The position numbers and the translations under genes are program-made. Source: Pezicula radicicola (taxonomy: Eukaryota; Ascomycota; Leotiomycetes; Helotiales; Dermateaceae). From it: a stretch of 64,000 nucleotides of DNA. Within the stretch, counting starts at the first letter, position 1. Each line of letters starts with the position of its first letter. The DNA lies in assembly GCA_003008705.1 (NCBI GenBank), contig PDUO01000013.1:516702-580701 (forward strand), read 5' to 3'. Of the stretch, positions 1 to 64,000 are shown piece by piece. The notes under the pieces are model-generated. The model did no database searches and was not told the origin of the DNA. It saw nothing but the letters and a program-made list of their open reading frames with translations.

Positions 1-2
1 GT

Positions 3-347
3 GAAGTCAGCAACATTACTTACGACACAATGATAATTGACAATGTCGACTACGCCATTGAAGTTGATCAGTGCTACGGCCAATCCAACTTGACTCTTTG
101 CCTTCTATATCCATCACCGCTCACGATCACCGATATCGTATTCAAGAACTTCAATGGCAAAACAAGCACCAAGTACAGCCCGGAGATTGGGACCTTTGCC
201 TGCTCAAGCTCTAGCGTTTGCAATAACATTACAGCTTCAGAGATCGACGTGTTGAGTCCAGCTGGTACCAATGAGGCATATTGTCTAAATGTCGATAACT
301 CGACCTTGGATGTGACATGTACAAGTGTTTATAAGGGGTTTAATTAA
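3..347 (+). CDS. GH28 polygalacturonase, C-terminal part (5' end outside window)
   Basis: The window opens inside an open frame that ends with TAA at 347. The visible 114 residues read as the last coils and C-terminal tail of a secreted glycoside hydrolase family 28 enzyme: an EVSNITYDTMIIDNV strand repeat, a Cys-containing turn (EVDQCYGQSNLTLC), then ITDIVFKNFNGKTS and a closing cysteine pair. Several N-x-S/T sites (NLT, NIT, NST) fit a secreted glycoprotein. The catalytic Asp residues lie upstream, off the window. The spacing of the Cys residues and the ITDIVFKNFNGKTS style resemble exo-acting polygalacturonases more than endo-enzymes, but the fragment cannot settle this. Role in the family: hydrolysis of alpha-1,4-galacturonan in pectin. 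Confidence 0.8.
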   Translation, partial: EVSNITYDTMIIDNVDYAIEVDQCYGQSNLTLCLLYPSPLTITDIVFKNFNGKTSTKYSPEIGTFACSSSSVCNNITASEIDVLSPAGTNEAYCLNVDNSTLDVTCTSVYKGFN

Positions 348-880
348 AGGGAGAGGGTTTATATTATCTTAAGAACTCTAATCTTGAAAGTCAGAAATTT
401 ACAAACAACTTTTTTAAATGCACTACCTAGTGTCCTTGAGGTACAAATTAGGTAGCATCTGTAGTCACGTGCATCAAGTTGCCCGGCTGTGCCTTTGTGT
501 ATCCTCATTTTGTGTTCAACTCAGCGACAGCATCGGTGCAACAAGGCAGTACGCTTTCCGATGCCATGTGCTGCTCTTGTATCACGTATGTCGATAGCCA
601 TTGCATGAAACGGCTCTCTTACAGCGACAACCCCTCTCTCCCATGTACTTACAACACGCAGCTCGTCTGACAGCCTCACGCATTCACATATGCCTGTCAA
701 CCTCTAAATCTCCTGTTACTAAATGCTCGTCAGCCATCTTTCTCACCGACTACACCCCCCCGGCTGAAGTCCTCTCGCATTCACTTGCCTCTTGACATCT
801 CCACGCATCTTTTTAAGCCGAACCTTCCCGATGACCATATTTGTCTTCACACATCATAGCAAGGTCATAAAACACCTACA
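348..880. other. intergenic, pectinase 3' side / NEJ1 promoter
   Basis: No supported gene. The short frames here lack coding character. The final 100 bases should hold the 5' leader of the end-joining factor that starts at 881. Confidence 0.6.
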
Positions 881-2905
881 ATGACACCGAAATGGAAGCC
901 CTTGGCTTGTGTCTCATCGGATGATGACCATCTGCCAACTTTCCTTATCTCGAGCACGTTCGCGCCTACGTCGTACACGATTCACCTCACTGATTTGACA
1001 TACATTTGGAGCGAATCACTCTCGCGGAAGTCAATCATCAAACGCAGCCAAGAGGAACTCGCAATCATACAGCTTGAGGAGGGAGATGATGAGAACCTGC
1101 ATGTATTCTTGCAGAAGATTGAAGGGGCTTTGGAGGGGCAGTATGGCACGACCTTGCAGCTCTCCATCAAGTCTGTACGACAAGCCCCTCCTCCCTTATC
1201 ATTGAATGTCACAGCAGAAGTGAAAGGCTTAGGAACGCTTGATTGGGCTATCAATCTAAATCCTGTATCACAGACTTTGCTTACGGCCCAGATGGTTATG
1301 CCATTACTGCAGACGGTGCACGAACGCAAGTTTGAAGTGGCTGCCCTAGTAGATGCATTGAAAGAGAAAGATCATGTTATACAGAAGTTAATTGATAAAC
1401 TAGAGTCACAAGGAACTGATCTAGCTCAGGTGTTTCCTGGAGCTGTTGGTAAGGGTGGAAAGAAAGTTACGAGGTCATTGGCCGGTGACCGAGTGAAAGG
1501 TTTGGGGCCTTTTGATACTGATGCATGGGGTAAAGCATGGGCTGTCAAAGGTGAGAACAAGGCCGATGTTTTGATTGCTGAGGTTTTGGGGGGAGACGGA
1601 TCCTTACAGATGATGGAGGAGCGTCCGGTGCAAATTCGACACCAGGACAAATGGTGGAACGGAAGAGAGAATTATCCTATTCGTCTGACCTATGGCACTT
1701 CGGGTACAACAAACGACAAGTCCAATTTCAAATCCGGCAAGAGGGAGTCGGCTGTAGACCAGGATGATTTCCAAGTGCAAGCAACGCCGCCAGGAAAGGT
1801 AGTGAATATCATTGGGGGCACTAGTGAAGATGATGAGGACCTCGATGTTCCATCACAAGCAGTACCAGATAGTTTCCCATCACATGGCTTAGTTATTGCA
1901 AAACCCAAACCCAAGAGTATTGGTGGCCTTCGTGGTAGGACAGCTCAGCCAAAAGCCCCAATTCACGAGGACAGCGAACAAGAGAGTGAGGGGGAAAAGC
2001 CGCCGCCAAAGAAAACAACAATCCCCGAGGGAAAGCCATCTGGAGGATCCGGCGATTCAAGTACCGAGTCCGAAATCGAGCCGTTACAGAGCCGAATGGA
2101 AGGCGCACAAATACAAGCTACTTCACGGAAAGTATCGAAACCGATGTCGAATCTAACAACCGACTCAGAAAAAGAGGAAGCAGACTTCCCGCCGCCAACT
2201 CCAAAACGCAAAGCAGACAAAGGAAAGCCCCAAAGTCACTCTGAGACAGAAAGTGAGGAGGATCATTCATCAACACAAGAAGTGAAACGGAAGAAAGGGA
2301 AGTTAGGGTCCCTTTCAGGGAAGAGGCAAGCAGACGACTCAGAGACTGAAGACGAGGACGCTACTCTACCGGCACGGTCTCAAGCAAAGACGGAAAAGCT
2401 TAGATCATTTACAAAAACTAAGGATAAACTAGCCTCTGAAACTGAAGATGAGGGTAATTTTACAGCACCATCAAAGATAGCAAGGTCTCGTAAAGCATCT
2501 ACTTCTCCACGTTTAGCGAAGCCGAAGAAGGGAAAGCTTGGAGGTCTAAAGCGTAAAGCTACTATACTTCCTCCATCTGACTCAGAACCCGAGCCAGAAG
2601 TCTCTTTACCTTCAAAATCTGTAGCTACGGCCGGGAGAAAAAGGTTTGGTGGCCTTCGTGGGAAATCCCCTAGTCAAGATGCAATGCAAGAAACGCCAAG
2701 GAAACTAGGTGACTTGCGCAACAAACCCCTGAGCCCCGAGATAGATAGTGATGCAAACAGGGGAAGACCTTCAGAGAAAGAGAGGGAGGTAACGCCACTG
2801 CCGAGAGAGACATCTATTGAGCGGGCCGATAAAAAGCGGGCAGAATTGAAGAAAACATTGGAAGCAAAGGCAAAAGCTCCCGCAAAGAAGAAAAGAAAGT
2901 TTTGA
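881..2905 (+). CDS. NEJ1: XLF/Nej1-type non-homologous end-joining factor
   Basis: Single-exon gene for 674 residues. The first about 230 residues form the XLF (XRCC4-like factor) head and coiled-coil stalk: W-x-PL near the start, then FLISSTFAPTSYTIHLTDLT, IWSESLSRKSIIKRSQEE and a long helix around residues 145-185 (VHERKFEVAALVDALKEKD). This is the usual ascomycete signature. The family acts in the nucleus with Ku and DNA ligase IV-Lif1 during double-strand break joining. Residues about 240-674 are low-complexity, acidic and basic, rich in S-x-T-E-x-E/D-D patches that look like CK2-type phosphorylation sites. The protein ends AKKKRKF, matching the basic-plus-aromatic C-terminal tail that XLF and yeast Nej1 use in Ku/DNA contacts. 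The tail is much longer than in yeast Nej1 and carries a repeated GGL(R/K) motif (see findings). ATG 881 is the first Met preceding the conserved W-x-PL. Confidence 0.9.
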   Translation: MTPKWKPLACVSSDDDHLPTFLISSTFAPTSYTIHLTDLTYIWSESLSRKSIIKRSQEELAIIQLEEGDDENLHVFLQKIEGALEGQYGTTLQLSIKSVRQAPPPLSLNVTAEVKGLGTLDWAINLNPVSQTLLTAQMVMPLLQTVHERKFEVAALVDALKEKDHVIQKLIDKLESQGTDLAQVFPGAVGKGGKKVTRSLAGDRVKGLGPFDTDAWGKAWAVKGENKADVLIAEVLGGDGSLQMMEERPVQIRHQDKWWNGRENYPIRLTYGTSGTTNDKSNFKSGKRESAVDQDDFQVQATPPGKVVNIIGGTSEDDEDLDVPSQAVPDSFPSHGLVIAKPKPKSIGGLRGRTAQPKAPIHEDSEQESEGEKPPPKKTTIPEGKPSGGSGDSSTESEIEPLQSRMEGAQIQATSRKVSKPMSNLTTDSEKEEADFPPPTPKRKADKGKPQSHSETESEEDHSSTQEVKRKKGKLGSLSGKRQADDSETEDEDATLPARSQAKTEKLRSFTKTKDKLASETEDEGNFTAPSKIARSRKASTSPRLAKPKKGKLGGLKRKATILPPSDSEPEPEVSLPSKSVATAGRKRFGGLRGKSPSQDAMQETPRKLGDLRNKPLSPEIDSDANRGRPSEKEREVTPLPRETSIERADKKRAELKKTLEAKAKAPAKKKRKF

Positions 2906-3130
2906 TATCGGACAGGTCAAGGAGCTTCGTACGATCGTGTTATGAGAATAAAGAACGGTGATATAGAACAGTTATATTATATTGGGACATTATGAGCTAC
3001 TGTCCGTGCCTGATCACTCCCAACACCTTGGTTACTAATACAATTCAAAAAGATGACTTTCACCTCCGGGTATCAGTCTAGCCCAGATCCAAACGCCAAT
3101 TCTGCCCTTTTCCACGTCAAACCATTTCCC
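2906..3130. other. convergent 3' intergenic gap
   Basis: 225 bases between the stop codons of two convergent genes, NEJ1 and RTC1. No gene seen. Both transcripts must terminate here or overlap. Confidence 0.6.
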
Positions 3131-6100
3131 TTACCTCTCTTCTCCAGGAGCTAGAACTTTAACACTCCTTCTCCTCTCCAGTCCACTGGCACCAGAGCTC
3201 TGCCGACCCTGCCCACCGAGGGCCAGCGCAACTCTCACGCCCTCAACTGCCTTACTCTGATTAACCTCTCTTACATCTCTTCTTACCTGTGCACTCACAC
3301 TCCTTCCCTTCGGACCGCTTTCCCTAATCATCTTTGCCAATGCTTTTTCTTGAAGCGTCCTCCTCTCTGTCTCAATCTGCTCGCGCCACGAGCCCGGGAG
3401 ACAGGAGTGAAGACAACCTTCAAGGGGACAGCACCCATCTGATGGCGATGAGGGAGACTCATGCCAAGCCTGCATACATGCTGTATGGCCACCATGACCG
3501 CAACCGAGACAATACCACCATAGCTGCAGCCCGACTTTGTCTTCCGAATCAAATGTAGTGTTGAGGTAAGGAGTTTCCGCTTCCCTATGTTGACAAACAG
3601 CGCACCCATCAATTGTTTGTCGGCACCGTGGGCATCGCCACATTGAACCAGGAATTAGAGGGTCGTTCTCGATAGCTTTGTTGCAGTCAGTGCAGAAGTA
3701 ACCAGTATTTACATTGGACTGCGAGTCTTCCCATACAGTAGAATACAAGGGAACGCATAGATTGCGAAGGAGTGCGGCTTCTGAGAAGAGCTTCAAACTC
3801 TGCAGCCGGTTGTGATATTGTCGGAGGATGGCGGCTGACTGAATCGAGTCAAGAGCTTTGGGATGAAGTAAGGTGCTGAGAGAGAGGATGATAGCTGATG
3901 CGTTCAAGACGCCAGTTTGAACCTCAAACTGGATTGTATGTTGGATGAGTGCATTGGGGTCAATGGGAGCGATGACAAATTCGGGGTCGTTAGGCCACGG
4001 GAGGTAGTCGCTCTCTATGAGATTGGGGTCATCAGAAGTCTGGTCTGAAATTGATGGTCTCATGGTATTATTGTTTTTTGCATCTTCAAAATTTTCAACA
4101 GCTCGGAATGACGCTTGCTGTAAAAGCAAAGCAGGAGGAGAAGCTCGTTTCAATGGCAAGGTGTGCCTGGCTCCACCATTGCTAGAGTTTGGCGTCGCTG
4201 CACCGCTAGATGTTGGGACATGGGGAGCCACTTCAGAATCGATACTAGGGCGATGATGCCTCAGACTAGAGTTAAAGCTATTTTCCCAGCTTGCTACAGC
4301 ATCTCGCAAGGATCTACCGGTTTCTCTCCCTGCACTATGTGCCATGTCGCTCTCCGAGGAACTCATGAACCGAGCGTGAGAATCTCCCGAGGTTGAGAAC
4401 ATTTCGAAACTCTCACCCGAATCATGGCGGGTGATCGGCATTCTGCGAGGCGAGCCATTGTGATCAGCATAATCTAGTCTAAGAGGTTCCTTCTTCTGTG
4501 GCAGGTGAAAGTTGATAGCTGGTGAGAAGGAATCCATGCCGTAAAAGTCATAGCCTTCTTCGCTGGACTTTGGTTCGTTGGAGCGATCTGCACCTGGCAC
4601 ATTGATCGGACCTGGTGTGGAATGAGATGGAGGCGGAAGATCCAGAACATCATTTTCCACATAGTCCCCTCCAATCAGCGGTGGATGCCTAACCTCACTT
4701 GTCTCCGGCACCATGGCATCACGGACAGGTCGTACGCGGGGGGTTGCAACGTTTGACGTGCTCTCCGTCTCTTCTGCAATGATGGATCGTCCGGCAGGGT
4801 TAATAGGGCTGCTGTCGAAAGGAGACTTGACTTGTGGAAGCTTTCGCGGTGTTTCCTCATCGATATCTGGCCGCAATTTAAGATCGCTTGTTTCCTCTTG
4901 CTGTGGCGGAGCTTTGGGGGGAGCCAATCGAGATTGCCGATGATATTGTGCTCGTCTAGTCAGGACAAGGTTCATCGTATAGCCCAGAATTCTCCATGTT
5001 TGTGCGAGGCGATAATGCCCGACATTTTCAGCAGTATTTGCGAAATGCTCCATTGTCGACGAAAGCAAAACGTCAGGTGTTTGTTCGCCGAATGGAACTG
5101 ATCTAGTATTAGTCAAGCATGTCAAATAATGATTCGTGAGATACTGGTAAAGGCTGGGTCTCGCTGTAGATGGCGCATGCCCGATAGCCATAACTTGTTG
5201 AGGTATGTATGGGCCAGTCACCCTTACAGCATCATCTAAAGACATCACCCGGCCTTCCAATTTACTCGGTGTGCTGGTAGGTGTTGCATTAGCTATTGCT
5301 TGATTTGACCGTCTGCCATGTGATTTTCTTTGTCTAGGGCCTAAAAAGCTTCCCACAACATCCTCTTCGGAATCGCTCCTGCTCACGCTGAGTTGTTGCC
5401 CGTTGGGACTAATCTTCTCATACGTCGTTGTAACATCCGATGGGCTGAGGGTAGGTGGCGGCCGTCGAGAAGTTTGTCGTTCTTCGAGTACCATCAGAAC
5501 ATCACCGCTAGCGGAGAACGAAAAGGTTGACAAACTCCTCCGATCAATGAGCTTTGGTACAAATGCAACATCGGTTTGTTTGAAATGTCCATCTCTATCT
5601 ACGCTCCACAAAAGGTCCCGTGTGCTCCAGAGAAGGCCTGTTGGAGCACTATCCCACTGTTCAATCTCCTTGAAAGGCAGACCAGGCCTTGCAAGATCCC
5701 ATATGTGCACTGATGCGTTCTGAGCCTTGTTGGAGTTTGTATCATCGTAAGAAACAGAAACCTGGGCAGCCCTTCGCCCTTGGGCTGTTGCGGACCAGCA
5801 TGCTGGACGCCATGAAACACTAGACACTGCCGCTGGAGTATCGAAAGAATATTTGGGTTTCTGGTTCCTCTCGGCTTTCTTTGAAAAGTCCCAGATATGG
5901 CACCGCTGGTCCATGCCGCCACTGACTATGTGCTCTCCGTCTGGATGCCAGGCAATCGAGACGCAGGCCTTGGTATGTGCTACAAATTTCAGGATCGGGG
6001 CAGTGACCTTTCTCGAGTCCCATTTCTGAATTACTCCAGCTTCCGTAGAGCATGCAAATTCAAACCCATCTCTAGGAGACCACTTCACATCTCGAACAGC

Positions 6101-6712
6101 ATCCGCATTGCACTTGTAGTTTTGAAATGTCCTCAATATTAGTCCCCCGTTATTGCCCTGGATCCTATTCCTCGCGTCAAAAAGTTTCACTGTCCCATCT
6201 TGACTAGCTGAGAGCAGCAGATGTCCCCTGAAGGGATGAATAGCTAGTTTATGGACCTGTCGAGTATGGTCATGGATTCGCACAACCTCGAGACCCTCTC
6301 CTAGCTTGTTGAGATCGTACGCAGTAACTCTGCCATTTGTACAAGCCGCAAATATCGTCGTGTCGAAGTCACTATGTGACCATGCTACAGATTTGATGCT
6401 AAGCCGATCTGCGCTTGCGGCCGATATATCGTGGGATGTGGCATATGAGGTGATGATAGATCGCAAGTCAATATCCTCTATAATCGTTGGTCCGTCAACC
6501 TTCACTGTCTTGAAGACCTTTGTGCCTGCAATCACAGCATGATTTCCATCTGGCGAGCGATCTAAGCAGGCAATAGGTGCGCCAGCGGAATAGAAGGTGT
6601 TCTGAGATGCGCTGGGTCGGAGTTGTGGCGAATCGCTGAGGTTGGTATCGACATTTTCGTTATTGCTAGCTGGCTGTCGAAGCAGCTTTCGCATGATATT
6701 TCCTTTGTTCAT
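3131..6712 (-). CDS. RTC1: RTC1/Sea2 (WDR24-like) SEA/GATOR2 complex subunit
   Basis: Uninterrupted frame of 1193 residues. Residues about 45-400 are WD40 repeats: SIKSVAWSHSDFDTTIFAACTNG, VHKLAIHPFRGHLLLSASQDG, CVSIAWHPDGEHIVSGGMDQ and others. A long Ser/Pro-rich disordered middle follows. Residues about 1005-1095 form a C-terminal zinc-binding RING-like module with paired cysteines (CTDCNKAI, WRCPRCRQTIDGCAVCQH, WYCLGCGHGGH, CCPLEGC). This WD40 plus C-terminal RING order and the length are those of restriction of telomere capping protein 1, the fungal orthologue of WDR24. In yeast it is part of SEACAT, a vacuole-surface regulator of TORC1 amino-acid signalling. Divergent from the BTB gene, with about 890 bases between starts. 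Confidence 0.92.
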   Translation of the reverse strand: MNKGNIMRKLLRQPASNNENVDTNLSDSPQLRPSASQNTFYSAGAPIACLDRSPDGNHAVIAGTKVFKTVKVDGPTIIEDIDLRSIITSYATSHDISAASADRLSIKSVAWSHSDFDTTIFAACTNGRVTAYDLNKLGEGLEVVRIHDHTRQVHKLAIHPFRGHLLLSASQDGTVKLFDARNRIQGNNGGLILRTFQNYKCNADAVRDVKWSPRDGFEFACSTEAGVIQKWDSRKVTAPILKFVAHTKACVSIAWHPDGEHIVSGGMDQRCHIWDFSKKAERNQKPKYSFDTPAAVSSVSWRPACWSATAQGRRAAQVSVSYDDTNSNKAQNASVHIWDLARPGLPFKEIEQWDSAPTGLLWSTRDLLWSVDRDGHFKQTDVAFVPKLIDRRSLSTFSFSASGDVLMVLEERQTSRRPPPTLSPSDVTTTYEKISPNGQQLSVSRSDSEEDVVGSFLGPRQRKSHGRRSNQAIANATPTSTPSKLEGRVMSLDDAVRVTGPYIPQQVMAIGHAPSTARPSLYQYLTNHYLTCLTNTRSVPFGEQTPDVLLSSTMEHFANTAENVGHYRLAQTWRILGYTMNLVLTRRAQYHRQSRLAPPKAPPQQEETSDLKLRPDIDEETPRKLPQVKSPFDSSPINPAGRSIIAEETESTSNVATPRVRPVRDAMVPETSEVRHPPLIGGDYVENDVLDLPPPSHSTPGPINVPGADRSNEPKSSEEGYDFYGMDSFSPAINFHLPQKKEPLRLDYADHNGSPRRMPITRHDSGESFEMFSTSGDSHARFMSSSESDMAHSAGRETGRSLRDAVASWENSFNSSLRHHRPSIDSEVAPHVPTSSGAATPNSSNGGARHTLPLKRASPPALLLQQASFRAVENFEDAKNNNTMRPSISDQTSDDPNLIESDYLPWPNDPEFVIAPIDPNALIQHTIQFEVQTGVLNASAIILSLSTLLHPKALDSIQSAAILRQYHNRLQSLKLFSEAALLRNLCVPLYSTVWEDSQSNVNTGYFCTDCNKAIENDPLIPGSMWRCPRCRQTIDGCAVCQHREAETPYLNTTFDSEDKVGLQLWWYCLGCGHGGHTACMQAWHESPSSPSDGCCPLEGCLHSCLPGSWREQIETERRTLQEKALAKMIRESGPKGRSVSAQVRRDVREVNQSKAVEGVRVALALGGQGRQSSGASGLERRRSVKVLAPGEER

Positions 6713-7599
6713 GCTGTAAAGATGCTGCCATGCTTAGGGGCGCATTTTCGGTCTTGTGCGCGGGCACGAAGTCGATATGGAAGGTCTGGGCCAAGGAGTA
6801 GCAATAGTGAGTCGTGAGGTTGCAGTTGCGCCCGCAAAACTGGGCAGAAACGGATGAACGCAAGGCGGTCAGAACCACCAAGATTGAAATTCTACATCTA
6901 CGAAGGTAAGGTATACTTATCTATGTACTTTTATACTATTTTTTTTAAGTACTTCGTTTTAATATTTATTAGTAATAGTTTAATAGAGAGAGAAATTCTA
7001 ACGAACGATAGGCTAAAGGTCTTATCTACTACAAATTAATTACAAGATACCTGCCTATGTAAGCTTAGCGCATATGCATGTTAGTACGTCTCTAGCCAAT
7101 AGAAAGTGGATAATCTAACTATCTAACTATATACTTACTTTCGAAAGCATCTATTACTTTTTGGTGCTAGCGCGAGCTCATGTCTTATAAAAACTCGCGT
7201 TCCTCCCTCTGAATTGTTGATTCTTCCTAGACACCTTGCCATCATCTCTTTCCACCTTCAAAATAAATTTATGTAAACAAAACAAGAACATCCTTCCTAC
7301 CTACAGTTCAATCAATATACTTCTTCCTATATCATTAAGAATCATCAATCGGCATCGACTATCGCTTGACCAAGTGTCGTCGCACTTGTCGTCAACTGTC
7401 CCAGCTAACCTCGCTGTCGCTTATTCTTACATCGCGACTAGGGAGACTTTGGCTTTATATATACCTACCTACATAAGCACATAAGCACATAGCCAATTCA
7501 CTTGCACCGTTTAATTTAAACCAATCACACATACTTGTGCTGGTGTACATTGACTTTGGAGAAATATATACTCCATTTATATAAATTACTTTAGCCGTC
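6713..7599. other. divergent intergenic region with AT-rich patch
   Basis: 887 bases shared by the RTC1 and BTB promoters. About 6900-7180 is AT-rich, with T-tracts and TTTAATA/TATCTA-like runs, and could be an old decayed repeat. About 7190-7590 is pyrimidine-rich, as in fungal 5' leaders. No gene supported. Confidence 0.5.
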
Positions 7600-8928
7600 A
7601 TGGAAGTTTCGAGGCAACTTACGGGCTGCCATATGGCAGTAGCTGAATTGTCTCGTCGCCGCTCCGCCGATGACACGCCAGCTGGCGAGCCCCTGGCCAA
7701 GCGACTTAATCGTGAAGGTGCTCCTAGCCCCGACCCTCGAGCTATATTAGTCTCGGGCCGACCGAAGGATACAAGTGGACAGACGGTACCTTTGCCTTTA
7801 TCTTCGTAAGTCCTATTATTCGTTATTAACTGACACCTCAAGGTCTGGTGATTGCGCACCAAAACGAAGCCTGAGATTTAGTTCTGTTTAGGGCTGCGTC
7901 TTCTATAAGTTACAGGGCAGGCGAACAAGTGGCGTCTGTAACGTATAATCGTAGTCACCATGGTAGATCACTAACATATAATCAATAGTAAACTCGATGG
8001 CGATATGGTGGACCTCTACATAGGTCCCAATAGAAAGCACTTTCATGTCCACAAAAAGATAATCTGCGAGAGTGTACCTATCTTGGATAAAATGTTTAAC
8101 GGTGACTTTAAGGAAGCCCGGGAAGGAACGGCAGAATTCCCTGATGACTGTCCCCTTGCCGTTGGTCAGTTACTTGATTGGTGCTACCTCAAGAAACTTG
8201 AGGATATCTTAACGCCTACAGCCATAATGGCTACACGTCGAAATGCACTTGTGTTGCGAATTAAAACTTACTGCTTGGCAGACAAGTATTGTTTAGAAGA
8301 GCTTATGGACCGTTGTATGGACACTATTATCCATGCTTTTATAGGATACCCCGTTCCGGCTCCATTGAGTAGGAACTTACAGAGATATGTTTATGATAAT
8401 ACGCCTGAAGGTTCTCCGCTCCGTCTTCTATTGACGAAGCTGCTTTATCATCAAATTAGGACCATGCCTATCACTGGTCAGGGATCAAACAACGTAGACA
8501 ATCCTTCCATTGGGCATCCTGGCTTAGTTAAGGATTTGTTTAAGTATATACAACTACAAGACACGCTTCCGGTGCGCAAGGGAAATCAATTTATTTCTCG
8601 AAATATTAGATGCGCTTTCCACTGCCATACTGCAAAAGGGGTCCTCGGTTGTCCATATAAGCCAGAACAGATCAAGCTATTTGATTCCCTGTCGGCCAAC
8701 GCAACCAAGATCCTGCTGTTCTTCAAAACTCAGTGGTACTGGTCGCATCAGGAATTCCCGATCGTTCGATCGCTTCATATCTCATGGATAATGAGAGCAT
8801 CAGGTCTATCTTTCAAGGAAGCGACATTAGCCCTAATCGAATTACACGGGAGAAAGTTGATTGCCGTATCTAAGTTGGCAGGAGAGCCATATGCGCGGCT
8901 TGTTTTTGCACTACCTTGTGTGTTTTGA
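7600..8928 (+). CDS. BTB/POZ domain protein
   Basis: Two exons, 7600-7805 and 7989-8928. The 183-base intron 7806-7988 (GTAAGT...AATAG) has a CTAAC-type branch near its 3' end, and the join restores one frame (LPLSS then KLDGDMVDLYIG). The spliced product is about 381 residues. The first about 70 residues are polar and Ala/Arg/Pro-rich with no recognised domain. From about residue 72 the BTB fold is clear: DMVDLYIGPNRKHFHVHKKI, CESVPILDKMFNGDFKEA, then a QLLDWCYLKKLED helix. In fungi such stand-alone BTB proteins are numerous and mostly uncharacterised; the domain mediates dimerisation or cullin-3 adaptor binding. The C-terminal 150 residues are not recognised. A second Met inside exon 2 (8005) could start a shorter product if the first exon is wrong. 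Confidence 0.75.
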
Positions 8929-9595
8929 CTGGGGTCTAGACATATCATACAAGTATCTTAAATTGCGGAACAATACACATTTCTCGAAGTGTGGTATACA
9001 CTTTTACATGTCAAATTTCAATGCCAAGTCTTTAGTGTCTTTCTTTATTGGTGGAAGTGAGTTTAGCTTGGAGGGTAAACTCTTCTATTTTGATGCAGGT
9101 CATACTTCAATGGGCAGCAACGTGTCCATGTCTCAAGTTTTAATTGTTATTTTTCATTCTTATTCTAAGAAATTTGGACAACATTGCAGAGAAATGTTAG
9201 AAGAAGAGTCGGAGAAATTAAGAATGACTTATTTACGTGTCTTGGTTTGGGCTTGAATTACTGTATCTGCTTTCTTTTAATAATTTGGAATACATATCGT
9301 GAAGATAGCTTCTAACTTGAATGCTGAATATACTCCTAGAGCTATGGTATCTTCTTACATCGTTACGAGCAGTCCTTGAGACAAAAGTACTTTTTGATGA
9401 TATGATCCACTTCCCAACGGACGCGCTCCGCTCCCCCCTTTTTACTTCGGTGCTAAGCGAGCGCTCCTTTCTCTGAACACAACTAAAATTGCACGCAGCT
9501 TCCTTAGCATCGCAGCAATTTGACCTTTATGCCCAAATTATGTTTTCAATCTAAACTCTATCCCCACACTCTCTCTTTCCCAACAACTTCTTTCA
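8929..9595. other. intergenic, nothing recognised
   Basis: An open frame that overlaps the end of the BTB gene continues to 9256 in another phase, but it has no recognisable domain and looks like a shadow. Confidence 0.5.
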
Positions 9596-10520
9596 TTATG
9601 GATCAACCACCCTCTCCTTTGCCCACTTATGTATAGTATCCCAACTGCGACAAGTATGCACAGTATCTGACTTGAGAACAGGATTATCCTAGTCATATAA
9701 TCAGGACTATAACATAGGTGAAATACCAGCAGAGCATTGAAGTGATTGTTTGATAAAATCAACACAGTGATCTAGATATTGTCACATAATATGATAGTTT
9801 AAAGACAAGAGGACTTGAAATATTTACCAATATGCACATCCTCAAAAGTTTTTGTCCCTGAGTTGCTAACTGATTTAACATAGTAATCTGGAGAAAGTGC
9901 CTTCCGGAGAAGATTCTGACAATTTAATCCGGTCAGTTTTCATTTCTGGTCAGGATAATTTAATGGAGTCAAAATTGCTTACAAGGCAATGTAAACTATG
10001 AAAGACGTTGACGCTGAATACTAGGTATGCTATGAATAAGTACGGGGGGTTTAAAAAGTAATTACTTACCTGGTGAGATGGAAATCAGCATCAGGTAACC
10101 GATAAGTCTTCCCTTCCACACTTTCTGCTTCATCTTCTGTAAGACAGATAGTTGTTCCTACATACTTTATTAGTATGTATTCGTTTCTCATTGACACTGG
10201 ACTACTAACCTGTAAGTAATTCAGACCAAGTCTGATCAAGTGCTCTACTCGACTTTCCAACATATTGAGGAAGACTCGTATCATTTTCTCGATACCATGT
10301 CCCGTTCTCGTAGAGCATAAGTCTGCCTAAAAATTTGTGGTGTACTAGTTCGATCGAGGACCTCGCGGGATTAAGATCTGTGGAGAAGCCATGCTCATAA
10401 TTCCTAGTTGTAAGGAAGTACCACAGCATCCGGAGAGTATTGTTGAATATAATCCAAAAAACATTATCGTAATAACCCAAAAGTACTTCAACGAAAAATA
10501 TTGAAATTTATGAACAAAAA
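9596..10520 (-). pseudogene. UstYa-like (DUF3328) oxidase pseudogene
   Basis: Five exons can be placed on the minus strand: about 10520-10210, 10157-10070, 10013-9983, 9915-9828 and 9771-9596. All four introns are GT-AG and phase-consistent. The product carries the UstYa/DUF3328 hallmarks in order: a hydrophobic N-terminal segment; HGFSTDLNPARSSIEL; YENGTWYRENDTSLPQYVG; LDQTWSELL; VFHSLHCLNLLRKALSPDYY (first HxxHC); VHIDHCVDFIKQSLQC (second HxDHC); and a C-terminal HTCRSWDTIHKWAKER. Exon 5 is broken by three in-frame stops within 21 bases (9707-9709 TAG, 9701-9703 TGA, 9689-9691 TAG). The N-terminal start is also uncertain: no clean ATG opens this frame. UstYa-family proteins catalyse oxidative steps such as cyclisation in fungal RiPP and other secondary-metabolite clusters, but no precursor peptide, tyrosinase or other cluster gene is visible nearby, so this looks like an isolated relic. 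Confidence 0.8.
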
Positions 10521-11490
10521 ACTTGGAAGTATTGGGGTTTCTGCCACATTCTTCTCGTAATTCATGCTCAACATCAGTCCCTATCCTGTTATTACTGCGG
10601 ATCATCCTTTTTTAAGTTCGAAAACATTGCTGATGATCTAGAATATATTTACTTTGTTTGTTGGGAGTTTAGATAGATTGAGAAGATAACTTTCAGCTTT
10701 GGGAAGAAGTGGGAGGTCTACTCATATGCTTGCTTTGCAGAAGCACTCACCACCAATCGCGGATCAAGCTCGCGTAATTTAGTTGCGACCATTGCCCAAT
10801 TTTGGTGCTGATCCTTATTCTGCGTTGTTACAGAATAAAATAGGGGATAATAAATATGAATTGACAAAGTTCAAGAGCAATAGCCTTAAACACTTTTCCC
10901 CCGAGGCAGGTGATTTAATCATGCGAATCCTTCTGTCTTTCATTAAAGTCACTTCCTCGTCTAGTTCGTCCAATTTACGCTGACATAAGACATTATCCCA
11001 TCAAAGTTTTAATACTTGGAGTTTGCAGAAGAGTACAGCTGTTTGTCTGGAATATTTTGGCAACCAGTCTCTTCGAGCTTTTTTGTAATGCGTACACATA
11101 GTAATGTTGCTTCCCTAAGGTCTGGATCGAAAGGTAGTGAGACCTCGCTTCTTTAGAGATTGAACCTCAAGTTTGCCAGAACTTTGAGAAAATGGGGAAA
11201 GTGAAATACAGGAATAGGGGTGAAATTTATCAAATGGCCAAGAAGTTTTCCAAGAGAAAATATAAGACTAGCCTAGCGATGAGGAAAACTTGAGTGAAGT
11301 ATAAAGCGCTCGAAAGTGTTTCATAAGAAGGATAAATATGATTTGGAAAGGGCTCGAATACGCAAGCTACGATGGTCATGATCTTCATACTCAAATATTA
11401 CCGAGGACGCGAAACATAATCTGGGTATCTTCATTCTCATCTAGAATCGTATCTTCATCAGGCAGAGCCTACACAGTATTCGTAGCTACC
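10521..11490. other. intergenic, nothing recognised
   Basis: No gene supported. Short hydrophobic frames at 10345-10605 (minus) overlap the expected N-terminal region of the UstYa relic and may be its frameshifted start. Confidence 0.45.
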
Positions 11491-14400
11491 TCATGGCATT
11501 TCCTTCCGCACGCCCAGTCTTTGATATCCCGCTAGCACATCCTTGTCAACGTTGACAGCCCATGCCTCTTGGAATTGTGCACTCCCACCACATGTATTTA
11601 CTACCTGTTCTAGTCTTTCCCTGACGAAATTCCATGTATTTATCCGGTGCACAGGATCATTTCCAGCTAGCAATCGTTTTCGCACATCTTCTGGTCCCTC
11701 CCATTCGTTGCCATCGTTGTTTTCCCAAATAAGATTGTCCCCCTCAGAGTCATCACGACCTTCCATCATCTCACTGATAACAGCTGTCCACATTGCAAAA
11801 TAGTCTTGCAGCCTCTCAAGAATAACAGGGGTCATCGGTGGCAGAAGCTCCAGAAGTCGAGTCAATGCTAAACACGACAGCTTCTGCCGTTCAATGTTTG
11901 CCATGCTATCAAAGTGGCGGAACCATTCTGTACTAAGCCAACTCCAGACCTCATTGGGGTTGCCCACCGAGGCCATCATTGTCGCGAATACGGTGGGGTC
12001 AGCAAGAGTAATGCGGGCTAGAATGGTAAAATAGTCGGTTTCAACAACATCGTCAAGTTTGGGGTATTTCCTGTTTGGTCCGGCAGTCTGATGGGCTTCC
12101 CAAGCATCCCGAAGACCCTCGAAGACTTTCTCTATATAGCCTGTTTCGTGCAAATCTTTCGCAATTTGGGTAACGCCATTGCTTCCGCCTAGAGATTCGG
12201 CTGCACGGATCATGTTTTCCACGATGGTTGTGACAAGGCCGGCCAGATCTCTCTTTTGAACCCCAAGAAGTTCCTTCATGTAAGAAAGGATTCTCAATCT
12301 GACTGTATCTCCGAGCATGACGTCTGGTGCGAGTAAAATGTATGATTCGATGATATTAAGAACAATGCGTAGGTTGTCTGAACCCAATTCGAGTAATGGG
12401 AAAGCATTCTCGGCAAGCGCAAGGACATCCTGATTTGCTGGAGCCGGTGTTTGACTGAGAATAGCGGTCCAAAGATCCAGTGCTTCTTCCATCAAATACA
12501 CTTGCATCTCAGAGCCAGGCTCCACAGCTCGTTGAATAAGTGGCAATATCATCGAGTGGTAACGCTGAGCCTGCTCCTTCATAGACCCAACTAGGGTGGA
12601 CAAGAGCGTTAAGATGGCTTGTTTCATCAGATGCTCCTCACCGGAAGCCTCCCATAAACCAGGCAGTAGAGAGACAATCTGATCAGCGAAAGGAGAAATA
12701 TGCTGTTCTAACCGTACGGCAATGATTCTAATAGTGTCGAGGATCGCCATTTTCGTCTCCGTATTTTCTACTTCCTCAATGAGAGCCATTGTCCGACCGA
12801 GTATTTCTGGGGCGTAAGGAAGGAAAGAGTCCGGTGAAAACGCAAAATCATCCACGACAGCCTTGAATTGTCGTGCTGCTGTCACTCGAACGACATAGTC
12901 ATTGGTTTCGTCCTCTTTCTTCAATAGATGCTGAAATATCTGATACACAAGGGGCCTATTGACTTCGGAGACTTTGATTGTGATCCATTGGCTAATTAGA
13001 ATTGCAATTCTTCGACGCAACACCTTGTAGCCTGGTCCTGTCTGCTGTATATCATTGACGAGCGTTGATGTCAGGAAACCATCAAAGTCAAAGTTTTGAA
13101 AGACGACTGATGCAGAAAGACCCATGGCAGTGTACACGGCATCTTTCGTCACCACGCTACTTCCCTGAGTACCCGCAACAGATTGGAAGAAACCTAGAAG
13201 AGGCTCTACGAGAAGATGTTTGAAGTTGATCACGAGGTCCATGAACAGTTTTTCCGAACAAGGACGGACTTCAAACTCCCATGTATCACCACCGCCCTCC
13301 TCCCTGATCTCCCACTCGTCTTCATCTTCCTCCCACGCTTGAAGATCAACTTGACGAAACACGAAGAACTTTGTCACTATCACATTGGCCATCTCAGCGA
13401 CCAATTCGTTAGTAAGTAATTGGGTCTTGAGGAAATTAATTGCCTGATTTTGCTCTTCTTTGACTTCTGGCGATCGATATTTAAACGATTGGGTAGGGCT
13501 AAACGCCATCTTCATACAAGCTCGTAAGAGAATGAGGCCCTTGAGGCATAGTTTCTCCATGACTGGTCTTTCGTTCTTCATGTGGTCGTCATGTGTAAGT
13601 GCCTTAGCACTAAAATCCTGGGTCGCAGACCCGTACGACTCGCCGAACTTGGATACTAGACCCCAGTACGCTCGTACCAGTTCAAGGGAGTTCGGGAGCA
13701 ATGCAAATGCAGCAGGATGCGTTGACGACATTTGGACATGCAACTTTGTGAATTGGACAAGATGTTTTTCCACGAGTGTTCTGGCAGACGACTCGGCAGC
13801 GAGCAATGGCGGATCAGCAGTTATCATGCTTAAGAATTGACCAAATTGCTGCTGAGATAACTGCCAAAGATCTTGGACATCCTTATTATGATTCGGATAC
13901 TCGTAGCCAACAATGAGGAGCCGGCGCAGAATCTTGATCGCAGACAAGCTGTTCTCCATGGCATCCATTGCACCACCTTCATCATCACCGCCACCGCCAA
14001 TAAAACCTAACCACTGAGCAGTTTTCTGGGTGTAGATAGTGCTAAGTAAGAATACGATCTCTGGCGTGACAGACTGGAGACTAGTTTGAGATTTTCGCAA
14101 CCTAGCTGTAGCCAACTCCTTAACAATCTGGAGCAGCATCAGTAGACCCCTTCGCAGATGTAGGGGATTTGATTCGTTTGCAGCCCGCAAGATTTTGATG
14201 AGATCGGTAAGGACATCCGGCCATTCTAATGGGTAGTCAATGCGAACAACTTTGGACACAACCAGGGCGTTCTGCAAAGCCAGATTTGTTTCGGCCTCTC
14301 CAATACCACCCTCGAGCAGTCGACCGCGTATCTCGGCCTTCTCCTCTGGATTGATTGCATTTGGAGCTGTCTTTCTCCAATACTTGTCGATGCCATTCTT

Positions 14401-14685
14401 CAATTGTATAACCGCAAGGTATCGTATCTCCGAAGGTAAAGATTTATCGAGGTATACTGCCTGGGAGGGGAGCGTTAGTTTCGCGTGAGCCGAAAGAGAG
14501 ATAGGGATGTCTATCCGCACCTGCAGCAAAGTGTAATAGCCCCGCTGTGTCTCCCATGCCTGGAGTTGCTGGGTTCCGGTTTGTATGGAGAGTTGTTGTG
14601 AAGAGGCGGCAGATTGAAGAGTCAAATAGACCTGTTGCGGTGTGAGAGGGTTCGCCTCACCGGGAACCTCAATAGCATAGGCCAT
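11491..14685 (-). CDS. KAP120: Importin-11/Kap120-type karyopherin-beta
   Basis: Two exons, 14685-14521 and 14460-11491. The 60-base intron at 14461-14520 is in frame, so it looks like coding sequence, but it starts GTGCGG, has a CTAAC branch and ends CCCAG. Removing it joins GYYTLLQ directly to AVYLDKSLPSEIRYLAVIQL, as expected for the importin-beta N-terminal domain. The product is 1044 residues of all-helical HEAT repeats, near the usual length of Kap120/importin-11. The N-terminal helix pair around LDKSLPSEIRYLAVIQLKNG and DKYWRKTAP is the Ran-binding IBN region. The family imports ribosomal and ribosome-assembly cargo through nuclear pores. I chose ATG 14685 (MAYAIEVPGE) over the in-frame ATG at 14727 because the extra 14 residues look non-conserved. 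Confidence 0.88.
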   Translation of the reverse strand: MAYAIEVPGEANPLTPQQVYLTLQSAASSQQLSIQTGTQQLQAWETQRGYYTLLQVRIDIPISLSAHAKLTLPSQAVYLDKSLPSEIRYLAVIQLKNGIDKYWRKTAPNAINPEEKAEIRGRLLEGGIGEAETNLALQNALVVSKVVRIDYPLEWPDVLTDLIKILRAANESNPLHLRRGLLMLLQIVKELATARLRKSQTSLQSVTPEIVFLLSTIYTQKTAQWLGFIGGGGDDEGGAMDAMENSLSAIKILRRLLIVGYEYPNHNKDVQDLWQLSQQQFGQFLSMITADPPLLAAESSARTLVEKHLVQFTKLHVQMSSTHPAAFALLPNSLELVRAYWGLVSKFGESYGSATQDFSAKALTHDDHMKNERPVMEKLCLKGLILLRACMKMAFSPTQSFKYRSPEVKEEQNQAINFLKTQLLTNELVAEMANVIVTKFFVFRQVDLQAWEEDEDEWEIREEGGGDTWEFEVRPCSEKLFMDLVINFKHLLVEPLLGFFQSVAGTQGSSVVTKDAVYTAMGLSASVVFQNFDFDGFLTSTLVNDIQQTGPGYKVLRRRIAILISQWITIKVSEVNRPLVYQIFQHLLKKEDETNDYVVRVTAARQFKAVVDDFAFSPDSFLPYAPEILGRTMALIEEVENTETKMAILDTIRIIAVRLEQHISPFADQIVSLLPGLWEASGEEHLMKQAILTLLSTLVGSMKEQAQRYHSMILPLIQRAVEPGSEMQVYLMEEALDLWTAILSQTPAPANQDVLALAENAFPLLELGSDNLRIVLNIIESYILLAPDVMLGDTVRLRILSYMKELLGVQKRDLAGLVTTIVENMIRAAESLGGSNGVTQIAKDLHETGYIEKVFEGLRDAWEAHQTAGPNRKYPKLDDVVETDYFTILARITLADPTVFATMMASVGNPNEVWSWLSTEWFRHFDSMANIERQKLSCLALTRLLELLPPMTPVILERLQDYFAMWTAVISEMMEGRDDSEGDNLIWENNDGNEWEGPEDVRKRLLAGNDPVHRINTWNFVRERLEQVVNTCGGSAQFQEAWAVNVDKDVLAGYQRLGVRKEMP
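14461..14520 (-). other. 60-nt in-frame intron of KAP120
   Basis: It is a multiple of three and lacks a stop codon, so retention would insert 20 residues (starting VRIDIPISLS) without truncation. Donor GTGCGG, branch ACTAAC and acceptor CCCAG are all visible. Confidence 0.75.
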
Positions 14686-15052
14686 GACGCGTATGGCGCG
14701 TGTAGGTCTACTCTCTGTCAGTGTCAATATGCTGGAAGTTGTCTTTTAAGAAAACGCCGAGGTGGTTTGTTGTCGACGATTTTGTGGATGTGGTGGGGTG
14801 AAAGAGGAGGAGAATTAGCGGGGCGGGGCAGGGCGGGGGCGGCGGGAATCCTTGGCTGTTGTGGGACCTTGATTTTCCAAGCTCCATCTCCATGTTCCCA
14901 TGAAATGTCCCCATCAATGTCAAAAATGCGGGGGATCCTGATTCCTTCCTTCTCCTTCTCTCGTGGAATTAAATCCAAGTCTTCTTCATTCAAATCTTAA
15001 GATAGCTTCACATTCAAAAACAATCCATCCACATATCATAAACCGAATAGCA

Positions 15053-16209
15053 ATGGTCCATCCAACCACCAATAAGAAACTCACTTATAGGGAGCCGGCA
15101 AGTGATCTGGACCTGGTCGAACAGGAGATTCCACCACTCGCTGCTAGTGAGATCCTCATCAAAGTCCATGCTGCATCTATAAATCCCATGGACACACAGC
15201 TATGGAGATCTCAATTGACTGGTGTAGTCAAGGTTGCTGACGGAAAAGGCATGGGACGTGACTTCTCCGGCACGGTTGTTGAGGTTGGCAGTGAAGTTGA
15301 AAACTGGGCTGAGGGAGATGATATATTTGGGCTGTACCTTCAAGCTCTGGGCAACGGAACTTTCAGCCAATACATATCATTGAATCCAGCCTCAGAGCCA
15401 GTGGCCAAGAAGCCCAATTGCCTCACCCATGAAGCGGCTGCTTCCATCCCTTTAGTTGCACTGACAGCATTTGCCTGCCTTGATTGGCTTCCCACACCAA
15501 CGACATCTCAAAGGAGGGTGATTGTCAGAGGCGCTTCAGGAGGTACTGGATCGTCGGTTGTGCAGCGTATGTATCTTCCTGTCCCTAACAATCTTGTATG
15601 TGATTGACCAAATTATGTCCACCAGTGGCAAAAGTTGCTTTTAACTGTCACGTTACTGCCATCTGTTCGGGCAAGAATTCAGAGTATGTGAGGAAATTGG
15701 GCGCCGACGAAATCATCGACTATAGTACTCAGTCTGTGCTCGATACATTATCGCAAAACAGCGCGCCACAAAAGTTCGATCTGTTAGTGGATTGTGTCGG
15801 AGGAACTGAACTAATAGGTCCACATGCAAGTCCAAACTATACTCCACCCTCATTGCAAAAGGCTAATGCCATCTAGACTCAACTACTGCACTCAAAAGGA
15901 GCATATGTAACCATAGTCGGCGACAAAACATCCGTCAAGACGCTTGGAGGCCCAATAACCTACATAACTACACCATCCATGATACTCCGCTACATCAAAG
16001 GTTATATCTGGGGCCCTCGATACGCATGTGTTTCATTATATATGCAATCTAGTTTGTTAACACAAGTAGTTGGTTTAGCAGAGCGGGGAGAGCTTCAAAT
16101 CGAGATCCAAGAGGTCATTAAAGATACTTTCGAAGGAGGATGGAAGCGAGCTGTTGAGCTTATTGAAAGTGCACGCGTAAGAGGGAAAGTAGTACTCCTG
16201 ATTCCGTAA
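15053..16209 (+). CDS. Medium-chain (quinone-type) oxidoreductase, zinc-independent
   Basis: Three exons: 15053-15566, 15626-15825 and 15877-16209, giving 348 residues. Intron 1 is GT-AG (GTATGT...ACCAG). Intron 2 (15826-15876) uses a GC donor (GCAAGT) and a CTAAT branch; only this choice restores GGTELIGPH followed by TQLLHSKGAYVTIVG. The N-terminal GroES-like half has PMDTQLWRSQL and GMGRDFSGTVVEVGSEV. The Rossmann half has RGASGGTGSSVVQLAKV (nucleotide-binding GxxGGxG) and LGADEIIDYS. The C-terminus RVRGKVVLLIP is typical of RTN4IP1/quinone-oxidoreductase-like MDR enzymes, which use NADPH and no catalytic zinc. Substrate unknown. It starts about 370 bases from the divergent KAP120 start, so the two share a promoter region. 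Confidence 0.85.
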
Positions 16210-17000
16210 CTGCCGGTCTCTTAATAACACGCAATCCTCGACCGCTTCTCAAACTTTTATCGGTTTCATGTGGAGCCAAGGATTTTCATCAATGTAGTTG
16301 GGCTTCGGGCTTCGGGTATTGCTTCTCTTTGGTTACGGCTATCTCGAAATGGCGGGTATTGCTCGTGTATCATTTATTGCTGCAGTGTGATCAACCGCAT
16401 GTGAGGAGTGAACAATCTGTTGTCCGAGGGCAGAATACCCAATAAGGGGATCGCGTTGTACAAAATAGGCAAAGGTTGTGGTTTATAAGTCAAGATTTGG
16501 TGGAGTCGTTTCTGAGGAGATGCTTGCCAAGGACCAGAGACGGCGAGGTTGAAAATTTCAGTGGTGTTATGCAGCATAAGTCACTTTGCTCAAAACCATT
16601 TGATCGGGCTTCTTTCCTGAAAGTCTCAACTTTGTTCTGGAAGACTTGTTATTAAGTGAAACGATTGTCCCCAGAGACCACAGCCAAGAGAAGCACAACG
16701 ATATCATCGATTTTACTTCCAAGAAGTTGGAGGGATTTAAAAGTTCCTCTATCTGTATCTAGTGAGTTGAAAGTACTACATAAATTAATGGATATAGGTC
16801 ACAACCAATAGCTGGAGCAGAAGCTTTCATGTTAGTTACTTCAGCTACATTTCATATCTAATTCTTTGTTCGCCCAACGCCAATCCAGAGCCAACTAAAC
16901 ACCATACCAACTCAATACAAATAAATAACTCCAACACCAAAATCTCTCCATTTTCAACAAACCTAGATACCACTTCCCTCCAACATTTAAAGCACCAAAT
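16210..17000. other. convergent intergenic region
   Basis: 790 bases between convergent genes; no gene supported. The part next to 17001 is AC-rich, consistent with the 3' UTR of the regulator. Confidence 0.5.
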
Positions 17001-19499
17001 CTACGCTTGGCCTATCGACTGCTGCTGCGCCATCCCATTCCAAATATTGAAATACTCCAAATCATCCAACTCTTCAAAAGCCAACGGCGTTCCAGACGAC
17101 TGGCCTGCTTCATCAACGCCACCAATGCCACCGAAGGTAAAGCGACCTCCTCCACCACTCCCACCGCCAACACACTCCTCAGCCGGCATACTCAAATTAC
17201 TACGCGAAGCCGCCAGACCTCCGAATACACCTCTAGCAATCTCCTTGGTCTCCCGTTCAGTCCTCCGACTAGTCTGCCACACCTCACCAAAAGCTTTTAA
17301 ACACCCTAATCCCAATCGAATCCTATCTCTAGTGGCATTCCATTCAACGCCTTGCAAAACATAACAACAAGCTGATAACTGAGCAAGGATACTGAGGGTT
17401 ATGGTGCAGAGACCGAGGGGCGAGTGGAAGAGGATGGGTGAAGGGAGTGCATACAGGGAGATGGCGGCGTCGGCTGCGTCGAGGGTCTTTTTGGTGTGCA
17501 TCCAATAGGTTTGCGAGTCTTGGGTTGAGATGGTGCGTTTTGGAGGTGGGGGTGCGCAAAAGGATATTTGCTGTGGGTGTTAGGATGGGATTAAGTTGAT
17601 GGAGTGAAGACTAACTTACCTCAATTGGCGAGTGGTAAAGACGAGAGAGAGGACGGTGAAGGTACACTTGGAGACTGCTATGATCAGTATTTCCATTATC
17701 GAAGGGAGTACACTACAGCTTTAGAGAGGAAAGGAGGGTGCTTACCATTGAACTAGGCCATGCGCATGAAAAAGGAGCTCATCGACCTCCTCATTCTTGT
17801 CAACGATTCCTCGCTTTTCTGGCGGCAAGTGAAGCTGCCAGTTTACCAGCATAGCGTCAGCATTAGCCACAGCGAGTTCAAGTTCAGCGCCGCGCAGATT
17901 GTCTAAAAAGAGCATCGCTCCCGTAATTCGTGTCAAGTCTATTAGGTATGTAAATGAGGAGAATACTGGCGTTTCGTCCTCAAAATCACGCGCGTCATAT
18001 TCTTGCAGGGTACGAGGATGTGGAATGATCTGTTTGGTAGCTTGTTAATTGTATACTTTTTCTGAAGTTCGGATCGTTGCTTTCTTACTCCTTCATAGTC
18101 GTATTCTTCACATGGAAGCTCGACATCGGTCTGCACCGTGTACAGCCTATGCCTCGTCAGTCGATACACCAAGAGGTAAGAAGAGCAGATTCTTCTGATT
18201 TATGGCTTACATGAAAGTAGGAGCCCGTCGAATCGTTGCAAAAGCACCATCGGTATTATAACAACCCCAATATGTTCTTCTCCAGCACTCAGCCAGAACA
18301 GGGTCGCTTTCCATATGGGCAAACGTCCTGGAGTTCAGTCCAATTTCAAGGGCTAGATATATCGCTCTATCAAGAGTAAGGCGCGCATGATCCATCTCAT
18401 CTCCAGCGTGGAGTGCAATGGCTGTGATAAGCAACGTTTGAACAGTGAAGCCATTAGGAGGTAAATTTGGCATTTCTATCTGTTGTAAAGCACTTTCCCG
18501 GAAACCCGAGGAAGAGATCTCAGGAGCATAGACCGAACCAATCCATCGCATCGCTGGAAGCAAATTTTTCAAAGATTCTGGATCGGATTCGAGTCGACTC
18601 ATGAAATAATGGCGAGGTAATAGAAAAGGATGCGACTTGTGGAAGAATCTGCACCTCTATCAGCGACATTGCCTCGAAGATGCATATTTGATTCTTACGT
18701 ATAGTAAAGGTCGAGTAATCTTCTCGTGCTCGTAGGTCTATTACTTAATCTAGAAGACTGGCTTCCTGGACTGGCTGAACCTTCTGATGACGGTCCAGTG
18801 TAGGACTCGCTGGAAGCGCCAACAGTAGGGTTTGGACGACGGTAAGAAGAACTTATGTTTCCTGTGCTGCTTGGATTACGATGTAGTGCTTCTCGCATTG
18901 CTGCCCTTTTTTGCGGAGCATTTCGATCTCTCAGTCCTCGTCTGGACTTTGCATAAAAACAAGGCTTGCCATCATCTTGACATCTTGCACAGGCTCTGGG
19001 ACAGGTTAGGACAGGTCTAGGAAACGACTCGAAACAGAACAACTCACGGAGTTTCAGCACCGCACTGTCCAGGACTTTGATATTAGCATTGATACCTTCA
19101 GAAAGTTTTAAAGAGGGGCCTGAGATATGAGTGGTTTGGGACTAGAGACACAAATTTTCGATACTTAAAACCATCTCGAAGGCAAGCTGCCGAACCTGGA
19201 AACAGTATTCACAGGGGAAAATGGAAACAGATTTACGAACTTTTACATGCCTGCTGCGACACTACGAATTATTAGCCCATGATTGGTACCGTCGGGGTGA
19301 TACTCACCGGTACACAAGCCAACGAGACCCTGATTCCTCCACGTATTCCTGAGTCCTGACTTTGAGCTGTCGAAGGAGCTTGCCCAGCTTCGCCCTGGTT
19401 CACACTAGGAGATCTCATAGTCGGCGCAAAGTCGAAGAACATTTGCACATTATTCTCATTATCCTGCGGCGATGACCTCCTTAATTCCGAACTTTCCAT
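17001..19499 (-). CDS. Zn2Cys6 fungal transcription factor, nine exons
   Basis: Exons: 19499-19308, 19261-19241, 19064-19048, 18995-18699, 18648-18211, 18146-18089, 18029-17746, 17677-17620 and 17570-17001. All introns are GT-AG with consistent phase, giving 644 residues. The zinc cluster is spelled CX2CX6CX6CX2CX6C (ACVPCRSRHVKC, then CGAETPACARCQ and PCFYAK) and is split over four exons, two of them only 21 and 17 bases long. The middle homology region follows: LLDLYYTFFHKSHPFLLPR, ECWRRTYWGCYNTDG and LVQCSLQVYLHRPLSRLYH. A Gly-rich stretch lies near the C-terminus (GGGSGGGGRFTFGG). DNA-binding nuclear regulator; target pathway not recognisable. ATG 19499 is the first Met before the cluster in the only open frame. 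Intron 2 is a candidate introner (19065-19240). Confidence 0.85.
19065..19240 (-). repeat. Introner-like intron, copy 1 (in Zn2Cys6 gene)
   Basis: A 176-base intron between the Lys and Cys codons of the zinc cluster (phase 0). It begins GTTCGTAAATC and ends with an ATGCTAATATC...AAGTCCT...CAG block. Both ends, and an inner stretch (AGAT-GGTTT...TTTGTGTCT), resemble the introns at 28864-29019 and 62094-62260. It is the most divergent of the three copies and lies in the sense orientation. Confidence 0.6.
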
Positions 19500-22035
19500 T
19501 CCAGTACCTTCAGGGGAGCAAAGCGATCGTTTACTAGACAATTAACAGACAAGATTTGAAAAGTGATTTGTAATCCTCGGATGAATATATCAAAAACAAA
19601 GAAACGACTTCTGAAATACAAAGGGTAAGGAGATGACTTTTATGGCTAGAAGGCAATCTAGTTAGTGTTGGGGCAATCACCCAAAATCTCGTGCACGTAT
19701 GTCTCGACTCGACCATGAGTACGTATATTAATACACCCTTCAAATACTAGCCATAACTCGTAGCATTTTATGGGTTGGGGTAGCCCTGCTCCCGCTAAAG
19801 TCAGCATTTTCCAAAACTGGAAATGGTGGGCAAAATATTAGTGCTTGTAGGTAATCAGAGTTTCTATTCTTAAGAAGGCAGAGCTTCTAACGAACCTCTT
19901 GTGGAATCATGGAATGTCCAGCGCAAAGACGCGCTCGCTTACCTCTGGAGCCTTCGATTTGCTCTTATATTTGCTATTTGGAGACTAGCTTCGGTGATTA
20001 ATCAGCTGGGTCTATTACTTGCCTTAAGGCCGTATTTGCTTCTCCCAGTGCGGAGGAGTTACAGACAAGAAATGATCGGTGTAGATTGGTTGAGTTCAAG
20101 ATTGAAGTTCTGCAAGGCTGATATCATATCCTATCCACATCCAATTCTACTGTCTTATTTCATCCCAATATCTTTCTTTTGTTCGCAGTCCCTAGTTACC
20201 GTACTACATTTTAGCGTGCTGATTTGGATTGAGATTACAAAGGACATCCTGAGGCCCCGAGCAGAAAGACGTAAGAGACGCTTTGGACCAAACCCCGCGC
20301 ATTGATCAGATCCCGATAACGACCGGAATCTAAGCGACTGGCCCTGTTATAAGGCTTAGAACGTGGAATCGTGTCACCATTAAATTGTCAGCCGGGTGCA
20401 TGAGCGGACAACCATGATTTTGCCTTGTACAAGTACAACATTGTTTTCAAGACCCTTCATTCTGATTGCAGGTCCGTAATCACTTGCCCAGGATGCTTCG
20501 CCAACAAGACACATTATACACATGCCGCATCACTTATTCCCAGGTCATTTCCGCGGACGAGTAATAACTAGCTGAATACCTGTCGTGAAGTTCTTGAAAC
20601 AGCCTCTGTATCTTCAAGCTGGATAACATCAAAGGACGAGCAAAGAAAGGTAAGTGTCTCCAGTAGGCTCTAAAACGGTATGATTTCCCCTAGTTACTAC
20701 CTAGATCAATATTAAAATAGAAAAATATAATTAGGAGTCCAGAATTAACTCTATGTACCACCATTGACGTGATCGATCTAGCAGCCGCAACGCCAATTTG
20801 TGATCCTCTAAGGCGCCTTCACTAGATTGAATGACCCAACCACCAGGTAGATACTAGTGGTTTTCATGCGAACAAATCTCTAATACGTCCAAGGAGAACA
20901 GAATTTTCAGGCAACGATATTACCACAAATGAAACTGAATCCCAGTAGTAATAGGGGGAAAAAAGAACTTCACCAATTCTTGTCTCTACCCATTCAGAGG
21001 CCATAGAGAGGGTGCATTTCAAATACCATACGAAGTGCATTCTAGACTCCTGATTAATTATGCTCATAATTTAATAATAAGTTCGCAAACTGCATGGAAG
21101 AGTTGGGGTACCAGTACCAACTGCAGCCGGAAAGATGCATCCGCCGTTGGGCATGTCCTTCAAAACGGCTGTGTTTAGCGGGGCAAAAGAATTAGAGAAG
21201 AGAACTTAGACCGCCTGAAAATGCCTGCAACGGCAGATGGGTCTGAAAGAATTGGACTGGAGTCCCTGAATTACGGCGGAAGAGCGGTCAATAATACATA
21301 CACTGGTGGTATATATGACACTGGGAGTAAATCGGACTCGTCGGGGCGAGAATAGCGTGCGGTAAGATGCTTACTCACTGGGCCAGTCAGTCCACTGGAA
21401 TCATTATCATTGCCATCATAACGGCATTGTTCTTGGTAATGACCTCAGCTGCTGCTGCAAGTCGCTGATGGTCTCTGGAGTCCAAGCCATCGTGCGCACG
21501 CGTGCGGACGCGTGCGGACATTCCTAGATCGGCACATCCGAAGGCTGAGGCGACGCTGAGTCCAATGAGAGGTATAAAAGGTAAGCTACACTTGGCTCAG
21601 TCAGCGTAGCCTTGTGTCTTGTGGATGTGAGGATGTGAGGGAGGATGGCAACTTGGCTGATGAATGGCTGAATATCTGAGACATACGGTACAGCAGTCTG
21701 GAGGATTACACGAAAGCTGCATCGTCAGCCACCAAAGCCAACAGCGGCAACGCTAAACCTTCTCGTACGAAGTCCACCACTCCCTGCTTTATGCTTAAAA
21801 TTCTGTCTACCGTGGGGTCCAAACTGGAACGTCATAAAGAAGGTAGAGGCACTGGAGGTGTGTACGTAGCTCCTGAAGTGAGTCTCTGGATGAAATGTCA
21901 AAAATAAGGACGAAAAGAGGCTGAAATATCAGCTGGCCTATCATACGTCCGTAGGTAAGGGGGTGCCTAGGTACTGACTGTACTGTGGGGTGGTATCTGG
22001 TAGGCTCACCCTAACCCTAGTACTGTAACTAGGTA
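19500..22035. other. 2.5-kb intergenic region upstream of transposon
   Basis: No gene I can support. A hydrophobic 134-codon frame at 19901-20305 has no recognised domain. Near 21480-21515 there is a short GC-rich tandem (GCGGACGCGT twice). A CCAAT at about 21562 and a TATAAAAG at about 21573 look like a core promoter without a clear gene behind it; see findings. Confidence 0.4.
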
Positions 22036-22072
22036 CTATCCCCCCCCCTTATTAATGGTTATTTAGTGGGCT
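22036..22072 (+). repeat. Left terminal inverted repeat
   Basis: 37 bases, CTAT followed by nine C, then TTATTAATGGTTATTTAGTG and GGCT. Matches the reverse complement of 23578-23614 exactly. Confidence 0.9.
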
Positions 22073-22228
22073 TGTGGGTCGGGTAGTACCAGGGTCTATA
22101 GCCAATTAGAATAGTTCCATCTATGCTAGATTTCATAATTTTATACGGGAATTACCATGGTTTTGCATTACGTGTCCTCTTCTATGCCGGCAGAAAAGTA
22201 TACGCCTATAGGCCCATCTGCTTACCCC

Positions 22229-22282
22229 TATATTCGACCATATATTCGACTAGATTCGACGACATATTCGACGACATATTCG
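22229..22282 (+). repeat. Subterminal ATATTCGAC short tandem repeats
   Basis: Five spaced copies of (AT)ATTCGAC within about 55 bases, between the left inverted repeat and the transposase. Subterminal arrays like this serve as transposase-binding sites in some Tc1/mariner elements; that role here is inference. Confidence 0.55.
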
Positions 22283-22305
22283 ACCACTTTTGAAGCTATT
22301 CAGAG

Positions 22306-23460
22306 ATGGATATTCGACTATTGCTTAATCCCTTACCAGAATCACCTTTGCCATCACCTCCAAGGCCACAGACTCCCCTAAATCGAATATATGCACCAGA
22401 AACTACTCGTACAGACCGAATTAGAATCAGGGCAGCACTTGACTGGGCAACACCAAGGAAGATTCGTCGGAAATATAGCTATACTCTAAAGCAAATCGAC
22501 TTAGCTATACATCGTCAAACGCCACAGAGGAAGGGGAGATGTGGTCCAAAGCCGAAAATCAAGGCGATAAAGAGGAAGGAGATGGTCGACTGGCTTCTAG
22601 CCTCACCTTCACACCGACACGTATCCTATTTACATCTTCCACAATATGCGCCAGAGCTTGGGCTTCAAGGTATTGGTGTACAGGCTATTCAGACTACCTT
22701 TTCGAATGAAGGATATGGCCGACGGGTTGCAAAGCGCAAGGGATTTTCGGACGACCCAGCTATTATGAGATTTCGTGTTCGGTTTACTGAAGAAGGCCTA
22801 ACTTGGTTACCTGAAAGGCTACGACGACAGGTGTTTTCGGACGAAGTCTGGGTATATGGAGGAGCTTTTATACAGTCGTTTATAACACGTTTAATTGAAG
22901 GCGAAAGGGAGGATATACTTCGAGATACATATACGCCAGGTTGTGTCTAACACAAATATTCAAAGAGGCCGGCATGGATGTTTCATGGTACAATTTGCAA
23001 TGGCAAGAAAGGCCCTGCAGTCTTCTGGGAGAAGGAATGGGGATCGATGGATTCAGCAAAGTATGANAATATTATTTTATCTCGAATTCANGCTTGGTTT
23101 AAAGGAGAAAGAGATCAAGGGATTCGACTAGTCTGGCAGCATGATGGAGCTTCTTGCCACCGATCCTTTGAAACCACAGATAACCTATATCGACGAAACC
23201 TTCCTACCATCGAATGGCCTCCCTATTCTCCCGATTTAAACTTGATTGAACACGTATGGGCTTGGATGAAGAGGTATATACAAACGTATTATTTTAGTNT
23301 CTATTATGACGCTTCGAAGATTGAATTAGAGACACTTCGGGCTATTGTTTGGGAGGCTTGGGAGGCTGTACCAGAGGCCTTTATTAAGAGCCTCTTTGAT
23401 TCTTGGTATGATAGATGTCAAGCTGTGATTGATGCCGAGGGAGGCCCTATAAAATACTAG
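22306..23460 (+). pseudogene. DD34E transposase with one in-frame stop
   Basis: One reading frame of about 384 codons runs from ATG 22306 to TAG 23460, broken only by TAA at 22948-22950. The N-terminal part is basic with a helix-turn-helix-like region (KIRRKYSYTLKQIDLAIHR and QTPQRKGRCGPKPKIKA). The catalytic triad is visible: D in VFSDEVWVYGG, D in VWQHDGASCH, and E in SPDLNLIEHVWAW, with 34 residues between the second D and the E, the DD34E spacing of Tc1-like enzymes. The stop is most simply a CAA-to-TAA change. Apart from the stop and the three N bases, the frame looks recent. The C-terminal half alone would lack DNA binding, so this copy is presumably non-autonomous. Confidence 0.85.
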
Positions 23461-23577
23461 TATTATGAAGACACTTGTCATTTCTATGCATTCTGAATTA
23501 GTGAGCGGTGAGGTGTGTGGTGGCCACATATGGTATATCTTCCCCCTTGCTATATACCCGGTAATACGACTCTTGGC

Positions 23578-23614
23578 AGCCCACTAAATAACCATTAATA
23601 AGGGGGGGGGATAG
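23578..23614 (-). repeat. Right terminal inverted repeat
   Basis: Exact reverse complement of 22036-22072, followed by TA. Confidence 0.9.
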
Positions 23615-23666
23615 TACATACCTAGAATAGCTCTTTAGGCGAGTGATTGCCCATCAACCCAACTCC

Positions 23667-23810
23667 ACGAAGGTGCTAGGCACGCTAGCTAGGGCATTGC
23701 ACACCGCTTTAGTAGGGATTCGCTAACATGCACTGGAAAAGTGCCTGTAGCATAATTTTGCTGGGCGGAAAAGAAGGCGGTGTGCAATAACTTAGCCCTG
23801 GCACCTTCGT
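23667..23810. repeat. 144-bp imperfect palindrome (MITE-like hairpin)
   Basis: The outer arms ACGAAGGTGC...TTGCACACCGC (23667-23707) and their inverted partner (23777-23810) pair with few mismatches. The inner arms GCTAACATGCACT and AGTGCCTGTAGC (about 23722-23750) pair around a short loop (GGAAA), so nearly the whole stretch could fold as one hairpin. It lies between the transposon and PEX2. A small TIR element (MITE) fits best; a structured RNA is less likely. Confidence 0.6.
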
Positions 23811-23935
23811 ACTGCACCTTTCCAACACATGACACTGACTTTGGACCTCGGTTGTCTTAACTCCAACCTCAACAATCGGCACATCTGGTGTGAAGGACCA
23901 GCTTCAACCTCACCGTCGTAGCTAATGTTACCTCA

Positions 23936-25327
23936 ATGACATCTACCAACTTTGCTCTCGCCCAGCAGCGACTGGCAGAGCGTCGGCACGCAAGAGAAGT
24001 CGAAGCCCAGTCTCGGATCGCCGCGCAACAAGAAGCCTCCCGGGCTACGGATCAGCTCAGGCGACTGCCCTTCCCTCTGGGACGTATTGGACAAGCCGGC
24101 GTCACAACATGGGATAGAATCAGTGGAAGAGAAGGCACAAGGCCGGCTTTCAGGGTTGGCCAAGTTGATGCCGAGTTGCTAGACGAAGAATTGCTCGAGC
24201 TGCTCAAGGGGCAGGTTGGGGAGGCTCTGAAATATTATGGCACTCATATTCAAGATGACTGGTCGGCAGAGATCATGCTCGCCTTGAGGGCAGTTCTTTT
24301 CAAGCTTACTATATGGGATCATGATGCAACGTATGGTGCTGCATTGCAAAATCTGAAGTACACGGATGCGAGGAACAAAAGCCCGGTCTTGGTGTCGCCG
24401 TCAAAACTGCAGAAGTCGCTGTATGGCCTCTTTACAGTTGGAGGCAAATATGCTTGGACTAAGTGGGAGAGTTGGCTGGTTGATAACGATAATGGTTACG
24501 ATGAGCCAAGTCCTGCGTTACGCAGACTCTCTCGACTATCAGATGCTGTTTCGACATTCCATTCTACTGCCGCTTTCGCATCTTTTCTTGTCTTTCTTGT
24601 CAACGGCAGGTATCGCACCTTGCTCGATAGGATATTGAGGCTGCGATTAGCACCACCGACGAGTCAAGTGAGCCGAGAAGTTTCATTTGAATATCTGAAC
24701 AGGCAACTTGTCTGGCATGCCTTTACAGAATTTCTGTTGTTTGTTCTTCCATTAGTTGGAATTAGTAGGTGGAGGAGATGGCTGGCACGAGCTTGGCGAA
24801 AAACAAAATCAGTAATACGGAGTGGTGGTGACGAAGAGGATACTGCGAAATCAGGAGAATATGCCTTTTTGCCAGAGCGAACATGTGCAATCTGCTACCA
24901 AGACCAAAACTCCGCATCAACCGAAGCTGAGGTTATCGCGGCTTCTGGGGTGGTTGGCTCCTCACAAACAGACATTACGAATCCCTACGAGACTATACCA
25001 TGTGGGTGTGTTTACTGTTTTGTATGCTTGGCACAGAGATTGGAGGCCGAGGAAGGGGAGGGTTGGACATGCTTGAGGTGCGGAGAAGAAGTCAAGGAGT
25101 GTAAGCCGTGGAACGGAGATGTTCTTGAGGAGGTTGTGAAAACACCAAGTCACACAAAGACAGTTGTATTCTCGGAGGCTCCCACGGCTATGGCTGAGGT
25201 TGGGCCACGGCCACACGAAGAAAAGGGGGTCGATGTAAAGCGGGAAGATGAGGATAGCCCTTCAGAAACTGGAGGATCAGAAACTTACGAGGAGGACGAA
25301 GAAGGAGACTTGATAGACAGCGAGTAA
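23936..25327 (+). CDS. PEX2: Peroxin-2, RING ubiquitin ligase of peroxisome import
   Basis: Intronless, 463 residues. The N-terminal Pex2/Pex12 membrane region spans about residues 60-300: LEYLN-like segments, LSDAVSTFHSTAAFASFLVF, VWHAFTEFLLFVLPLVGISR. The C-terminal RING occupies residues 317-382: CAICYQDQN, IPCGCVYCFVCLAQR, WTCLRCGEEV. It has an unusual Cys where many RINGs have His (CGCVYC), as in other fungal Pex2 proteins. Pex2, Pex10 and Pex12 form the peroxisomal-membrane ligase that monoubiquitinates the import receptor Pex5. Residues about 400-463 are acidic and disordered, a fungal extension. ATG 23936 follows a short leader; the transposon and hairpin occupy the upstream promoter region. 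Confidence 0.88.
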   Translation: MTSTNFALAQQRLAERRHAREVEAQSRIAAQQEASRATDQLRRLPFPLGRIGQAGVTTWDRISGREGTRPAFRVGQVDAELLDEELLELLKGQVGEALKYYGTHIQDDWSAEIMLALRAVLFKLTIWDHDATYGAALQNLKYTDARNKSPVLVSPSKLQKSLYGLFTVGGKYAWTKWESWLVDNDNGYDEPSPALRRLSRLSDAVSTFHSTAAFASFLVFLVNGRYRTLLDRILRLRLAPPTSQVSREVSFEYLNRQLVWHAFTEFLLFVLPLVGISRWRRWLARAWRKTKSVIRSGGDEEDTAKSGEYAFLPERTCAICYQDQNSASTEAEVIAASGVVGSSQTDITNPYETIPCGCVYCFVCLAQRLEAEEGEGWTCLRCGEEVKECKPWNGDVLEEVVKTPSHTKTVVFSEAPTAMAEVGPRPHEEKGVDVKREDEDSPSETGGSETYEEDEEGDLIDSE

Positions 25328-26176
25328 AAAGGCAAGTGTCAATTATGAGCGATGTGAGCAGCAGACAGATGTTAAGGGTATCCTGCTGTAGTCGATTATG
25401 CAGTACACTGCCCAGTCGAGACGTGCAGAAAGTTTGTACAATGCGTATGTCTGCCCTACGATGCTCATTTTCTGATTCGATACTAATTGCGATTACAGAT
25501 CTGTGTGATTCAGGAGGCTGCAAACAGGTAGGCATTAAAAGCAAGTATCTTAATCCAGGTAAAAAACAAAAATGGAAAACAATAAAAAGAAGAGAAAGAA
25601 AGTTTTAAACTAGACTTCATGTGATAGTGACTTGAAATACACTCTCATTTACGGTAAGAATAACTTAGTAAAAGCTCTCCCAGTCAGTTCAGCTTGTAGG
25701 AGTAAATGGCACGCACACCTTAGTACCACTACATGTGTATGTAGATCGCACTACTAGCAAATAACCCTCTTTCTCAAACAGTTTTAACGTCCCCATCTGT
25801 TGTTTCCTATATTTATCCCACATCACGCAAGAATATAGAGGGAAAATCTTTCTTGGATAGGAGAGAAAGTTGAGGCTTTGCGCAGTTGTTTTTGTTATGT
25901 ACGATTTTGGGATGCGAGTAGTGTGAGTGAAGGTACATGGAAGGTTGCTATTTGACGCATATCGGGGGACAGTTGAATGCAAATGAATAAGCGAGCCGAG
26001 CTAGACTTTCAACGAGTTGCTCGGATCCAAGATGACCGACTAAATGGCATGTTGTCGCAGACTCAGTGAGTGGTACATAATCTGTATGGGAGATATACAG
26101 ATTGCAGAACTTGACTACAACTCGCTATTTACCTTTCCTTTCACGTTCCAATCAAGTATCAACCCAAAATTGTACC
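25328..26176. other. convergent intergenic region
   Basis: About 850 bases between convergent PEX2 and aldehyde dehydrogenase genes; no gene supported. Confidence 0.5.
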
Positions 26177-27711
26177 TTAGTCCTTGAAAGTAACAGTCTT
26201 AGTCCTAACCCATTCATCAATGCCACAGGAACCAAATCTTCCATACCCGCTTGCTTTCATACCTACAGGGATTTTCGTTAGTATGTACCAAATATGGACG
26301 AGGTTAAAGACAAGAACTTACCACCGTGTGGCAAAGCAACTTCATCATGGACAGTCATCCCATTGATATGACATGCCCCACTCTCAATACCCTTGGCAAT
26401 CCTCAGACCCCTCCTCAAATCGCTTGTGAAAACCGAGGAACTAAGTCCATATTCCGTATCATTGGCAACTTCAAGCGCCTGTTCCTCGGTACTCACAGTC
26501 ACAATACTCACCGTCGGTCCGAAACTCTCAGTATAGTAAAGGTCCATGTCCTTGGTTGTCCCTTTGATGATCAAAGGTCGCATCTTGGTATCGACATCTT
26601 CGGAGGCCTCATGATCACCGTGGATGACAGAAGCACCTTTGGAAACAGCATCCTTGACTAGTCGTTTATTCTTGGAAACTCCAGCGCTGTTTATTAACAC
26701 TCCAGCGTCGCCGTCTGAAGGAAACATCATGCCAACAGCCTTCTTGAACGCCGTCTCAAATTCAGTGAGGATATTCTCATGGACAATGATGCGCTCGGTA
26801 GACATGCAAATCTGACCACTATGCAAGAAGGCACCAAGAGCACACTCCTTGGCAGCAAGTTCCAAATCTGCATCTTCCCAAACGATCGCTGGTGCCTTTC
26901 CACCGAGTTCCAAAAGAACGGGCTTGAGATGCTTCCCAGCAAGTTCAGCAATGATCTTCCCCACCATTGTCGAACCTGTAAAATTTATCTTTTTAATGAT
27001 GGGTGATTCAATGAGATGTTTCGTTACAGCTGCGGCAGAGGATGGGGCATGTGCAATGAGGTTCAACGCTCCTGGTGGCAGGCCTGCTCGGTGGAAAGAA
27101 GTTGCAATGGCCCAGGAACAGCGAGGTGACAACTCTGGCGCCTTCAGAAGGCAGGTATTTCCTGCAGCCAGCGCATAAGCTATTGCCCTTATGCCAAGGA
27201 TATACGGAGCATTCCAAGGAGCAATAGCCAAAATAACACCATATGGCTCTCTGTAAACCAAAGCGCTAACTCCCTCTTCGCCAGTCTGTGGGATTGACCC
27301 CGCAACAGTAGATATCTTCCCCGCTACATCCCGTATGATGTTGCTGGCCAGATTGAGATTGAAATCTGCCCAATTGGCAGCGCCGCCTGTTTCAGAAACC
27401 ATGTATTCTTTTAATTCGTCACGACGCGAGTCCATGATTTCGGCGGCTTTGAGGAAGATGTCGCGTTTCTTAGGGGGAGGCATGTTACGCCATGAGGGGT
27501 AGGCTTTTGCGCATGAGGAGAGTGCTACATCTGCGTCGGCGACACTTGCAGAGGCGCCGTTGTGAAGGAATTTGCCTGTAGCAGGTGCGTTGACAACGAA
27601 GGTTTCGCTGGTCTTGTGGTCTGCGTTATCAATGAGGAGAGGCACCGTGTAGGTTGTTGCGTCCGAGACGGCTTTCGCAGCACCATTGCCATTGGTAGTT
27701 GATGTAGACAT
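26177..27711 (-). CDS. NAD(P)-dependent aldehyde dehydrogenase (aromatic/salicylaldehyde-type)
   Basis: Two exons, 27711-26322 and 26262-26177, 491 residues. The intron 26263-26321 (GTAAGT...TGTAG) is needed to reach the proper end: VALPHGG then MKASGYGRFG and WVRTKTVTFKD. ALDH signatures: PWNAPYILGIRAIAYALAAG, KINFTGSTMVG (Rossmann loop), LELGGKAP with general base Glu268, and HSGQICMST with nucleophile Cys302, the same numbers as the classical mammalian enzymes. The closest subfamily by style is the vanillin/salicylaldehyde dehydrogenase group, which oxidises aromatic aldehydes to acids; the exact substrate is inference. Cytosolic: no signal peptide. A BTB-like second start is not seen; ATG 27711 fits the usual length. 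Confidence 0.88.
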
Positions 27712-28648
27712 CGTGAGGACCTGCCGTGCCTGTTGAGGAGTTAATAGAACAGAATGGAGCGATAAGGTAGAGCAAAAGAAGTAATGTGAAGAAAGCTAAG
27801 TAGAGAAAAGTCGGAAATCCCCAATGAATATGCAGACGCAGAGGCAGACGCAGATCCTGAAGAGTATTTATGTCAACGACCTTTATTAGCAGTTCGAAGT
27901 TCAAACTAGGCCCCCTCCCTCGCTCCCCCAATACGGTACAGGAAGCTTCCCGTCCCAATCACCCAGTGATCGGTAATCCATTCGTCCTCTGCTGTACTGT
28001 ATTGCTGCGACACAGCAAGCTAGGGAGATGCTGGCTTGGCTTCGGGATGTGGGGGATGGGGTCCCCGGTGGTTTGTCGTCTTGTTCCCACCGCTCCGTAC
28101 AGCATTATGTTAGACTGCTGTGACCAGTGAGGGGGAGAAGACTCGCTTGCCTGCACGGCAATCATGTACGGCTCAGTATGTGGATGTGGCTGAAATTGGC
28201 CGGGACGGGACGGTAGGGTGTCTGGGGTACATAATATGATAGATGGAAGAAAGGAATGTTGAGAGATAGGAGTTCCTGGAGGGGATGAAAAGACAGAGAC
28301 ACACACACACAGAGAGAGAGAGAGAGGAAAGACAAGACTATTTATGTCGCGAGAAAGTCGTGGCCTGACCTGTGGAGAAAGCACAACCGCCTGATGAAGT
28401 TGTATCGGTATATTTACCGGCAACGTCCACTTTGCCCCATAGTCAGATCGCTTTATGATTTAGTGTAATCATTCAATTTATTTTATTTTATTTCCACCAG
28501 CACTTTAAAGCAAGCCCTTATGTTGTTGCTTTATAAATAGACTTAGAGTCGGTACCCTTCCTTTTGAACGTCACCAAGATTTATCATAAACTCATCATAT
28601 ATACAGTACAGTATTTGCAGAATACACATTTTCTTCCTCATCCTTCTC
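27712..28648. other. intergenic with AC/AG microsatellite
   Basis: Aldehyde dehydrogenase promoter and glucanase 3' side. About 28300-28327 is a compound (AC)n(AG)n microsatellite. No gene supported. Confidence 0.55.
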
Positions 28649-30563
<1,915 letters not shown>

Positions 30564-32716
30564 GATGATGGATATAAAAGTCTTAGCTCTTCGGGGAGAA
30601 TGTAACTCGCAGGAGGTAAAGCAGAGAGTAAAGAGTCATGAGATTCCCTTACTTAGTGGCTGGGGATGCATAGGCTTAAATAGACAGGCGTCCAAGGTTG
30701 TGAGTGATTCCCATGGTACATGGCTCGCCAACAAAGCCAAAACAAAGCGAGGATGGGATATCCGATTCGATTTATGAGCTTGTTTGTTGATCCTACCTTC
30801 AAAGAGACCGTGGCAGTGGCCTCATTGGTAAATATGATGGAAGTGGAGCCTTTTTTGGTCACCGTCGCAGGCAGAATTATCACCAAGGGTACCAAAGATT
30901 TGGGTCAGGCTCGCTGTGAGCGTCATTTGATAAACAGCCCTTGCCCGCAGAGGAATGTAAGGGTCTAAGTGGCATAGCTAAGGATTGAAGCTTAAGCTGC
31001 CTTCGCAGCATTTGTTTGGACGGGGATTATCTCATCCAATGATTTGAGACGACTTCAGCAAAGTGCCCGGACGTTAGCCCGGACGTTTTGAGCTTACTGA
31101 GTAACTATACCAACCCTGGAAATAACGGTACACTGACTGGGTGATATCTCTTTGAGAGTTTGGCCAATCGCCATTTGTGTCGTCATAATAGGACAGTTAA
31201 GAGATCAAAGAAGGTAGGCCGTACTCTTGTGTACGAAGTAGACCGCTGATTGTGAGAAAGCTCATCAATACGGTACTGTCGTCAACGAAGACCGCGCCAT
31301 GTGATAACTGATGACTGTACATGAAATCTGTATGCGGACGTGAATATTTCGTACAATGCTATGACATAATATTCTACTGTGGTAACAAAAGAGATGATGT
31401 GGTTTCCTTACCGACCTTAGAAATGGAGAGTGACAAGTCATCGTCACCAAGTGAGTGTTGGCAACCTAGCATCGCCGAGGCTTCTAGGCCTGTCGCTTTG
31501 TAGCGGTGCCCAATTGAGTTTTCGCGCTTACAGTAAGTCTGGGGGAAATAGTGGAGGCCCCACAGGCCGTTCAACTACATGATACTTGTTCATCCATTTC
31601 TGACGACAAAAACTTTTTCATGTCAGATGTCAGGTAAGGCGCACATTTCTTCCTCCCGGTACTTCTCATTCCACAGTACTGCAGCATAAACAGTCGTCTT
31701 GTGCAGATGCGCCAGATCACTCAGTGGTCACAAGCAGTGGAGTAGATCTGTAAAGGAAGATTGCGGGGTAAAGAGATCGACAACAAAGGATTCTTGTGTC
31801 CTCACATGATATAATAATGCCAAGGTTTGGCAGAAGTTCTTTCGGCATCCAGAAGAACGTCAAATTCGGGACGATATCTGGTGTACAATAGAAACCTGAA
31901 CCAATAGGTATCCATCACGTGGTTGACGCGCTATGAATGAGGTGACCATATCTCAGTTCGTTCCATGACGGTGCGCAGTTCGGAAGATATCTCGTAGGCT
32001 TTGGAAGTCCCTCGATGCTGTGGCTGCAATAGGCATGTTAGGTTCCACTTGGTTGACGTTGAGACTAATACCATGGACAAGACACTGGCTCAATGGCTGT
32101 GAATCTCATCAATATCATACCTCCATGGCTCAATCTCCCAGCTTGAGTCATAGCCACAACAACCAACTCATGACCTGCCTTCACCCTTGATCGTATTGGC
32201 ATGTACGGGAGGGTAGCTTGGTTAGAACGAGTGAGATATGGTAGAACATAGAAGGCATGATCGAAAGGCCTCCTAAAGACCTGCCTCGACGACGAATCTA
32301 CACCAGGTCTCGCAGACAGTAAACCGAGAATGAATGTGAACGAGCACATGCCTCTCACTGGTGCACCTAAGCAGAGATCAGGGAGAATGAGGATATATTT
32401 CATTTTCCTTGGGAGAGAGAATGGCAGCTGGAAAGATGGTAGATGAGGTAGATGAGAGAAACGAAGCCCTGACGATACGCCTGATAAGGCCATCCATCTC
32501 CCTGCACCTTTCGTACATGCCCACCTCTTCGCTTGCTAAACGCACGGCTGAAAAAGCTATCAACTCTCAGCGTCCCACTCATGTAGCTTTTCATCAACCC
32601 CTCAGCGCCGTCATCGGACAGTTTTGCGAGACCGGCAGCGACACGACAACATAACACAACGCGAAGTCTCGGATCAAAAGCAAGGCGCCGAAAAAGGCAG
32701 TCGCGTCCCCCCGAAA
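30564..32716. other. divergent 2.15-kb promoter region
   Basis: Between the exo-glucanase start and the Zn2Cys6 regulator start. No coding region supported. A direct repeat GCCCGGACGTT occurs twice at about 31062-31088. Confidence 0.45.
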
Positions 32717-35184
32717 ATGGAGGCTCACGGTATGGTCAGTAGTAGTGGTGGCATGGCGGCTTCGAGTCCAACCAACAGCAATCGACCGGGTACTGGAGGC
32801 GGAGGCGGGGGAGGGGGAGCAGGATATAAGAGGAAGAGAAGTGGCGTTGAATTCGAGAGCAGTCCTGGCAGTGGTGGAGAGCCAGAAGACGAGGAGGCAG
32901 AGAGGAGAAGACAGCCCGGTGTCAAGAGAGCCTGCAATGAATGTCGGCAGCAGAAGGTGAGTCATGATTGATTCTTCTTCTTCTTCTTCCCCCAACACCT
33001 TCTCTCCGTATGAGACGAGAAGTATGCAATTCTACCACGCCATTGAGGCTGTGTCATTGTGCTTGTGCAACAGGAGACTGACGCTTGAGCCCTCAGCTTC
33101 GATGCGATGTTGTCCAAGATCCCTTCACGACGTGTTCGCGCTGTAATCGCCTTAAATTAGAATGCAAGATTGAATCCAACTTCAAGCGAGTAGGAAAGAG
33201 GAGCAAGCATGCCGAGATGGAGAAGCAGATTGAACGTCTGAAGAGAAATCTGCAGCGCGCTCAAGCCCAGGGCTACTTGGTTGAGGATTACGAGGAGCTC
33301 GAGTCCCCGCTAGCGGCTGCCCCTGCGTCTTATAACAATAATGCGGCGACCAAGAGCAACCAGCATTTTATGGGCTCTGATGAAGCTGTCTCGTCTCTGC
33401 TGCACTTGAAGCAGGGAGGCGCGTATGGTATGCCCCGCTACGTCTATCAGCTTGAAAATGGTCCAGGCTTGACCCAAGAAGACATCGACTACCTCTTTAA
33501 TGAATTCTTCGCTTACTATCACGCCTATCTTCCATTTCTCGATCCTAATACTTCACCTGAACAATACTACCAGCAGCATCAACTGCTCTTTTGGGCCATC
33601 GTATCTGTTGCGGCACGTCGTTACTCTGCCCGGCCGACCCTCCTAACAGAACTCGTTAAGCCATTATCCTCACTTATGTGGGATGTAGTCGGAGCAGTGC
33701 CCAGCAATCACGATGGACTTTGTGTCGTCAAGGCTATGTGCTTGTTATGTACATGGCCTTTGCCTACAAGTACGACATCCGCTGACCCAACACATATTGT
33801 TTGTGGTGTTATGATGAAGACAGCGACTGGAATCGGTCTCCATCGACCAAGCTATACACAAGATTTCTCACGGATATCCGTTGATCTTAGCAAGGAGCAG
33901 TTGCATGACAGAGTCACAACCTGGGCCGTCTGTAACATTGTAGCGCAAAGTGTCGGTACCGGATATGGGCAACCTGCGTCAACTTTGTATGACTGGGCTC
34001 TTGCAGTCAGACCTGACGCCGGTGATGCGTACACTCTAAGCCCAGAGCTTGAGGCTCGACTTCAAATCGAACGTTTTTGCGACAAGATCTCCAAGGACAT
34101 GTACAGCAATCAGTACGACCCTCGAGGCGTCGTTGGTGACGAAGCGAGAGCTATTGTAACTCGGGTATATAAGCGAGAGTACGCTGAGATGTCAGTTTCG
34201 CTTTTGTCGAAAACTAATCTCTCACCGGTAGTCAACCTTTACCTAAAGGCCGCTGGTCTTCACTTCCGACTTTCTGCATTCTTTGACTCTCCTACTACTA
34301 AGAATTATATGGAAGACCTGATGGCGTTGTGGAGGGCCACTTTAGCTTTTCTTGACCTTGTCTTTCAACATCAAGATCCTCTAGCGGATAATTTCTCCGG
34401 CGGTATACTCCGATATGCCACGAACTACATTTTACAAATGATCATCGCTGCGTCCTTTACTCTGTTCAAGCTTCTTAGTTCCTTCTTTGCCACAGAGATC
34501 GACTTCGAGCGTGGCAGGCAGCTTTTTCATAATACCATCAAGGCCATCCGAGGCATGAGCGTCGTCAACAATGACCTCCCGTGGAGATTGGCCGAAATTA
34601 TAGTGCAAATGTGGAACGGAGCTCGAGTTGAGCAGCGCAATAACATGCAGCGTGCAGCTAACAATGCCGTCAACAACGAAGAAGAAAACAGCTTAATCAT
34701 AGATGATACATTACAGCTTAAAACGAGATGCAGGATGAGTATGAGTATCGTGCAAGATACAACATGGAGATGGAGAGAAGAATTCCAGGCCCAGGGTAGA
34801 GGTAGCATTGAAGGTTAGTTTCTCCCATGTCCCTGAACCAAATTCCTTGTACGATTATAATTAAGATACTAACACTACTACCACTTTATAGCACAGAAGA
34901 CCACCAATCCTGACAGCGCGGCTGAATCCTCTGCATCCTCGACCCACTTAGATTCGACTCTCATGCCGTCATCTCATACCCTTCAAAATCAACTCGCAGC
35001 TGTTGGAGGTATCGTCACTCCTAACAACGGCATGTCTAGTAATGCTAGTATGATAGGTGGTGTTAGCTACGGTGAAAGTAACTACGAGGTCTTTGATCCT
35101 TTGAATTGGATGCTTGATGGACTCGTCGATTTTCCGTACTCGTACGCCGCCATTCAAGGACTTGAAGCCAACGGTATGAATTAA
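32717..35184 (+). CDS. Zn2Cys6 transcription factor (Leu3/War1-like architecture)
   Basis: Three exons: 32717-32956, 33097-34813 and 34892-35184, 749 residues. Intron 1 splits the zinc cluster between the CxxC...QQK and LRC parts; joined, it is CX2CX6CX9CX2CX6C (ACNECRQQKLRC, then TTCSRCNRLKLEC). Next to it are KRVGKRSKHAEMEKQIERL and RNLQRAQ, a linker and coiled-coil dimerisation helix. The middle region about 180-600 is helical, with the fungal-specific TF style (ATGIGLHRPSYTQDFSRISV, DRVTTWAVCNIVAQSVGTGYG). The N-terminus has a poly-Gly run and an acidic patch. The cluster-linker arrangement resembles Leu3 and War1, but the regulated pathway cannot be read from sequence. ATG 32717 is preceded by an in-frame ATG at 32624; I prefer 32717 because the extension is unlike coding sequence. 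Confidence 0.85.
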
Positions 35185-36188
35185 AAGAATTTTGCGCTCG
35201 ATCAGTTTTCCCTTGATGTAACACAGAAACGGCAATCTGGGAGATGCATTCCAGCATGCACATTATTTATACCCAGGGGACAATACCTCTTGTGCTTAGT
35301 CGCCTCTGTTTGTTTCGCGTAATAGACGCCTTAATGTTTGTAATGACTGGATGAAGAACGTATGGATATTTCATGTCGGCCTAATACCCGGAGGAGTCTT
35401 TTGTAGATAGATGGTCCTTGGAGGATCTGCGTACGTCAGTGGGCACTTAAAAGTGAAATATAAATTGCAACAATATATTCCAAGGGTGGCGGGCCTTTCT
35501 GTTGTGTGTAGCATGCCTGCCTTTTTATAAGGCCTTGCTAGTGGAATTGGTGTACATGGAAGGAAGCTTGATAGGACAGATTCCGCGAACAGGCTAATGA
35601 CTGATGGTGTCTGGTATGATCTTCACTTTCGTCTTTTGAATTGGTATACTTGCTTTGGACAGACGGCGAAGGGTTGTTCTGCCACCTTTATCAATTACAC
35701 AATTCTTGTCTACGTTTTGCGAGCACTAAGCAGGAGAGGAGTAGGGCTCGTTCACTCCTCTGATGGTGTTCAAGACACTCCTTCGCTCAGGTCATGAGTT
35801 ATATACGGCACCTTCTTTAGCGATGGCGTGAATCTCGGCACTGGTATTGGTGGTACTCGCCATGGTTGTTCGGCTTTGAGTGATGTGATTGAACTGTGGT
35901 TGCGGTTCAAGCTTCAGCATGGCTTCTTCACTCTGCGGCTGCCCTGGCTGCTTCTGTTTCTTCGGATGTGGTAGATGTTGATCCTGAAATGGCACGCAAC
36001 GATGCTATTGTGGTTAGTTTGTCTGATCGTAGGAGGATGTGACATTTCAGTTGTGAGTTTCAAGCTCAATCGTGGTTCCCTACGGTGCCGGCGAAGGTGT
36101 TGTTGGGGATAGCTTCAATTAATAGCCATAGTTGTGTCTGCAGGTTCTGGAATATCCCTTAATGCTGATGGTGTTGAGGACCCATCAT
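35185..36188. other. intergenic, nothing clear
   Basis: 3' region of the regulator. The minus strand here may be the tail of the decayed frame annotated at 36189-37619, but stops are frequent. Confidence 0.4.
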
Positions 36189-37619
36189 TCATTCGGCTCT
36201 TTCAAGATATAATCGATGTCTCCAACATGTCTGAACCGTCAGGAATAGCTTAATCGTCTGCGAGTTCGTTTTTCTATAAAGGTCACTCGGTACAGATGGA
36301 TGAGTGTTGCGAAGACAGTTGCTGAGGACAGTCAGAGGTGACTGCTTGTTTTCGATGGAGATGGTGTTCCCGAGGTATTGAAATGGGCTGTTGGAATCTG
36401 CGCTTGAATATGAGCTTGTCTCGACAACATTTGGGTAGCCATTTCTCTGCCACGATGACAATTCTCGATTTTGAACGTGGAAGTGCGTCGAAGGTAGACA
36501 TGATTGATACTTGCGTTACGGGCTGGCTTGCTTATCGTGCCAGTTGCGTTCCTCCATCCTGCTCTTTTCGCCTTCTGTTTTCGAGTTGAGGGTGGAAGCT
36601 GGTCTTATCGTTCGCTTGGTGCCGTCGCTTTCTCTGTGCAGTTCTGTGGAGTCTAGGTATGGGGTGGTGGGTGCAGCGCTTGTATTGGTAAGTTGCCTCG
36701 GTGCCGTGGACTGTAGCGTTTGGAGAGGTGCTATGTTGCTCGCTGCATCATATAAATGTGAAGAGTCTCATGGCATTCGTGCTCTGCAAGATCGCTGATA
36801 GTCAAAGGGAGGTGTCTTTGATGTAAAGGATATATTCCGTTGTAGGCACTGCTCGCTTGCTTGGACCATATGTGCGTCGTATGCTGGTATGTTGAAGACG
36901 GTTCTCAGAACAACTTCTCGCAGGTCGTAAGCTAAGGCAAAGCACCGAAGAGCAAGCGTTCTTAGGCATTGTAGACCTGTTTCATCTGACGAGTCTTGCA
37001 CTTTCGGCCTTCACTGTTCGATAAGCCTTCTCTCCCTTGCTAGCCCAGGTCATCCAAAGCCGTCGACGATGTTCTCTTTCATCCAGTATCGAGTATCCTT
37101 CGCAGCAGCCAACCAGTAGTCGTGCATGACAGGATATTCTCGTAGTGCATTTTGGCGTATCTCAATGCCAAAATACACCGGTTTGAGTTGCATAGTCGTT
37201 GACAGGTCGTCTGCTGTTCTAAGGACGGAAAAACGTCAAGGCTGGTCGAGATCGTGGTCTTCAAGGGTTGGTGTCGGTTTGTGTTCTTGCACAAATTTTC
37301 GAACTTCGGTAACGAGCGAGTGACTATTCTCTGGCTTGACCTTTGCACAGGAGCGTGTTTTTCAAATAGGTTTTACTCCGCTGGTATCTAGAAGCCAGCT
37401 CAGGCCCATGCACTATCGTCGGCCCCCCTACCATTGGAAGCGTACTGCTCTGGTCCAGCATGGCGTTTGAGGCTCTTGTACGTCATTTCTCCGGAAAGAC
37501 AGTCTTGGGGTATTCGTAGAATCATCTCGTTGATACGGACAATTTAAGATTATCTTTGAACTTTGAATATCACCATGTCTTTCGATGGCTGGAAAATCCA
37601 ACACGATCATTACAAACAA
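36189..37619 (-). pseudogene. decayed unidentified coding region
   Basis: One minus-strand frame of about 477 codons carries only about 8 stops where about 20 would be expected, and the stretches between them read like protein. Examples are HSLVTEVRKFVQEHKPTPTL, MQLKPVYFGIEIRQNALREY, PVMHDYWLAAAKDTRYWMKE and LALRCFALAYDLREVVLRTV. Most stops are TGA, as TGG-to-TGA changes would produce (37236-37238, 37062-37364 region, 37050-37052, 37011-37013, 36768-36770); one is TAA (36516-36518). I do not recognise the family. It could be the relic of a species-specific gene or of a repeated element, or a statistical accident of composition. Confidence 0.35.
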
Positions 37620-40600
37620 GCTCTACGCAATATTCGGTAACTGTGGGTCAACTTGGTAGCCAAGATTGCAAAAACAACCCTTTGGTTTGCTGGAATTTCT
37701 TAAGAATCGAATTCCAGCAACTCCGGTAATCATTCAGACTACAGCTTTTTCTCTATAAAGTCCAGAAGTACCTCAGCTACGATCTGTCTCAGCTCTCCAA
37801 AATAGCTTGAGCACGCATTCCTCACCGTATCAAGCCCAGTCATGACAGCTCTGGGCCAGTTCGAGATCGTAAAGAATACCGAGCGCCCATCACGATTGTT
37901 CTAGCCAATAGAGGCCCATCAATGCAGGATAAGATCCCTCACTTTGCACGCTGGTGCATTGGCTTGGTCCTGCCAATATTCCACTATCAAGACCTATGAA
38001 TGCCAGCGCCATGGAGGCCTACGGAGTGAAAATAGCCCGATCTTGTGGGAATGATATGTTGAACGCTGTAAGACTAAGCGGCGGTCATTTAAAGCAGGGA
38101 TGCAGTTGATTTCCAAGCTGATTGGCCGAGGTTGGCTTCTCTCTAAATGGATGCCGAGCCAAGGTTATGGATTTAAGTGAAATAATGTCTCGCCCCTTTC
38201 TTTGGGGGTGTTCTGTTGGACAGGATTGAAGCATGGGTTGTTTGACGGAGCAACTGGTTATGCGCTTCGAGCTCTTCCAACTTCAGGTCTGCCTGTAATT
38301 CTCCCATGCTCCCAAGCACAGGACAAAGCCGAAATTCGCAGCGGATAGAGCATCGTTTGAATTCTCCAGGTATTCTCTCGTCAAGAAGCTTATAGTGCTG
38401 CTCGTTCTCAGACCTGTTGATGCCCAACGTTTGTTTCACCAACTCTCCTTACTCTTGATCAATTCGCTTCGGTATTAACCGAGAAAGCATCGTCTCTGCC
38501 TCCCATCTCCTCGCACTTTCCTTCTATAGTACTGTGGCGTATAGCAACGCCTATCCGCCCAGTACACTCAGGCTAGATGTCAATCATTGTCAGCCGGGCT
38601 GTGGACCCAAACCTTGACCTGTCAGGTAGACAAGCTAAGGGACTGCACGTTCGTATCACACCAAGAAAGCAGCCAGGCCTTGAGCAATACCACAAAGCAT
38701 TGCCGGCCCATTCTTGCTTCAATGCAGGATTGAGCTCGTGGATTTGCAGCACAACCCCATGTCTTGGGTGATACAGATATACAGATCGAGAAGGTACCTT
38801 TACCACAGCCCCGGCTGCTACTTCCGTGACCGTTCCACCGGGGCGGCAAAGCAAGCCACGACGCTTGATCCTCCACCCTATGTTAAGGTAGGAGTGTTCT
38901 CCAGAAGTGAGCAGCGATCTTTGGTGACAACTCCCAGGTTTATTTGCTATTTTCTACTGTATACAAAAGATGGTCTGTACTTGGCATCCATATGGAGTAC
39001 TTGTCAGTAAAGATTAATGAGATTCCCTAACGATGAGCACCGGGAGTATTATTATCTTGAACATGAATGGCTGAAAAGGCTCGAGGAAACCTGCCTATTA
39101 TTACGCACCAATACCTCCCTCTATTAGGCAGACAGCGAAAGCTTAAGTTTACCATTCTTATTCTTATTAGCGACGTATCCATCTCGGCTGAAAATTAGTC
39201 ACCTTGGTCAGGACTATGTCAGAATAATAAATACTTCTGGACGGAGGAAGAATGTGTCCGTGTCGAACTGCCATCAGTCGACTTTCTCTTCTGGTCACCA
39301 CACGACAGGGTCCACATCAAATTTAAAGATCTAAAGCTTCACAACATCGGCCGTCGGTCGACTTTTCACTATACCATACAGACTGCGGTATTTCTCGGGC
39401 AACGACCCCTCGCAATCATTGTGTGTGGAGTGCAGAACAATGACTGATATCGGTCTAGGACATGGAGGTCCGGAAAAACTGAAATAAGGGCACCAGGCCA
39501 ATCACGTCCTACCGCCCGGGGAGTGCGGATGTTGGTGCGAGGACAGGCTGGCTCCACATTCTCCATTGTCACAGTCACACGCATAATTTTTCTCATCACG
39601 GGGCAGCCACCGACCTGAAAAGGGCATCGTGGTGGAAGTCGAAGCTGGCGAAGAAGCTGAAGCTGAAGTTGAAGCTGAAGCATTGGTGCCCTGCTGTCAG
39701 CTGGAGGGCAAACTAACAATTAAGATCTTTGGACGCGCTTCGTGAGGTCGGGAAGCTAGGATTTTGACAGTACATTGACGCCGCTGCAAGAAATGGCGTC
39801 AATTGCGCTTCTCGACTGCCCTCCCCGCACACTGCAGGCTGTCATATTACTGCTGGTTCGCTATAGAACGCGTTGGAGATCTTATTAAACGCCTGAAGCG
39901 ACGACAGCAAAGCCACTCGAACGAGGTACCCATAGTGCCGAGTAGCGATTCATGGAAAACGGCCTTTTGCGACACACGACATATGCCACTGCCATCCAAA
40001 GTAATAATAATCATAATAACCGTAATATACGACCGTCCAAAGACGGCAACACACCATGCAATGGCAACCACTATCTTGGGCTGCGCACCAGGCGGGCCAT
40101 TTCATTCATTTGCGAGGTGGATTAGCAATGAACGAATGAGTAGGGTCAGAGTACAGCTACAGGCACTACCGTATGTACCTATTCTACCGTACTCGTACCG
40201 ACCTGACGAGTCAGGAGGGGGCGAGAAGAGACAAGACGTTAATCCAACAGCTAAACAAGCGCTCTCCCGCATGCCTCTCTGCACCCGGCTCTGCTTTGAG
40301 TATAGTTTGGATGGGGGGCAATAAGCGCCTGACTCCAATAGGCAAGAGCAGCAGGCAGTTCGCGCCAAAATTACTCCTTCCCTTACCCCCCTCCCCCTTC
40401 CTCCTCCTCCTTAGTACTTTTACTACTACTACACCTGAAGAGCAGAAGAGAAGACGGCGACCGTTGCGTTTGACCAGGGCCATGTTGGCGATGCAAAGCT
40501 GTGCCGCAATCTAGCAAATCAAACTCCGCCTGGCGCGCGCCTAGACGCACCAAGGCATTTTTGACCCATGTCGTATCCATGTTCTCCTGCTGCATTAAGG

Positions 40601-41869
40601 GCGTGCAATTCGCCCATGCATTCGCAATGCCTGCTAGTAACATCCGTGTACCAAGCTGTCGGGTCGAAGGCAGGGAAGCACAGTCCATTGCAGCCATTTG
40701 AGCCGAGCTTTAAAGACGAAAAGTGCCGTGCGCATATCGACGACAATTAGTGAGTGGATTTGTGGTGATGCGGATGTGCAGGACAGGCCATTATTCAGAC
40801 CGTCCGCGGCCTTTGACAACTGCCAGCAAGGCTGACTCCATTCTTGATTCTTTCACGAAGGCAAAAAGAGCAGGAGAAAGAGGACGTTGAATGCTGCATT
40901 CACTCCACTCATATTGATTGTCGCGAATAGCCCGCTTAACGACGACATATCCAGGGCAGTGTTGCGTCCGTGAATCAGGGCAGGGTAGAGAAACACAAAT
41001 CAGCTGCTACACGAATGGGAAGATTGGCCACCAGATACGGACACAGTCCCTTTACTGTAGTAGTCTGCCCGTATCTGCCTCATCGTTGTGTTGTTTTCCA
41101 CGGTAACTAGAGCCCGTCGGTCCGAACCTTGAACCTTGAAAGCCGAGTCTCTCCTGCTTGAACTTGCTTGCACTGTGTGTGTAGCTGCTGCCTTGCCCTC
41201 TATCGTCCTTCGTCCCAGTCTGAAGTCTCTCTCCAGCCCATAGTCCATAGCCCTAGCCCTGGCTCCCACCCCCCGCAGCTGCGGCCAACACTTAACAGCG
41301 AGATCGTCTGTGCATTTGTGTGCACTCTCCCTACGGCTTCGGCATCCCCTATGGTAGCACAGTTAGATTTCTTAACTCCAGCAGGTGTGCCTGATCGTTC
41401 AAGTACCATGCGTCTTTCGCTTCATAAGAGCAGAGTCGGCGGCTATCATGCACATACCACCTTGTACTTGCAACTTTTTACTGCGACCAGACCCAGGTGA
41501 TCCTTCCCAAGACCAAGGCTCAGTGATACTACGCCATCGCTCTTGATCAAACTTATAGGCCTTTACTGGCAAGCTTTCTTTGTCCTACTATTCGGCTGTT
41601 GCCAGTAAGGCTCTCCTTTCCCCCCCAAAGGACTGACTTCCAACAAGCCAAGGCGGATTCTGTCGAATATCTCTATATAATTTTCCGGAGGATTCCCCAT
41701 AGCAGGAGATTGATTTCACAGCATTCGTCTCAGGTCATATATGTCTCGTACTTGGCCCATACTTTCGGGTATATTTGCGTTCCTCCGCTTCTTCCAATCA
41801 TTTGGATCCTTCGCTACACTCTCCTCTCCTCATAAGCGGAGAATCTAGCCTTATCAGTACCTTGTACAG
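37620..41869. other. 4.2-kb gene-poor stretch
   Basis: No gene supported on either strand. It holds an imperfect GAAGCT hexamer repeat (39635-39681) and pyrimidine-rich leader-like sequence (about 41100-41860) before the next gene. Short frames at 38173-38442 and 38573-38854 (minus) were examined and not accepted. Confidence 0.45.
39635..39681 (+). repeat. GAAGCT hexamer microsatellite, imperfect
   Basis: About eight units of GAAGCT with a few substitutions (GAAGTC, GGCGAA, GAAGTT). Confidence 0.75.
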
Positions 41870-43297
41870 ATGTCAATCATGGCCGAATCTTCCTCATACA
41901 ACAACCATCATGCTGGACGACAACAACTATATCCTCAGGAGTGGACAAGTTCCACGAACTGGACTCCGCAAAGTGCTGTGAGTCAATCGACATCACTGGT
42001 GTCGACGTCAAACGGCGAGTGCTAATGGGAGGATAGGTCTCGTCATTCAACTACCCGCAACAGTGCGATTCGAGTTTAATGACGCCAGTGTCGACAGCGG
42101 CATCTGCGCCATCAAGACTGGCACCTATCAAGCAGGAGTCGCCCTCTTCAACCACACCAACAAGCAACTACCATTACTTTTCTCCAGATGAAGAGTATTT
42201 GAACGATAGACCTAAAAATACAATGAAGTATAAGGGTCCACTTGCACATCTACCACCGACATCAAACGACCTGCCACTATCTCCTCTAGATGTCCCAACT
42301 CCTTATTGGGGTCCATATTGTGTTTCTGCCAACACTACAACCTCGCATCACTCCCCAACTTTGAACTCAAGCCCCAGTCTGAATGCGAGTGCTGGTACAC
42401 AGTCTGCTCCTAGCAGTTACAGAGTGCCAAGCCAAGCGCCAATCTTAATCGCACCTACTCCACAGGCACTGCGCCCTGCAAATCGCTATACCGATGATCT
42501 AATTCGACAGAACTCATTTGATTCTGGTCATTCCTCTACGCCTCGATCCGCTCACGTCTTTCAAGGGCCAGGGCATTCCCCGTTCTTGATTGACCAAGAG
42601 GTGATAGGACCACTACCACAAGGAAGAAAGAGGCGATCGACTTCACGCAGAGGTGATGATGGCGACCGCAGTGATTCCAACAGCGAAAAGAGTAGGCAGG
42701 ATGCGCTCCTAGTACAGCTGCGTAATTATGAACGGCGACAATGGAAAGAAGTGAGGGATAAGTTCAACGAAACAACTGGGTTGGCAATGAAGATTCCTGC
42801 ATTGGAGATGCGCTTGAAAAGATATAAAGAACGCAGCCGACCCTGGACCGAGGTGGATGTAAGTCCTTACTCCTTTTCTCAAACCTGATTGACGAAATGG
42901 ACTAATCTGATACCAGGATAATGCTTTAGCTCTCTCTCATGCAGAGGTGTCCAAACACATGTGGAAAATGGTAGCCGACGGCATGCTAAAGCATGGAGTT
43001 TCCGAGGCGTGGCCCAAAGATACTGTCAAGCGAAAGTGGGAAGACAGCAACTTCGACGAGACTGGACCACCACGGATATTTCATGGGGAACCAAGACACC
43101 AAAAAAGGTGTTCGAGAGATCGAGAATCAAGCTCTTGGTCTCTCGAGAGCCCCCCTGAGAATGGCATCCACGAGGGTGAAGATGCCTCCATGTCCGCTGG
43201 AGGAATTGACGACAACAGAAGCAGAGTTGATAATGGCAACAGTACTCATTATCAGCAAGGTTCACAACACCAAACTATGAATGAGGAAAAGCCGTAA
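41870..43297 (+). CDS. Putative Myb/SANT-like DNA-binding protein
   Basis: Three exons: 41870-41977, 42037-42858 and 42917-43297. Two short GT-AG introns (59 and 58 bases) are in phase; 436 residues. Residues 1-200 are Ser/Thr/Pro/Gln-rich and disordered. A basic patch GRKRRSTSRRGDD (about 222) could be a nuclear signal. About residues 245-345 form the only structured-looking part: LLVQLRNYERRQWKEVRDKF, MKIPALEMRLKRYKERSRPW, HMWKMVADGMLKHGVSEAWP then KDTVKRKWED. The W-x(n)-W spacing and K-R-K-W resemble Myb/SANT or trihelix-type DNA-binding domains, but I cannot name the family. The C-terminal about 90 residues are polar and disordered. Likely nuclear; function unknown. Confidence 0.7.
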
Positions 43298-46200
43298 AGA
43301 AGCACTATTTTAGGCGTTTGGGAGGATGTTTTCGCAAGTTGCAAGCAAGCGTCACACTGGCTAAAGTGAATAAAGGTTCTGGGAGGAGGGTATTCACTCA
43401 CTTGTTTTTAGTTTGTAGAAGAGATTGCGGGGAGGACATAGCAAAGGTGCTTAATCTTAGACACAAATATGTTTCTTCCTTGAAAGGAGTTATGATGATA
43501 TCCATTCCACTTCTTTACCTTTATTCATATCTAGTTTCAGAAGACGGACCACTTTCTCAGGAGAAAACTTCTCAACTGCTAAGGGCAAAGAAAGTGAAGC
43601 ACCACAAATTATGATATTTTCATGGTGAAAATTGGCTTTCACATCCCCAAAACCCATCTTAATAACCACTAGAATTCACACTCACTCACCATCTCACAAT
43701 GGAAATTTGTCTTCAACGACGTGGTGACGTCTCCGCGTAACAAGATAGATTCATAGCACCTTCCAACTCGAGGAAATACAAATAGGGGGTTACTAGGTAT
43801 CCAACAGAACCTCCATCCAAATTAACTCCATACCCTGGACACCTGTAGAGAAGAGGCGTGGTCGCACCAAGATTCAAGGAAGTCGAAGGCTCAAAGGGGT
43901 GAAAATAGATACCTTAGGTATGATGAGTATGGGTGGTCTTTCGAAATCGGAGCTACGTGCTTGTCGATCGTATCTGCAGCCTTGTTTCTCTCGTATCGCA
44001 ATTTGAGGTTAGATTGAGTTTTCTTTTTCCCTGATCGTGGTGGTTATCGGCTCCTAGTAGCACGGCACACAGGCTCCCAGGGAAGCTCTGGTAGCTCTCT
44101 CTGGTAGGTTGAGAGGGGGGAAATTTGAATTGAGCCATTAGCCAGATGCCGTCTGGATGATTGATCGCTAATCTAGTTGGCTGATGGTACTAGTTGCAAA
44201 TCCCCGTTGTGTTGCATGTGTCAGTCTTACATTATCTTGGTTTCTAGTCTGCTGCATGCTGCATACCATTGCATGGCATATCATAGCAATCATATTAATC
44301 ATATTCCAACGGTTGATCAGCCTAACCTAACCTGGCTTAACGCCGAAGACGGCTTTTTGTTTTTTCGTTTCTATTTGTTTTCCCCCCTTCCTTTTATATT
44401 TCGAAACATATAACCGGGACAGGGGCTAAGTGGACTTCATACGGCTGGATTAAAGTAGGTAGATCTGAGGTTTGTGGAATATGGTGGCTATGGTGTTTTC
44501 TTTTCTTATTGGTTTGAAGTAGCTATACCACATCTTGAAGGAAGAGATCATGCGAAGGTTTTCCTTTTGGGTGTGACAGCCTTTCATGTTCCATTCCTGC
44601 CATTAGAGAAAGGGAAATATGCAGTTTGGGGCCTTTGGGCAGAGAAGAACGTTGTTGGTGGCGATTTGTGGTTGACGTTTTGCCAAGTGCAGATATGCAG
44701 GTTTGGCGGCTCTCGAGAAGTGGTGATGATGATGGAAGCAAGGGAGGGCTAGTATTATCTAGTAAGTGAGGCTTTCTTTTCGATTAGCGAAGGGAATACT
44801 AGGAAGAATTTGAAAGGATAAATATGGTGGTAGGCTGGACGTCCGAGAGATCTTACAGATTTCGTGTTCGAAGTTGGATTGGGGCTAGGCTTAGGCTTAG
44901 GCTAGGGCTAGGAACCGAGGCTAGATGGATATTGGAGGTGAGTGGTCAATGGTTACGCTCCTGCGGCTTGGAGCCATTTCTGGCGATGGGATGCATTTAC
45001 TCAGGCACGTATCAAATTCTGATCCTGCTAAAGTAGAAAATTGATAGAAAAGGTGTCAAAGGTTAGTCTGTCGTCTCGTTACTGGAGTCTTGGAGAAGTG
45101 CAGATAATCATTCCGTCACTATCGTACGTGGGCGGATAGATTATGAGTTTGTAGATTTAGCAATGTGTGCAGTAGGCTTCATTGGGTGCCAGTTCCAGTG
45201 TTATTTTCTGTACAACACAACTTTTTCTTCTTCTTAGCTTTCTATATTTTTGCAATATGATGATATAGCTATTGGATGATGATGATGAATCTTGAGATTG
45301 CTTTTGTGTGAAAGATGCGTGCAGAAGCCTTGTCACATTCCTATTCTTCCCTTTTATCTCTCGGATGTGGTTGGTTCGGGTGGTTTAGTAGTAAATAGAT
45401 CTCCAAAGAGTTTAAGCGTTGGCTCGTTAATTAAACTTCTTACTGGATTTTCATAATGATCGACCACCCACACCCCACGTTCTTCTTGAGCCACTAAGCT
45501 AAGGCTAGAAAAGTTGCTCGGTTGTATTTGTTCCACTAGTTCCGAAGAATAGACTAAGAAGAAAGTAGAACTAGTGGAATAAATAAGATGAAGACGTGTT
45601 TAAGTATTATTCGAGAATATTTTTAAATATGATAACTTATTTTCAGGAGTTGTACTTCAAGAATACTCCGGCGCAGGTGCACATACAGTTTTAATGTGTC
45701 TACCTGTATGTATGTGTGTATGTATGACATATGTGTCTTAAGTGAATCGTGATGGTGGTGTCGTCGTGTGTGTGGGCGCGGCACCCGTGCCGATTTGATG
45801 TGGCAGTGTGGCACAGCCTCTCTTCGGGCTGCGGAGTCCGAAATAGTCTGTTTTGTAATTGGGATGTAACGGAGTATGGGGGTTCATCGTTACGGAACTC
45901 GGTTGAGAAAAAGAAAGATGTATCACATGGACGTGCTATGGCCTTTAGAAAATTGTATGTACAGTATGTATTAGTGTGATCACATTTGAATTCTTGTTCA
46001 GAGAAAGAGAAACTCCGCTCCGAGAGAGAAAGAAGTAAAAGACAATTTCTAACGTCGTTTCATAGTCTCTCTTTGCCTACTCATTCCTGGTAGGATTTAA
46101 CAAATTGAAGATATGGGGATTTTGTTGGGTGGTTTGAGATTTTTTATGCCAAGCATTTCAATTTTGGGTTTCTTGGGAACTTGGATGCATGCTTCCTATT

Positions 46201-46946
46201 TGAAGAACGCCATTTTTTACTTCTATGACTGTTTGACGATTAAGCGAGGATTGGGGGCTAATTCACTTCTACTTTTCATATGGTACATAGGTATAATACA
46301 AGATGGTAGGTACGAACTAATAGGAGATTAACAAGATACTTAGAGAGATTAAAAGAGAATGAGTGAACAACTTGGTGACTTCAATATAGAGGAACTACTA
46401 ACAATATACCGAAGTGAGATGATGTAGGCCATTCATTCTCTTGGACACGCGGTATGATTTGGGGGCTTGTTGTCACTTTGAAGATCAAACACTCTGTGAT
46501 TGGGACCAAGTACGTGGAAATGAGAAGACAGAAGCGAGGCAATTTCTCTAAGCATCTTTGGCCTGTGTTGACAGTTGTTATTTCGAAGGCTTGACATCAT
46601 TAATGCCTTTTAGTAATTGTGTTCAAATGATGTTGGTGATCTTCTGCATCGTTTGCGTAGTGGGCAGGAATGCTCTCTCAAATGGTAGAGTAGTGGGTCT
46701 TAATTGCGAAGCGACTTTGAGTAAACCGAGCGCGGTGAGAAGGAAGGCGAAGCTAGTTCGCCAGTCGTGTGTATAGTTTAGGAATATTAATATCTTATAC
46801 ATTGGATAGCATGTTAGAAATACAGACTTTCATTTGAGATTCCTGCTCACTTCTCAAATCCACAACTGGATAAAAAGAGTTGTCCCGCCCATCGCGACCC
46901 CTCGCTTCACACTTAATCACTCTCCACACCCTTCCCCTAAAATGCT
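43298..46946. other. 3.6-kb gene-poor stretch with simple repeats
   Basis: No gene supported. Contains a GGCTTAGGCTTAGGCTAGGG-like array (44884-44912), a TGTA microsatellite (about 45704-45727) and short ATG trinucleotide runs (about 45277). Confidence 0.45.
44884..44912 (+). repeat. degenerate (TTAGGC/TAGGGC) short array
   Basis: About five units of GGCTTA/GGGCTA. It resembles telomere-type repeats, but it is too short and internal to claim more than simple sequence. Confidence 0.5.
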
Positions 46947-49212
46947 TCATGCATTCAAATTAAGCGGCGACTGGCAAGAAAACGCATTAATCTGAGGATT
47001 CTTGAAAGCATTGATCAAGGACTCAGAAGCGGCATACGCTCCCAAACCAGAGACAGCAAGTGCTCCCCCAGCATAAATGACATGCCAAGCATTCAGATAC
47101 CATCGCTTCGCAAAGAATCCTCGAATCCATCTCCTCACTCCCCGATCATGGAGAATTGTGTTTCCGGTTGCGGGATCGTAACCTTCGCCTTCTCCCATGG
47201 CGTTCCTTTGAACCAAGTATCCGAGTGCAAGGAGAGGTGGGAAAGTGTATGTGAATTGCACGAAACAAATTGCGGCTGTCATGCTTGTCAAGCCGAAAAA
47301 ATCTGGAATCGATGCTGCTAGGATGAAAGCAATAATCCACTTTCATGGGAGTGTTAGTAATTTTTTTTGAGGGAGTAAAATGGATCAAAATAGACTGAAT
47401 ATTGCTACTTTGTGACGAATTGGAGGAAATGGTGCATATGAGATGGAACATGGATGACAATACACACATAAATTGGAACGACACAGGCCCAGAGAATCTT
47501 TCCACCATGCGTAGCTATCCGTGAGATATATGTTAGCGCATTTCCTAAGATGCGATGGAGGATGGAAGGTGTAGGAGTCCTTGAAGAGCGATAATGTATG
47601 TCTAAAAAGTGAAGTCTTTTCTGGAAAAAGGAATTACGTACTCAGAGAGGGTGCATGGAAGAGTTCCATAAGCACCTGATTGTATATAACTTTGATTCCA
47701 ATATTGCCGTACAGTGCAGCAGCAATGAGCCCACTGATAACAGCAAGCATGTTGCCTACAACCTGCCAACCATAGGGGCTGACTCCTTGATATGAAAGCT
47801 AAATATTGATATTAACGAAACGAGACTTATTAGTGCCTTTGCTCGACTTACTTGGTATGCATATTGACCTTGCCAATAATAGACATAGCAGCTGTAAGAG
47901 TTTCTCCGTCAGTTTTACCTTTACTACAAAAAACATGCATGGTTGACAGTGAAGAATTCGTATCTAGTACGTACCCGTATATCATGTAACAAGCGTAGAT
48001 AAAGAACTGAGCACCCCACATGGCCTTGAGGAAGTCATGAGGTCGTTTCATTTCCGCCATGAATTCGATAAAAAGCTGAGCCCCAGCATATGCGTATACA
48101 CCCTGCATTAAACCATTGATGCCACCAATAATGCTGTTGGGATTCGGAAGGCCATTGTAATGGATGATGGCCGGATATGTTCCATTGTCATATGGCGTAA
48201 TAGAAGTAGGATCAGCCGCTGATCCTGCTGAACCAAGCACAGAAATTGCATAATTAGGAGGACTGTGAGCCATCACTCCCATGGTAATGAACATAATGAA
48301 CAGGTTTATAAAAACTGCTCCATTAGCCAGTATTCCAAACTTCTGCAAAGTACGGATCTGGCCAATAACAAAACCGGCGAGAGCCCAGATTAAACAGCAG
48401 ACTGCATAGCAGAGTCTGAATTTTGACACTTGGGAAATTGCCTGTCCGTTGCTTATTACGATATTTCCGACACTCAACAAGAGTTGAAGAGCCTGTAGGA
48501 AATTGACGACGTATCGTGGTATACTGCCGTAAATTCGGAATGCTAGATCTCCGTAGTTCCTACACGGAAACTCGTAGGAGTCAAGGCCGAGGAAGCAGGT
48601 CCATAGAAGCCATCCAGAGTAGCCTGCCATTGCACCGAAAACAGTGAAAAGAGCAGTTCCAGGACCCCAACCTAACGTTCCCATGGAAAATCTGTATACG
48701 AATCAGTACTAGTACTAGACAGAATATTATATTTCATAAACTCACCCAATGCCAAAAGGACCAAGGATGTCTGTGGTGATGAGATAAAAGCAAGCAGCTC
48801 CTGAGGCAGTTCTGAAAGCCCGAGAAGCATTGGTCCACTCAGCATCAGAGATATGAATTCTGTCAGCAGAATTTGGATCTCCACTTCCTTGAACTTTCTC
48901 GCCCTTCTCATCTAATCCCGTTACAGTAGTCTCTGGACCTCGCGTATCGGTAGAGATAGCTTTGACACCTCCATCTGATTTGGTTGGAAATATAACTTGC
49001 ATGATACCAGTCGTTGCAGGTTCGGTTTTTGCAGTTTCTATCTCTTCAGCGCGGGTCATTTCTGCCCAGTATCGGTACTCTTCAAATGTCACCGCTGGAT
49101 CATGTAGCAGGCGGTTGGAAGGAGAGATTGGACCTCCATTTGTGAGGGCTGGGTTATTAATTCGTGGGTCACCTCCATCGGCCGCGATTCCGGGGATGAT
49201 TCCTGTCGCCAT
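46947..49212 (-). CDS. AAAP-family amino-acid transporter (Mtr-like)
   Basis: Six exons: 49212-48746, 48691-47975, 47891-47852, 47798-47642, 47514-47468 and 47339-46947; 606 residues, introns in phase. The N-terminal about 130 residues are hydrophilic and cytosolic. The membrane part opens with SDAEWTNASRAFRTASGAAC, FYLITTDILGPFGIGFSMG and LGWGPGTALFTVFGAMAGY. About eleven hydrophobic segments follow, including LLSVGNIVISNGQAISQVS, QGVYAYAGAQLFIEFMAEM and WIIAFILAASIPDFFGLTSM. This is the fungal neutral/aromatic amino-acid permease style of Neurospora Mtr (Aa_trans, proton-coupled, plasma membrane). Exon 5 is only 47 bases, and its neighbouring introns (127 and 128 bases) are long for this gene. 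Confidence 0.87.
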
Positions 49213-51044
49213 GATTGCGCGTAGACTGATTCTTCGAGGGTGATACTCTATAGTCTGTAACTGAGTGAAGAATTGGAGCGTAGGTGAATTTTAAGCAGGT
49301 TAGTGGCCGCGAGCATTCCACGGGCCAGCCGAGGTATTGAATGACGGAAGGCGTTCCAGTGATGGAAAATTACGCTGCTAGCACACTCTCACACTAATGC
49401 GAGCGTAACTTGTCGTGGAAGGTCGCCAAATCAGTTATTTGTCACTTTTTCGAAATATCAGTAAGACGAGCGGATGCTCGGAGTAATATTCATCTACTTT
49501 AACTGCTATTGACTACGCTATCTCTTTATACGGAAGGTCGTAAACTCGTAACAAGCAATTAGCTGACCGGCTGCACACGGTATTGCTATTGCCTTGTGGA
49601 GGGGGGAACCTATCCTATCGGCTCGAAAATCGACACGGGTGGTGACGAGTTGCATCGGATCCATTTGCTGAGAACTGCTCGCTTAATATAATGCGACACT
49701 ATTTTCTGTATGGCGTCCAGGGGTAGGCTTGATAAGCCTTTTAGGGCGTCAATCAAGCTTTCTGGCTATATTTGATCACCGAGACAAGCTTTGCAGAAAA
49801 CTGCGGAGAGAAACAACCTGTTTATGCAAGTGCGAAGCGGATAATACACCAGATAGGCTATTTGTTCGCTCCTTCAAAATTGAATCATCTTTGTTATTGT
49901 TATGTTCATTTGAATGTAGGAGGAGCTCAGTTCGGTACCCAAGAAAGAGTGCCTCCTGAGCTCTGGATCCTGTACTTCGACACCAATGGTTTTGGAATTG
50001 TAGCATCGGGAGATGGCGTTAGCACACCCTTGATGGCATCCCCACCCTAGTGACTCGGTCTTTTCTCCGCACCTCTGCGGCGCAGCTATCATCCACATTT
50101 TATAGGATCGGCTCATCGTACAGTATCCATACAGAGTCGAAAGCTGAAACTTTCTTATCAGACCAGTAAATGAGCTTCAATTAATGGTTGCCTGATCTCG
50201 CTGCTTATGGAAACAGTGGCATGAGCTCAGTTCTACTGTACTATAAGGAAATACGTTTTGGCGCCAATAGTATATTCTTAAAACTACTATTGCAATAACT
50301 AGGTAGATTTTTTATAGCTAATAACTACCGGTCTTTGAAGTGGTTGTCAACATGGCGAGTTGCTTTGACCTTGAGGAGAATAGTTTCCTACCTGCCTCAT
50401 AAATAGGCCAAGTTGACGTTTTCTTTCTTTGGAAAAAATCGCCTCTCATGCTACTTCTGTAATACCCACAAAATTAACTGCAGCTCAAATTGATGTAGTG
50501 AGGACCCATTCTCTGTTACACAACTATTGATAGGTAGCGGTCTTTTAGTTATTATGCATCACGTGTTGCCCATTACTAGCTATAGCCCTTTCCCTAGGCA
50601 ACCGAAATTGAAGAGAGGTTCCCCTTTGTTCATCCGAGAAACTAGAATTTACGAAGGCCAGAGAGACTAATTCTAGAAGCACTGTTGACAATAATGATCG
50701 CCGACTTGACATTGAAATAACCGGTGCGTATAAGCACTAGCTATTGCGATGCATTGAGCTGCTGAGGGAGCTAGGGTAGCGAGCCGCTGTCAATTTGAGA
50801 GGGCAGTTTTGTTCTCTATGCATCCTTGAAATAAAGAGAAGAGAAAACATTCGGATGCATGGTTATTGCTAGAATCGGAAGGTTACTTCAAAACTATCGT
50901 AGGCAGTTATGGCATTACACCTACATCTTGGTGATCATGTGACGGTAAGCCACCAACCTGTGATGCATACCGCTAATCGTCTTGAAGTCTACTCTTCTTC
51001 TTAACTCGCAGCTATCTTACAACTCACTGTTCTCTTCGCAGACT
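49213..51044. other. intergenic, nothing recognised
   Basis: 1.8 kb upstream of the transporter. No gene supported. Short frames at 49729-50116 on both strands lack domains. Confidence 0.45.
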
Positions 51045-51618
51045 ATGCCTACCTTCACAGTGGCTCCCTGTTCGATCAAGGATGGGCCTGCGCTCGGACA
51101 TAATAATATCTCAGCATTCTAGACGGACCCATGGAATATGTTGCGGAACAGGACGCCCGCCGCATGGCGAAGAATCTGCTATTCAGATCCTGAGCGTTGG
51201 CGCCACCAAATGGCTGTTGACTCCAAATCAAACACTATTGTCGGCTATGCGCGCTGGATTCTGCCGCAAGATGGGACGGAGAATGTGGCAGCAAAAGACT
51301 TGTGGCTAGAGGCACGGGTAGTTTCTGTGAGCGAGGAGCAGGAGCGTGAAGCAGAACGTGAGAATGCTGCTGCTGATTGGAACTTTGATCATTCGCTGGA
51401 CGATATCGATGAACCGATGCTAGAGATTAAGGATCGGCTCATGAATCAGAAGAACTACCTCCGTGAGTCCTTTTTATTTTGAGGGACATTTTTACGATAG
51501 AAGGGGGAATAAAGCTTTTAGTTTTGCTAACTACAGAAGTTCTCGACTACTTAGCCGTAGCCCCTGTTTCAGGGGCCAAGGTATTGCGACGATGTTGGTA
51601 GAGAGTGGCAAAAGGTAG
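51045..51618 (+). pseudogene. GNAT N-acetyltransferase pseudogene
   Basis: The frame from ATG 51045 reads MPTFTVAPCSIKDGPALGHN and then NISAF, meets TAG at 51120-51122 (where Trp is expected before TDPW), and continues in the same frame as MLRNRTPAAWRR, YSDPERWRHQMAVDSKSNTI and VGYARWILP, the usual fungal GNAT N-terminal half. Exon 1 ends at 51462. A GT-AG intron (51463-51536) leads to QVLDYLAVAP, the beta-4 strand. One base is then missing near 51570, after which another frame carries FRGQGIATMLVESGK, the acetyl-CoA pyrophosphate loop (R/Q-x-x-G-x-G/A). A stop (51616-51618) follows and the last fold elements are absent. Nonsense, frameshift and truncation together indicate a dead gene. Its original substrate is unknown. 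Confidence 0.8.
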
Positions 51619-51886
51619 CATCGTTATTACTAATAAAAGTGATGATAGAGAACAAGACGGCGCGGTTTTGATGCTGTACGAAAGGCACAGCATAAGCGAA
51701 AGTGACGACACTTGGCTGGTTCGAGGACTAGCGCAGCTCTTTAGTAAGAGCGGAGTTGGCTCACTTTCACTCCGTTCGCCGACGGACTTTTTTCCTCTAC
51801 AACAAACAACTCCTGGCCTTCCCACGCATCTCCATTCCTTTGGGACTTTCGTCCATCTTTTTTCACTCACATGAGTCCGATATACC

Positions 51887-53946
51887 ATGGAAGCCCCGTA
51901 CCTGTCTTCTAAAGCGAAGGCCTGTCGGAATTGCGCTAAGGCCAAAGCAAAATGCTACGGCATTGTAAAAACCACTGGCAAATGTGAGAGGTGTAGTAGG
52001 CTTAACAAAGGGGACTGTGTAATGCCAGTCAAGGGAAACCACAAATCATTGAAAACGACGTAAGGTCACTCATTCACGGAATCTCCTAAGCTAATCATAC
52101 TCTGGAACGAAATTACGAAATCTAATCATTTTCTAGGCGGAATGCTCAAATTGCACAGCTTGAACAGAAGGTAGAGAGCCTTACATCTATTCTTACTACC
52201 ACCAAGCAAATACCATCACCAAACGATGCGTCGAATTTCCGTTCTACCTCATTGATTGGTGGATTGCTAAGTCCTTCGACGTCTACCCAATCAAGAGAAA
52301 GTACGCAACAACATAAGGCTGTTCTCAGCATCTCAGCCGGGCTACCATCAATAAGAAATCAAAACCCCATGGGCCCTCTTGAAAGCTGTATGGTTAATTC
52401 TCTACCATCTTCTTCTGAATTTACTCCAGTTTACCTCACGGATCCTGACAAGCTATTGAATATTTATCGCGATAAGCTGGCTCCACAAGTTCCTTATGTT
52501 CCTATACCATCAAAAATGACCGCACATGAATTCATGCTGGAGAGACCTTTTCTGAGCAAGGCAGTCATGATGGCAGCATCCTTTGAAAACACTGTGCATT
52601 ATATGGAGTTAAATAGCGGGCTAATGAAGCATTTTATTGAGCACATTATTTTCCGTGGAGAGAAGACTTTGGACCTGCTTCAAGGACTCATTGTATACAT
52701 TAACTGGTAGGGCATCGCCTAGAATGTGGAGCCGCCTCTAAAAAGTCTATGCTGATCAAAGACAGGTTTCACTATCGATTTTTCGAGATCCGGCAGATGA
52801 GTAACCTGTTAGGACTAATGTCTGGATTGGCTGCTGATCTTGGCATCAGCCGTAAGCGGTCCAGCACAAGTGAAAGACATGAAGTCTTCGCCAATGAAAT
52901 AGCCTCCGAATTCCTTGGAAATGGGGTTGAAGTCCAAGACCAGACGTTTGATGAGAAGAGAGCTCTGCTCGGATGCTTCTACTTACTTTCTTGGGCAACT
53001 GCTTCGCTTTCGAAGATAGATGCAATGCGTTACACGCCGTTTATTAAAGAGAGTAATGAGGCTATTGCACGAAATAACGGCCCACAGAGTGATGTCTTCC
53101 TAGTTCATTGCATTAAGCTGCAGTGCATTATTGAGAGAATTCGCAATAGTGGTCTCTGGGATGGGGTATCTTCCAGAGATTTCCAAGCTCTCAGGGCACC
53201 GACTGCAATGTGTGTGAAGGCTTTTTGGGAGGAATTGAAGTCCTTCAAGAATGCTTTGCCACCAGAACTTCAAAACCATAGTCAGTAGCACTGTACCCTT
53301 AAACTCAGGTGCAAGAACTAATATTTCTACGGCAGTCTTCATGCTCAAAAACTATTACTTAGCGGAGATTCTTCTCTTTGAAATCTGCTTTTACATGGAT
53401 CCGATGCCAGAAACATACAACCCCAACAGCCTCCAACGAATAGATATCTTCCATGCTTGCTTATCGGCTACGGAATCATATTTTAAGTTATTCATGGCAG
53501 CCCCCGCCACCACTGCGTTTTCTGTTTCGGTTGTATCATGTGGACAGATGATACATGCCATAGCCGTTCTCTCAAAGTTGTCTCTTTATGAAGCCGAGGA
53601 CTGGGACTTGACTTATGTACGAAACGTTTGTAACTTGTCTTCGATTTTGGCCCGCATGCTTGAGCGCACAGTCGTTACAGCGAATGCATTTGATCCTACA
53701 GGGAACGATTCTTATTGGAATATAGGCTATCAAAAACTGGAAATGTTAAAGACGTGGTACGATACCAAGTTGGCTGCTGAACTGCGTGGTGTAGCCCCAA
53801 GTTGTGCTAAACAGGGGGGTATTACAGATTCAGCTGGTGTTCAAGTTGGGGCTAGGGCTGAGGATGCTTTCACTGCGAATAATTTTGATCTTTTGGGCGA
53901 TGAATTCTGGCAAGCGATTCCAGGAGATTGGGACTTTTTGCAATGA
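51887..53946 (+). CDS. Zn2Cys6 transcription factor next to MFS transporter
   Basis: Four exons: 51887-52059, 52137-52706, 52766-53280 and 53336-53946; 622 residues, introns in phase. The zinc cluster is at residues 13-40: ACRNCAKAKAKC, TTGKCERCSRLNKGDC (CX2CX6CX9CX2CX6C). A coiled coil follows (RNAQIAQLEQKVESLTSIL). The middle homology region is typical: GLIVYINWFHYRFFEIRQMS, NLLGLMSGLAADLGISRKRS, then ERIRNSGLWDG. The C-terminus ends with an aromatic/acidic tail (EFWQAIPGDWDFLQ) of the kind seen in activation domains. It is on the same strand as, and 800 bases upstream of, the MFS exporter at 54746, an arrangement often seen for a pathway regulator and its transporter; a direct link is inference. 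Confidence 0.86.
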
Positions 53947-54745
53947 ATATTAATGATACCACCAAATGTAAGGATGCATTAGGCAAACTTGCGCTGCGTT
54001 TAGCTCTGTATAATACAATTTGACAGGTTTAACTAACTTGGCACGGACCAAAAACGAGCGATCTTTCTAAAGCGCAAAAAAAATAAAAATAAACTCCAAA
54101 GATTATTCTAAAGTAGTATAAAATATCGCAAATAATTAAAGACTAGTCAAGAAGTTAGAAGCGACCTTGTTGAAGACGACCTCTCATTTTTATGAAAAGA
54201 CCTAAGCGACAGAAATTGATAACTTAAGCGAGTACCAAGGTCAAGAAATAAGTTGTAAATCGACAAGATTATCCTATGCAAGCAAGGCAAGCTCCGGGAG
54301 TAAAGTGAATATGTGGGCCTATTGAAGCGCTTGTTTAAAATCACTGTCTATATATTTGTGGAAAAAAAAGGGGAAGTTGTGTGAAGCGGTCATGTGTTCA
54401 AGTGTTGATCACGTGTTTATTCTCAAATTTTGCCAGACTCTTATGTTGAACCTTCAACAGAAGTAGGTAATTTTCAAACACGTTAAGAGAGCTGATATAC
54501 AAACAACAAGGCTCATCTCGATAGCAAGGCATATCTAGGCAGCGATGTCATACTCGCGCAAAATTCCCCCGACGGAATTGCAGACCCAAAGTCCTCCGAT
54601 CTCCGTCGCAGCAGGTACGCGAACAAAAACAAACAGCACTTGCTTACTATATATGTGCCAGACAATCATTACATCAGCCTGTCCTCCTCATCTGCTTCTC
54701 ACTCTCTTTAAAGAACCACCAGTTCATCTTTCACCGACAAAAACA
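53947..54745. other. intergenic, MFS promoter
   Basis: About 800 bases between the regulator and the transporter. AT-rich A-tracts at about 54070-54130; no gene. Confidence 0.5.
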
Positions 54746-56898
54746 ATGAACAGTCAAAACGATGCTTCTACCAATGCTTCCCTGGTAGATGATGGCAAAC
54801 CAGAACACTCACGCAATAACGAACCAGGCACAAATGAAATCACAACCGCAGCAGAGGAAAAAGTGTCGGATGAGGAACTTCTTAGTGGTTCAAAATTGTA
54901 TATTGTGTTACTTGCTGTTACTATTGTTGCATACTTGACTACTCTTGATAGTTCTATTGTTGCTACTGTCAGTTTCTGACTCTCTCTCAATTCTTTTATT
55001 TCTTCATGCTCCGTACTGGTTGCTAATTGGAACTAGGCAATACCTCATATCACCAATCAATTCCATTCTCTTCCCGATGTTGGTTGGTATGGCTCTGCAT
55101 ACCTGATTTCAACGTACGTACCCATTTTCCGTTTTCTGCTTGCACTAATCCCTCAACATTTATTGATCTAATATGGACAACAGTTGCGCATTTCAACCTT
55201 CGACTGGAAAGATATACGCGAATTATTCTCTCAAGGTACCTAAGCTTTTCTTGCATATTCTCCAAGTGTCTTTCTTAATGTGCTAATTTTTTGCCATAAA
55301 AATAGTACACATACATGTCATTCCTCGCAGTCTTCGAACTCGGATCCCTTATTTGCGGTGTAGCTCAATCATCAAACATGCTAATCATAGGACGAGCAAT
55401 CTCTGGAATAGGAGGGTCGGGAATGACGAATGGAGCTTTAACTATTCTTGCAACTGTTGCTGCGAAGGAGAAACAACCAAGTTTGTTATCCCCTATTTTA
55501 CATACACTTATCTCTTTCAGAAGACAAATTCACTAATGGTTTTTGAATCTCTGTAGTGCTGATAGCGTTTTGTATGTCTATTGCGATGTTGGGCGTTGTT
55601 TCTGGTCCGCTGTTAGGTGGAGTTATAACCGAGTATTCATCATGGCGGTGGTGTGAGTTGAATCCAACATTAGAAACATCTCAGTAAATGAAAACTGATA
55701 AACTCCATTAGGTTTCTTCATCAATCTTCCAGCTGGAAGTGTAACAGTGATCCTTCTCTTCTTCAGCCATATACCAAACAAAAAGAACAACAACATCGAA
55801 ACTAAATCAAGCTTCAAGAGCTCACTCAATCGTCTCGATCCAATCGGTTTCGTCCTTTTTGCACCAACATGCGTCATGTTGCTCCTCGCTCTCGAATGGG
55901 GTGGCACAACAAATTACGCTTGGAACTCAGCTACAGTCATTGGACTTTTCTGTGGTGCTGGTGGCATGTTAATTGTTTTTCTGCTCTGGGAATATAAACG
56001 TGGTGATACGGCTATGATACCGCTTACTATGCTCCGCAAAAGAATAGTCTATTGCAGCTGTCTAACAGGCGGCACGTTCTTTGGGGCTTTACAGACTTTC
56101 TCCTATTATATGCCGATATGGTTTCAGACTGTGCAGAATGCTAGTCCGTCGATGAGTGGTGTTGATTATATACCCTCGATAGGAAGCATGATCATTTCTT
56201 CAATGATAACAGGGGCCTTGAGTAAGCAAGCTACTCCCTATCTATCTCTCTTCCACATCCTGATACATCTACTAACAAGCCATATCAAGTCTCCAAAATA
56301 GGCCGCTATACACCATTCGCAGTACTCGGAAGCATAATAGCATCTATCGGAACTGGACTCCTCACAACACTTCTCCCAAGCTCAACTCGCGCAACTTGGA
56401 TAGGCTACCAGATCTTAGCAGGAGCAGGTCGAGGCATGGTAATGCAACAACCAATAACAGCCGTCCAACAATTTCTACCACGATCCCAAGTCGCGGTTGG
56501 AACCACATTGATCATCTTCTCGCAATACTTTGGCGGGGCTCTGATTATCGCTTTCGCGCAGACTATCTTTTCTAATTCGTTGGGTCCAGCTTTGAAGACT
56601 TGGGCTCCGAGTGTTAGTAAGGAGTTGGTGGTGAGTGTTGGTGCTACGGCTGTGAGAACCGTGGTTACTGCTGAGGAGTTGCCTGGTGTTTTGAGGGCTT
56701 ATAATCAGGCTTTGATGCATACTTTGGTGAGTTTTCTGCTTGATGCCTCATGAGCTTTTTTTATGGAGTTGTGACTGATGATGGTTGTAGTATTTGGGAA
56801 CTGCTTTTACAGTTGTTGGCTTCTGTACGAGTTGGGGTTTGGGATGGGGGAGTATTAAGAAGAAGGAAGCTGATACGGAAACACAAGTCAAAGCTTAA
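54746..56898 (+). CDS. MFS multidrug-type exporter (14-TM, DHA2-like)
   Basis: Eight exons: 54746-54967, 55037-55113, 55184-55235, 55306-55480, 55557-55652, 55712-56221, 56290-56726 and 56791-56898; seven GT-AG introns in phase, 558 residues. The N-terminus is cytosolic and polar (about 45 residues), then [20 protein letters not shown] begins TM1. Conserved fungal DHA motifs: [20 protein letters not shown], then [47 protein letters not shown], followed by [13 protein letters not shown] (antiporter motif C region); GVDYIPS; and [14 protein letters not shown]. Such proton antiporters export toxins, drugs or secondary metabolites across the plasma membrane. An in-frame upstream ATG at 54545 exists, but the added 67 residues look non-coding. 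Confidence 0.88.
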
Positions 56899-57354
56899 GG
56901 AGCTTTACGAACTTCGGCTCCCGGTGAAATTAGAAGAATGGACGGTTTTCCAACTGGTCACTTTGTAGACTGTAGTCATAGTAGATATATGGCCTCTTGT
57001 AAATTAAGAACTTCTTAGCTCAGGCTTTCACTGTAGAATAATCATAATGTTTTGGCAATTCGCTTACCTCTGTCTATATTCTCCTGCAGTGGAAAAAGAT
57101 GGTAGGCAGCTGAGGCAAGAAAATCGAGAACACATTGAGAACTGTAAGCTATAACGGAATACTTATTAATAGGTCAGAGAAAACAGGAGAATAAAGAAGT
57201 GTGCTAGCGATGGAGCACTCAGTTATCTAGCAGAGATATACAACCGCTTGGTAGACAACATTAAATTCTTGCCTTTTTTACTGTAAACAGAGACAAATAG
57301 CAATCGGAGAGAACCATACAGTAATTGCTAGCTAGCCATAGCATGGAATATAGT

Positions 57355-57983
57355 TGTACAATCGGTTCCTGTATTTCTTCGCCACTAAAATATATGCGAA
57401 AAAAGTACTTTTTACTTTAAACTTGAATAGCTTTATAAAAAATAATCTCTCTTATATAAAATTTAAGTATATTATACTTTAAGTATTTGTCTATAGATGC
57501 TTTAAATTTTTAAGGTATATATTAACTATATAAAAAGGTATTTAAGTATTAATAACGAGTATTTTAAGAAAAACAGGGGTAAATTAAGCGAAAATCTAAG
57601 AAAATCAAAAAATTACTACTATTTTAAATTACTATAAATCTCTAAGTAATTAAGATAATAATATAAAAATTAATTCTCTTATAGATATCTACTTAAATTT
57701 TATTATTTATAGGTTTATTAATTTAAAGATAGTTGTTTTTAAGAATTATAGTAAATAAAATAAGAACTTCTTAAATATAAAAATACTATATATAAGAATA
57801 AAAATAAGTCTTTTACTTTCTAGTAGAAATTTATACTAATATATTAATTATAAAATAATTTAACTTAAATTGTTTTTATTTAAAGCTGTTTTATTATATA
57901 TACTCTAGTTAAAAAGTTATAAGTAGTTAAACTAGGGAGAAGGTTTCGCTAAGTGGCGAAGAAATATGGGAACCGATTGTACA
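57355..57983. mobile_element. AT-rich element with 32-bp inverted ends (629 bp)
   Basis: The left end TGTACAATCGGTTCC..TATTTCTTCGCCACT (57355-57386) is matched by the reverse complement of 57952-57983 with two mismatches. The interior (about 57400-57910) is extremely AT-rich, made of short A/T and TTTAA/TATA runs with no coding frame. This fits a non-autonomous or RIP-degraded DNA transposon. No clear target duplication. The ends differ from those of the Tc1-like element at 22036, so it is a separate family. Confidence 0.7.
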
Positions 57984-58088
57984 TAAGTAGCTCTCACGAA
58001 ATGTAAGTATGAACTCCTAGTCGTTCTGGTAGCCCGCACTGCACTTATAGTTATACAAAATCTACCTGTTACAACAAAAGTAGCAAAT

Positions 58089-58320
58089 CAAACGCACAGC
58101 ACGAAGTTTGTTAACAAGCCTCGCTTAGCCTTTTTGTAATATATCTCTGATCTGTCCTGGTATAGCGCATCCCTGATAGTGTTAATCTGTTTATAAAGGA
58201 TGTGGTATTGAGATTCTCTGATCCTCCACCAGCTCTTTGCGTTCTCCTTAGACTTAGCCTCCAGTTGTTAAAATTTCTTTACAGCGCTGGAGCTAGAGCT
58301 AGACTCGGTCTCGGAAAGTG
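58089..58320 (-). pseudogene. fragment of repeat-associated protein (possibly DUF3435-type)
   Basis: A minus-strand frame reads ETESSSSSSAVKKF, a TAA stop, then QLEAKSKENAKSWWRIRESQ and YHILYKQINTIRDALYQDRS, then EIYYKKAKRG. The arginine/aromatic helix spacing recalls the C-terminal helices of fungal repeat-encoded DUF3435-type recombinase proteins. That match is from memory of the family style and is weak. The fragment lies just beyond the AT-rich element, supporting a repeat graveyard here. Confidence 0.25.
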
Positions 58321-58329
58321 CAGCAAGAA

Positions 58330-59002
58330 ACCTAGAGCAGGTTTCTACGAGGAAAGGGTCCTTTAGGAGCGTACACTAAGGTTAGACGTACCGCTCTGCT
58401 GTACATATACCCTTCACAAAATTATATTAGTTCGAGTCACTCGACTTCTTTTATGTGTCTAGCTGCTACTTCTCACCTCGAATCACACAACTGGCTAGAA
58501 TAGCTGATTCAGACTGGCTGATTTTAAGGATACACTTGAATTGCCCAGACCACATTAATGATTGAGAAGATACTGTCCCACCTGACAAACAACATCACTG
58601 TCAACATCCAACGGCTCCCACTACCCCACCATACTAGTAGTGCGTGTAGCATAGCAACTTCCACGAAAGCGGACATCAAGAATTTTTACAGGAAGTTGGA
58701 ATAGTTCGATATTTTTAGCTTTATGCTCCAGTGTCTTCCCAATGTCCTGGAAGCCGTCTAGCGAATTTTTGGTAATAGCGACATTATGTCCGACGGCTTT
58801 TGCTTCCGATAATCTTGCTTTTGGAAGGGTTGTCCAGGTTTTCCGACCGACTTGTATTTCACCCCTTGCAGATCCTGTACCCTCCACGACCTCAAAGATA
58901 TTTAATCACTATAACAAGCACTGCACCAATGCTAGATTCTTCAATGTCTTCATGCTTGGACAGTACTTGCTGATCCCAAAACATTGCTGTGCTCTCGCCT
59001 AC
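58330..59002. other. intergenic, decayed sequence
   Basis: No intact gene. A minus-strand frame at 58621-58887 with GHNVAITKNS-like sequence is at best a scrap of a short-chain dehydrogenase. Confidence 0.35.
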
Positions 59003-59482
59003 TCATCCGACCACTCTCCCAACAAGTCGTCGCAGCATTCCCCCAGTAGCAATATCCACCCAAATGAACTCGTGCAGCATCACAATCCCCCAAAAGTCCA
59101 CTTGGTAGGTTAACTTCCTTGTCTTATGCTGCAACAGTCTCTGGCAGACGAACGCAGCTGGCCAGCCTCCTAGAAACTCGCACAGATGGAGGCGCCTTTC
59201 GTTGACACGCCAACCTCCGGGAATGCGGGAACGAGATTTATCGTGGGTGTACAGGATACATGTCAAGATATTGATGAAGGTGAAGAGAGGGAATATTATA
59301 AAGAGATGGGTGCGAGACACCCTGGCGAGACTGAGAAGTAGTGGGGTGAGGAGGATAAGGATGGATATTGTGGAGGTTGAGGTTAGTCTTGGGGTTCCCA
59401 CGAAACGGGGGTGCGCTGGTCCACCTTTTCGTCTTGATCCAAGAGGCGTCGTGTTGCTACCGGTGAGAGGTGAACGCGGCAT
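59003..59482 (-). CDS. DUF1294 small membrane protein
   Basis: Single exon, 159 residues. After a basic Pro/Arg-rich N-terminus (about 40 residues) come two hydrophobic segments (ISILILLTPLLLSLARV and LFIIFPLFTFINILTCILY), then the DUF1294 signature: YTHDKSRSR, GGWRVNERRLHLCEFLGGWP, AAFVCQRLLQHKTRK, YQVDFWGIVMLHEF. DUF1294 proteins are short membrane proteins found widely in bacteria and in many fungi; function unknown. The strong DKxxAR...P.LHLxxLxGGWPxA match makes this a real gene despite its isolation. A DUF1294 domain normally has about three to four membrane passes, and this copy has the full set. Confidence 0.8.
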   Translation of the reverse strand: MPRSPLTGSNTTPLGSRRKGGPAHPRFVGTPRLTSTSTISILILLTPLLLSLARVSRTHLFIIFPLFTFINILTCILYTHDKSRSRIPGGWRVNERRLHLCEFLGGWPAAFVCQRLLQHKTRKLTYQVDFWGIVMLHEFIWVDIATGGMLRRLVGRVVG

Positions 59483-59594
59483 TGCAATTGCACCAGGCGT
59501 TTGGGAACTACAAGATGTGAGGATTCAGCAGTGGTGCATCATCCTCAAACTGGCAACATCTCGTATCGAAGCTTCGTACGCATCATTGGCAGGT

Positions 59595-59636
59595 TGCTGA
59601 TGCTGATGCTGATGCTGATGCTGATGCTGATGCTGA
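59595..59636 (+). repeat. perfect (TGCTGA)7 microsatellite
   Basis: Seven perfect hexamer units, 42 bases, just upstream of the DUF1294 gene. Confidence 0.95.
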
Positions 59637-61240
59637 TGAGTGGTCGAGGTGAGGCTGAACACAATGGAGCTGAAGCAATGCATGCAGCCTCACAAGTTAA
59701 GTTACTAAATTAGAAAGTCAGAGGGCCTTCTCATTGGCTCCGCAGTTGTTAGCGCCAAAACACCCATGCATGTAACCGTAACTACAACATGCATCTTACC
59801 TCAACGTCTCTCAACGTCCAGCTCTATCGCTATTCTCTCCCCACACTTACGTATCTATCTTGGGTGAATCCTTCAATTTTTCTTCCTTGTTTTGTCTCAA
59901 TTCAAGATAAGACTACTAAATACTACACACTCTGGCCAGCTGCTGACAATGCTCTCGGATTTGCCCTCTCATCCTACTCGATTCGTTCTGCCGTAAGAAT
60001 GCGTTGAAAAGAGATGCATGCGAAGATGGAGGTGGATATTCCTACACAGTGCTTGCGAATATGTGAAATATGGTTTACGTCTCATTGTTACTTGCCTAGG
60101 ACCCAAGATATGACTTTCTTCGGGGGCTACATCATTACACCTTCCTGTCCAAGTTACGTGGCCAAGTCGTTGTTCTAAGAGTATCGCCGCTTGAACTCTT
60201 TACTCACCTCATTCCATTAGAGCGATTCGAAAGCCATCAAGTTTGTCTCTGTTGTTATCAGAACCGAGAGCGTTGAGCTTATCATTCAACCTTGGAAAGC
60301 TACGCTGCCCTGGTCTCTGGTTCGGCCCATGACTAAAATGAACAATAGGTGGAGTTGCAGAGGGAACCCACTTGGCTATACTCAGCGTGGGTTAGTCCTT
60401 GGCACTTCCCGTCTTATCATTCTGTTCAACTTCACGCTTGTTATGATTTATTTCAGTGGCTCAAACGTTCGATTGGGTTCAGAACCTTATGTCTCTGCCA
60501 TTGAAGTCAATTTCAGTAGTGCGACTGAGGACAACCCGCTGGTGGGAATTGATGACATGCTTGTCAGTGCAAGTTTGTCTATCTATCTCTCCCGAGTCAT
60601 CGTTATAAGGTTTGGCTCAAGATAAAGGATGCCCAAGGTATTGCGCCCGTTTATTTCTTCGAATTCTCAAAAGTATATTTTATGTATCAATGGTCGTATA
60701 TGACTTCCTCCAAATCTTGTGTTTGTATTTGTCCCTTGCTCAGAGCAAGATAATTACTTCGGACCTACTAAAAGAAAGGCCTGTGGCAGATTGAATATAT
60801 GGGAAGAGTGTCATGCTGAGCTTTTTGAGGAGCTCAGAAAGGTCGCCAACACCACAGATTGCATTGCGCTGAAGAGTAAACTTCAACTATTTTAGCACAG
60901 AATTGCGCTTGTTCGAGGTTTTATACTCCGCCAAGTTAAATTAACCGGTGCAGCTTCCCTTAGCTCGACTCCTTAGTAACAAGAATAGAGACACTTGGCC
61001 CGATAGGACAGTCTTTCGAGGTAGTCTCATATGTGGTCCTCCCAGCAAGAAAAGCGCTATTGTTATCATGGACTTGGGTTTTCTTGTTTAGTCTAAAGCC
61101 TCGCTGGCTTCCCACAGAATACAATATGACATTATCTATATAATATTTCCCTTTCCCTCTTATCACTCTTCTTCCTTTCGCTCTATCTTCTATTTTTCCA
61201 GTGGGATTTTATTGTCTTCGCGTCCTCGCAATTCATTGCC
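59637..61240. other. intergenic, nothing clear
   Basis: 1.6 kb. Plus-strand frames at 60329-60625 and 60612-60794 lack recognisable domains. The part about 61100-61240 is a pyrimidine-rich leader for the permease. Confidence 0.45.
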
Positions 61241-63505
61241 ATGGCGAACAGACCCGATGACTCGCGCGAAAAAGGACTCCAGAATCCAGAACTACAATTC
61301 ACGCGATCCGGCAGTGATGGCACAAAATCTGTGTCCGTGAACCAGGACGAGAACCTTTCAAAATGGACAAAAGCCGGATGTACTCTTGAATCATTCAAGC
61401 GGAGAGAAGCCACAGGTTCCCCAGATCTCCTGAACAAGATAATGAAATCACGTCGTACGTACTCGATTTCTCGGAGCAGAATTGCCCCTTCCGATCCGAC
61501 TACTCTTTGCTCCCGAAGCATGTTTGAGTAAACTAACTCTGAGGTTTTCACCGTATAGATCTACAGATGATTGCAAGTGGTGGATCAATTGGAGCTGGTT
61601 TCTTTGTGGGATCTGGCAGCGCTCTATTCAAAGGTGTATGTTATGGAAAAGTTTTCATTCCTTGTATATCAATATCTTACATCCGACGCAGGGTCCTGGG
61701 ACACTCTTGATCGATTTTGTAATCATGGGTGTCATGATCTTCAATGTCGGTAAGTACTATCGTTCACAGGCCGAGGAATTAAATGCTTACTTCTTATAGT
61801 TCAAGCGCTTGGAGAGCTTGCTGTTATGTATCCTGTGTCTGGAGGCTTCTACACATTTTCCTCGCGCTTTATCGATCCCGCCTGGGGTTTTGCTATGGGC
61901 TGGAATTATGTTTTCCAGTGGGCAGTCTGCTTACCTCTCGAACTTGTCGTCGCAGGCCTTACAATTGGCTACTGGAATAAGGAGATAAACGTTGCGGTCT
62001 GGATCTCAGTATTCCTTGGCGCACTTATCATTATCAACATTTTTGGTACACTAGGCTACGCAGAAGAAGAGTTTTGGACAAGCGTTATCAAGCGTTCGTA
62101 AACCCGGTTCATTTTTGTCCCCTTGTTGACCGTCTTGGGTGCTATAACACTTCTCAACATTTCCACATTTCTGAGACATGCTTTGCTACTCATAAATCGT
62201 GTCTTATTTCTCCTAGGACTTTCTACAAGAAGTATTGCTAATACCGAAATCCTAAACTAGTTCTTACTGTAATCATATTCATGATCATTTGTTTCGTTTT
62301 TGGTAAGACTTTGTTCTACCTTAGGATAATATCTTTGCTAACGGAGAAACAGTTCTGGGTGGAGGGCCTTCTAAGGGAATTTATAGTGAATACTGGGGTG
62401 CCAGACTCTGGTACGATCCTGGAGCATTTAAAAATGGCTTTCAAGGGTTCTGCTCAGTCTTTGTCACCGCTGCATTTTCTTTCGCGGGAACGGAGCTTGT
62501 CGGCCTAGCCGCAGCTGAGTCCGAAAATCCAGCAAAAGCATTGCCTGGCGCTATTAAGCAAGTCTTTTGGCGTATCACTATGTAAGTTGGATATTAAGTT
62601 GTGCCTTTTTTTAACTCAACTAACCGAATCTCTAGTTTCTACGTAGTTGGCCTTATGTTCATTGGGCTTCTAGTTTCTTCCACAGACAAACGCCTTCTGG
62701 GTGGAGGTGGTATGATCGATGTTAATGCATCACCTTTTGTCATAGTCGCCATCAATGGAGGTATCAAGGGATTCGACCACCTTATAAACGGCATCATTCT
62801 CATGTCCATTATCTCTCTGGGAAATTCCGCAATCTACGGTGGATCACGGACACTTACTGCACTGGCGGACAAGGGCTACGCTCCTAAGGTTTTCTCTTAC
62901 ATTGATAAATCCGGTCGCCCTCTATTCTCTACCATCACTCTATTGGCCTTCGGATGTCTAGCATACATTAGTCTCAGTGCAAGCGGACCTACTGTTTTTG
63001 AGTGGCTACTTGCACTCTCTGGGCTTGCTTCACTCTTCACCTGGGCTTCGATCTGCTTGGCCCATATTAGATTCCGCGCTGCTTGGAAAGCCCATGACCG
63101 TTCTTTGGATGACATTCCTTACAAGGCTGCGGGTGGTGTCTATGGTTCATGGTGTGGTCTGATTTTGATTATCCTAGTCATTATTGCACAAGTTAGTTGT
63201 CCCTCTCGTTCGACCGACAATATCCTTTTCTAACAACTTCATAGTTCTACACCGCGCTCTTCCCCCTTGGTAACGATGGAAAGATCGGCACTGCCGAAGA
63301 CTTCTTCAAATCATTCCTTGCAGTTCCAGTCGTTATCATCATGTATATTGTTGGATGGGTGTGGAAACGTAAATCTTGGTGGAGCGTTGATGACATCGAT
63401 ATCGACACTGACCTGAGAGAAGTGGATTGGGACACCATTTACGAGTACAGGGCGCTGATAGCTAGTTACCCTGCTTGGAAGCGCGTTTGGTATTATCTCT
63501 TCTGA
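61241..63505 (+). CDS. APC-superfamily amino-acid permease (YAT type)
   Basis: Eight exons: 61241-61454, 61559-61635, 61692-61749, 61800-62093, 62261-62302, 62353-62581, 62636-63191 and 63245-63505; introns in phase, 576 residues. Yeast amino-acid transporter signatures: MIASGGSIGAGFFVGSGSAL (TM1), GELAVMYPVSGGFYTFSSRF, WGFAMGWNYVFQWAVCLPLE, SFAGTELVGLAAAESENPAK, LGNSAIYGGSRTLTALADKG and PLFSTITLLAFGCLAYISLS. About 12 membrane segments and a cytosolic C-tail ending in VWYYLF. Function: proton-driven uptake of amino acids at the plasma membrane; specificity not readable. Intron 4 (167 bases) is a candidate introner; most other introns here are 50-56 bases. An aromatic-rich tail of this kind is conserved in fungal general amino-acid permeases. 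Confidence 0.9.
62094..62260 (+). repeat. Introner-like intron, copy 3 (in amino-acid permease)
   Basis: A 167-base phase-1 intron joining VIK to LLTVIIF. It begins GTTCGTAAACCCGG and ends GTATTGCTAATACCGAAATC then CTAAACTAG. It is end-to-end similar to the exo-glucanase intron 28864-29019 and shares both ends with 19065-19240. The sequence GCTAAT near the 3' end would be the branch site in all three. Confidence 0.75.
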
Positions 63506-64000
63506 GCAATTTACCATTTCGAGGAACTACAGGCAGTTGTAGACAGGAAGGGCTTTGTGATAATCTTTGTGCTCTTTATAGCCATGTTTTTTTTTAACAT
63601 TGTAGAGGAACAGTTGTTATTTCGCGGAATCGAATCCTGTTTCTTGGTCAAGAGGAGCACTTGTATGGAGTTATAATATTTGCCAATTTATTTAATTTTA
63701 GAAATTATTAATTTCTTTGGAGGCTATAAATATAGGCCACAAATTGTGCTATCTGCAGTACTTCTGTTCTGACGAGGGCCTAAGTTCTATTCCGATCAGG
63801 TTCACCAATACAATCAACCAAATTGCTACCCGAACTGGTCAATGTAGGGATTGGTCAAATCGTCGGAATACCTGTCGTTAGATAGTTACGAATTGGATCA
63901 GGTTATGCGAGTTACTCAAGTTTAGACGCTCTCGGTATCAACACACAAAGACTGATCAAGAGAGTCTGGTCTGCTGTGAAATCTTTGCGACATGGGTTCT
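63506..64000. other. 3' flank, nothing recognised
   Basis: Downstream of the permease to the window edge; no gene supported. Confidence 0.5.

Follow-up and report, generated by a model that had tools for sequence, protein, structure and literature searches.

We identified three introns in the 64-kb window (the whole stretch of Pezicula radicicola DNA that was analysed) which are similar to each other and interrupt unrelated genes. Copy 1 (19065..19240, minus strand, 176 nt) lies in a gene for a Zn2Cys6 regulator, copy 2 (28864..29019, minus strand, 156 nt) in an exo-1,3-beta-glucanase gene and copy 3 (62094..62260, plus strand, 167 nt) in an amino-acid permease gene. Their coordinates and lengths, the GTTCGTAAA starts and the related ends are as given in the original prediction. 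A branch-like site GCTAAT, read from the sequence and putatively functional, is found at 19082..19087 (minus) in copy 1, at 28883..28888 (minus) in copy 2 and at 62237..62242 (plus) in copy 3. A sequence-only profile trained on 37 copies of the family, including copies 2 and 3 and excluding copy 1, matched at 19066-19240 (minus), 28868-29019 (minus) and 62094-62257 (plus), with scores of 35.9 bits for copy 1 (E 2.2e-10), 110.5 bits for copy 2 and 133 bits for copy 3. The scores of copies 2 and 3 are obtained by construction because both belong to the training set, whereas the full-length match of copy 1 is independent because this copy was outside it. The prediction that the three introns are homologous and form one family is thus supported even for the untrained copy, and the match marks copy 1 as a genuine, very divergent family member. 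As a DNA query against its own genome copy 1 found only itself. Rfam matched nothing within the 64-kb window.

Splicing out copy 1 gives back the third cysteine of the Zn2Cys6 cluster and yields a Zn_clus domain that spans the junction (E 1.8e-10; Pfam search with the spliced peptide, for which the adjoining ordinary introns were likewise removed by eye). The spliced peptide of the copy 2 host aligned across the junction to 1cz1, a solved exo-1,3-beta-glucanase (E 6.3e-35), and this junction was ungapped in 114 of the 117 homologues spanning it. The junction of copy 3 is crossed by an AA_permease domain (E 1.2e-37; Pfam, spliced peptide).

A search of the genome (61,044,626 bases, 152 contigs) with the introns, proposed as a check on the original prediction, revealed many further copies in unrelated genes at splice junctions. 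With copy 2 as DNA query at least 41 matches including itself were obtained (E <= 2.2e-10), with copy 3 among them and copy 1 absent; one copy was split into two pieces among these matches. The 38 other places were taken with 600 bases on either side, and in 37 of them the similarity had the same two end points and the flanks were unrelated; in the 38th (L026) a nested insert interrupts the copy, yet both ends are present. Pattern searches gave 43 matches for the 3' end (control 1), 31 for the 5' end (control 0) and 18 for both ends with a gap (control 0). One of the latter 18, C16:60197 (L049), had no profile match and was dropped as false. In a search with the family consensus, the best 40 of 59 candidates were scored. 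The resulting catalogue comprises at least 66 places on 31 contigs, all of which match the profile (weakest E 1e-4). A looser 3' pattern gave 90 matches (control 5), and 11 of the 36 further places found in this way match the profile with E < 1e-6. GTTCGT occurs at most 226 nt upstream in 13 of these 36 places, compared to none on the opposite strand and one in the next 226 nt, and the interior of the further places bearing it is often no longer alignable. Including such old degenerate copies the total is perhaps 80-90, which is a lower bound, as are all counts from the DNA searches. The hundreds of copies genome-wide that had been expected were therefore not found: this extrapolation overshoots because the window is far richer than the genome average. 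At a density of 66 copies per 61 Mb, 0.07 copies would be expected in 64 kb compared to the three observed, and the window is exceptionally rich in introner copies. Copies are also clustered along the genome, with 10 gaps of less than 50 kb where 3.4 are expected.

The family consensus reads GTTCGTAAAT...GCTAATACCGAAGTCCTGAACAG, and the 60 copies measured are 96-323 nt long (median 166). The 5' splice site, the branch-like CTAA and the 3' AG are all internal to a typical copy. The donor, GTTCGT in 49 of 60 copies, differs from the usual fungal donor. Conservation was measured in 56 copies with lengths of 120-185 nt: it reaches 98-100% for CTAA and 86-100% for the first twelve positions, and it is mixed (63-98%) between branch site and acceptor. 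Distance to the consensus ranges from 10 to 39% (median 16.6%), and pairwise identity is 72% on average and 93.4% for the best pair. A tree of 56 copies contains a clade of eight (support 100/99), to which copy 3 belongs. Compared with L010, one of its members, this clade shows 86-100% identity; other matches reach at most 80% over most of L010, and short partial matches outside the clade up to 93%. The copies are of different ages: the eight-copy clade is young and the rest older, some being reduced to little beyond the two ends. Changes from the consensus comprise 330 C to T and 233 G to A versus 257 and 184 in the reverse directions, and RIP-like mutation is not claimed.

In copy 1 and the oldest members the resemblance to the family is largely confined to the ends, as might be seen if unrelated ordinary introns had become alike through splicing constraints. 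This explanation is contradicted by the extended similarity that introns share across unrelated genes, with 79-90% identity to the consensus across most of the length in the 40 scored copies and 86-100% identity to L010 within the young clade. In addition, an ordinary 52-nt intron adjoining copy 1, searched inside a 66-base query, found only itself in the genome, although this shorter query is a less sensitive control. We consider a resemblance due to splicing constraints extremely improbable.

To judge their behaviour as introns in silico, 60 of 69 profile matches were subjected to a frame test, nine being excluded because of unclear or weak ends. A copy passed if at least 90 nt were open on both sides after GT..AG removal. 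This was the case for 44 of 60 copies, compared to 44 of 120 after displacement of the 3' end by one base, and unspliced read-through was possible in 9 of 60. Phases 1, 0 and 2 are represented by 21, 15 and 8 of the passing copies, respectively. Twenty spliced peptides picked by us out of these 44 were submitted to Pfam, and in 16 a domain extends over the junction (for L014 below Pfam's own cut-off). In one of the other four the domain ends 11 residues before the junction, and three are without a family. Ten further peptides gave a domain over the junction in eight cases, two below the cut-off. The hosts fall in different Pfam families. Sixteen of the 60 copies failed the frame test, and of these L016, L035, L069 and copy 1 are genic by Pfam; others of the sixteen, such as L012, L040 and L051, gave no clear assignment, nor did L057 and L058 from the set-aside matches. 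The copies that could be placed are genic and in sense orientation. The ends of the element are its predicted splice sites, and excision would restore the protein; the exon bases around the copies are not duplicated.

Uninterrupted sites were found in paralogues of two hosts. For an aldehyde dehydrogenase host, 13 of 82 paralogous matches are uninterrupted and stop-free with at least 10 residues on both sides (closest 76%), and by the same measure 13 of 45 in-genome matches of the copy 3 permease (closest 64%). Judged from these paralogues within the genome, the introns look gained. The homologues of the copy 2 host span 92-216 residues, which partly reflects the search itself, and many of them are probably raw reading frames from contigs, which would imply uninterrupted sites there as well. 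Introners are defined as homologous introns in unrelated genes, located at splice junctions and carrying their own splice signals. The three introns of the window are very probably copies of one introner-like family, a spliceosomal-type intron of ~166 nt multiplied into many Leotiomycete genes. The view that the introns are related and their hosts are not, which had suggested an introner-like family in the original prediction, agrees with the sense orientation, the positions at splice junctions in different genes and the uninterrupted paralogues of two hosts.

The copies are presumably spliced out in the cell and may have spread via the excised RNA. The simplest route would be reverse splicing into another transcript, followed by reverse transcription and recombination into a gene. 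We infer an RNA route because the searches revealed no mark of a transposon and placed no copy outside genes. In 60 copies the upstream and downstream exons share no 3-6 nt repeat such as a target-site duplication would leave, and repeats that include an intron end are no more frequent than in shuffles. Transposon marks are detectable in this genome, as shown by a different element, a MITE that is nested with a TA duplication inside introners L026 and L060 (by eye) and whose arm was matched 435 times genome-wide (control 0). The 31 5'-end matches revealed no longer relative: compared by hand with the catalogue positions, all lie inside catalogued copies of at most 323 nt.

Transposase-driven DNA transposition has been proposed for many algal introners, and the family could likewise be a miniature DNA transposon with chance splice sites that a transposase mobilises in trans. 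The clustering of the copies, the lineage-dependent target bases described below and a weak inverted similarity of the consensus ends (GTTC..CGGT versus ACCG..GAAC) are in line with this. The ends pair in 81.6% of cells, although this pairing was read off the consensus itself, for which reason slid versions remain at or below 42%; with shuffled partners 82.2% pair, so that covariation is absent. The duplex of the consensus ends was not above shuffled sequence (p 0.11), the own ends of 59 copies showed no excess pairing over shuffled ones (mean z -0.03) and a looser 4-bp end-pairing test gave p 0.056. Near-terminal pairing (GTTC/GAAC, CGGT/ACCG), an idea derived from the NTIRE of Xylariales, is unsupported, given the absence of covariation and the chance-level pairing. 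Since target-site duplications are found in none of 60 copies, the ends are no more complementary than shuffled sequence, no longer element with this 5' end is among the 31 matches and the real TA-duplicating MITE of the same genome looks quite different, we regard a DNA transposon as improbable.

A stable fold is a property of introners and not part of what defines them. Folding, which had been suggested for copies 2 and 3 together with the original prediction, did not reveal one: RNAalifold gave no pairs for a conserved fold, and for single copies the mean z was -0.37, with 4 of 52 copies below -2. The lack of a stable fold, the unusual donor and the sixteen copies that failed the frame test count against the reading as an introner-like family.

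Introner-like elements of Dothideomycetes were reportedly described by van der Burgt in 2012. Introners are known in Pezizomycotina (PMC4457414, PMC9860276, PMC3443670), and those of Dothideomycetes are, in the accessible parts of the reports, related sense introns in many unrelated genes which have their own splice signals and decay to ordinary introns, with hundreds of near-identical copies (PMC4457414, PMC3443670) and a stable RNA secondary structure that is given as typical of fungal introner-like elements (PMC3443670). Compared by description with these partial accounts, the present family is similar in its sense introns at many unrelated genic sites, its own splice signals and its decay, and differs in its Leotiomycete host, its fewer and more divergent copies, the lack of a stable fold and the predominance of GTTCGT. 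According to the accessible text of Gozashti 2022, Pezizomycotina contain families without TIRs or TSDs that apparently insert directly, and ascomycete introners form an outlier group without transposon marks (PMC9860276). The present family resembles these in its seamless insertion without TSD. The [D1,2] sister stwintrons of Xylariales, in the available portions of the two papers, are proliferating introns that appear seamlessly at new positions, in which a nested intron splits the donor after its first base and near-terminal elements of 10 nt (NTIRE) are complementary (PMC8469720, PMC12403724). They are comparable as fungal introns that multiply seamlessly; unlike what those portions describe, no nested intron was seen by eye and NTIRE pairing is unsupported in our family. 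In the consensus, to which this inspection was confined, the sole AG before T (CTTAG|TTCTCC) yields no usable donor. One host protein, encoded by the gene that carries L060, has its best named matches in Helotiales, at 61% in Coleophoma crateriformis and 59% in Tricladium, and its best unnamed match at 63%; judged from this one protein, the host is most likely a Leotiomycete with no close relative in the collection searched. No introner report from Leotiomycetes was found in the openly licensed literature, supplements aside. We therefore describe a seamless ascomycete-type introner-like family, which is of a known kind and apparently new for Leotiomycetes. The origin of new spliceosomal introns is a long-standing question, and the family shows one way in which genomes gain introns.

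The exon bases in front of the insertion point depend on the lineage of the element. C is present at position -1 in 6 of 8 young-clade copies compared to 3 of 52 others (Fisher 4e-5), and AGC precedes 5 of 8 compared to 0 of 52 (Fisher 1e-5). Positions -2 and -1 track the tree (p 0.002 and <0.001; 1000 shuffles of the site bases) and do so weakly without the young clade (p 0.019 and 0.038), whereas position -3 is below significance (p 0.086) and -6 to -4 and +1 to +6 carry no tree signal. These figures come from few copies, and the pattern was spotted before testing, among 12 positions. Because the host exons lie in unrelated genes, the tree-linked bases reflect either how the element inserts or which copies are retained. 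Plain reverse splicing does not predict them, and they count against that route. A tentative reading, which we hold to be rather unlikely though less so than DNA transposition, is that insertion is non-random, each element lineage preferring its own 2-3 upstream exon bases (AGC|Y in the youngest), and that besides the spliceosome some sequence carried along by the element, perhaps a leftover of the exon of the source gene, guides the choice of target. Either 2-3 bases from the exon ahead of the source copy would stay on the mobile intermediate, or repair would copy at such a short match, and bursts would inherit the preference. The enrichment of C and AGC in the young clade and the restriction of the tree signal to the bases next to the intron fit this guidance by short homology; the small number of copies, the post hoc choice of positions and the result at -3 weaken it, no source copy was identified, and selection for splice-site context could contribute. 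The accessible text of Gozashti 2022 contains no mention of lineage-dependent target bases (PMC9860276), and this is the part which specialists would want followed. With its mixed-age copies, the MITE as a control and the lineage-linked targets, the introner-like family offers a system for separating reverse splicing, DNA transposition and short-homology insertion, because the three routes predict differently. At the opposite end of the intron, the young clade shows AACTAG in six of its eight copies and TACTAG and TAAAAG in one each.

Introner copies are clustered in the genome of P. radicicola. Gaps of less than 50 kb between neighbouring copies occurred 10 times, compared to 3.4 expected (p 0.001), and contigs C25 and C76 carry 6 and 7 copies, compared to 1.3 and 2.0 expected, respectively. 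At genomic locus L066, three introner matches are found within approximately 1 kb (positions 512-653, 1001-1131 and 1371-1535 of the locus), the first of which is weak in the profile search (E 8e-5). The three matches apparently share one gene.

Base composition around the insertion point was analyzed for 52 insertion sites of copies outside the young clade, the eight-copy subfamily that includes window copy 3. The fifth exon base after the insertion point (+5) is C in 26 of these sites (chi-square 21.9), position +1 is T in an equal number (26/52), and G is present at position -2 in only one of the 52. Introns at five further loci (L105, L101, L082, L107 and L091) start with GTTCGTAT or GTACGTATTC and have the 3' end of the introner family, with an unrelated interior; these introns perhaps represent an older introner subfamily.

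Some introner copies themselves contain inserts. The copies at loci L026 and L060 each harbor a MITE that is flanked by a TA duplication and has the arm sequence CCGTACGAATTGGTTTATAAGAGAT. With up to three mismatches allowed, a genome search for this arm gave 435 hits (control 0). The copy at locus L061 is split by another insert, recognized by eye, with inverted ends CGTAGGCGAGC...GCTCGCCTACG (approximately 1060-1205 of the locus, minus strand).

Two pairs of inverted arms are present in the window. The pair at 22021-23629 (52 nt, 90% complementary) encloses reading frames 22294-22950 and 22951-23460, which by impression resemble a broken transposase of the Tc1/mariner type; unknown bases occur in the latter frame. 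The pair at 57355-57983 (32 nt, 94% complementary, spacing 565 nt) is a possible MITE.
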